DNA of 23,733 nt from positions 1-23,733 of IMG/VR virus record IMGVR_UViG_3300042806_000268; one strand, given 5' to 3'. Origin of the DNA: a virus. The notes beneath the pieces are model-generated. The model was not told the origin of the DNA, did not search any database, and worked only from the letters and a program-made list of their open reading frames with translations. The translations under genes and the position numbers were made by a program. This document shows, piece after piece, positions 1 through 23,733 of the stretch. Numbering within the stretch: the stretch's first letter is position 1; each line of letters begins with the position of its first letter.

Positions 1-217
1 CTGCTACGATATTGTTCTGTTTAATTGATACAGTATCTTCTTCAGCATAAGGCATATATGGTGTTAGTGCTAATGAAACAGGTCCACCTGGTTTTGATTG
101 CATTGGTACAATCACAAATGGTTGTTTTATATCTGTTACTTCTGAATTGTTGTTATCAATCTTTTGGCCGATAACATCTTCACCTGTTGATAGTCTAAAT
201 ATTTTCAAATTGCTCAT
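1..217 (-). CDS. Sm-like (Hfq/LSm-type) small phage protein, 3' end cut by window edge
   Basis: The start codon ATG is at 217, preceded by AAAGGA 7 bases upstream. The frame stays open for 72 codons to the window end, so the C-terminus is missing. The protein begins MSNLKIFRLSTGEDVIG and continues with a proline-containing strand (KQPFVIVPM), a Gly-Gly turn, a leucine-rich strand and a second short strand (DTVSIKQNNIVA). This order of short beta strands, with a Gly-Glu-Asp-hydrophobic motif near residue 12, matches the protein at 16255-16665 (LINGDDIV) and resembles Sm-like barrels seen in marine T4-like phages. An RNA-binding role is inferred from fold only; I know no experimental function. 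A near-perfect sigma-70 promoter directly upstream (235-263) gives it its own transcription start after the replication operon. Confidence 0.6.
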   Translation of the reverse strand, partial: MSNLKIFRLSTGEDVIGQKIDNNNSEVTDIKQPFVIVPMQSKPGGPVSLALTPYMPYAEEDTVSIKQNNIVA

Positions 218-234
218 TATGTATCCTTTATTGT

Positions 235-263
235 ATTATATTACATTATTTACTTTTTGTCAA
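235..263 (-). promoter_or_regulatory. Consensus sigma-70-type promoter for the Sm-like gene at the left edge
   Basis: On the minus strand, TTGACA (258-263), a 17-base spacer and TATAAT (235-240) match the full bacterial consensus. The -35 box overlaps the last codons of the upstream RimK-RimB fusion gene. The predicted +1 lies near 228, leaving a leader of about 11 bases that holds an AAAGGA ribosome site before the ATG at 217. Confidence 0.8.
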
Positions 264-1734
264 TAGGTTTGATTCTTCTACTTAACACAAACTCTCGGTT
301 TGGATTTACCGAGGCGTTAAATTTTCTTATCATATCCCTATTTAACAATACGTCATTACGTGATCTGATTCTTTCATCAAGACCAAATTCTACATCTTTA
401 TAAACAAACCCGTTAAACGTTAAGTCTAATTTAACCACTGGCCTTTCTTCGCCTTTGTCGTCATCTACGTTTGCTCTAAAAATTTTTACTTTGCGTTCAA
501 GTTTACTTGTATGTTTTTTACCATTATACTTCCAAAATACTTTGCCATCTTTAATTTCTATTTCTTCAGCGTGTAATGCACTAACCTCTGCACCATTACC
601 TGTGTCTAATTTAGCTCTAATTAAACCTACACTTTTTAATTCTATTGTTTCAATGTAACCAATCTCTATGATTGATTGACGATCCCAATTGTCCCTATTA
701 TTTACATAATCAATAATATTATCAACTAATTGTTTACCTTTAATTGGACCTGTTGTGTTGGGTGTGTCAGCATAATCTTCATAATGATAACCTTCGTAAT
801 CTGCACCTGTTCCTGGTGAACCATTTGCCTCTAATACATAAATTTTATCTTTAAATATAATATGATCTACACCTACGATATATGCTTTTGTTGCACGTGC
901 TGTTCTTAAAACTATTTCTATTTCTTCATCAGATAATTTGTATGGTTCTGCTACTGCACCTCTATGAACGTTTGATCTAAATTCTCCTGACTTCTTAACA
1001 CGTCTAGTACAAGCAAATATTTTATTATCTACAACAAAGGTTCTTACATCTGAATCAGTTGGCATATATTCTTGTATTATTAATTCAGCATCGTGTTTAA
1101 ATAGCGCTTGTACTACTGATACCAATGAATCATAACTATCTACTTTAACTACACCGATACCTTGTGTACCTGTTAATGTCTTTACAATAACTGGAAACTT
1201 ATTACCTACAATTTTTAAAGCGTTATCTATATTTTTTTCATTTGATATAAATGCAGTCTTAGGAGTTGGTATATTAAACTTTTCAAATAACAAAGCAGAC
1301 GTAAGTTTATTATCACAAGTTAACATTGATGATCTAGTGTTTAACATAAATGCACCAGAGTTTTGAAATGCTGATATTAAAGAAAGACCTGCTTCATCTT
1401 CAATCGCACCTGCACGTGTTATAACAACAGTATCTTTTCCTACAAACGTATGTTCGTTGTCATCGCCATCATAGTTGTAAATGGTTAATGTATTTTTTTC
1501 TTCGTCTTTGTCTGTAATGATTGAGTGTTTAGTATTGATAACAAAAAAAGGTATTTTTCTTTTTTCACAAGATCTTTGTAAGAAACTTACTGTGATTTCT
1601 TTTTTTGTTTTTTTTATACCAGTCTTTTGCTGACGTACTTTAGGCGATGCCTTAGTTATAACAACAACTGTTATATTATTTTCTTTTGGCTTTTTAGCCT
1701 CTGTTATAAAGTCTTTAAACTTAGGTACTTGCAT
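250..1734 (-). CDS. RimK-type ATP-grasp ligase fused to a RimB-like aspartic (retropepsin-type) protease domain
   Basis: 494 residues. Residues about 140-345 form an ATP-grasp ligase of the RimK group: the phosphate loop KTLTGTQGIGV (185-195), the RimK-typical NVHRGA (255-260) and the metal-binding VLEANGSPG (300-308). RimK ligases add glutamates to the C-terminus of ribosomal protein S6. Residues about 356-486 look like the retropepsin-like family once called ATP-dependent zinc protease (PF05618, RimB): RAKLDTGNGAEVSALHA (373-389) holds the catalytic Asp-Thr-Gly, and VLLNRDMI (462-469) matches the family's LGR-type second motif. In some bacteria RimB is a separate protein that trims the glutamate tail, so here ligase and trimming domain share one chain. 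The first 140 residues contain a RimK-like N-terminal domain with a Lys-rich insert near 35-47. It follows RegA immediately (stop at 1735), so it is the last gene of the clamp operon. The substrate is inferred; another peptide-tagging target is possible. Confidence 0.78.
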   Translation of the reverse strand: MQVPKFKDFITEAKKPKENNITVVVITKASPKVRQQKTGIKKTKKEITVSFLQRSCEKRKIPFFVINTKHSIITDKDEEKNTLTIYNYDGDDNEHTFVGKDTVVITRAGAIEDEAGLSLISAFQNSGAFMLNTRSSMLTCDNKLTSALLFEKFNIPTPKTAFISNEKNIDNALKIVGNKFPVIVKTLTGTQGIGVVKVDSYDSLVSVVQALFKHDAELIIQEYMPTDSDVRTFVVDNKIFACTRRVKKSGEFRSNVHRGAVAEPYKLSDEEIEIVLRTARATKAYIVGVDHIIFKDKIYVLEANGSPGTGADYEGYHYEDYADTPNTTGPIKGKQLVDNIIDYVNNRDNWDRQSIIEIGYIETIELKSVGLIRAKLDTGNGAEVSALHAEEIEIKDGKVFWKYNGKKHTSKLERKVKIFRANVDDDKGEERPVVKLDLTFNGFVYKDVEFGLDERIRSRNDVLLNRDMIRKFNASVNPNREFVLSRRIKPIDKK

Positions 1735-2169
1735 TTATTCACCATTTGTTTCATTATCTTTTGTAATCTTTTTACCAATATTGTATTTAGCTGATAGTGT
1801 CCATTCTTTTTTTTCTTTGAATGGTAATACTTTAATTTGACTTAAAGGTGCTTTGTTTTCAGCTGCCTCTTTTTTAACTATATCAATTAAAGCCCAATCT
1901 TGCAATAGAATTGCAATTGTATTTCTTCTTTGAATATCGTTTTCTGATAACGTAGCAGTTTTACCATCAAGAGCAAATAACTCTTTAAAGTGTACTATGT
2001 AATATTTACCTTGTTTATGAAGTATATGACAAGACTGAAATAATGTCTTATCTTTCCTGGATGCTACACCTATTCTTGTAAGTGTTTCTCTTACTTTCAA
2101 AAAGTCATCAGGCTGTTTGATTGTTACCTCTAACATATCCTCTATTGACCACTTAATGCTCTCACTCAT
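1735..2169 (-). CDS. regA: RegA translational repressor of early mRNAs
   Basis: 144 residues. T4 RegA binds AU-rich sites at the starts of early phage mRNAs and blocks ribosome loading. The match to T4 RegA is direct along most of its length: a block with PDDFLKVRETLTRIGVA (18-34), then QSCHILHKQGKYYIVHFKE, IAILLQDWALIDIV and a C-terminal WTLSAKYNIGKK. About a dozen N-terminal residues and a Ser/Asp/Asn-rich tail are extra relative to T4 (122 residues). The start ATG overlaps the stop codon of the clamp-loader small subunit by one base, which suggests translational coupling. As in T4, it lies just after genes 45, 44 and 62, whose mRNAs T4 RegA is known to repress. The many AT-only starts in this window would be natural targets, but that is inference. 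Confidence 0.95.
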   Translation of the reverse strand: MSESIKWSIEDMLEVTIKQPDDFLKVRETLTRIGVASRKDKTLFQSCHILHKQGKYYIVHFKELFALDGKTATLSENDIQRRNTIAILLQDWALIDIVKKEAAENKAPLSQIKVLPFKEKKEWTLSAKYNIGKKITKDNETNGE

Positions 2170-2561
2170 TAATTTCTCCCACCTTTAAATAACTTTGTCT
2201 TAATATGTTCAAGTTGTTCTTTGGTCAATATAGTTAAGGCCTCTCTTGCCTTTTCATTGCTATAACCATAATACTCTTTTACATACTCTAAATCTTTTAA
2301 CTTGGTTTGTGATAACCACTTACCACCAAATCGCTTCTTTTTTCTGATACTATTTATTAAAAAATGAAATTGTAACTTCTTAGGTAGAAAGTGTAGACCG
2401 TTCATTTCGTTGGCCGGCATTAGTGTATCCCAAAACATAGAAAGACAACGATTTATAATGTAGGGTGGAAACTTCTTTTCCCACGTCAAATCGTCACTGT
2501 CTAATAGTGGTTCTTTTGTTTCGTTAATGGCTTTAAGATAATCTTTTAATTCGTAACTCAT
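2169..2561 (-). CDS. 62: Clamp loader small subunit, gp62
   Basis: 130 residues. In T4, one gp62 with four gp44 subunits loads the gp45 clamp. Recognition rests on the fit to gp62-type sequence (FPPYIINRCLSMFWDT at about 32-47, then LHFLPKKLQFHFLINSIRKKKRF at 56-78 and KWLSQ) and on position between gp44 and RegA. It is shorter than T4 gp62 (187 residues), as is usual in marine T4-like phages. The start overlaps the gp44 stop by four bases (ATGA), so the two loader subunits are probably translationally coupled. No nucleotide-binding motif is present, as expected for this subunit. Confidence 0.88.
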   Translation of the reverse strand: MSYELKDYLKAINETKEPLLDSDDLTWEKKFPPYIINRCLSMFWDTLMPANEMNGLHFLPKKLQFHFLINSIRKKKRFGGKWLSQTKLKDLEYVKEYYGYSNEKAREALTILTKEQLEHIKTKLFKGGRN

Positions 2562-3502
2562 TTGAATTTACACCCAGCCATTATTTCAGTTAAACAAGCA
2601 ACCATATTAATTTCTTGGTCAGCAACAAAGGCAGCCTTATATTGATAACCAGCAATAATTAATACTGCTTGAGGTATTGATTTGGGTTCTAAATGTTCAT
2701 AAAGATTGTCATAGATACTTGTAAACAAAGCACTAGGTTCTTTATCTAGGTTTTGTATAACCCATTTTCTCATACCATTAAAGTCTTTATCTTTCAACTT
2801 AACAATAAGGTCTTTGTTATTTTGTTCTGATAAACTAAAAAGAATACCACTATCAATTTTACCACGTACTGAATATCTTTGTAATTCATTTATGGTTCTT
2901 CTAAAGTCTGGATAGTATTTTTGTATTACTTCTGCCAATACTTTTTTATCAAAGTCAACATTTTCATCTTTTAATATAATGGATAATCTATCCATAAATT
3001 GTGTAGCTGTTTTAACTTTTTGACCATTGACAATTCTAAAGTCAATTACAGTACAACGACTTTGTAAGGCAGGTATGATTTTGTTTTTATAATTACAAGT
3101 AAAGATAAATCTACAGTTATTAAAAAACGTTTCAATAAAGTTTCTTAATGCTGGCTGTACCGATTCGGCATTCATATAATCGGCCTCATCTATAATTATT
3201 ACTTTGTGATTTGCTGAAGCCGTTAATGATACAGTTGATGCAAAGTTTTTAATTTTGTTTCTTAACGTATCAATATAACGACCTTCATCTGAACCATTTA
3301 TGATAATGTAATCAACACCTATTTCTTCACATAAGGCACGTGCTACAGTTGTTTTACCTGTACCTGGTGTACCTGATAATAATAGATTGGATATTTCTTT
3401 TTTCTTAACAAACTCTAAGAAGGTTTGTTTTAAATCTTCTGATAAGATACAATCTTGTATTTTCTTTGGTCGATACTTCTCAACCCATAAAAAATCTGAC
3501 AT
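2558..3502 (-). CDS. 44: Clamp loader large subunit, gp44 AAA+ ATPase
   Basis: 314 residues. It is the ATPase of the clamp loader and opens the gp45 ring at primer-template junctions. The N-terminus WVEKYRPK (6-13) is typical of RFC/gp44 loaders. Walker A is GTPGTGKT (44-51), Walker B with the DEAD box is IIIDEAD (102-108), sensor 1 is FTCNY (134-138), and the SRC arginine finger is at 148-150. The length agrees with T4 gp44 (319). A TAGGAG ribosome site lies 9 bases before the ATG at 3502. It follows gp45 after a 30-base gap and overlaps gp62, giving the standard T4 order 45-44-62-regA. Confidence 0.96.
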   Translation of the reverse strand: MSDFLWVEKYRPKKIQDCILSEDLKQTFLEFVKKKEISNLLLSGTPGTGKTTVARALCEEIGVDYIIINGSDEGRYIDTLRNKIKNFASTVSLTASANHKVIIIDEADYMNAESVQPALRNFIETFFNNCRFIFTCNYKNKIIPALQSRCTVIDFRIVNGQKVKTATQFMDRLSIILKDENVDFDKKVLAEVIQKYYPDFRRTINELQRYSVRGKIDSGILFSLSEQNNKDLIVKLKDKDFNGMRKWVIQNLDKEPSALFTSIYDNLYEHLEPKSIPQAVLIIAGYQYKAAFVADQEINMVACLTEIMAGCKFK

Positions 3503-3532
3503 AATATAAACTCCTATTGTTAGTTGTTAATA

Positions 3533-4198
3533 TTAAAATTCAGAATCAGGTTCTAATGCTATCCAATATTGTATAGGTTTTGTTCTATTATTAAAGTGAC
3601 TGATTTTTTGTTTTGATATAGATACATCATAATCATCATTAATAATTTTAAAATTTTCTGCTCTAAAGTATGCAGTAAACGTTTTATCTGTTTCGCCTAT
3701 AGTTAAAGACCAATCGTTTGATGATTTGTTCTTTTTATCTGTTGCTACTATTTTAATAGACTTACCATCACCTTTAACAGCGACATCTGGTAGATTTAAA
3801 GTATTACACGCCTTTAGTAATTTGGCATAGTCATCTTTTTTTAAAGTAAACACTACAGTTTTATCTGGCATAGTAATACCTTTTGATACTGATAATACTA
3901 CTGATTTATCTGAAAAGAAATATTTGATTGCTTGTTTTGTTGCCTCGTCAGCAATTGTTACATACTCTCCACCGTTAAATTTTAAAGCTGGTTTATTAAA
4001 TAACTCAACTGCTCTTAAAAATTCTGGTAAATCATATACACCAAATTCTGCTTCAAATTTTTCTGTTATGTCTGCTTCTGCCAATATGTTTTTACCTTGT
4101 GATATTGTATTAATTTTCTTTCCAGGTCTAAATAAAATATTTTGATTTATTTCTGAAAAGTTTTTTAGTATCGCAAGTGTATCTGTACTTAGGTTCAT
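3533..4198 (-). CDS. 45: Sliding clamp / DNA polymerase processivity factor, gp45
   Basis: 221 residues from the ATG at 4198. The trimeric clamp tethers the phage DNA polymerase and, in T4, activates late transcription through gp55 and gp33. The N-terminus MNLSTDTLAILKNFSEIN closely follows T4 gp45 (MKLSKDTTALLKNFATIN), and the C-terminus ends WIALEPDSEF, like the T4 VALEADSTHDF end; total length is close to T4 (228). I chose the ATG at 4198 instead of the in-frame ATG at 4216 because a strong AAGGAGA ribosome site falls just upstream of 4198 and because the start then aligns with T4. The upstream small gene ends at 4200, so the genes are tightly packed. Residues between the ends are weakly conserved, as is normal for this family. 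Confidence 0.93.
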   Translation of the reverse strand: MNLSTDTLAILKNFSEINQNILFRPGKKINTISQGKNILAEADITEKFEAEFGVYDLPEFLRAVELFNKPALKFNGGEYVTIADEATKQAIKYFFSDKSVVLSVSKGITMPDKTVVFTLKKDDYAKLLKACNTLNLPDVAVKGDGKSIKIVATDKKNKSSNDWSLTIGETDKTFTAYFRAENFKIINDDYDVSISKQKISHFNNRTKPIQYWIALEPDSEF

Positions 4199-4199
4199 T

Positions 4200-4460
4200 T
4201 CACTTCTCCTTATCATAGTTTAATAATAATATAACATAATGTACTGCCTTTAATAGATCAGCACGATTATATCCGTTCTTCTTACCATACCTACACAAGT
4301 ATTTAATTGCGTTGGCGTGACAAAAATCTTTACCAATGTTTAAAGTCTTAAACAAATCTTGTACTTGAAAACCATCACTGCCAACAGAATAGTGTTGACC
4401 ATAAGTGGAAGTAATGTAGTTTGAGATTTCTTTTAAGATTTTATCTTCATTGTATTTCAT
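4200..4460 (-). CDS. DUF3310-like small protein
   Basis: 86 residues. The C-terminal half, ANAIKYLCRYGKKNG (about 50-64) followed by DLLKAVHYVILLL (69-81), fits the small phage family DUF3310, whose members show a NAIKYIxRxxxKxG...DLxKAxxYL pattern and are sometimes annotated as nucleotide-kinase-like or phosphohydrolase-like. I know no proven activity. It is the first gene of the clamp operon, two bases before gp45. There is no Shine-Dalgarno sequence; the promoter at 4467-4495 ends six bases before the ATG, so its message is probably leaderless. Confidence 0.6.
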   Translation of the reverse strand: MKYNEDKILKEISNYITSTYGQHYSVGSDGFQVQDLFKTLNIGKDFCHANAIKYLCRYGKKNGYNRADLLKAVHYVILLLNYDKEK

Positions 4461-4466
4461 ATTATC

Positions 4467-4495
4467 AATATATCACAATATGAAAAAAATGTCAA
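4467..4495 (-). promoter_or_regulatory. Strong sigma-70-type promoter of the clamp/RegA operon, predicted leaderless
   Basis: On the minus strand, TTGACA (4490-4495), a 17-base spacer and TATATT (4467-4472). Six bases (GATAAT) separate the -10 box from the ATG at 4460, which places the predicted +1 on the A of the ATG. No purine-rich ribosome site is present. Confidence 0.75.
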
Positions 4496-4499
4496 GGTG

Positions 4500-5084
4500 T
4501 TATACGTTAAGACTTATTAATTTATTTTCGTAGTCTGTAATATCATCTTGTACTTCAATAGGTAATAAATCAAAAGCAGGAGTAAAATATTTAGTTTCTA
4601 ATTTATCTTTATTATAATCATAAACTTTAATTTCAGCTTTCTCATATAACTCTTTAGTAGTACATTTTAATATTGATTTCGGATTAAAACTTGATAATAT
4701 TCTATTTTCAGTTTTTAACATTCTACAACATATACACATAATATTTAATATTTTTCTATATAACTCTTTATCTAAATATTTTTTTCTATATTCTGGTTCA
4801 ATTATCATTTGAAAAAAATGAGAAGATGGTCTTAAGCAATGGTCATTAGTTAGTTTTTTGTTATCTTTTTTAAAATCTTTTGGGAATTGAGATACTGCAT
4901 TATGACTAGCAAATAAAGGAATATTATATCTACAAGTACTATCATAAACACTTCTTGCAAAATATCGTTTAAGTGTTTTTCTGTATAGTTTATTGGTATT
5001 ACTATCAAACAAAGATATCTTGTGTTTGTAATCTTCGAAAGATATATCTACTACTTGATCGGGTACTTTGTTTGGTATTATCAT
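4500..5084 (-). CDS. Unknown protein paired with ParB-like gene
   Basis: 194 residues from ATG 5084; a GTG five codons upstream (5099) is possible but has no ribosome site. The ATG comes just after the stop of the ParB-like gene at 5086, so the two are likely co-transcribed. I do not recognise the family. Visible features are a central NDHCLRPSSHFFQMI segment (about 80-94) with two His and a Cys, a Cys-rich stretch IMCICCRMLKTENRIL, and a mixed charged C-terminus. No signal peptide or membrane segment is seen. The His/Cys cluster could bind metal, for example in a nuclease, but that is a guess. The gene's strong A/T bias matches its ParB-like neighbour. Confidence 0.75.
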   Translation of the reverse strand: MIIPNKVPDQVVDISFEDYKHKISLFDSNTNKLYRKTLKRYFARSVYDSTCRYNIPLFASHNAVSQFPKDFKKDNKKLTNDHCLRPSSHFFQMIIEPEYRKKYLDKELYRKILNIMCICCRMLKTENRILSSFNPKSILKCTTKELYEKAEIKVYDYNKDKLETKYFTPAFDLLPIEVQDDITDYENKLISLNV

Positions 5085-5085
5085 A

Positions 5086-6030
5086 TTATTTAAACTCACT
5101 AGGTAATTGTGGTAAAAATGTAAACTGTAATTCTTTTACTTTTTTTTCATCAAGTAGTTTAATAAATTGTCTCATTTCATTTACTCTATTTTCAAATAAT
5201 TTTAGTTTTGCTTTTCTTACTGCAAGAATATGATTAGGATTAGGGTTTTCAATATAAGCTAATACGTTAACATTACAAGATGGGTGTTTTAATTGAGCTT
5301 TAACGAAAGAATTAAATATTCTACTATCATAATCTTTATCATCATTTTCATTATAAAATTGTTGTTTAAAATATACTGTATTGTCATCAGAATTTAATTC
5401 TATTTTTTTAGGTGTAGAAACAGCAATATTAAAATTTGCATTTATATAATCATCTGCTGTCGTGGCATTATAATTTTTACAAATTGTTGGACTAAGTTTT
5501 GTATCAAATAATATATCTGATAACAATTTATTAATTTTTTTTGGAGATACTTGCTGATCTTTTAACGACTGTCTAACATCATCTTCAGTAGGTTTGATTA
5601 AATTTAATTTTATTTGATTCAAAGTAGTTACTACTATATCGTGGTCTGTTCTAGGATTTCTAATAAACTCATCATTATCAGGATTGTTTTCTACAGACGT
5701 CCAGGTTGTTTGCCAGTATTCAGCTAATTTATTTTTAAAGTCTATAAATTTAACTACTGCGACTGTAATATATTCTTGGTTTTCTAATACGTGTGCATTG
5801 TATTTGTGGTAGCCGGAAACTAATGTACAATCTTCTAATACACACGGTGGTGTATTTAATTCTGTATTATAGGTTCTATTTCTTATAGCTTTTTGAAATT
5901 TATTTACAATGTTAAAATCTATTATTCTATTATTTTTTTCAGCTTTAATATCTTTAACTTTTACTATTTTTGATTCAATAAAAACTAGGCCGTTAGAAAC
6001 TGGTATCTTTATTTTTACGTCTTTATTCAT
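5086..6030 (-). CDS. ParB/sulfiredoxin-fold-like protein
   Basis: 314 residues. The N-terminal third resembles the ParB-like nuclease/sulfiredoxin fold: VKVKDIKAEKNNRIID (about 23-38), then PPCVLEDCTLVSGYHKYNAHVLEN (61-84), where GYHKYNAH stands in for the GxHRxxA signature, and ITVAVVKFID (88-97). Members of this fold act as CTPases or nucleases, or occur as adaptor domains in phage and defence proteins. A helical middle (EDDVRQSLKDQQVSPKKINKLLSDIL) could be a helix-turn-helix. The C-terminal half, with HILAVRKAKLKLFENRVNEM, is unfamiliar. It has its own promoter (6066-6094) behind the Hsp20 terminator and is followed by the unknown gene at 4500-5084. The ParB-like call is by motif only. Confidence 0.65.
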   Translation of the reverse strand: MNKDVKIKIPVSNGLVFIESKIVKVKDIKAEKNNRIIDFNIVNKFQKAIRNRTYNTELNTPPCVLEDCTLVSGYHKYNAHVLENQEYITVAVVKFIDFKNKLAEYWQTTWTSVENNPDNDEFIRNPRTDHDIVVTTLNQIKLNLIKPTEDDVRQSLKDQQVSPKKINKLLSDILFDTKLSPTICKNYNATTADDYINANFNIAVSTPKKIELNSDDNTVYFKQQFYNENDDKDYDSRIFNSFVKAQLKHPSCNVNVLAYIENPNPNHILAVRKAKLKLFENRVNEMRQFIKLLDEKKVKELQFTFLPQLPSEFK

Positions 6031-6065
6031 AATATATTTTTGTTTTCAAGTTAAGTTATACATAT

Positions 6066-6094
6066 AATATAACATATATTTTTGATTATTACAA
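6066..6094 (-). promoter_or_regulatory. Sigma-70-type promoter for ParB-like/unknown pair
   Basis: On the minus strand, TTGTAA (6089-6094), 17 bases, then TATATT (6066-6071). The predicted +1 is near 6059, leaving about 29 bases of AT-rich leader before the ATG at 6030, with no clear Shine-Dalgarno sequence. It sits between the Hsp20 terminator and the gene. Confidence 0.6.
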
Positions 6095-6139
6095 TGGTTA
6101 TACAAAAGAAATATGCTAATTAAATCAATGACATATGTT

Positions 6140-6165
6140 AAAGGGCCAAACTAAATTGGCCCTTT
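6140..6165. terminator. Hairpin terminator after Hsp20
   Basis: AAAGGGCCAA (6140-6149) and TTGGCCCTTT (6156-6165) form a perfect 10-bp stem with a 6-base loop, 13 bases past the Hsp20 stop codon. The stem ends in three U on either strand, with little further U tract on the minus strand, so it may act as a terminator or an mRNA 3'-end stabiliser. Confidence 0.75.
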
Positions 6166-6177
6166 AATAACTTTAAA

Positions 6178-6621
6178 CTACTTAATATCAATAGTTCTTG
6201 GTTTTTTTGTTTCAGGTATAATCTTCTCTAATGATACCTTTAATAGACCATCTTTTAATTCAGCGCCTTTGATTTCTACATCATCAGCGATTGTAAATGA
6301 TCTTTCAAAGTATCTTTTAGCGATACCTTTGTACAGTGTATTATCTTTGACTTCCTCTTTATCAGATTTTTTAGATTTGATAGTTAACTGTCCATCTTCA
6401 AAGGTTACGTCTATATCTTTTTTATTGTAACCAGCAAGAGCCACTTCAATATCATATTTGTTCTTAGCTGTTTCTACAATATTGTATGGTGGATAATTTA
6501 CTGTTGGGACTCTTAATCCAAAGTCGTCATTTAGCATTGACTCAAAGTGGTCAAATACATTATTAAACCCTATGGATAAAGGTCTTAGTTGATTGAATAT
6601 GCTTAATTGTTTATTAGTCAT
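6178..6621 (-). CDS. hsp20: Hsp20 family small heat-shock chaperone
   Basis: 147 residues. Small heat-shock proteins hold unfolding proteins in the cytoplasm without ATP. The N-terminal segment LRPLSIGFNNVFDHFESML is IbpA-like. The alpha-crystallin domain spans about 43-140: YNIVETAKNKYDIEVALAGYNKKDIDV, then LTIKS, a GIAKRYFERSF strand and the DGLLKVSLEK strand (about 118-128). The C-terminal motif is RTIDIK in place of the usual I-x-I. Length is normal. An AAGGAGA ribosome site precedes the ATG at 6621. The leader has an overlapping sigma-70-like and exact T4-late promoter (6682-6714) and a hairpin, so expression may start early and continue late. Hsp20 genes are common in marine T4-like phages; a role in virion assembly is often suggested but not shown here. 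Confidence 0.95.
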   Translation of the reverse strand: MTNKQLSIFNQLRPLSIGFNNVFDHFESMLNDDFGLRVPTVNYPPYNIVETAKNKYDIEVALAGYNKKDIDVTFEDGQLTIKSKKSDKEEVKDNTLYKGIAKRYFERSFTIADDVEIKGAELKDGLLKVSLEKIIPETKKPRTIDIK

Positions 6622-6651
6622 TTTTATCTCCTTTTGTTAAGCAAGTTAAAA

Positions 6652-6678
6652 TTGAAAGCCCACTATTGGCACTTTCAA
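6652..6678 (-). other. Hairpin in the hsp20 5' leader
   Basis: TTGAAAG and CTTTCAA (7 bp) enclose a CCA/TGG inner stem with an ATAG loop, just downstream of the promoter and about 30 bases before the hsp20 start. It does not cover the AAGGAGA site. On the minus strand it is followed by AATTTTAAC, so attenuation is possible but weakly supported. Confidence 0.5.
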
Positions 6679-6681
6679 TAT

Positions 6682-6714
6682 TATTTATATAGTTATTCAA
6701 CTATACTTTGTCAA
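6682..6714 (-). promoter_or_regulatory. Overlapping sigma-70-like and T4-late promoter for hsp20
   Basis: TTGACA (6709-6714), 17 bases and TATATA (6686-6691) form an early-type promoter. The overlapping TATAAATA (6682-6689) is an exact T4 late promoter. Both give a leader of roughly 55 bases to the ATG at 6621. Confidence 0.7.
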
Positions 6715-6715
6715 G

Positions 6716-6824
6716 TGGTGGTTTGTTTATCACGGAGTAAACCACCAAACACCGATTTTCTACAGTATTTTAAAGTAAATACTGAACTTTTTAACGCCGA
6801 CTAGGTCTTATGAATTGCCTAGTC
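6716..6824. other. Structured gene-free spacer with three inverted repeats between rpsU and hsp20
   Basis: Three inverted repeats lie in a row in the 238-base spacer 6622-6859: TGGTGGTTT/AAACCACCA (6716-6724 and 6739-6747), directly against the -35 box of the hsp20 promoter; CAGTATTT/AAATACTG (6763-6770 and 6777-6784, 6-base loop); and GACTAGG/CCTAGTC (6799-6805 and 6818-6824, 12-base loop). None carries a proper U tract in the minus direction. Two near copies of TCGGYGTT lie between them on the minus strand. It could be a small RNA, a 3' UTR with protective hairpins for rpsU, or operator sites. I see no ORF with a ribosome site. Confidence 0.5.
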
Positions 6825-6859
6825 TATAATATATATACAGGTTCAATATAACGTTAAAA

Positions 6860-7069
6860 CTAGTAACCTCTTAGATTTCTTAGTTCTTTTTGCTTCTTTA
6901 AAAAGTTAGCTCGCATTTCTTTTGCTTTTCTAACTCTTTTTTCAGATGGCTTTTCATAAGTCTGTTTCATCTTGTACAGTCTCATAACGCCTTCTTTAAG
7001 AAGTTTCTTTTTAAGAATACGCATTGCCTTTTCGACATTGTTATTCTTAACTTCTACTTTGAGTCCCAA
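6860..7069 (-). CDS. rpsU: 30S ribosomal protein S21 homologue (TTG start)
   Basis: 69 residues, full length for S21. In bacteria S21 sits on the 30S platform near the anti-Shine-Dalgarno end of 16S rRNA and supports initiation. The family signature is clear: VEKAMRILKKKLLKEGVMR (12-30), then YEKPSEKRVRKAKEMR (39-54) and a basic tail. Translation must start at TTG 7069, because a TAA stop lies immediately upstream in frame and the next Met is internal. A perfect AAGGAGGT ribosome site lies about 9 bases before the TTG and is the strongest in the window. A long hairpin (7091-7127) precedes it. S21 genes are known in some marine phages; an exchange for host S21 to bias ribosomes is a published idea for the family, not shown here. 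Confidence 0.93.
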   Translation of the reverse strand: MGLKVEVKNNNVEKAMRILKKKLLKEGVMRLYKMKQTYEKPSEKRVRKAKEMRANFLKKQKELRNLRGY

Positions 7070-7090
7070 TTAAATATACCTCCTTAGGGT

Positions 7091-7127
7091 GTTTAGAGTG
7101 GCCATTATTGGCCACTCAGGACTAAAC
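7091..7127 (-). promoter_or_regulatory. Stem-loop in rpsU leader, just above its ribosome site
   Basis: A perfect 9-bp stem GAGTGGCCA/TGGCCACTC (7096-7104 and 7109-7117, loop of 4) is extended by GTTTAG/CTAAAC (7091-7096 and 7122-7127) with a 4-base bulge. The minus-strand RNA after it reads ACCCTAAGGAGGT, without a U tract, so it is not a classical terminator. Its place between the MoxR stop and the rpsU ribosome site suggests processing or autogenous control. Confidence 0.6.
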
Positions 7128-7135
7128 TGATAGAT

Positions 7136-8326
7136 TTAGACAACGTCTTGCGACTTGTCTTCCTCACCATCATTGGAATCCGTTTGAGATTGAGCCGCAA
7201 CTTCTGACTGTCTTTGAGATTCTATGATCTGGTCAGCAGTAGCACCGGCATCAACTTTAGTGTATAAATCTACAAATGAAGTTTTAGTATCTTCATCAAA
7301 TCTATTTGTACACAATTCAATTGCTTTTACTTTATTACTAAAGATTGAGTACGCTTGTACGATATGTACTAATCTTCTTGTGGAAATAATCTCATCAACA
7401 CCACCTTCAAAATAGGTTTTTCTGATGACATCAGCCCACGTAACAAGTTTATTTACATAGTTGGTATCTTTTTTACCTGTTGATTCTAAAACATTGTTTA
7501 ATATTTTTTCTTCTGTTTTAGTATTAGGATACCTTTGTTCAAATGTAACTGGAAATCTTTCAAGGAAAGCTTCGTTAAGAATATTGGTACCGATAAACTT
7601 ACCATCTTCTGAACCTTGACCTTTAGTATTGGCAGTTGCCACTACGTTAAAGCCTTCTTTTGGTTTTACAAATTTGTTAATTTTTTTAACAAATACACCA
7701 GAGCCTTCTAAGATAGGTTGTAAACACATAATCTTATTTGAAGCTAAGTCAATCTCATCTAATAAAAGAAGAGCGCCTCTTTCCATTGCTTCAATAACTG
7801 GACCGTTCTGCCATACAGTTTGGCCATCTTTTAATCTATAACCACCTAGTAAGTCATCTTCGTCGGTTTCAATTGTTACGTTAACTCTAATACATTCTTT
7901 TTTAGCTTCAGCACAAGCCTGTAATATAGACATTGTTTTACCGTTACCAGATAGACCTGTAACAAACACTGGATAAAACTTACCAGATTTGATAATAGAT
8001 TTAACATCAGGATAGTTACCGAATGGTACAAACGTAGCATCTTTTTTAGGTACAATGTCACCTGTAAGAGAAGATACTATGTAAGCGGCTTCTTTTTTAA
8101 TTTCAATATCAGTTGTTTTTTCAACCTTACTTGATTTTGAATTTGCCATAGGTAATTTATAAGTACCTCTACCTACTTTATATTCGTCAGCTTTTAACCA
8201 AGACGGGTTTTTCAATTTTTCTGATTTATAAAAATCATTAATTTCAGCTCTAGTTAAAACTTCTTTTTTGTAGAAAGCATAAGCTTTTTCTACGAAGTCT
8301 TTTTGAGACTTATTAAGATCAATCAT
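7136..8326 (-). CDS. MoxR/CobS-type AAA+ ATPase
   Basis: 396 residues. The N-terminal 100 residues are helical, with a short GRGTYKLPM patch (52-60). The AAA+ core follows: Walker A GLSGNGKT (124-131), Walker B LLLLDEID (186-193), sensor 1 ATANT (230-234) and arginine finger ERF (256-258). The 246-260 region (GTNILNEAFLERFPV) is typical of the MoxR/CobS group. The C-terminal tail is acidic and Gln/Ser-rich. MoxR ATPases usually work with VWA-domain partners in metal insertion or complex assembly, and the next gene upstream (8430-10679) encodes such a partner. Marine phage versions are often labelled CobS, but no CobN-like chelatase subunit is seen here. An AAGGA ribosome site precedes the ATG. 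Confidence 0.85.
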   Translation of the reverse strand: MIDLNKSQKDFVEKAYAFYKKEVLTRAEINDFYKSEKLKNPSWLKADEYKVGRGTYKLPMANSKSSKVEKTTDIEIKKEAAYIVSSLTGDIVPKKDATFVPFGNYPDVKSIIKSGKFYPVFVTGLSGNGKTMSILQACAEAKKECIRVNVTIETDEDDLLGGYRLKDGQTVWQNGPVIEAMERGALLLLDEIDLASNKIMCLQPILEGSGVFVKKINKFVKPKEGFNVVATANTKGQGSEDGKFIGTNILNEAFLERFPVTFEQRYPNTKTEEKILNNVLESTGKKDTNYVNKLVTWADVIRKTYFEGGVDEIISTRRLVHIVQAYSIFSNKVKAIELCTNRFDEDTKTSFVDLYTKVDAGATADQIIESQRQSEVAAQSQTDSNDGEEDKSQDVV

Positions 8327-8357
8327 TTAGTTTAGTCCTTTCATCATTTAGTTTATA

Positions 8358-8385
8358 CATATATAATAACATATAATTGTGTCAT
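8358..8385 (-). promoter_or_regulatory. Weak sigma-70-like promoter for MoxR-type gene
   Basis: On the minus strand, ATGACA (8380-8385), 16 bases, then TATATG (8358-8363). The match is poor, and a nearby TATTAT (8363-8368) is an alternative -10 box. The CACAAT repeats at 8376-8392 overlap the -35 region, so activator dependence is possible. The leader is about 25 bases and carries AAAGGA. Confidence 0.35.
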
Positions 8386-8392
8386 CATTGTG
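8376..8392 (-). repeat. CACAAT direct repeat, 11-base period (upstream of MoxR gene)
   Basis: CACAAT occurs at 8376-8381 and 8387-8392 on the minus strand, inside two tandem copies of ATGACACAAT(G/T). The 11-base period is one helical turn. The same arrangement recurs at 10763-10779 before the partner gene, which points to a shared regulator site. Confidence 0.4.
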
Positions 8393-8429
8393 TCATTTTT
8401 TAAAGAAAAAACCTTTTAAAATCATATAC

Positions 8430-10679
8430 TTAAACGATTTGTTCTATAAATTTGTTCAATAATACTCTGGAATGCAGTCTACCTTTCATAGATTTGGTAA
8501 AGATTCGTTTAATTTCACTAGTAGTATTACCACTATTAACAGTACTTAAATCGGCGTTTTCAATATTCATATCTTTAGCATTAACGACATAGTAAGAGTT
8601 ATAACCATCTTTAGATATTTCTATTACCTTATCTTTTAAAAATTGTTTTCTGATTTTTTCAAAGTTTGGGTTGTATGTAAATTTACCATTTTTTGAAAAG
8701 TATTCATCTACAAATTGACTAAAGGAATTTTTATTAACTCTTTTAGTTAAGTAAAAACCAATAGTAGTAACATTATATTTTGATTGTAATATTTTTAATA
8801 ATGAAGATGTAAGTGCTGTTCTATTAGAATTATAATGTCTTCCTTCGTAACCAGTTTTTGTAGTATATGTTTTCTTACCTTCTTTAATAACTGTCTGTGC
8901 ATCATATCTACTATCAGATTTATTGTTTGGTAAAGAATTATTAAAATTGTAACTAGCAATCTCACTATTAGATTCACCATCAGTAAGAGTAATAAATGAT
9001 AGTTTTTCTACTTTATATTTTGCTTGAAATAAAGGTATTAATTTATTGCACATTATAATTGCTTCATTTAACGGTGTTGATGTTAAATGATAATTTTGAT
9101 CTACTGGAATCACATATCCTCTTTCAGCAATATTATCAAAAGAATAAGCGTAATTTCTATTGAAATAAGTGGCCATTGAATAAAGGTGTAATAATGATTC
9201 GTGTAATATTGTTTTTTTCATTCTGTGGCTAGCAACATTTACTAGTTGAGATTTTTCAGCAAACATATTACCATTTTTTAATTTAAAATATTCTTTAGTA
9301 TCGCCTTTTTTATCTTGTACATCTTTAAACAAATATACTTCAAAAGGTATATTAATTTTTTGACAAAACCAAACTAGATTACATAATTGGTGTACAGTTT
9401 TATTCATAATATCACACATTGAACCTGACCAATCTAATAACATAATCATACCGTGATTTTTGCTATTAGGTAATACTGTCAATCTTTTAAAAATATCATC
9501 ACTGAATTTATAGTTTTTTAATTTAAGAGAATCAATAACACCTGTTTTATCAGTAGTTGCTCTCTTATGAGCAGTCGCTGCTTTTTTCATTTCAAATTCT
9601 TTAACCAAATACATTACTGTTTTTGTGCTGTCTTTTTTGAATTTTAGAAAGTCTTGTTTAATCCAATTCCAGTATTTTATATACTGTTCGTGATTAGACT
9701 GAATATCGTTAAGATGTTTTTTAAAATGATTAGTATTGTTATCTCTCATATCTTTTAAAAATTGATCGTAAGATACTAAAGCATTTTTTAAATTAGGTTC
9801 AGGTAAAGTAGAGTATCTATAATTTTTAGTTTTATCTAATAATTTATCTACTGATTGTTCAAAAGACTTATCAGTAATACAATCTAAAGCAGTGTCAACT
9901 TTAATATTATCACCACCAGCACCATAAGGGTTACCAACAGAAGAACTGCTTTTTTGTTTATCTTCTGATTCGTCTGAATTGTTATTTGAAGGGTTATTAT
10001 TATCGCTTTCAGTTTTAACTGTAATTTGAATTGTTGATTTGCCGTTTTTATCTAATTTATAATTTTTAGATAATGGGTGATTGTCAAAGTCTGGTAACTT
10101 AGATAATTGTTCTAATTGCTTTTCTTGCCATCCATATAACTCTTTAGCAATTTTTAATACGTCTGTAAATGTTTTGATGTTGTCAATTTTATCTACCCAC
10201 GATTGTTCTTCTTTTGAAAAGTTAAATTTTAATTTTTTAGATGACTTATAATACATATTAATTTTATCAATTAACATTAAATCTGTGTTTATATTTTTAC
10301 CTTTTAAACCAAAGAAATTATCTTTAGTTAGAATTTCAAAAGCGTTAATATAGTTTTTTACTATACCTGGATATTTTTTTTGAATTAATTTGTCTATTCT
10401 AGTATCTTCAATAACGTTAACATAAGCTCTATATTTTGGATCTTCTAATTTAGACCATGCTTTTAAAGGAGTATGTAATGCGTGAGAACATTCGTGAGCC
10501 GTTAACATATCGTAAACGTCACCTGATGGTTTTTTAAATATTGGTAATGTAACAATTCTATTCTCTAAATCAAAAGAGGCTGTTCTTACGTTATTATGCT
10601 CTACTGATAAATTTTCAGTTGCAAATAGTTTGGCAAGTTGAGACTTAGAATCAATATTAACTGTTTTAGTGTTAATCAT
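8430..10679 (-). CDS. CobT-like protein: zinc-metallopeptidase-type N-terminus plus VWA domain
   Basis: 749 residues. The N-terminus has a gluzincin-like HExxH motif, HECSH (62-66), followed by NVIEDTRIDKLI (88-99), where Glu91 would be the third zinc ligand. An Asn/Ser-rich linker runs from about 225 to 250. The C-terminal half holds a von Willebrand A domain with a full MIDAS site: DWSGS (416-420), TPLNEA (535-540) and TDGES (566-570). This layout is that of CobT-like and peptidase proteins in marine T4-like phages. The pair with the MoxR/CobS ATPase downstream is a typical MoxR-VWA unit, where the ATPase remodels a target held by the VWA protein. Whether the peptidase is active is unknown. 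Its promoter ends six bases before the ATG at 10679, so the mRNA is probably leaderless. It is the longest gene in the window. Confidence 0.85.
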   Translation of the reverse strand: MINTKTVNIDSKSQLAKLFATENLSVEHNNVRTASFDLENRIVTLPIFKKPSGDVYDMLTAHECSHALHTPLKAWSKLEDPKYRAYVNVIEDTRIDKLIQKKYPGIVKNYINAFEILTKDNFFGLKGKNINTDLMLIDKINMYYKSSKKLKFNFSKEEQSWVDKIDNIKTFTDVLKIAKELYGWQEKQLEQLSKLPDFDNHPLSKNYKLDKNGKSTIQITVKTESDNNNPSNNNSDESEDKQKSSSSVGNPYGAGGDNIKVDTALDCITDKSFEQSVDKLLDKTKNYRYSTLPEPNLKNALVSYDQFLKDMRDNNTNHFKKHLNDIQSNHEQYIKYWNWIKQDFLKFKKDSTKTVMYLVKEFEMKKAATAHKRATTDKTGVIDSLKLKNYKFSDDIFKRLTVLPNSKNHGMIMLLDWSGSMCDIMNKTVHQLCNLVWFCQKINIPFEVYLFKDVQDKKGDTKEYFKLKNGNMFAEKSQLVNVASHRMKKTILHESLLHLYSMATYFNRNYAYSFDNIAERGYVIPVDQNYHLTSTPLNEAIIMCNKLIPLFQAKYKVEKLSFITLTDGESNSEIASYNFNNSLPNNKSDSRYDAQTVIKEGKKTYTTKTGYEGRHYNSNRTALTSSLLKILQSKYNVTTIGFYLTKRVNKNSFSQFVDEYFSKNGKFTYNPNFEKIRKQFLKDKVIEISKDGYNSYYVVNAKDMNIENADLSTVNSGNTTSEIKRIFTKSMKGRLHSRVLLNKFIEQIV

Positions 10680-10685
10680 ATATAT

Positions 10686-10714
10686 AATATAACACCTTTA
10701 ATCGTATTTTACAA
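10686..10714 (-). promoter_or_regulatory. Sigma-70-type promoter of CobT-like gene, predicted leaderless
   Basis: On the minus strand, TTGTAA (10709-10714), 17 bases, TATATT (10686-10691), then six bases (ATATAT) and the ATG at 10679. The predicted +1 is the A of the ATG, and no ribosome site lies within reach. Confidence 0.65.
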
Positions 10715-10762
10715 TGATTACAGCCAAAGAAAAAAGATAATAAATTCAATGACTTAAAAAGA

Positions 10763-10779
10763 ATTGTGTCTAAATTGTG
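10763..10779 (-). repeat. CACAAT direct repeat, 11-base period (upstream of CobT-like gene)
   Basis: CACAATT occurs twice on the minus strand (cores 10763-10768 and 10774-10779), eleven bases apart, about 50 bases upstream of the -35 box. It repeats the arrangement found before the MoxR partner gene at 8376-8392. Confidence 0.4.
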
Positions 10780-10798
10780 ATGCAAGTACCTATTTTTT

Positions 10799-11932
10799 TT
10801 AAGATTTTAATGGTTTCAGCACTTTTAAATACAGATTTTCTATCAAACTTTTCATACATAATGGAGCAACCATTCTTCCAACTCTTTCAGCTTGTTGATC
10901 AAATTTACCTGATAGTTTAAAATCATCAGGTAACCCCATAACTCTTTTTAATTCTTGTATAGTTAATTTACGATTTTTTGCGTAATGAAATACTCCTGAT
11001 AATCCCATCTTTTGTCCAGCTTGTGTAACTGTAGGACAAGGTAGATCGGGACACGGTCTTATCATATTGAACATAGATTGTTTTGGATTAATCTCTATGT
11101 ATTTTGGATCTGATGGTTTTAAATGTTTAGTTGGATTAAATTCTAATAGTTCTATCCATTTTTTTTGAAACGAACCTTGTACAAAGTCTAATAACATCTT
11201 TTCTTCTTCAGGATCGTTTTGAATATTATCTATTGCTTGTTTCAATGTAACTTTAGTTCCTGATGGTACTGGATATACTTCACTTTCCATATTCATAAAG
11301 TTTAATCCAATTTTACCCATTATATCATTTCTAATGGCAACAAAGAAACATCTTTGTCTAGCTTGAGGTGTACCATAATCAGCAGAGTTTAATACTTTAC
11401 CTACTGCCTCATATCCTATATTTGAAAACTCATTTATAATACGATTGTAATATTCTTTTGCTTCACCCATCGTAATACCAGCAACGTTTTCACCAATGAT
11501 TATTTTAGGTTGTATATCATTTGCTATTCTAATAAATTCAAAAAATAAATCTTCTATGTTTTCAACTTGTTTATCATCTGAATATTTTTTAGTTTTATCC
11601 CACCCTTTTTCTCTTTTACCTGCAATACTAAATGCTGAACAAGGTGGAGAACCATCTAGTATATCTAATTCGCCTTTTGATATTTTGGCAAGTTCTAAAA
11701 AGTCTTTACCCGTTAATTTTTTTATATCATCTTTAATAACAGGCGTATCGGGATAATTTTCTTTATATGTATCTACCGCGGCATCTACAAATTCATTTAC
11801 AACTAATACGTTACCACCAGCTAATTTATAACCTGTAGAGGAACCTCCTCCACCTGCAAAAGTAGAAATAACTGTAAACAGTTTTCTTTCAGCTGACGTT
11901 AATACGTCTTTCATTGTATATGGTTTATACAT
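10799..11932 (-). CDS. DNA (cytosine-5) methyltransferase
   Basis: 377 residues from ATG 11932. The enzyme transfers a methyl group from S-adenosylmethionine to C5 of cytosine. Motif I is FAGGGGSS (25-32), motif IV with the catalytic Cys98 is GSPPCSAFS (94-102), motif VI is ENV (148-150) and motif VIII is QARQRCFF (190-197). The target-recognition region leads into PCPTVTQAG, and a C-terminal motif X-like segment is visible (QAERVGRMVAP). The ATG at 11932 overlaps the upstream stop by one base (TAATG), the same coupling seen elsewhere here; a GTG 13 codons further upstream (11971) is the alternative. No restriction endonuclease is adjacent, so it is an orphan methylase, probably for protection from host enzymes or regulation. 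Confidence 0.93.
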   Translation of the reverse strand: MYKPYTMKDVLTSAERKLFTVISTFAGGGGSSTGYKLAGGNVLVVNEFVDAAVDTYKENYPDTPVIKDDIKKLTGKDFLELAKISKGELDILDGSPPCSAFSIAGKREKGWDKTKKYSDDKQVENIEDLFFEFIRIANDIQPKIIIGENVAGITMGEAKEYYNRIINEFSNIGYEAVGKVLNSADYGTPQARQRCFFVAIRNDIMGKIGLNFMNMESEVYPVPSGTKVTLKQAIDNIQNDPEEEKMLLDFVQGSFQKKWIELLEFNPTKHLKPSDPKYIEINPKQSMFNMIRPCPDLPCPTVTQAGQKMGLSGVFHYAKNRKLTIQELKRVMGLPDDFKLSGKFDQQAERVGRMVAPLCMKSLIENLYLKVLKPLKS

Positions 11933-12129
11933 TATTCTTTTTCTTGTTCTATTATATCTTTTTGTGACCACTGTAAGGTTTTACTTCTATTTAAAGAACC
12001 TGCGCCTTCAGCAATACCTGGTTTTAATTTTGTAACTTTACCACCTTTATCTAAAAATTCTTTTAGAAGTTTATCTCTTTCTTCTTGTGACATTTTAGGT
12101 TTTAAAGGTTCATCTGTAAAACTAACCAT
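11932..12129 (-). CDS. Small unknown protein between deformylase and DNA methylase
   Basis: 65 residues, highly charged, with no Cys. A central GGKVTKLKPGIAEGAG stretch (29-44) looks like a conserved motif and follows a short helix EERDKLLKEFLDKG. Similar short hydrophilic proteins occur in marine T4-like phages, but I cannot name a family. The ATG at 12129 overlaps the deformylase stop (12122) by eight bases, and its own stop overlaps the methylase start, so it sits in the middle of a coupled operon, which supports it as a real gene. Confidence 0.7.
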   Translation of the reverse strand: MVSFTDEPLKPKMSQEERDKLLKEFLDKGGKVTKLKPGIAEGAGSLNRSKTLQWSQKDIIEQEKE

Positions 12130-12781
12130 TTAACATTCTTCTCCTTTCCAATCTACTTATTTCTTTTTCTGCTTTTTTATAAGCCATATCAAGTTTTAAT
12201 TTACTTGCACGTTCAGTAAATATTCTACCTAACATATGATCGTATTCGTGTTGAAATATACGACTCATCATACCATCTAAGTGAGCTTCTTTTAACTCCC
12301 CTTTTTCATCTTCATACTTAGCAACTATTTTTCTAGGTCTAGTTAGACTTAAAAATAAAAAAGGAAAACTCAAACACCCTTCTTTCATAACAACTGTTTC
12401 TTCTTCTGCAGATATAATCATAGGATTAAAACAAGTTATTTTAACTCCTTTTTCTATTTCGGGATGCCCACCAAATACAAACATATTAAAAGGTAATCCT
12501 ACTTGATTGGCTGATAACCCCAACCCTCCATATCTAAACATTGTTTCAAACATTACATCTGAAAGTTCTTGTCTATCTTTAAAGTTATGTTCTTTTAACA
12601 TACTATCGTTAAAAGGTGCAATAGCACTTAATACTCTAGGATCACTTGGCGATATTAATTTAAGTGATTTTTTTTCTGTTTTCTTTTTTTCTATTTCTTC
12701 TTTTGTAGCTAAACGTGGATTAACAGGATTTCCATTTTCATCTACTTTATCCCACACTACTTCTTTTATTTCATTAGACAT
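12122..12781 (-). CDS. def: Peptide deformylase
   Basis: 219 residues from ATG 12781. The enzyme removes the formyl group from N-terminal Met of new proteins. All three motifs are present: GLGLSANQVG (86-95), EGCLS (134-138, metal Cys136) and HEYDH (178-182, two metal His and the catalytic Glu179). The first motif has Ser in the usual Ala place (GLAAxQ becomes GLSANQ). I chose the ATG at 12781 because GAGG lies seven bases upstream; it overlaps the gp46 end by eight bases. The upstream ATG at 12814 would place this ribosome site inside the gene. There is an unusual N-terminal extension of about 40 charged residues before the deformylase fold, and a Lys/Arg-rich C-terminal helix. Deformylases are known in marine cyanophages. 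Confidence 0.95.
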   Translation of the reverse strand: MSNEIKEVVWDKVDENGNPVNPRLATKEEIEKKKTEKKSLKLISPSDPRVLSAIAPFNDSMLKEHNFKDRQELSDVMFETMFRYGGLGLSANQVGLPFNMFVFGGHPEIEKGVKITCFNPMIISAEEETVVMKEGCLSFPFLFLSLTRPRKIVAKYEDEKGELKEAHLDGMMSRIFQHEYDHMLGRIFTERASKLKLDMAYKKAEKEISRLERRRMLNG

Positions 12782-14489
12782 TTTGTAACCTCGTAAAGTT
12801 ATGTTCTTTTTCAAACTTAATTATATTAGTAAACTTATCAAATAGTATATCACCTTTATGCGATATAATAAAGATATTTTCTTTAGTTAATGATCTAAGA
12901 ATTTTAAAGAAATCATCTGTTCCTTGACCATCTAAACTACTATCAAAAATTTCATCTAATATTAATAAGTTTGTATGAGCACTATTTTTTATTTTAGCTA
13001 TTGCTCTCCAAGTAAACACCAGTGCTAGATCTATTCTTAGTTTTTCGCCTTCGCTAAAATTATTATAATCAAAGTTATCTCTATGACGACTTTTTACTGT
13101 TTCATTAAATTCTTCATCTAAATGAAAAGATACAAAGAAATCCATTGATTGTAAATATTGATTTATTAAAGTATTCATTATTGGAATATACTTTTTAATT
13201 ATCATTGCCTTAGCACCTTTATCATTTAATAATTCTCTTAAAACGTCAATGTATTGTTTTTCTTCTGTAATTCTTATTAGTTCTTTTTTACTTAATTCTA
13301 GGTCAATCTTTAATTGATTTAATTGTTCTTGTATATTCTTACCATCTGTTTGTTTATTTTCTAAAGATAAAATCTCACTGTGTATACTATCACTATATTT
13401 CTTTAATGCTTCTATTGAAGTATTTGCTTTTGCAACTTTAACTAATAATTCATTTACTTTTTGTGATGTTGCATTTAGATTATTAATAACAGTTTCAGTT
13501 TCTATTATTTCTGATAGTAGTTGTTTCAGTCCTTCATCTAGTTTTGATATCTTAGATGTTTCTGAAGTTAACTTGTCTGATTTAAGGGACAAGTTTATAT
13601 TTTGAGTACACTCGGGACAAGTATCATTGTTTTGAAAAAACTCTAATGTTCTTTTATGTTTTAATAAATTTGTTTCTATTTTGGCTTCTAGTTTTGATAA
13701 TTGATTTGCTTTTTTATTATAAGTGTCTAATTCTTTTAAAGAAATATTATGTTGATCTATTTCTTTATTATATGTATCAACATCTTCTATATATTTTTCT
13801 AACGATTTTTTGTTTTCTTCTAATATACCCTTTTTAACATCTTTGTCGTTTATGTTACGATTTTGTATCTCATTAAAATGTTTTTGTTCCAATTCATATT
13901 TTGATTCTACTATATCACACTTGTGTTTTAAATCTACAATACTATCTGTTAAGGCTGTTTGTTGATTTCTTAATAGAACGTCCATATTTCCAAAAACTCT
14001 TATATCTAATATTTCTTCTACAACCTCACGTCTATGTCTAGGTCTTAATCTCATAAATGGTTCGTATGATGATGACCCCAATATAACTACTTGTACAAAC
14101 GATCTATAGTTTAATCTTAAAATATTATTTTCTAAATATCTTTGATAATCTACACTTGATGCATCTTGATTTAATAATTTATCATCTAAGTATATTTCAA
14201 ACAACGTAGGTTTAATACCTCTTATAATTTTATATTCTTTTGTACCAATACTAAACTCTAGTGTAACTATTGTGTCAGCATCATTAATTGAGTTTACGAT
14301 TTGCTCTTTTTTAATTGATCTAAATGGTCTGTTAAATAACGCAAAACATATTGCATCTAATAAAGTAGATTTACCTGCACCATTTGTACCTATAATTAAT
14401 GTTGAAGGAGCTGTATTTAAAGCTATCTCTATTGGTGTATTACCAGTAGATAAAAAGTTTTTCCATTTAATCTTTTTAAATACTATCAT
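12774..14489 (-). CDS. 46: Recombination endonuclease subunit gp46 (Rad50/SbcC-like ATPase)
   Basis: 571 residues. With gp47 it forms the T4 Mre11-Rad50-type complex that resects DNA ends for recombination-dependent replication. Walker A is GTNGAGKS (34-41). Two long coiled-coil arms run from about 175 to 285 and 300 to 415, joined by the zinc hook CPEC (291-294). The ABC signature FSEGEKLRIDLAL is at 477-489, Walker B LLILDEIFD at 507-515, and the switch His is in FIISHKGD near 540. The length is close to T4 gp46 (560). The ATG overlaps the gp47 stop by four bases (ATGA), so the two subunits are coupled. Confidence 0.97.
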   Translation of the reverse strand: MIVFKKIKWKNFLSTGNTPIEIALNTAPSTLIIGTNGAGKSTLLDAICFALFNRPFRSIKKEQIVNSINDADTIVTLEFSIGTKEYKIIRGIKPTLFEIYLDDKLLNQDASSVDYQRYLENNILRLNYRSFVQVVILGSSSYEPFMRLRPRHRREVVEEILDIRVFGNMDVLLRNQQTALTDSIVDLKHKCDIVESKYELEQKHFNEIQNRNINDKDVKKGILEENKKSLEKYIEDVDTYNKEIDQHNISLKELDTYNKKANQLSKLEAKIETNLLKHKRTLEFFQNNDTCPECTQNINLSLKSDKLTSETSKISKLDEGLKQLLSEIIETETVINNLNATSQKVNELLVKVAKANTSIEALKKYSDSIHSEILSLENKQTDGKNIQEQLNQLKIDLELSKKELIRITEEKQYIDVLRELLNDKGAKAMIIKKYIPIMNTLINQYLQSMDFFVSFHLDEEFNETVKSRHRDNFDYNNFSEGEKLRIDLALVFTWRAIAKIKNSAHTNLLILDEIFDSSLDGQGTDDFFKILRSLTKENIFIISHKGDILFDKFTNIIKFEKEHNFTRLQNV

Positions 14490-15547
14490 TCGTTTGCCTC
14501 AACGTAAAGTTCTTTTACATAATTTTTAAGTTTGTTTTTATCTAATGCCGTATCTATCTGATCAATATAATTATTTAAAAATGTAAGAGTATCTTCACCT
14601 TGTTCTAAAATATTGTCTTTAACTGTAGCTGTTAGATCACTTGTAGTATCTTCTATAATATTTAATTCGTGTATATTAATTTGATTATGAAACTTGTCTA
14701 TGAGTTTATCAAACATATCTTGATTCTTTTTTTGTACAATAAAAAGTTTTACAAAACAATTTTCGTATTCAGTTATATCTTTGTTTATATAATCTTCCTT
14801 TGTATCATCATACATAAATTTTTTAAAAATTCTATTAGGATTTTCTATTCTACTTATTTCTCTTGTTTGTGTATCAAATATATGAAAGCCTTTAGGACAC
14901 TGAAAGTCTGACCACGTAATTTCATATTGTGTTCCTAGGTAATAGATATGTTTGTCATCTGATTTTTTATGAAAGTGTCCTGATATAACTTTTTCAAATC
15001 TTTTAAATTGATCTTTGTCTAGTCCTTGTTCATTAAGATGTCCTCTATGCATTTCAAAACCTTTTATTTCTAAATGGCCCATACATATTTGCGCTGTAGA
15101 TTTGTCTATTGCGTGTAATGATTCTTCTGCTGTTGCATCACATATCCAAGGTAAAAATAATATATCAAGTCCATCAAAGTTAACTGTTTTAGGACTAGTA
15201 TATATCCAAGGCTCATTTACTCCATCAAACGTTGTAACTAATTGTTGCATTGAATTTACTTCGTTTGTATTTTTATAATATGTATCGTGGTTACCTATAA
15301 TAATATGAGTATCTATTTTTAAGTCCCATAGTCTTTTCCAAAATTTTTTTTGAAAGTTATGTGCTACTTGAAAGTTAATAAATTTTCTTCTATCAACAAC
15401 ATCGCCTAAATGAATTACCGTTTTTATATTATTTTCTATTAAATAAGGAAAAAAGATATCATCAAAAAATTTGTTTTGATATTCAATAAAAGCAGGGGAG
15501 TCATTACGACAACCAAAATGGGTATCGTTTAATAAAGCAATCTTCAT
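14486..15547 (-). CDS. 47: Recombination endonuclease subunit gp47 (Mre11/SbcD-like nuclease)
   Basis: 353 residues. It is the metallophosphoesterase partner of gp46. The metal-binding motifs appear in the usual order: NDTHFG (7-12), GDVVDRR (48-54), GNHD (85-88), MGHLE (156-160) and SGHFH (189-193). The C-terminal 150 residues form the cap and Rad50-binding region and are less conserved. The length matches T4 gp47 (339). The ATG follows the gp55 stop by one base, so it is probably read from the gp55 promoter. Confidence 0.96.
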   Translation of the reverse strand: MKIALLNDTHFGCRNDSPAFIEYQNKFFDDIFFPYLIENNIKTVIHLGDVVDRRKFINFQVAHNFQKKFWKRLWDLKIDTHIIIGNHDTYYKNTNEVNSMQQLVTTFDGVNEPWIYTSPKTVNFDGLDILFLPWICDATAEESLHAIDKSTAQICMGHLEIKGFEMHRGHLNEQGLDKDQFKRFEKVISGHFHKKSDDKHIYYLGTQYEITWSDFQCPKGFHIFDTQTREISRIENPNRIFKKFMYDDTKEDYINKDITEYENCFVKLFIVQKKNQDMFDKLIDKFHNQINIHELNIIEDTTSDLTATVKDNILEQGEDTLTFLNNYIDQIDTALDKNKLKNYVKELYVEANE

Positions 15548-15548
15548 A

Positions 15549-16121
15549 CTAATTAATAAAATATTCTAATTTACTTTTTTTCTTTTTTTTCTTTTGATTT
15601 TGTTTTTTCATCTCTCTATGATGAGCAAGACTTTCAATCTTGGGTACTTCTTCTATAGGTAAATTCTTTTTTAAAAATTCTGTAAACTGATTATGGAATT
15701 CTCTATCTTCACCAGGTTGTAGTGTCATATCATCAAAATTAGAATCTAATAACATCTTATGCTTGATTGTTACTTGTTTCTTTTCTTTTTGTATTCTTCT
15801 TATAAATGCATAATATATAATTTGTGTAAAGTATGCAAAAGGATTATTTGATTTATCGGGATTAAAGTTATCTAAGTATTGTAAACAATTTTCTATACCA
15901 TCAGAAATCATATCATCTCTAAAAGTATAGTTAATAAAATTCGGTCTATATGATAAGTGATTTGCTATTTTTAAAAAACAAGTTCCAATATAATCAGGTA
16001 CTCTTGGTTTTGTTTTACCTTCTTTAACCGATTGCTTGACTGTTTTTTTATATTCAATCATTGCGGCCAAAAAATCTTTATTACTTACGTAATGCTCTTT
16101 TGATTTTTTTGATGTTGTCAT
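15549..16121 (-). CDS. 55: Late-transcription sigma factor gp55
   Basis: 190 residues. In T4, gp55 directs host RNA polymerase to TATAAATA late promoters with gp33 and the gp45 clamp. The similarity to T4 gp55 covers the whole chain: VSNKDFLAAMIEYKK (12-26), IGTCFLKIANHLSYRPNF, YTFRDDMISDGIENCLQYL, FNPDKSNNPFAYFTQIIYYAFIRRI (this last block is sigma region 2-like) and a short linker. The C-terminus ends SKLEYFIN after a long Lys run; in T4 the end is SLDFLYEAND and binds the clamp, so this tail is the likely clamp-binding peptide. Its ATG sits six bases after a consensus -10 box, with no Shine-Dalgarno. Exact TATAAATA promoters in this window fit its role. I found no gp33 gene in the window. 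Confidence 0.94.
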   Translation of the reverse strand: MTTSKKSKEHYVSNKDFLAAMIEYKKTVKQSVKEGKTKPRVPDYIGTCFLKIANHLSYRPNFINYTFRDDMISDGIENCLQYLDNFNPDKSNNPFAYFTQIIYYAFIRRIQKEKKQVTIKHKMLLDSNFDDMTLQPGEDREFHNQFTEFLKKNLPIEEVPKIESLAHHREMKKQNQKKKKKKSKLEYFIN

Positions 16122-16127
16122 TATTTA

Positions 16128-16156
16128 AATATACTACAGTTTGTGTTATTTGTCAA
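16128..16156 (-). promoter_or_regulatory. Strong sigma-70-type promoter of gp55-47-46 operon, predicted leaderless
   Basis: On the minus strand, TTGACA (16151-16156), 17 bases, TATATT (16128-16133), six bases (TAAATA), then the ATG at 16121. The predicted +1 is the A of the ATG. Confidence 0.75.
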
Positions 16157-16190
16157 TCACTTATACAAAAAAATGCGTTTTTAAAATTGG

Positions 16191-16218
16191 TTGACTTTTT
16201 CATTTAAAATGATATACT
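16191..16218 (+). promoter_or_regulatory. Plus-strand sigma-70-like promoter, antisense to the Sm-like gene
   Basis: TTGACT (16191-16196), 16 bases, TATACT (16213-16218) reads rightward. It would start near 16225 and run antisense into the 3' end of the Sm-like gene (16255-16665) and uvsW. No plus-strand gene is supported downstream, so this may be an antisense RNA start or chance in AT-rich DNA. Confidence 0.4.
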
Positions 16219-16254
16219 GAGCTTGTAGAGCGAAGAAATAGTATAGAGTTAGAG

Positions 16255-16665
16255 TTAATGGAGTGTTTTCTTTTTATCTCTAAAGCCATCCCACAATTCA
16301 TTATACTTATCATTCTCCTCTTTGCTTAACGGTTTGGGCTTTTCTTCTTCTTTTCTTTTTGGAGTTTCTATTAGATCATACTTAGATGATACATCATAAT
16401 AACTTTTGGCTAGTTCATCTGTAGCTTTAGTAATAGTTATAATTTTATCTTTTGGGAGAGTTACGATTAAATCATTCGTATATGCAGTCCATTTAATTAA
16501 AGCAATATAGTCTCTTAGACCTTTAGCTGTTAACTGTGATACGTATTTAATTTGTAACGGCCTTTCCAATCTAAGTAAAGGCGAGTCCTGTGGCAACTGT
16601 TCTTTTGCTAGAGTGCAAACAATGTCATCGCCGTTTATTAATTTAATTATTTTGATCTCGTCCAT
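16255..16665 (-). CDS. Sm-like (Hfq/LSm-type) phage protein
   Basis: 136 residues. The first 80 residues suggest a small beta barrel: IKIIKLINGDDIVCTL (4-19), LERPLQIKYV (33-42), YIALIKWTAYT and DLIVTLPKDKIITIT (65-79). It then has an acidic/Lys/Pro tail (KRKEEEKPKPLSKEEN). The order resembles the truncated gene at 1-217, so two paralogues lie in one window. An RNA- or DNA-binding role is inferred from the fold resemblance only. The start at 16665 overlaps the uvsW end by 23 bases, with no clear ribosome site, so it probably depends on coupling with uvsW. Homologues next to uvsW are usual in marine T4-like phages. Confidence 0.7.
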   Translation of the reverse strand: MDEIKIIKLINGDDIVCTLAKEQLPQDSPLLRLERPLQIKYVSQLTAKGLRDYIALIKWTAYTNDLIVTLPKDKIITITKATDELAKSYYDVSSKYDLIETPKRKEEEKPKPLSKEENDKYNELWDGFRDKKKTLH

Positions 16666-18139
16666 TATTTAATTCTATGTTGTGTATTTCGTAGGTAAAG
16701 TTTTCACTTGTGTATATATTTATCCTCTCTCGGAAATGAGCTAAAGTATAGTTTTCTTTTCCATTATAAGAAAGGTCATCAGCTATATCATATAGTGTTG
16801 CACTTGATTTATTATCCTTTAAACGTAAACCTCTTCCAATAGATTGTAAATTACGAATACGAGATTTTGACGGAGACGCAAAAACTATGTTATGTAAATT
16901 TCTTATATTAATACCTGTACTAAATGTTCCATAACTAGCTATTATAATTGCGTTATCTGATTTCTCAGTTATAAATCTTATCTTCTCTCTTTCTTCAGCT
17001 TCTACCCCACCATAAACGAAAAATATTTTTTTATCTTTAGCCTTATCTTCTATAAGTTGTTTTAATATTACTCCGTGTTTCTCTACGTACTGAAATAGTA
17101 CTAAAGAATTACCTTGTAAATTTAAACATAGATTACGAATATACTTATTTCTTTTTTCATTCGATACTAAAAAATCCATTTCTTCTTGGTAACTTTTATC
17201 TTTTAAAAACTGTTTAGAGTGAGTATCGTGTTGAAGTATTAAACATATAATTTTAAGATCAGCTAATTGTTTCTTTTCTTGTAGTTCAGCAGTTGATGTA
17301 ACTTTATTAACAGCACCAAACAAACCTTCTAAAACTAATTTGTTAGTCTTTGTTCCATCTAAAGTACCTGTCAACCCATATCTATATTTACAATCTTCTA
17401 ATTTAGTCATTATCTTACTTAAAGAAACAGCTTTAAATAAATGACACTCATCACCAATAACCATACCAAAAGATTTAAACCATTTCTTAGGCATATTATA
17501 AATTGATTGCCACGTTGATATAATTACGTTTTTATTTGTTTCTTTATCGTGACCTTGATATATTCTATGTATATTTTTATTTGAATCCCACCCATAATCT
17601 TCAAAGTCTTTATATAACTGTTCTACTAAAGATGTAGTAGGAACAATAATTAGTATTTTTTGATTTAGTTTTTTTAAACGAATTAAATTGAATCTTACTA
17701 ATAGATAAACTATTAATGATTTACCTGAGGCTGTAGGAGACAATAATAAACAACGATTTTTTCTAAGACTGTGAATAAATGCTTCTCTTTGATAATCACG
17801 CACTTCTAAAGGTATTTTTAAAGCATTTATAAATCCATCAACAGCTTTTATATCTACCTCAGTATCTTTATTTTTAGTACCATCAACAACTTGTATTTTA
17901 TTTTCTTCACACCATTTTAATATATAAGGATATAGACCAGCATATATTTGTCCAGTAGCATATGAAAATAATCTAATACGACCATCCCAAACTCTATTTC
18001 TAAAAGCAGGAACAAATTTATAACCTGGTACCTCAAACGTAAAATATTCTGATAACTCTCTACGTATAGAATCATCAGCTTCTATTTTAAGATATACTTC
18101 GTTTTTCTTATCTATGATAATGTATTTAATAAGTGTCAT
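16643..18139 (-). CDS. uvsW: UvsW-type recombination helicase
   Basis: 498 residues from ATG 18139. T4 UvsW is an SF2 helicase that unwinds R-loops and branched DNA, ending origin replication and helping recombination-dependent replication. The N-terminal part YFTFEVPGYKFVPAFRN (32-48), followed by WDGRIRL (51-57), matches T4's FFSFEADGYRFNPRFR...WDGRIRL. The helicase motifs are SPTASGKS (134-141, motif I), GDECH (229-233, motif II), GLTGTL (motif III) and QSIGRGLR (motif VI). The ATG at 18139 overlaps the uvsY stop by one base (TAATG); the in-frame ATG ten codons upstream (18169) is less likely. Length is close to T4 UvsW (503). Confidence 0.95.
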   Translation of the reverse strand: MTLIKYIIIDKKNEVYLKIEADDSIRRELSEYFTFEVPGYKFVPAFRNRVWDGRIRLFSYATGQIYAGLYPYILKWCEENKIQVVDGTKNKDTEVDIKAVDGFINALKIPLEVRDYQREAFIHSLRKNRCLLLSPTASGKSLIVYLLVRFNLIRLKKLNQKILIIVPTTSLVEQLYKDFEDYGWDSNKNIHRIYQGHDKETNKNVIISTWQSIYNMPKKWFKSFGMVIGDECHLFKAVSLSKIMTKLEDCKYRYGLTGTLDGTKTNKLVLEGLFGAVNKVTSTAELQEKKQLADLKIICLILQHDTHSKQFLKDKSYQEEMDFLVSNEKRNKYIRNLCLNLQGNSLVLFQYVEKHGVILKQLIEDKAKDKKIFFVYGGVEAEEREKIRFITEKSDNAIIIASYGTFSTGINIRNLHNIVFASPSKSRIRNLQSIGRGLRLKDNKSSATLYDIADDLSYNGKENYTLAHFRERINIYTSENFTYEIHNIELNNGRDQNN

Positions 18140-18567
18140 TATACAGCGCCACTTGTAAACCTTCTCCACTCTATGGCATTTTTAATTGTATAAGTTCTAT
18201 TGACTATCATTCTTAATGTACGATCTAAAAAATCAACAACGGTATGTAAATATACAACTTTTTGAGACAATAGTTTTATATCTTCATCAGCATCTAAATA
18301 TTTGTCTATATCAGTTTTTAATATCTTCAAATCAAAAGGTTTATTAATATATACACTCGGGTCTGACTTACCAGTATAATACTCCCACTTATCACGTCTA
18401 AGTGTCTTAAAATCGTCCTCAGCACGTGTTAATAGAAGTTTAAACTTAGTATAGTGTTTCATATACTTATTGTGTAATTGTGGTGTTCTTAATGATTCTA
18501 AATCTAATTCAACATCATTAATTTTAAGGTCTTTGTCTGCTTGTTCTTGTAGTTCTTCAAGTGTCAT
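18139..18567 (-). CDS. uvsY: Recombination mediator UvsY
   Basis: 142 residues from ATG 18567. T4 UvsY loads UvsX recombinase onto gp32-covered single-stranded DNA. The sequence begins MTLEELQEQADKDLKIND, as T4 begins MRLEDLQEELKKD, has similar length (T4 137), keeps a basic central block with YYTG (T4 YYSG), and ends with an Ile/Lys-rich helix like the T4 C-terminus. The start is set by GGAG about eight bases upstream and the one-base overlap with the PP-loop gene stop (TAATG); an in-frame ATG seven codons earlier (18588) is the alternative. It directly precedes uvsW. Confidence 0.9.
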   Translation of the reverse strand: MTLEELQEQADKDLKINDVELDLESLRTPQLHNKYMKHYTKFKLLLTRAEDDFKTLRRDKWEYYTGKSDPSVYINKPFDLKILKTDIDKYLDADEDIKLLSQKVVYLHTVVDFLDRTLRMIVNRTYTIKNAIEWRRFTSGAV

Positions 18568-19208
18568 TAATATACTCCAAATGCCCATTTCTTTTCTTCA
18601 CACCACCAACACTTTTTACAGGGCTTTTTATATTGATTGGTTTGTTCTTGGTTTTCATTTATACAACTATATGTATAAGGTAGTAAAGTTTTTAATAGAT
18701 TGTTTTCTTTATAAATTAAAGCAATATCTTTTTTATTTAAATGATATAAAGGAATAAATTTTTTATCAATTTTAGTACCATCATTATCAATCATATATTT
18801 TTCATTATCTCTTTTTTTATCTCTATTTTCATTATCTTTAAACTTAACATTAGGATTTTTAGTTGCTCCTAAAACAATAAAATCAGTTTGTTTAAAACTA
18901 TTAAAATCGTTAGATGACAGTTCAAATTTATGTTTTAAATACTTTATTATTTTTTTACAAAACTTAAATTTAGTTAATTTAGTTATTTGTTTTAATATAT
19001 CATCAGATTTTTTATTTAAAAAATGATTAGTATGATTTTTAGGTAAGAAAATTAAAGGTGTTATAGTTTTTTTAATTTTACTATCTTTTAAATGTTTTGC
19101 TATCAAATAAGTTAACAATGTACTATCACTTCCACCAGACATACTAACAATAATATTATTAGTAAAAGCAGGCAAATCTAATGTTATTTTTTTATGTATT
19201 TTTAACAT
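18567..19208 (-). CDS. QueC-like PP-loop ATPase
   Basis: 213 residues. The PP-loop SGGSDST (about 24-30) is that of N-type ATP pyrophosphatases, which activate a substrate by adenylation. The C-terminus has YSCIN (about 179-183), PCKKCWWCEEKKWAFG (195-210): four Cys in the C-x(n)-C-x2-C-x2-C arrangement of QueC-type enzymes (7-cyano-7-deazaguanine synthase). QueC makes preQ0 for tRNA, and in some phages for DNA modification. The middle is unusually rich in Lys/Asn/Asp and differs from classic QueC, so related sulfur- or amide-transfer PP-loop enzymes remain possible. No QueD, QueE, QueF or DpdA-like partner is in the window. It has its own promoter ending 11 bases from the ATG and is followed by uvsY with a one-base overlap. 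Confidence 0.7.
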   Translation of the reverse strand: MLKIHKKITLDLPAFTNNIIVSMSGGSDSTLLTYLIAKHLKDSKIKKTITPLIFLPKNHTNHFLNKKSDDILKQITKLTKFKFCKKIIKYLKHKFELSSNDFNSFKQTDFIVLGATKNPNVKFKDNENRDKKRDNEKYMIDNDGTKIDKKFIPLYHLNKKDIALIYKENNLLKTLLPYTYSCINENQEQTNQYKKPCKKCWWCEEKKWAFGVY

Positions 19209-19219
19209 AATATAATATT

Positions 19220-19248
19220 ATTATAACACAAAACTATAATAAAATCAA
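19220..19248 (-). promoter_or_regulatory. Sigma-70-type promoter of the PP-loop-uvsY-uvsW operon
   Basis: On the minus strand, TTGATT (19243-19248), 17 bases, TATAAT (19220-19225), then 11 bases to the ATG at 19208. The predicted leader is only about 4-5 bases, with no ribosome site. The -35 box directly follows the stop of the tail gene at 19250. Confidence 0.7.
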
Positions 19249-19249
19249 C

Positions 19250-19873
19250 CTAAGTTACTGTTACTAATGTTTGAGAACTGCCAGGATTAGCAAAGTTATA
19301 AACCTTATATTTAAATGTTACATCTACAGTTAAATAGTTAATATCTGTTGCTTGTTGATTATAGTTTAAATTACCTACATTTATAGGGAAGATATCTTCA
19401 AATCTTATTTCAAGTACAGGATTGTTTTTATTTGTTAATATCATAAGTGTGGCATCCGATACTGTACCACCTTGACTAGGTGACTTAAATTTAACTTTTC
19501 CAATCTCACTACTTACTGAACTTCTACTTGTAGGAAATCTATCAGCTCCAGCTTCTGCTAAAGTTTTAAATTGGCTAGAATCTGTAGGAAACCCCAATCC
19601 AACTAACCAGCCGTGGATTTCTCTATAGTTTTCTAAATTCTCATCTACTATAAATGAAACTTGTAAATCACCATATTTTAATTTTTCTCCAGGATATGGA
19701 ATATCTTTTAAAGGTGTTTGTTGTTCTACGTAATTTAAACTTACTCCAGGAACGTTTATAGCAGTACAAAAATACTCTACTTTAGGTAACTTGATTATAC
19801 TGAATTTAAACTGTGTAGGACTAGCATAGTCTAGTTTAGTTGGTTGTCTGGTATATGAGTTAGTAATTGTCAT
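19250..19873 (-). CDS. Tail-tube-like virion protein (gp19/gp54-type fold)
   Basis: 207 residues. The pattern fits T4-type tube proteins: an N-terminal FKFSIIKLPKVEYFCTAINVPG (22-43), a mid segment YGDLQVSFIVDENLENYREIHGW in which the strand is followed by the conserved W, and a C-terminal IFPINVGNLNYNQQATDINYLTVDVTFKYK (about 163-192), matching the WPTNVGELQLDW...FEVTLALDY end of T4 gp19. It is longer than T4 gp19 (163), so it may be a paralogue such as a tube initiator (gp54-like), not the main tube subunit. An exact T4 late promoter ends five bases before its ATG, so it should be made late, as expected for a virion part. Confidence 0.65.
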   Translation of the reverse strand: MTITNSYTRQPTKLDYASPTQFKFSIIKLPKVEYFCTAINVPGVSLNYVEQQTPLKDIPYPGEKLKYGDLQVSFIVDENLENYREIHGWLVGLGFPTDSSQFKTLAEAGADRFPTSRSSVSSEIGKVKFKSPSQGGTVSDATLMILTNKNNPVLEIRFEDIFPINVGNLNYNQQATDINYLTVDVTFKYKVYNFANPGSSQTLVTVT

Positions 19874-19878
19874 AGTAA

Positions 19879-19886
19879 TATTTATA
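19879..19886 (-). promoter_or_regulatory. Exact T4-type late promoter, predicted leaderless
   Basis: TATAAATA on the minus strand, followed by TTACT and the ATG at 19873. In T4 the +1 lies about six bases after this box, here the A of the ATG. The preceding gene's stop abuts the box at 19887. Confidence 0.7.
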
Positions 19887-20957
19887 TTAACTTATAATAC
19901 GTCTTTTTGTACCTTTACGTTTAATATCTAATGTTAAACAATGTACACCACCTTCCCAGTATAAACTATGACGTTGAGGAATACAATGGCTATTAATGTT
20001 TAGAGTTTTTAGATATTTAAACAATGCAGGTATTTCTCTATTAAACAATATATTATTACTATCTAATATTAATACATTTAAATCAAAACAAACTTCTTGT
20101 GAAAATCCTCTCCAATTATTTAAATATGATTCCAAATAAGACTTTGAATATTTACCACCCGTTTGCTTATATTCATTAACATACTTTTCAAAGTTTAAAG
20201 GTGGAAGATACTTACCAACGTCTATTAAATTTTTATTCCTTAAACATAAAGGAACCCAATCAATATTATTATGTATTACCGTATCATCATTTATTAAAAT
20301 AAACCCGTGATCTATGTGGCCATAATTATCAGTTATAGTTCCTTCGTTTTCAATAAAACGGATATCAGGTAAGTTTCTTTTAACCCAATTCAATCCTCTT
20401 TTAGAACCAGGACCTGTTCCGTTATAAATTACACTATCGCCTGCTTTAAACATAACAGCAGTATGAAACAATAATTGTTCTTTTAATAAATCACTATAGA
20501 TATCTTTTCTAGTATACCAATTATCTATATTATTTAAATCTTTTAATATAGGGGGTGGACTAGATAACCAGTTATAACCTTCTTTAAATAACTGTGTAAA
20601 TATTTTTGAATAAGATAAAGAATCAAAATATCTATCAGTATAACTTGTATAAGTTTGTAATATAGTATCACCTATAACAATGTATTGGTCTCTTGGAACT
20701 ATAGGACAAATTGGAAAATTAACTTTAAAGTTAACTAAATCAAATTCTTTTTTATATTTAATAACTTCAGGTCTGTGTACTTTAATGTTTGATTTAATTA
20801 AAAAATCAGAAAGATTATTTAAATCTTCTTTAGTTTCTTCTAATATTTTATTAAATCCATCTATAGTATCTTTAGGTAAAGCCCAATCTAAATCGCCGGG
20901 ATCATAACAATCGCCAACAATAACTTCCTGTAAAGGATCAAATTCTGTGTATATCAT
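19887..20957 (-). CDS. Glycine amidinotransferase-like enzyme (AGAT/guanidino-group superfamily)
   Basis: 356 residues. AGAT enzymes move an amidino group from arginine to an acceptor amine. The start YTEFDPLQEVIVGD (3-16) is the family N-terminus. PRDQYIVIGDTI (88-99) matches the conserved xRDxxxVIG strand. HID (214-216) corresponds to the AGAT catalytic His, and GGVHCLTLDIKRKG (336-349) to the active-site Cys loop, with Cys340 as nucleophile. The third catalytic residue, Asp in AGAT's DAADF, is not obvious here: the region aligns with HTAVMFKAG (165-173), so the enzyme may have a changed mechanism or acceptor. The length matches the family (about 350-420). Its ATG overlaps the preceding small gene by four bases, under a T4-late promoter between capsid and tail genes. 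Confidence 0.85.
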   Translation of the reverse strand: MIYTEFDPLQEVIVGDCYDPGDLDWALPKDTIDGFNKILEETKEDLNNLSDFLIKSNIKVHRPEVIKYKKEFDLVNFKVNFPICPIVPRDQYIVIGDTILQTYTSYTDRYFDSLSYSKIFTQLFKEGYNWLSSPPPILKDLNNIDNWYTRKDIYSDLLKEQLLFHTAVMFKAGDSVIYNGTGPGSKRGLNWVKRNLPDIRFIENEGTITDNYGHIDHGFILINDDTVIHNNIDWVPLCLRNKNLIDVGKYLPPLNFEKYVNEYKQTGGKYSKSYLESYLNNWRGFSQEVCFDLNVLILDSNNILFNREIPALFKYLKTLNINSHCIPQRHSLYWEGGVHCLTLDIKRKGTKRRIIS

Positions 20958-21400
20958 TTACCATATCCCATAATTTCTTTTAAATACTCTTTAGACCAAT
21001 TCTTATAATAGTTTGTTTTTGTTAATACTTTTCTAGCGTTATTTAATTCTTTTTTATCTTGGCACAATATTATATTGTGTTTACCATTACCTGTAGATAT
21101 TTTTTTTATGAAGGTTTTAGATTGTTTATGATCTGGTAAAAATATATAATTTCTATATTTTTTGTTTAGTATCTTACATTTACTTTTTAACTTACCAATA
21201 GAAGTCTTTTCTTTGATAACAAATATGATGACATCACAATTATATTCAATCAAATCTAAATTTATATCTTTAAAATTTACTTCAAATATTTTATATGTAG
21301 CAGATTTAGCAAAGGGACAAACTGAATAATTATCTAAGATTTTTGATTTGAATGATATACGATTAATCCACAAATATATATCTTTCATCAATGATTTCAT
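20954..21400 (-). CDS. Unknown small protein (CPFAK motif) co-transcribed with amidinotransferase
   Basis: 148 residues, basic. I do not recognise a family with confidence. A W-I....CPFAKSA segment (residues 11-34) weakly recalls the DUF1415 N-terminus, where a CPFAK-like motif also follows a Trp helix. The rest is a mixed alpha/beta chain with VIIFVIKEK, NYIFLPDHKQ and NIILCQDK strands. There is no signal peptide or membrane segment. Its stop overlaps the amidinotransferase start by four bases (ATGA), so it is probably translated together with it and may supply or accept its substrate. The late promoter TATAAATA stands five bases before the ATG, with no ribosome site. Confidence 0.7.
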   Translation of the reverse strand: MKSLMKDIYLWINRISFKSKILDNYSVCPFAKSATYKIFEVNFKDINLDLIEYNCDVIIFVIKEKTSIGKLKSKCKILNKKYRNYIFLPDHKQSKTFIKKISTGNGKHNIILCQDKKELNNARKVLTKTNYYKNWSKEYLKEIMGYGK

Positions 21401-21405
21401 AATTT

Positions 21406-21413
21406 TATTTATA
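21406..21413 (-). promoter_or_regulatory. Exact T4-type late promoter, predicted leaderless, abutting gp23 terminator
   Basis: TATAAATA on the minus strand, followed by AAATT and the ATG at 21400, so the predicted +1 is the A of the ATG. The box begins one base after the U tract of the gp23 terminator. Confidence 0.72.
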
Positions 21414-21414
21414 T

Positions 21415-21449
21415 AAAAAAAAAGGGAGAGTTTTTTAGACTCTCCCTTT
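21415..21449 (-). terminator. Rho-independent terminator after the major capsid gene
   Basis: An 11-bp perfect stem AAAGGGAGAGT/ACTCTCCCTTT (21439-21449 and 21421-21431, 7-base loop) followed by nine U on the minus strand (21415-21423). It lies about 30 bases past the gp23 stop. A second hairpin (TGTTACT/AGTAACA, 21455-21472) stands directly before it. Confidence 0.9.
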
Positions 21450-21478
21450 AATCGTGTTACTAGAAAGTAACAAGTATC

Positions 21479-22819
21479 TTACATTAAGTTAGTTACTTGA
21501 ACTTTTCTGTAGTATCTGTTCGCATTCGCAGAACCAGCACCATTGATAACCGCAGTTGCAGATGAAGCACCAGCTTCAGCAAATGGGTTAGCTTGGATAC
21601 CGTATCTCGTTTTGAAACCAATTTTTGGTTGGAACGAGTCTTGTCCTACTGCTCTCACCATTTGTAGTGGAACGTATGGACAATAGAATATTCCGGCATC
21701 ATACTGTGATGTACCTTTATATCCTACTACGAAGAACTGTTTAGCTGCTTGGTTTGCAGAATACGGATCGATATAAACTTTATATCTTCCATTTAATATT
21801 CCAGCAAAAGTGTTACCTGTGTCATCTACATTAAGATTATTGTTTAATGCAGGTGTATAGTCTAACACGCCAGCCATTTGTAGAGCAGATGCAACATCTG
21901 AAGAAGTGATCAGAATGTTACCTTTTCCTCTACGTGTTCTTTGTGCGATAAAGTTTGCTTCTCTTTCAACTTGGAACATTAAACCTTTGAAACGTTCTAC
22001 GGACCATCTTCCGTTTGAATCTGTATCTAAGTCAAATACACCAGCTGTTGTTGTAGAAACTTGAGCACCAATTTCTGAATTGATGTAAATAGTTCTTACA
22101 ACTTCTCTATTGATTTCCGCAAGGATCTCAGCAGATAAAATGTTTGCAAGTTCTGTTTCAGCATCTAAACCGTGGATTGCTTTTAGATCTTGAGCAAGTT
22201 CCATAGTGTATTCAGCTTTAAGGGCTCTTGATTTAGCAGTTACAGTCGATTTCTCGATTGAAAACGCCATTTCAGCAAAGCTATTTCCAGAAGAATCACC
22301 TAGTGCTTCAGCAGCAGCAGTTGACATTCCTGTACCAGTTGTATAAGTTCCTGGTGAAGCGTCATTTAATAACGCTGGGTTAGTTCCTGAATCAGCAGTA
22401 GATGAGTATCCACCTGTTGAAGAACCAGCTTTGTTTCTACCAGAGTAGTCAGTATCAGCAGCATCAAATAATGCTTCATTTGATGTAGCTTGTGATTGAT
22501 ATTTCGCTCTCATAGCGAAGATTAGTCCAGTTGGACCAGTCATAGGCTGTACGCCTGCTATGTCGTATGCGATAAGATTTGGCATTGCTCTTCTTACTAA
22601 AGAAATTAGGATTGGATCCCAATTTTGAATGTAAGATGAATCAGTGCTGTTTACTGGAGCAGCTTCTGACATAAATGCTCTATCTTCTCTTAGTGCTCTC
22701 TCTTGGTTTTCCAAGATAACTGCAGTTACCGCTCTTTTATAACTATCCGTAACTTTTGGGAGTTCTGGATGCTCAAGGACCGGTGACCACTTTTTAACTA
22801 ATTGTTCAGATAAGTACAT
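21479..22819 (-). CDS. 23: Major capsid protein gp23
   Basis: 446 residues. It forms the hexamers of the T4-type capsid. The N-terminus, LSEQLVKKWSPVLEHPELP (3-21) then RAVTAVILENQERAL, is the classic gp23 delta peptide. FMSEAAP (49-55) gives a likely prohead-protease site after Glu52 (consensus hydrophobic-x-Glu), so the mature protein would begin at Ala53; T4 cuts after residue 65. Later blocks such as GPTGLIFAMRAKY (about 95-107), EYTMELAQDLKAIHGLDAE and the KVYIDPYS segment are typical of the family. Length is shorter than T4 (521) and normal for marine relatives. GGGAG lies about 12 bases before the ATG. The strong terminator after it isolates this highly expressed gene; codons are richer in G/C than in its neighbours. 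Confidence 0.97.
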   Translation of the reverse strand: MYLSEQLVKKWSPVLEHPELPKVTDSYKRAVTAVILENQERALREDRAFMSEAAPVNSTDSSYIQNWDPILISLVRRAMPNLIAYDIAGVQPMTGPTGLIFAMRAKYQSQATSNEALFDAADTDYSGRNKAGSSTGGYSSTADSGTNPALLNDASPGTYTTGTGMSTAAAEALGDSSGNSFAEMAFSIEKSTVTAKSRALKAEYTMELAQDLKAIHGLDAETELANILSAEILAEINREVVRTIYINSEIGAQVSTTTAGVFDLDTDSNGRWSVERFKGLMFQVEREANFIAQRTRRGKGNILITSSDVASALQMAGVLDYTPALNNNLNVDDTGNTFAGILNGRYKVYIDPYSANQAAKQFFVVGYKGTSQYDAGIFYCPYVPLQMVRAVGQDSFQPKIGFKTRYGIQANPFAEAGASSATAVINGAGSANANRYYRKVQVTNLM

Positions 22820-22837
22820 ATCTTTTATTTTCTCCCT

Positions 22838-23733
22838 TTATTTTTTAAAACCCAATTTAATGGTGTCTTTTGTTTTTGTGATAGCGGCCGTGTAAGCAGT
22901 CATAGCGTTTGACAAATCAACTTGCGTTGTTTCGCCTTCGGCAACGTTATCTATTTCACTTTTAGATGAAATCTCTTTTGTTGAAAAGTATGACTCTTTA
23001 ATAGTCGATACTTTTTTCTTAAACTCTTCAGCATTAGAATATTCAATTTCTTCAGCTAACTTGCTAAACTTTTCTTTATTAGTATCTGGCAAGTCTTTAG
23101 ATACAGCATCTACTATATCTTGTCTTGTCAATTTACCAATTTCAGAATTTAGTTTAACGTTAGCATCGATTTGCTCGTTCAATTTCTTGTTAAGCTCTTC
23201 GATTTTAGAAGCTTGATCTTCTAACACGTCATATTTTTCGTCTGGTACGTTTATGTAATGATCTTCAAATAATTTTTTTAGACCAGTAATAAAGTCCTCA
23301 GCGATTTCGCCTTTGATACCTCGCTCAATAGCAATCTCGTTTTGTTTAATCCATTCTTCAACTACGTAGTTTAAGTATGAATCAACTTTTTCAACAAGTT
23401 CTACTCTTGTAGTATCAAGTTCTTCTTTAAGTTTTTTATTGTAACCATCTTCGATTTTTTGTTTTTCTACTTTCAATTTTGATTTGATTGCAGCTTCGAA
23501 TATAGTTGCAGCTTTTGCCTTAAATTCTTCAGTTAATTTTTCATCTCCGATTAATGCTTTTACATCATCAGAAACGTCAATAACTTCTTCTTTTTCAGTT
23601 TCTTCTACTTTTAACGTTTCGCCTGGAGTTGCAACTTTAGTAACACCAGCTTCTGTGTCTGGTTTTTTACTAGCGTCAACATCTGCAGCTTTTGCGTTTT
23701 GTGCGTCAGAAACTTTTTTATTATTTTTTGTAG
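22838..23733 (-). CDS. 22: Prohead core scaffolding protein gp22, N-terminus cut by window edge
   Basis: The frame is open from the right edge to a stop at 22838, about 298 residues; the true start lies outside the window. The internal TTG at 23476 is not a start, because the frame continues upstream with well-formed gp22-like sequence, ending FKAKAATIFEAAIKSKL just before it (T4 gp22 has a similar FKTIFEAAV motif). The protein is very rich in Glu/Lys and Ala, with a long predicted coiled coil over most of its length, as expected of the scaffold that gp23 assembles around and that is degraded by the prohead protease. Its position directly before gp23 is the T4 order 22-23; an 18-base gap with the gp23 ribosome site separates them. 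Confidence 0.92.
   Translation of the reverse strand, partial: TKNNKKVSDAQNAKAADVDASKKPDTEAGVTKVATPGETLKVEETEKEEVIDVSDDVKALIGDEKLTEEFKAKAATIFEAAIKSKLKVEKQKIEDGYNKKLKEELDTTRVELVEKVDSYLNYVVEEWIKQNEIAIERGIKGEIAEDFITGLKKLFEDHYINVPDEKYDVLEDQASKIEELNKKLNEQIDANVKLNSEIGKLTRQDIVDAVSKDLPDTNKEKFSKLAEEIEYSNAEEFKKKVSTIKESYFSTKEISSKSEIDNVAEGETTQVDLSNAMTAYTAAITKTKDTIKLGFKK

What the first reader, a model, noticed from the sequence alone, without database searches (positions are those of the whole stretch)
250..1734. RimK-type glutamate ligase fused to its apparent antagonist, a RimB-like protease
A complete ATP-grasp RimK domain (TGTQGIGV loop, NVHRGA, EANGSPG) is followed in the same chain by a retropepsin-like domain with DTG at 377-379. 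In bacteria RimK adds glutamates to ribosomal protein S6 and RimB removes them. A phage enzyme with both activities could set tail length on host S6 or on another peptide, and it sits at the end of the clamp/RegA operon, hence early.
Basis: partly seen in the sequence, partly recalled or inferred. Interest (0 to 1): 0.75.

Follow-up and report, generated by a model that had tools for sequence, protein, structure and literature searches.

The report
Capsid-tagged phage polyglutamate ligase-protease fusion
This water-borne T4-like phage makes a single protein that probably both adds and trims glutamate tails on other proteins (in bacteria this is done to ribosomal protein S6), and the protein starts with a short address label of the kind that loads proteins into the phage head, so it is probably delivered into the host cell together with the viral DNA.

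Summary
The ORF is real: 494 aa, minus strand, 253-1734. It has a RimK ATP-grasp domain (Pfam 8.6e-42; RimK-family cut-off passed) and a C-terminal PF05618 retropepsin domain (38.8 bits, cut-off 27; VIA Z 13.7 to DUF785, 12.7 to RloA2). Glutamate/ATP-binding residues of RimK and the catalytic and polyglutamate-binding residues of RimB/RloA are invariant, or nearly so, in 99 homologues. The fusion itself is not new: Monier et al. 2008 (PMC2530865) saw phage RimK+PF05618 next to regA. Every homologue whose N-terminus was identified keeps it, ahead of a highly variable linker. The strict T4-type tag occurs on at least 46 unrelated phage protein families (scrambled control: 0). In cyanophage S-CREM2 all four proteins with such a tag at the annotated start are mass-spectrometry-detected virion proteins (P=0.003). 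I conclude that this is a virion-packaged, probably injected, polyglutamate ligase-protease. Host S6 is the likeliest target, but that step is untested. Against: no late promoter directly upstream; host unknown.

The parts
253..1734 (-). RimK-PF05618 fusion ORF, 494 aa (stop codon 250-252)
   Evidence: homologues
1699..1734 (-). N-terminal tag MQVPKFKDFITE (residues 1-12), capsid-targeting-like; predicted prohead-protease cut after E12
   Evidence: F6 and E12 100/100 and F/Y9 99/100 in the alignment; T4 CTS residues 4/7/8/10; scan of unrelated tagged proteins and scrambled control; S-CREM2 virion proteins
1675..1698 (-). hypervariable linker, residues 13-20, just after the predicted cut
   Evidence: mean column entropy 2.17 bits against 0.89 for the whole protein
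1315..1674 (-). N-terminal part of the RimK module, residues 21-140 (poly-Glu-binding Arg107 = RimK R64)
   Evidence: TIGR00768 match from residue 48; alignment to 7qyr from residue 104; conservation
808..1314 (-). RimK ATP-grasp domain, residues 141-309
   Evidence: PF08443 8.6e-42; best solved structures are Pseudomonas RimK 7qys/7qyr and the RimK-RpsF complex 5zk6
280..660 (-). PF05618 retropepsin-like (RimB/RloA-type) domain, residues 359-485
   Evidence: PF05618 1.1e-9; model m6beb7eefb176 matches 2pma Z 13.7, 9g59 (RloA2) Z 12.7
598..606 (-). catalytic DTG motif, residues 377-379 (followed by Asn rather than the usual Ala)
   Evidence: invariant in 99/99 homologues
1735..2169 (-). RegA translational repressor, immediately upstream (stop codon directly followed by the fusion's ATG)
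   Evidence: phrog_242 2.4e-62; sequence
22664..22675 (-). context: FMSE|A cleavage-like site in this phage's own gp23 (residues 49-52), same form as FITE|A in the tag
   Evidence: gp23 = phrog_138
6860..7069 (-). context: phage-encoded ribosomal protein bS21
   Evidence: PF01165 3.3e-16

Best explanation
The gene encodes a polyglutamate 'writer-eraser' that is carried in the phage head. (1) The first 12 residues are a T4-type capsid-targeting sequence; they bring the protein into the prohead core, and the prohead protease (gp21) removes them after Glu12. (2) The mature enzyme is ejected into the host with the DNA. (3) Its RimK domain ligates glutamates onto a protein C-terminus using ATP, and its retropepsin domain, which probably acts as a dimer, trims or resets polyglutamate tails and may stimulate the ligase, as RimB does. 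(4) The likeliest substrate is host ribosomal protein S6. Setting its tail at the moment of infection would retune translation before any phage gene is expressed, and would act alongside the phage's own bS21, RegA and peptide deformylase. Status: the presence of both domains, conservation of catalytic and ligand-binding residues, and conservation of the tag are shown here. Packaging is inferred from the tag and from virion proteomics of other phages. Injection, enzymatic activity and S6 as target are inferred. My step probabilities: packaged about 0.8; injected given packaged about 0.85; polyglutamate chemistry about 0.75; S6 as main target about 0.45. The confidence below is for steps 1-3 taken together.
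For: Domains and fold. Conserved function residues: RimK R64, R189, N262, R211 and the metal/ATP residues map to R107, R231, N304, R253, D290, E302, K143, K185 (99/99, or 98/99 for K185), and H215, R216 to H257, R258 (97/99); RloA K46, D48, R114, R137 map to K375, D377, R431, R455 (99/99, R455 98/99). Tag: F6 and E12 100/100, F/Y9 99/100, while residues 13-20 are far more variable than the protein average; the motif occurs 0 times at 42,645 other positions of the same proteins. These are the positions shown by mutation to drive targeting (4, 7) and processing (8, 10) of the T4 IPIII tag (PMC9026906). The divergent homologue in L210 starts MEKFKSFITE, in exact T4 register. Strict-tag scan of IMG/VR: at least 120 stretches, 46 unrelated families including T4-type internal proteins; scrambled control 0. 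This phage's gp23 carries FMSE|A. In S-CREM2 the four proteins with the tag at the annotated start are all MS-detected virion proteins (SAM hydrolase, kinase, cytidylyltransferase, gp136), P=0.003 (PMC10665884). The remote fused homologue in YerA41 is annotated 'structural protein' in a phage with an LC-MS/MS particle proteome.
Against: No TATAAAT/ATAAATA motif within 120 bp upstream of the gene in 128 loci, whereas several tagged virion genes of S-CREM2 have one; the gene sits in the clamp/RegA operon. The tag has 4 rather than 2 residues between Met and the first Phe, and P1' varies (Q, A, T, E, K). Only about one tagged protein was found per related genome. No virion proteome of this clade exists in the sources read. 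The scores to the RimB and S6-ligase equivalog models are far below cut-off, and DTG is followed by Asn rather than Ala. The one bacterial RimBK tested was protease-active but did not glutamylate RpsF (PMC11957791). YerA41 particle proteomics also lists cytoplasmic enzymes, so carry-over is possible, and its homologue lacks the tag.
Confidence: 0.55

Rival explanations
1. Ordinary intracellular auxiliary enzyme. The fusion is made from the clamp/RegA operon after infection, glutamylates and trims host S6 (or makes free poly-Glu), and the N-terminal tag serves another role (oligomerisation, stability) or is only incidentally packaged.
For: Operon position directly after RegA and no late promoter directly upstream in 128 loci. 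Untagged RimK homologues exist in cyanophages such as S-RIM12. Monier et al. 2008 proposed this reading.
Against: The tag is invariant at just the residues that matter for T4 head targeting, is followed by hypervariable sequence, recurs on dozens of unrelated proteins, and marks virion proteins in S-CREM2. The first 16 residues are predicted disordered, unlike an oligomerisation element.
Confidence: 0.2
2. Packaged, but acting on phage proteins: the enzyme works inside the prohead or on phage core/internal proteins, adding or removing glutamates during head maturation, rather than on host S6.
For: Capsid-targeting-like tag; the T4 prohead protease itself cuts after Glu (PMC9026906).
Against: RimK needs ATP and free Glu, which are poorly available inside a packaged head. 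No phage substrate with a suitable C-terminal Glu tail was identified, though none was searched for systematically. Other tagged proteins known from T4 act in the host (Alt, IPI-III).
Confidence: 0.12
3. Packaged and injected, but the target is a host protein other than S6, for example another glutamylated protein, a peptide or cofactor, or a component of a defence system.
For: The RimK/ATP-grasp superfamily modifies many substrates; the equivalog model for the S6 ligase is not met (108 against 331 bits). S6 tails in the one marine alphaproteobacterial order sampled do not end in Glu, though a host link to that order is not established. T4 injected proteins often counter defence systems (PMC12373910).
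Against: The closest solved structures are RimK proper, including the RimK-RpsF complex, and the paired polyglutamate protease fits the Rim system. The phage's translation-related genes (bS21, RegA, PDF) suggest a translation theme.
Confidence: 0.3

Closest known systems
Marine phage RimK beside regA, some with C-terminal DUF785/PF05618 (Monier, Claverie, Ogata 2008, PMC2530865)
   Same: Same gene, same place (next to regA), same domain order; this is the same family.
   Different: That paper did not describe the capsid-targeting-like tag, the retropepsin nature of DUF785, or the polyglutamate-binding residues, and thought only of enzyme made during infection.
Bacterial RimBK hybrid (Desulfotalea psychrophila DP2392; PMC11957791)
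   Same: RimK and RimB-type domains in one chain; polyglutamate protease activity shown there.
   Different: Opposite domain order (RimB first); cellular; no N-terminal tag reported; RpsF glutamylation was not seen. K-B order is reported for haloarchaea (PMC2530865).
RimK-RimB system of Pseudomonas (separate genes rimA/B/K)
   Same: Ligase fold and residues; retropepsin with DTG and poly-Glu-contacting Lys/Arg.
   Different: Fused, phage-borne, no RimA partner found; below the equivalog cut-offs; DTGN rather than DTGA.
RloA retropepsins of Pseudomonas (PMC12239564; PDB 9g58, 9g59) and DUF785 protein Lpg0085 (2pma)
   Same: Closest solved folds of the C-terminal domain; the same poly-Glu-contacting residues.
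   Different: RloA is secreted and works with RloB/RloC; here the domain is cytosolic or virion-borne and fused to RimK.
T4 injected head proteins (Alt, IPI, IPII, IPIII) with capsid-targeting sequences
   Same: N-terminal targeting/cleavage motif with the same residue spacing; enzymes or effectors delivered with DNA.
   Different: Cargo is an ATP-grasp ligase plus retropepsin; the tag starts two residues later; no late promoter directly upstream.

Membership tests
RimK family alpha-L-glutamate ligase (TIGR00768) | Score above the curated subfamily cut-off | tested here: met
   151.3 bits against 143.4
RimK family alpha-L-glutamate ligase (TIGR00768) | Poly-Glu, ATP and metal-binding residues | tested here: met
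   R64, R189, N262 of RimK_PA conserved as R107, R231, N304; D290, E302, K143, K185 also conserved; S68 is not (Ile111)
S6-specific RimK (NF007764 equivalog) | Score above the equivalog cut-off | tested here: not met
   108.1 bits against 331
S6-specific RimK (NF007764 equivalog) | Adds Glu to the S6 C-terminus | not testable with these tools
   needs enzyme assay or mass spectrometry
PF05618 (DUF785 / 'Zn_protease') retropepsins | Profile match above gathering score and retropepsin fold | tested here: met
   38.8 bits against 27; 2pma Z 13.7, 111 aligned, 2.4 A; 9g59 Z 12.7; retroviral proteases 9.6 and below
PF05618 (DUF785 / 'Zn_protease') retropepsins | Catalytic DTG and poly-Glu-contacting Lys/Arg | tested here: met
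   K375, D377, T378, G379, R431 99/99 and R455 98/99
PF05618 (DUF785 / 'Zn_protease') retropepsins | Ala after DTG (characteristic of retropepsins, PMC12239564) | tested here: not met
   Asn380 in 99/99
RimB proper (NF052261 equivalog) | Score above the equivalog cut-off | tested here: not met
   25.3 bits against 200; RloA3 33.7, RloA2 31.1, RloA1 26.6, also below their cut-offs
Bacterial RimBK hybrid | RimB domain N-terminal to RimK | tested here: not met
   order here is RimK then PF05618
T4-type capsid-targeting sequence proteins | N-terminal aromatic residues at CTS positions 4 and 7, hydrophobic 8, Glu 10 | tested here: met
   present as F6, F/Y9, I/L/F/V10, E12, two residues later than in T4; exact register in L210
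T4-type capsid-targeting sequence proteins | Same motif on unrelated proteins and enrichment among virion proteins in a related phage | tested here: met
   46 families, scrambled control 0; S-CREM2 4 of 4, P=0.003
T4-type capsid-targeting sequence proteins | Late expression | tested here: inconclusive
   no late-promoter motif within 120 bp upstream; one TATAAATA at 6689 upstream of Hsp20 could read through
T4-type capsid-targeting sequence proteins | Packaged, cleaved by gp21 and injected | not testable with these tools
   needs virion proteomics

The most novel reading that the evidence does not exclude
A whole clade of aquatic T4-like phages, including relatives of pelagiphage Mosig, delivers a ready-made ribosome-modifying enzyme from the virion, so that the polyglutamate tail of host S6 is rewritten at time zero, before any phage gene is transcribed. 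It would be an injected translational counterpart of T4 Alt, which modifies RNA polymerase.
Probability: 0.3. Interest if true: 0.85.

Novelty: new variant of a known kind. Interest (0 to 1): 0.62.

Why it matters
Injected phage proteins known from T4 act on RNA polymerase (Alt) or on restriction enzymes (IPs). I know of none that sets a covalent mark on the ribosome, and the papers searched did not show one. If the fusion is packaged, the old question of why marine phages carry RimK becomes a direct test: look for it in virions and look at S6 within minutes of infection with protein synthesis blocked. It would also supply a natural one-chain polyglutamate ligase-protease to study how RimB controls RimK. 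More broadly, the tag scan gives a simple way to list head-delivered effectors of T4-like phages from sequence alone.

Tried and rejected
Chance match of the C-terminal domain: rejected (above Pfam cut-off, retropepsin fold, conserved poly-Glu residues). Other ATP-grasp identities (LysX, glutathione synthetase, D-Ala ligase, cyanophycin synthetase): much weaker scores, so the 'putative glutathione synthetase' annotation of the Mosig homologue is not supported. Late promoter directly upstream: looked for in 128 loci, not found. Cellular origin of the bacterial-labelled hits: L210 ('Parcubacteria' MAG) and L211 (TMED93 MAG) are T4-like phage contigs with clamp, loaders and regA. Host S6 tail: S6 was fetched from the order of the TMED93 MAG; the tails read do not end in Glu, but the host of this phage is unknown, so nothing is concluded. 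A prior report of the tag on phage RimK: not found in the papers searched. Tag on many proteins of the same phage: not found; it is rare. The first count of tag conservation used a pattern that required Lys after the first Phe and was biased; it was redone without that condition. In that redo the tag was matched in 132 of 135 frames; of the other three, L054 and L055 have the MQVPK start beyond the 45 residues searched, and L267 was the wrong frame.

Full report
What is there. The window is a 23.7-kb T4-like phage record with gp23, gp22, a tail-tube protein, UvsW/UvsY, gp46/47, gp55, clamp, clamp loaders and RegA. The reported ORF is on the minus strand, 253-1734, 494 aa, starting at the base after the RegA stop codon. 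Pfam finds RimK (PF08443, 8.6e-42, residues 141-309) and PF05618 (1.1e-9, 38.8 bits against a cut-off of 27, residues 359-485). NCBIfam places it above the RimK-family cut-off (151.3 against 143.4), but far below the S6-ligase and RimB equivalog cut-offs.

Relatives. About 100 distinct homologues were gathered from IMG/VR. The nearest isolate is Pelagibacter phage Mosig (32%, same fusion, same place between regA and DNA polymerase). Pelagibacter phage HTVC008M lacks it at that place. Melnitz (Methylophilales phage) has a RimK-only homologue with the N-terminal tag, and cyanophage S-RIM12 a RimK-only one without it. Yersinia phages YerA41 and GN1 have a remote fused homologue annotated 'structural protein'; YerA41 has an LC-MS/MS particle proteome (PMC7354516), though that list also includes cytoplasmic enzymes.

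Catalytic competence. The full model (pLDDT 75) matches Pseudomonas RimK (7qys, E 1e-20, TM-score 0.79-0.80 by target) and the RimK-RpsF complex 5zk6. The C-terminal domain modelled alone (pLDDT 78) matches DUF785 2pma (Z 13.7, 111 residues, 2.4 A) and RloA2 9g59 (Z 12.7), with retroviral proteases lower at 9.6 and below. Residues contacting poly-glutamate in P. aeruginosa RimK (PMC10092738) map by the profile alignment to invariant R107, R231 and N304; S68 maps to an unconserved Ile111. Residues of RloA that contact poly-glutamate and are shared with RimB (K46, R114, R137; catalytic D48; PMC12239564) map to K375, R431, R455 and D377. The spacing D48-K46 is identical, and the 23 residues between R114 and R137 equal those in the aligned RloA2 sequence, which aligns to the 24 here with one gap. 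These residues are invariant in 99 homologues, apart from single gaps at K185 and R455. One departure: DTG is followed by Asn, not Ala.

The N-terminal tag. All 99 homologues share an N-terminal motif F..[FY][ILFV].E: F6 and E12 100/100, F/Y9 99/100, I10 I/L/F/V. Residues 13-20 right after it are far more variable (mean entropy 2.17 bits against 0.89 for the whole protein). The motif was matched within the first 45 residues of 132 of 135 frames; of the other three, two carry the MQVPK start further in and one was a wrong frame. In T4, the first 10 residues of IPIII (MKTYQEFIAE) suffice for packaging; residues 4 and 7 carry targeting, and 8 and 10 carry cleavage by gp21 (PMC9026906; the IPIII sequence itself is from my own knowledge, and the same form is seen in L134). 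These positions correspond to F6, F9, I10, E12, shifted by two; the divergent homologue in L210 (MEKFKSFITE) is in exact register. The phage's own gp23 has FMSE|A, at the place corresponding to the T4 gp23 cleavage site, and relatives have FLSE|A, FMTE|T and FLNE|A (correspondence to T4 from my own knowledge). The first 16 residues are predicted disordered.

Is the tag a real signal? The 112 proteins of 60 aa or more fall into 46 families once the tag is removed, among them T4-type internal proteins (L134). A permuted-codon control found none. 49 of the 120 loci, which are only a few kb long, carry a T4-like core gene. One tagged family is the phrog_395 cytidyltransferase, a family reported as frequently found in cyanophage virion proteomes (PMC10665884). 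I therefore tested S-CREM2, whose virion proteome is tabulated. The four proteins with the tag at the annotated start are gp6 SAM hydrolase (MKDFDSFLEE), gp14 kinase (VKRFDAFLTE), gp154 cytidylyltransferase (MKNFSSFLTE) and gp136 (MQTFSMFFSE); all four are among the 52 of 219 proteins detected (P=0.003; with a looser pattern 4 of 5, P=0.012). Virion proteins gp13 (MKDLHSFLTE) and Cas9 (internal FASFMAEAA) carry variants. This one phage is a small sample, but the result is independent of the RimK family.

Within related genomes the tag is rare: one ORF in the window, one in the whole Mosig genome (the fusion itself), two in a 109-kb relative, two and one in two shorter ones (chance-looking hits set aside). 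So the fusion is the main, sometimes the only, tagged protein of its phage.

How it probably works. The evidence favours a polyglutamate ligase-protease loaded into the head by the tag, cut after Glu12 and delivered with the DNA. Bacterial RimB trims polyglutamylated RpsF and also stimulates RimK (PMC11957791), so a fused chain could set tail length by itself. Host S6 is the likeliest substrate because the nearest structures are RimK proper and the phage also carries bS21 (PF01165), RegA and a deformylase, a translation theme. That step is inference. The one bacterial hybrid tested (opposite order) was protease-active without RpsF ligation, and the host of this window is unknown. The absence of a late-promoter motif within 120 bp upstream is the main evidence against packaging; several S-CREM2 tagged genes do have one.

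What is known already. Monier et al. 2008 found phage RimK next to regA in ocean metagenomes, some with DUF785 at the C-terminus, and suggested modification of the translation machinery (PMC2530865). The fusion is thus not new. New here, as far as the papers searched show, are the capsid-targeting-like tag and what follows from it, and the conservation of polyglutamate-binding residues in both domains.

Noticed in passing
L089-L208 (IMG/VR loci): At least 46 unrelated families of phage proteins carry the strict T4 capsid-targeting tag MKxFxEFIxEA; most have no known function. Scanning for the tag looks like a cheap way to list head-delivered effectors.
   Followed up: partly
L153:9512-10042 (+): A tagged protein (MKKYLEFIKEA...) matching the 2'-5' RNA ligase superfamily (PF13563), and below cut-off the anti-CBASS protein Acb1: possibly an injected anti-CBASS enzyme.
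   Followed up: partly
L099:1211-1858 (-) and 12 relatives: A tagged family of 13 with 'YHGTS/AHYTS' starts; one member (L151) weakly matches RNA 2'-phosphotransferase (0.0025), which suggests an ADP-ribosyltransferase-like fold, reminiscent of T4 Alt.
   Followed up: partly
L313:7704-10313 (-), phage S-CREM2 gp12: The Cas9-like virion protein of S-CREM2 has FASFMAEAA near its N-terminus, a capsid-tag variant about 15 residues after the annotated start; the annotated start may be too early.
   Followed up: partly
L280:7328-7999 (+), in the 109-kb relative G001: A second tagged ORF, MKTFKALIQEGVYDPGIFKAFFLAGGPGSGKS..., a P-loop kinase-like protein (phrog_12810, ATPase phrog_2071).
   Followed up: partly
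window 6860-7069 (-): Phage-encoded ribosomal protein bS21 (PF01165 3.3e-16), as in Mosig and HTVC008M.
   Followed up: partly
window 18567-19208 (-): QueC/PP-loop ATPase-like protein (PF06508 2e-06) between UvsY and the tail-tube gene.
   Followed up: no
window 19887-20957 (-): A 356-aa protein with no Pfam match (first-glance resemblance to amidinotransferases) placed among head and tail genes.
   Followed up: no
L210 and L211: Contigs binned into a Parcubacteria MAG and an alphaproteobacterial MAG (TMED93) are T4-like phage fragments with clamp, clamp loaders, regA and the RimK fusion: mis-binned phage DNA or infected-cell DNA.
   Followed up: yes

Follow-up and report, generated by a model that had tools for sequence, protein, structure and literature searches.

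Phage T4 messages are the textbook Shine-Dalgarno (SD)-led phage messages, and the cI mRNA of the temperate phage lambda, which comes from one regulatory gene, is leaderless. Lambda is named as having leaderless mRNA in the available parts of two sources (PMC3160421, PMC9031893). According to the accessible portion of the first, bacterial TA-led genes carry a −10-like TANNNT element ~10 bp before the start codon and are read as leaderless (PMC3160421). For T4 late transcription, the convention given in the available part of PMC1524935 places the late box TATAAATA at positions −13 to −6.

We analyzed a 23,733-nt stretch of DNA (the window) from IMG/VR record IMGVR_UViG_3300042806_000268, a fragment with a GC content of 29%. 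The promoters and late boxes considered here and the genes behind them are as follows; distances from the −10 element or late box to the ATG are referred to as gaps.

4200 to 4460, minus strand: predicted leaderless early gene, DUF3310/phrog_480 protein
4461 to 4495, minus strand: sigma-70-type promoter of gene 4460 (TTGACA at 4490–4495, 17 nt, TATATT at 4467–4472, GATAAT, ATG); predicted +1 is the ATG
8430 to 10679, minus strand: predicted leaderless gene, phrog_459 (annotated peptidase)
10680 to 10714, minus strand: sigma-70-type promoter of gene 10679 (TTGTAA at 10709–10714, 17 nt, TATATT at 10686–10691, ATATAT, ATG), with a TG extended −10
15549 to 16121, minus strand: predicted leaderless gene encoding the late sigma factor gp55 (phrog_234, E = 6.7e-62)
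16122 to 16156, minus strand: sigma-70-type promoter of gene 16121 (TTGACA at 16151–16156, 17 nt, TATATT at 16128–16133, TAAATA, ATG)
18567 to 19208, minus strand: gene for a QueC-like PP-loop ATPase, between the 19208 promoter and uvsY
19209 to 19248, minus strand: sigma-70-type promoter of gene 19208 (TTGATT-17-TATAAT, 11 nt to ATG)
19250 to 19873, minus strand: predicted leaderless late gene, gp3-like tail completion/tail tube family (phrog_45, tail tube)
19874 to 19886, minus strand: T4-type late box TATAAATA (19879–19886) and 5 nt to ATG 19873
20954 to 21400, minus strand: predicted leaderless late gene, phrog_10325, unknown function
21401 to 21413, minus strand: T4-type late box TATAAATA (21406–21413) and 5 nt to ATG 21400
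21414 to 21449, minus strand: terminator-like hairpin and T-run after gp23, abutting the late box from upstream (identified by reading the sequence)

The three sigma-70-type promoters with 17-nt spacers and 6 nt to the ATG (4460, 10679, and 16121) and the two late boxes exactly 5 nt before an ATG (19873 and 21400), all reported in a first-pass annotation, were found in the sequence, as were the SD cores it had listed before gp45, rpsU, hsp20, gp23, def, and uvsY. Upstream of 19208, where it had counted 4 to 5 bases, the 11-nt distance from TATAAT to the ATG predicts a 5-nt leader, so this gene is not strictly leaderless. The 19208 promoter is similar to the uvsY promoter of relatives, e.g., L090. 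The gp3-like assignment is based on HTVC008M, in which the gene after the capsid gene is annotated as a tail completion protein. Both gp55 and gp45 are encoded in the window; a gp33-type factor is known only from the annotations of Mosig and HTVC008M, which list a late-promoter accessory factor, the window being a fragment.

Since TATATT-like words are frequent at 29% GC, chance in AT-rich DNA could in principle place such boxes next to start codons. The pattern TATAAATA-N5-ATG has exactly two exact matches in the record (19873 and 21400), and its reversed control has none. Two of the three TATAAATA boxes in the window lie at gap 5, with a probability of ~1e-5 at the rate of anagram boxes in 269 IMG/VR relatives (55 of 28738 at gap 5). 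A start was counted when an ATG opening an open reading frame (ORF) of at least 60 amino acids stood at a given gap after the box. By this measure, 40 of 276 TATAAATA boxes in the relatives have an ATG at exactly 5 nt, compared to 0.5 expected from anagram boxes. Among the sigma-70-type matches found in the window at gaps 0 to 40, three of seven are at gap 6. In clade DNA, gap 6 accounts for 102 starts in 20 families, while two scrambled consensuses yielded 5 starts in 4 families and 1 start in 1 family. The placement at gaps 5 and 6 is thus beyond chance, and chance, a highly improbable source of these arrangements, was ruled out by the anagram boxes, scrambled consensuses, and neighboring gaps; it is also contradicted by the conservation in orthologues described below. 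The genome-wide spacing scan proposed in the first-pass annotation revealed an excess at exactly 5 nt for the late box and 6 nt for the sigma-70 type. The sigma-70 excess comes mostly from a few families and is weak within single genomes, and an outgroup also has gap-6 starts (six in five families).

An unlikely alternative is that promoters are pressed against genes to save space, in which case the RNA would have a very short leader (a few nucleotides) and translation would follow no special mode. The intergenic space 5′ of 19873 is indeed filled entirely by the box and 5 nt, the TAA of the preceding gene being at 19887–19889, and sigma-70 gaps of 7 to 9 in relatives of gp55 and uvsY would leave 1 to 3 nt. 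However, compaction predicts a decay from 5 upward. When the 269 IMG/VR relatives were combined with five genomes/contigs and identical contexts were removed (the clade set), gap 5 contained 115 starts in 34 protein families, gaps 3 and 4 contained none, and gaps 6, 7, and 8 contained 7 starts (five families), 6 starts (six families), and 6 starts, respectively. Distances from 6 to 14 are sparse but populated (38 starts). Because the starts of one family share ancestry and several loci derive from one contig, the family is the more equitable counting unit. Also contrary to compaction, the base at −1 is T in the majority of cases in 32 of 37 families; T occupies that offset in 0.45 of SD-led boxes. 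Collection-wide in IMG/VR, among the matches listed, an ORF of at least 60 amino acids follows in 41 of 122 cases at gap 4, 100 of 116 at gap 5, and 43 of 118 at gap 6 (41, 77, and 43 when a stop within 60 nt upstream is also required), a comparison that weakly supports gap 5 and is muddied because the gap-4 and gap-6 patterns contain an in-frame stop by construction.

To locate the predicted first transcribed base, we considered late promoters of SD-led genes (n = 109). Offset 5 in these promoters is a purine peak (A 73%, G 13%); at boxes with no ATG close by (n = 304), the same offset is A in 42% and G in 28%. The T4 convention (PMC1524935) and this peak lead us to infer a +1 at offset 5, which would be the A of the ATG in gap-5 genes.

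Gap-5 starts lack SD sequences. With the SD core defined as GGAG, AGGA, or GAGG, 112 of the 115 gap-5 late starts in the clade set have none, while late starts at 15 to 40 nt have a core in 101 of 198 cases and lack it in 97. Start codons of gap-5 ORFs of at least 60 amino acids are 115 ATG, one GTG, and no TTG. We dropped AUG-only use as added evidence, as SD-led late starts are nearly all ATG as well (101 ATG, two GTG, and one TTG).

The spacing is conserved in orthologues, to different extents. Of the 82 distinct upstreams of the gp3-like gene, 55 have ATAAATA and 10 more have CTAAATA at gap 5; the remaining 17 have neither at that gap. Gap 6 is found in 27 of 59 distinct upstreams of DUF3310 and 12 of 36 of phrog_459. 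Of 83 distinct gp55 upstreams, 37 have gap 6, 12 have gap 7, one has gap 5, and 20 have gap 9. An SD core is also present in 13 of the 70 upstreams with a promoter (gaps 5 to 9), and in HTVC008M, Melnitz, and P-SSM4 gp55 sits behind an SD. Among 78 uvsY upstreams, gaps 5 to 8 occur in 16, gap 9 in 20, and an SD core in 45. In both gp55 and uvsY, the gap-9 cases often have SD-like bases between the −10 and the ATG. Early gap 6 is kept in a few families, and promoters at gap 9 followed by SD-like bases are frequent as well.

Misassigned start codons, with true starts located downstream behind an SD, are a further alternative. There is a precedent in the window, where the gp45 ORF is listed from 4216, yet it is the ATG at 4198 that has an SD before it. 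In close orthologues, however, N termini beginning at the ATGs in question are conserved (MKYNEDKI in DUF3310) while the upstream DNA has diverged except for the promoter, which makes misassignment barely credible.

It is quite unlikely, too, that the boxes are secondary and that the genes depend on read-through from promoters lying upstream, translation then starting without an SD inside long mRNAs. The genes do share one direction, and genes with neither an SD nor an adjacent promoter exist: the operon-internal uvsW has an SD core in only 5 of 71 upstreams, and some DUF3310 orthologues have neither element. (A tRNA-like stretch before some of these promoter-less orthologues received no call there from ARAGORN, at four loci, or Rfam.) Read-through gives no reason for a spacing held at exactly 5, and a run of at least six T within 32 nt 5′ of the box, found in 49 of 118 gap-5 cases and 10 of 37 families, argues against it.

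Overall, a promoter-on-ATG leaderless class beside an SD-led class is the probable arrangement in these marine T4-like phages, relatives of the phages of SAR11 bacteria, and the sequence data support a leaderless-mRNA interpretation of the promoters. The two translation classes proposed in the first-pass annotation hold as far as the contrast in spacing and SD is concerned; the picture is richer, with SD-less, promoter-less internal genes and gap-9 variants. At least two start classes may be envisaged. In the first, the promoter is either a late box served by gp55 or an early one of the sigma-70 type, in many cases with an extended −10; it would set the polymerase start on the first base of the ATG, and the resulting leaderless mRNA would bring in the ribosome through its 5′-AUG, without an SD. 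In the second, the RNA would begin at least 10 bases upstream and carry an SD. A gene could in this way be fitted with its own promoter within 13 bases.

The phage starts share with bacterial TA-led genes a −10/TA box ~10 bp upstream, the absence of an SD, and an AUG start, the last not being discriminating. They differ in belonging to lytic T4-like phages and in using the phage's own late box besides sigma-70-type promoters. As with lambda cI, phage leaderless mRNA is concerned, known there and predicted here; unlike cI, the present class takes in many genes of a lytic clade, structural ones among them. The box TATAAATA is identical to that of gp55/gp33/gp45-dependent late transcription in T4. 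In contrast, none of 65 [ACGT]ATAAATA boxes in T4 has a gap-5 start with an ORF of at least 60 amino acids, and its single TATAAATA-N5-ATG match is not at an annotated gene start. Gap 5 is found at 25 of 218 boxes in the five clade genomes/contigs compared to 5 of 365 in T4 and six cyanophage-type records (Fisher P = 1.6e-7; 6.5e-7 leaving out the window). In HTVC008M, the late genes with this spacing are those at 6280, 7562, 18916, 31132, and 49760. In the open-licence literature, the available parts of the matches listed contained no description of leaderless T4-type late mRNAs, and the sole "leaderless" in the Melnitz paper occurs in a reference title. Leaderless mRNA is already known; its systematic production from late boxes of the T4 type would seem to be a new form of it.

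Hosts with little dependence on SD, e.g., SAR11, may be well served by the arrangement. A strict search for TTGACA-17-TANNNT-6-ATG gave no matches in two SAR11 genomes, and a −35/−10 scan revealed no clear gap-6 excess (three starts); only the count of the −10 alone was raised.

The phage rpsU gene is an extreme member of the SD-led class.

6860 to 7069, minus strand: phage rpsU (bS21), TTG start (phrog_21469, E = 5.3e-13)
7078 to 7085, minus strand: perfect SD of rpsU, AAGGAGGT, the only AAGGAGGT in the window

AAGGAGGT precedes 21 of the 45 phage rpsU genes listed and 12 of the 13 that are at least 77% identical; it is not found before rpsU in HTVC008M, G001, or Melnitz. According to the available part of PMC9976891, Flavobacterium rpsU has an exceptionally strong SD and is autoregulated by bS21-free ribosomes. 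Any likeness would lie in the SD strength; the phage gene differs in its TTG start, and these phages make wide use of SD. By analogy, SAR11-type phages might run two channels of translation in a host hardly using SD: leaderless mRNAs could be started by any ribosome, SD-led mRNAs would be favored by ribosomes with a free anti-SD, and phage bS21, with the perfect SD and weak UUG start of its own gene, would set and read back the balance as in Flavobacterium. We regard this scheme as doubtful, and the first-pass remark that S21 bears on the two classes as a hypothesis. A simple link between phage S21 and leaderless genes is unsupported: Melnitz encodes S21, yet GGAG precedes its gp55 and no gap-6 promoter is present there.

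A class of predicted leaderless late and early genes, with base-exact spacing common to many protein families in ocean viruses, offers a natural setting in which to test leaderless translation during a lytic program. Recognition of this class helps to predict promoters and start sites in these genomes, and the effect of phage S21 on start-site choice becomes testable.

Reading of the sequence confirmed the exact spacing that the first-pass annotation had described at five promoters of the window: six bases between the −10 hexamer and the ATG at three sigma-70-type promoters (4460, 10679, and 16121) and five bases between the late box and the ATG at two others (19873 and 21400). The short leader proposed at the 19208 promoter would measure 5 nt. 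Transcription usually starts six bases after the −10 element. The T4 late box occupies positions −13 to −6, according to PMC1524935. With these two distances, the predicted +1 is the A of the ATG at all five promoters. The window, a viral contig of 23,733 bases, carries its recognised genes on the minus strand, including those for gp55, uvsY, a uvsW-type helicase, a RegA-type repressor, clamp-loader subunits, gp45, hsp20, gp23, and bS21. The major capsid protein shares 80% of its residues with its counterpart in Pelagibacter phage Mosig EXVC030M; identity is 72% for OM43 phage Melnitz and 69% for Pelagibacter phage HTVC008M. Further features are as follows:

250–1734, RimK-type ATP-grasp domain fused to a Zn-protease-like domain (PF05618; E 1.1e-9)
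7069–7085, perfect AAGGAGGT before the phage rpsU, which has a TTG start; the sole AAGGAGGT in the window
18567–19248, QueC-like PP-loop ATPase gene with a predicted 5-nt leader
19887–20957, 356–amino acid gene assigned to phrog_25854 (function unassigned), without a Pfam match; its N-terminal EVIVGDC is, we assume, reminiscent of amidinotransferases

The spacing recurred on a genome scale, as anticipated. Homology to four window proteins (best 80 matches per protein; 37 for one) yielded 269 loci among the matches listed; some are pieces of one contig, and identical contexts were removed. In these loci, 40 of 276 TATAAATA boxes had an ATG opening at least 60 codons at a gap (nucleotides between promoter element and start codon) of exactly 5, compared to 0.5 expected; 55 anagram octamers used as a control gave 55 of 28,738. 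We then scanned for [ACGT]ATAAATA in a clade comprising these loci, Mosig, HTVC008M, Melnitz, contig G001, and the window. The 789 distinct boxes were followed by 0, 0, 115, 7, 6, and 6 starts at gaps 3, 4, 5, 6, 7, and 8, representing 0, 0, 34, 5, 6, and 5 protein families; gaps 6 to 14 together held 38 starts and are thus sparse, not vacant. Relaxing the cutoff to 40 amino acids gave 118 gap-5 starts in 37 families, the largest family, gp3-like tail proteins, contributing 57 of them. Also represented are the DNA end protector family (Mosig, HTVC008M, Melnitz, and G001) and, in HTVC008M, csgF, a 2OG-Fe(II) oxygenase, and a subunit of the baseplate wedge. As had been claimed for the window's own leaderless genes, 112 of the 115 gap-5 starts lack a Shine-Dalgarno (SD) core (GGAG, AGGA, or GAGG); clade late starts at 15 to 40 nt have one in 101 of 198 cases and none in 97.

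Base composition also bears on the predicted +1. In SD-led late promoters, where bases are unconstrained by an ATG, the base at offset 5 is mostly A (73% of clade cases, n = 109; 65% of outgroup cases, n = 52), with G at 13% in both groups; in clade boxes without a nearby ATG (n = 304), the values are 42% for A and 28% for G. T immediately precedes the ATG in 96% of gap-5 starts and predominates there in 32 of the 37 families, compared to 45% T at the equivalent offset from the box in SD-led late promoters. This pyrimidine-A step should fix initiation on the A.

Gap-5 starts per [ACGT]ATAAATA box numbered 9/45 in HTVC008M, 6/56 in Mosig, 3/42 in Melnitz, 5/70 in G001, and 2/5 in the window, whereas T4 had 0/65. 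The six cyanophage-type outgroup records had 0/38 (Syn9), 2/47 (P-SSM4), 1/59 (S-PM2), 1/66 (P-SSM2), 1/46 (AG-345-F15), and 0/44 (DSL-LC03). The rates differ between the five clade sequences and T4 taken together with these six records (Fisher P = 1.6e-7; 6.5e-7 without the window).

For early promoters (TTG-type −35 with TATAAT-type −10), gap 6 accounted for 102 clade starts in 20 families, again bearing out the proposed spacing, compared to 20 in 8 families at gap 5, 24 in 10 at gap 7, and 37 in 9 at gap 9. At gap 6, scrambled-consensus controls gave 5 starts in 4 families and 1 in 1; the outgroup gave 6 in 5 and two SAR11 contigs 3 in 3. Among distinct orthologue upstreams, gap 6 was found for gp55 (37/83), DUF3310 (27/59), and the peptidase (12/36), and an SD for gp45 (37/37), hsp20 (41/41), cobS (34/34), and gp23 (77/78).

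Individual genes change start mode between phages. A late box lies exactly five bases ahead of the gp3-like gene in Mosig, in G001, and, as CTAAATA, in HTVC008M; in Melnitz, the gene starts 22 nt past the box and is preceded by AAGGG. In Melnitz and one further locus (L158), the gap-5 ATG opens only a short frame that overlaps the real downstream start. The gp55 gene lies at gap 6 in the window, at gap 9 in Mosig, and is SD-led in Melnitz, HTVC008M, and P-SSM4. In relatives such as locus L090, uvsY lies at gap 6 from its promoter; window uvsY is preceded by GGAG, and the QueC-like gene stands behind what seems the same promoter. Judging from this arrangement, the QueC-like gene may have taken over the uvsY promoter, a further switch of start mode.

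The picture is blurred by gap 9 in 20 and gap 7 in 12 of the 83 gp55 upstreams and by gap 9 in 20 of 78 uvsY upstreams, many of these gap-7 and gap-9 cases having GAGG- or GGAG-like bases between the −10 and the ATG. In the gap-9 layout of relatives (such as loci L019, L030, and L048), these bases fall in a stretch that the usual +1 would leave untranscribed. Operon-internal uvsW has an SD core in 5 of 71 upstreams; such genes have neither SD nor adjacent promoter. DUF3310 orthologues without promoter or SD (L209, L212, L177, L210, L242, and L247) share a conserved stretch near GGGGCAGTACCAGTTGTCCGCTCCA just upstream, perhaps the end of some uncharacterised RNA; nothing was called there by ARAGORN (L209, L212, L177, and L210) or Rfam (L177, L209, and L247). 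Of the two translation classes first suggested, the leaderless spacing and the SD-led genes hold, but the gap-9 variants with SD-like bases and the uvsW-type genes with neither signal do not fit a clean division.

Overall, the predicted leaderless design of gap-5 late and gap-6 early starts is well supported at the level of sequence. We consider it probable that promoter-set leaderless starts operate beside SD-led ones, our confidence being slightly reduced because of the gap-9 and promoter-less cases. Leaderless genes as a kind are already known; the literature searched yielded no description of a systematic class that uses late boxes of the T4 type.

That bS21 balances translation between leaderless and SD-led mRNAs appears unlikely. 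AAGGAGGT precedes rpsU in 21 of 45 phage loci among the matches listed; Mosig has two copies (rpsU and hsp20), and HTVC008M has three, none at rpsU. A search of 25 SAR11 genomes gave 22 with a match, and in all 22 loci (L524 to L545) GGAGG directly precedes the conserved coding region of rpsU. At least L542 and L544 offer no ATG, GTG, TTG, or CTG as a start, which leaves AUU as the probable initiation codon. The strong SD at phage and SAR11 rpsU recalls the SD-based autoregulation described for Flavobacterium rpsU in PMC9976891, a likeness seen here in sequence and suggestive only. Equally suggestive is a report, cited in PMC9723584 and PMC9976891, that HTVC008M bS21 is incorporated into E. 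coli ribosomes.

SD use is heavier in phage than in SAR11. Two SAR11 genomes were sampled over 400 kb each. A 4-nt SD match was present for 63 of 362 ATG-initiated ORFs in one and 64 of 383 in the other, whereas a control region farther upstream gave 47 and 53, indicating little SD signal; the phage values were 93 of 151 for Mosig and 90 of 150 for HTVC008M (control, 28 each). SAR11 promoters with a consensus −35 showed no clear gap-6 excess in the two genomes. TATAAT-like hexamers at gaps 5–6 were in excess in both genomes (25 in one and 17 in the other, compared to ~8.7 expected in each). Given the little SD signal and this excess, leaderless starts may suit a SAR11-type host.

Follow-up and report, generated by a model that had tools for sequence, protein, structure and literature searches.

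Amidinotransferases of the AGAT type, which include HsvA, StrB1 and SxtG, share a common fold, and the catalytic residues of AGAT are Asp254, His303 and Cys407. Guanidine groups are also acted on by the YqcI/YcgG heme-dependent guanidine N-hydroxylases. Among these, AglA is a Cys44-ligated heme-thiolate enzyme that hydroxylates a guanidine nitrogen (PMC12866846), and its relative ChmN hydroxylates arginine (PMC10849742). DUF6875 proteins have been described as heme-binding tryptophan oxygenases (PMC13307353). In phages, a putative glycine amidinotransferase was reported together with five radical SAM genes in a cluster of Campylobacter phages CP220/CPt10 (PMC2853527), and a virus-enriched GAMT was reported from an ocean survey (PMC11360552). 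Our literature search for phage arginine hydroxylases found no paper.

Here we describe a pair of coupled phage genes, one for an AGAT-type enzyme and one for a small protein with a CPFA motif (hereafter, the partner). Given that both look like arginine-type enzymes, and that they are coupled and late, we argue for a phage module that is expressed late and carries out guanidino chemistry, in which the partner would N-hydroxylate as a compact heme-thiolate oxygenase; this reading is tentative, and we put it somewhat short of an even chance.

The window, i.e., the whole stretch of viral DNA analysed (23.7 kb), is a fragment of a marine-type T4-like myovirus, in which gp23, gp22, UvsY, UvsW and a tail-tube-like protein were recognised. 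Its G+C content is 28.7%, and the closest gp23 among phage records was that of Pelagibacter phage Mosig EXVC030M (79.8%); we infer a SAR11-like host. Judged by eye, positions 250-1734 encode a RimK-like ATP-grasp protein whose C-terminal part resembles a protease. As summarised in Table 1, the pair is flanked by gp23 and the tail-tube-like gene, in line with an earlier note on this DNA that had located it between capsid and tail genes. The lengths of both reading frames and their ATGA coupling were likewise as described there. No RNA families were found in the pair region.

Table 1. Positions of the features discussed in the text (numbering of the window).
Feature	Position	Strand	Remarks
QueC-like PP-loop ATPase	18567..19208	-	213 aa
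Late promoter TATAAATA of next gene (tail-tube-like)	19879..19886	-	
AGAT-fold amidinotransferase-like enzyme	19887..20957	-	356 aa; H165, H214, D216, C340
Codon of nucleophile Cys340 (AGAT Cys407)	19938..19940	-	
Codon of His214 (AGAT His303)	20316..20318	-	
Codon of His165 (aligned with catalytic Asp254 of AGAT)	20463..20465	-	
ATGA overlap, partner stop / enzyme start	20954..20957	-	...GGT AAA TGA / ATG ATA...
CPFA partner (phrog_10325)	20954..21400	-	148 aa; putative compact heme-thiolate oxygenase; C28 may be the ligand
Codon of partner Cys28 (invariant; candidate heme ligand)	21317..21319	-	
T4-type late promoter TATAAATA of the pair	21406..21413	-	-13 to -6 of partner ATG
Hairpin resembling an intrinsic terminator, between gp23 and the pair promoter	21421..21449	-	strong; closes gp23 unit

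Sequence searches with the enzyme led to AGAT-type amidinotransferases, namely HsvA (6e-24), StrB1, SxtG and AGAT. Its AF2 model (pLDDT 92) aligned over its full length with small-molecule amidinotransferases, with Z scores of 33.6 for HsvA and 32.6 for human AGAT. The fold over ~305 residues (Z 32-34), the Cys nucleophile, the His, the equivalents of the substrate-side residues Asp170 and Asp305, and the motifs are shared with this group. Profile alignment to 1jdw matched D90, H214, D216 and C340 with Asp170, His303, Asp305 and Cys407, respectively, so that the two catalytic residues named in the earlier note, His214 and Cys340, fall where it had placed them. The same alignment puts His165 at the position of Asp254, bearing out its remark that there was no obvious catalytic Asp; of the AGAT class features, the nucleophilic Cys and the base His are therefore present and the catalytic Asp254 is absent. 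The phage enzyme further differs from the described members in having HIDHG in place of HIDA, in its low identity (~25%), and in forming a separate virus-only clade that is coupled to the CPFA partner.

His occupied the Asp254 site in 35/35 viral family members and in 0/15 bacterial or outlying phage homologues. In a tree of these 50 sequences, one branch (support 100/99) split the 35 His rows from the 15 Asp rows, and the Asp side included Campylobacter phage CP220 and cyanophage S-SCSM2R. Judged from sequence, the His165 enzymes are a single virus-only clade; the close viral relatives found were all of the His165 type and retained PRD, HID and HC.TLD (where not truncated). When the enzyme alone was compared with two close relatives, dN/dS was 0.04-0.05, which argues that it is functional, and the values for the pair genes (0.04-0.10) indicated purifying selection on both.

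Loss of the AGAT catalytic Asp, in a pentein fold that includes deiminases and dihydrolases, might instead mean that the His165 enzyme, rather than acting as a transferase, hydrolyses arginine or some guanidino metabolite and thereby depletes the host arginine pool. We regard this as very unlikely, since the fold is far closer to amidinotransferases than to either deiminases or DDAH, which score Z 20-23, and the PRD, HID and HC.TLD motifs follow the AGAT pattern. On the same grounds (arginine deiminases, ~22.7 vs 33.6), identification of the enzyme as an arginine deiminase or DDAH was rejected; grouping with deiminases was not seen, and the AGAT-like assignment of the earlier note held in both the active-site alignment and the fold scores. 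The view of the pair as a cellular gene set was also rejected: a genome scan gave one distant enzyme homologue, which bears Asp, and a search of 398 genomes gave only homologues keeping Asp where it was read. A defence system was rejected as well, as PADLOC profiles matched neither the enzyme, the partner nor the window's QueC-like protein. Creatine-type metabolism was likewise set aside: no methyltransferase was recognised adjoining the pair here.

The partner was characterised by an alignment of 41 members, in which W11, C28, P29, D90, Q114, L119, R123, Y131 and Y132 were invariant. Its AF2 model was confident (pLDDT 94), and VIA-align placed five AglA entries on top, with Z scores of 6.4-7.3 over 135-139 residues, which are clearly above those of the other rows but below 8, and a Z of ~7 alone can reflect a common arrangement. 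The best AglA match reached Z 7.3 over 135 of the 148 residues, compared with 4.1 for the next unrelated row. A Foldseek search of the PDB with the partner model gave no match under E 0.001, and AglA surfaced only by VIA-align. The window protein's sequence gave no match beyond chance against Pfam and the PDB. Comparison of the partner with YqcI/YcgG (PF08892) gave an hhalign E of 0.27 and an HMM signal not above decoys, and PF08892 was not listed in the Pfam scans. Judged by eye, CPFAKSA of the partner resembles CVGAKSA on the YqcI/YcgG side. AglA is the best fold match of the partner, and the two have in common a conserved N-terminal-region Cys and a setting of arginine chemistry, but they differ in length (~240 vs 148 aa), are ~10% identical with no significant sequence score, and carry PCVGA and CPFA motifs, respectively; heme binding, established for AglA, is for the partner a prediction from the model.

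DUF6875 (PF21780) weakly matched 8 of the 41 partner members (best E 7.3e-5) and not the window protein, and members scanned singly scored below the Pfam cut-off. The likeness of DUF6875 and DUF1415 to the partner lies in the CPF motif region but is confined to the N-terminal part; for DUF1415, the alignment was confined to the W...CPFAK stretch, and this assignment was rejected. Based on fold and motif, and not on sequence statistics, the partner could be a heme-thiolate protein with the Cys-Pro cysteine as candidate ligand. No redox partner was recognised in the window. With a heme-thiolate hydroxylase as its best fold match and an invariant Cys-Pro, the partner is likelier to be a second enzyme than the acceptor or helper proposed in the earlier note. 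The amidinotransferase-like enzyme is of a kind already known, in altered form, and the partner is well supported but uncharacterised; they represent phrog_25854 and phrog_10325, respectively, both phage families without assigned function.

The pairing of the two proteins is real, and it recurs in many uncultured phages of diverse kinds. With the enzyme as bait, the partner was nearby in 15/22 non-redundant loci; when all loci were considered, it was within 2.6 kb of the enzyme in 26/33, a count that adds loci found through the partner and is so biased by bait. The partner can be directly upstream of the enzyme (the window, L005 and others), convergent and touching it (L137, L140-L142, L147), convergent and fused to an AdoMet decarboxylase (SpeD-type) domain (L143:5544-6359(-), L160:6855-7652(-), L164:7074-7871(-)), or separated from it by at least one gene. 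In the DNA examined, the partner was not found near the enzyme in the freshwater sister clade of the enzyme or in L163.

On the minus strand, the gp23 hairpin is followed by TATAAATA, 5 bases and the partner ATG, and the downstream tail-tube-like gene has the same promoter layout, with the end of TATAAATA 5 bases from its ATG. Bare TATAAATA was not enriched in the window (3 observed, 8.7 expected from shuffling). The arrangement TATAAATA-N5-ATG occurred twice, at these two genes, against 0.09 expected, and 8/1000 simulations reached 2. TAAATA ending 5 bases before the ATG was present in 31/31 related tail-tube loci listed, and a stricter search for ATAAATA found it in 12. The promoter preceding the pair was kept in four related contigs. 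For such late promoters, T4 spacing places the transcription start at or very near the ATG. Since the promoters end exactly 5 bases before the ATG, and the TAAATA position is kept in related tail-tube loci, these data suggest that both TATAAATA genes have leaderless late mRNAs. The earlier note's reading was thus supported in part: the AGAT-like enzyme, its conserved coupling to the partner in related phages and the exact late site, which has a late-promoter-like counterpart in relatives, all stood, and the acceptor or helper role came out as less likely.

A late promoter within the virion block is also consistent with modification of the virion, whereby the enzyme would amidinate either a virion glycan or a lysine or ornithine in a capsid or tail protein, and the partner would deliver or prepare the target. 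In related phages, the islands holding the pair and the stand-alone partner often adjoin tail or baseplate genes; most partner loci have no enzyme nearby, and the partner was just upstream of gp25/gp6 in 58/74 loci. However, such adjacency is also consistent with mere late timing, no extra protein-binding domain was seen on the enzyme, and small-molecule amidinotransferases cover its model fully, so that we consider virion modification unlikely. The partner family was present in hundreds of viral contigs, usually beside gp25 in those examined; this stand-alone CPFA family adjoins the baseplate gene gp25 in many T4-like phages (most of L049-L122). No entry for the stand-alone partner was located in cyanophage virion proteomics (PMC3037559).

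The neighbours of the pair in relatives look more like genes for small-molecule biosynthesis or decoration than for modification of a virion component. A class III aminotransferase was present in 26/30 enzyme loci of relatives, with the enzyme usually just downstream, and further island neighbours were 2OG oxygenases, radical SAM proteins, and an epimerase-like protein or flavin halogenase. A phage amidinotransferase inside a radical SAM cluster is also what CP220/CPt10 has, but the enzyme of CP220 has retained the catalytic Asp and is ~30% identical to the window enzyme, and the genome of CP220 yielded no CPFA partner. Freshwater contigs G003 and G005 (L039-L045) also have large islands beside tail-looking genes, with genes for radical SAM enzymes, oxygenases, aminotransferases and glycosyltransferase-like proteins.

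In relatives, the islands with the pair contain a SpeD-type decarboxylase (AdoMet_dc), sometimes fused to the partner, and most AdoMet_dc neighbours retain the Ser in TSHI as well as the Cys in VYTC or VYSC. Phage SpeD homologues were shown to decarboxylate ornithine or arginine (PMC9992855), and the nearest structure to the enzyme, HsvA, is a polyamine amidinotransferase. These points favour a role in polyamine metabolism, in which the enzyme would transfer amidino groups to polyamines or serve mainly to generate ornithine, tuning putrescine, agmatine or guanidino-polyamines for late DNA packaging, consistent with the late timing, and the partner would be its regulator. This alternative leaves unexplained the AglA-like fold, the invariant Cys-Pro, and the oxygenases and radical SAM enzymes of relatives, and neither SpeD nor another polyamine gene was recognised in the window; we rate it as rather improbable. 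A class III aminotransferase was not recognised in the window, a fragment, either.

In the guanidino module that we prefer, the amidino group of L-arginine, or of a derivative, would be loaded on Cys340 and passed to an amine with release of ornithine, by analogy with AGAT. The partner, with Cys28 as heme ligand, would N-hydroxylate the guanidine group on either donor or product, by analogy with AglA. The end product may be a small molecule or a decoration formed around virion assembly. In relatives, the SpeD-type pyruvoyl decarboxylase, the class III aminotransferase and the 2OG oxygenases could produce the amine acceptor or modify it; in the phage described here, the QueC-like PP-loop ATPase beyond the tail-tube gene would be the best candidate third member. 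The recurrence of the pair suggests production of an unusual guanidine compound by phages at a late stage of infection, and the products of the module are perhaps N-hydroxyguanidines. The His-for-Asp swap may, speculatively, suit a less basic donor such as N-hydroxyguanidine. A stronger version, namely a dedicated late phage pathway for N-hydroxyguanidine compounds or decorations, with a miniature heme-thiolate hydroxylase and an amidinotransferase whose catalytic site is rebuilt for hydroxylated guanidines, would provide a new phage-made effector molecule or virion modification; we hold it to be doubtful.

The Asp-to-His swap in an otherwise intact amidinotransferase serves as a natural experiment on an active site known from textbooks. 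With its 148 aa, the partner would, if a heme-thiolate enzyme, be far smaller than AglA. The pair makes it testable which chemistry large aquatic phages perform late in infection.

The pair is cargo, because gp23 directly precedes the tail-tube-like gene in Mosig, Melnitz and many related contigs. Within the set of tail-tube loci, the QueC-like gene was present in exactly the six holding the enzyme; these are five near-identical relatives and the more distant L005, so that the statistical weight is modest. QueC-like relatives also occur in freshwater phage islands bearing the enzyme. In relatives, the gap after the tail-tube gene contains other cargo, e.g., C10, a protein of 460 aa, together with its neighbours C13 and C14 in L219, L234, L240 and others, which points to a cargo hotspot.
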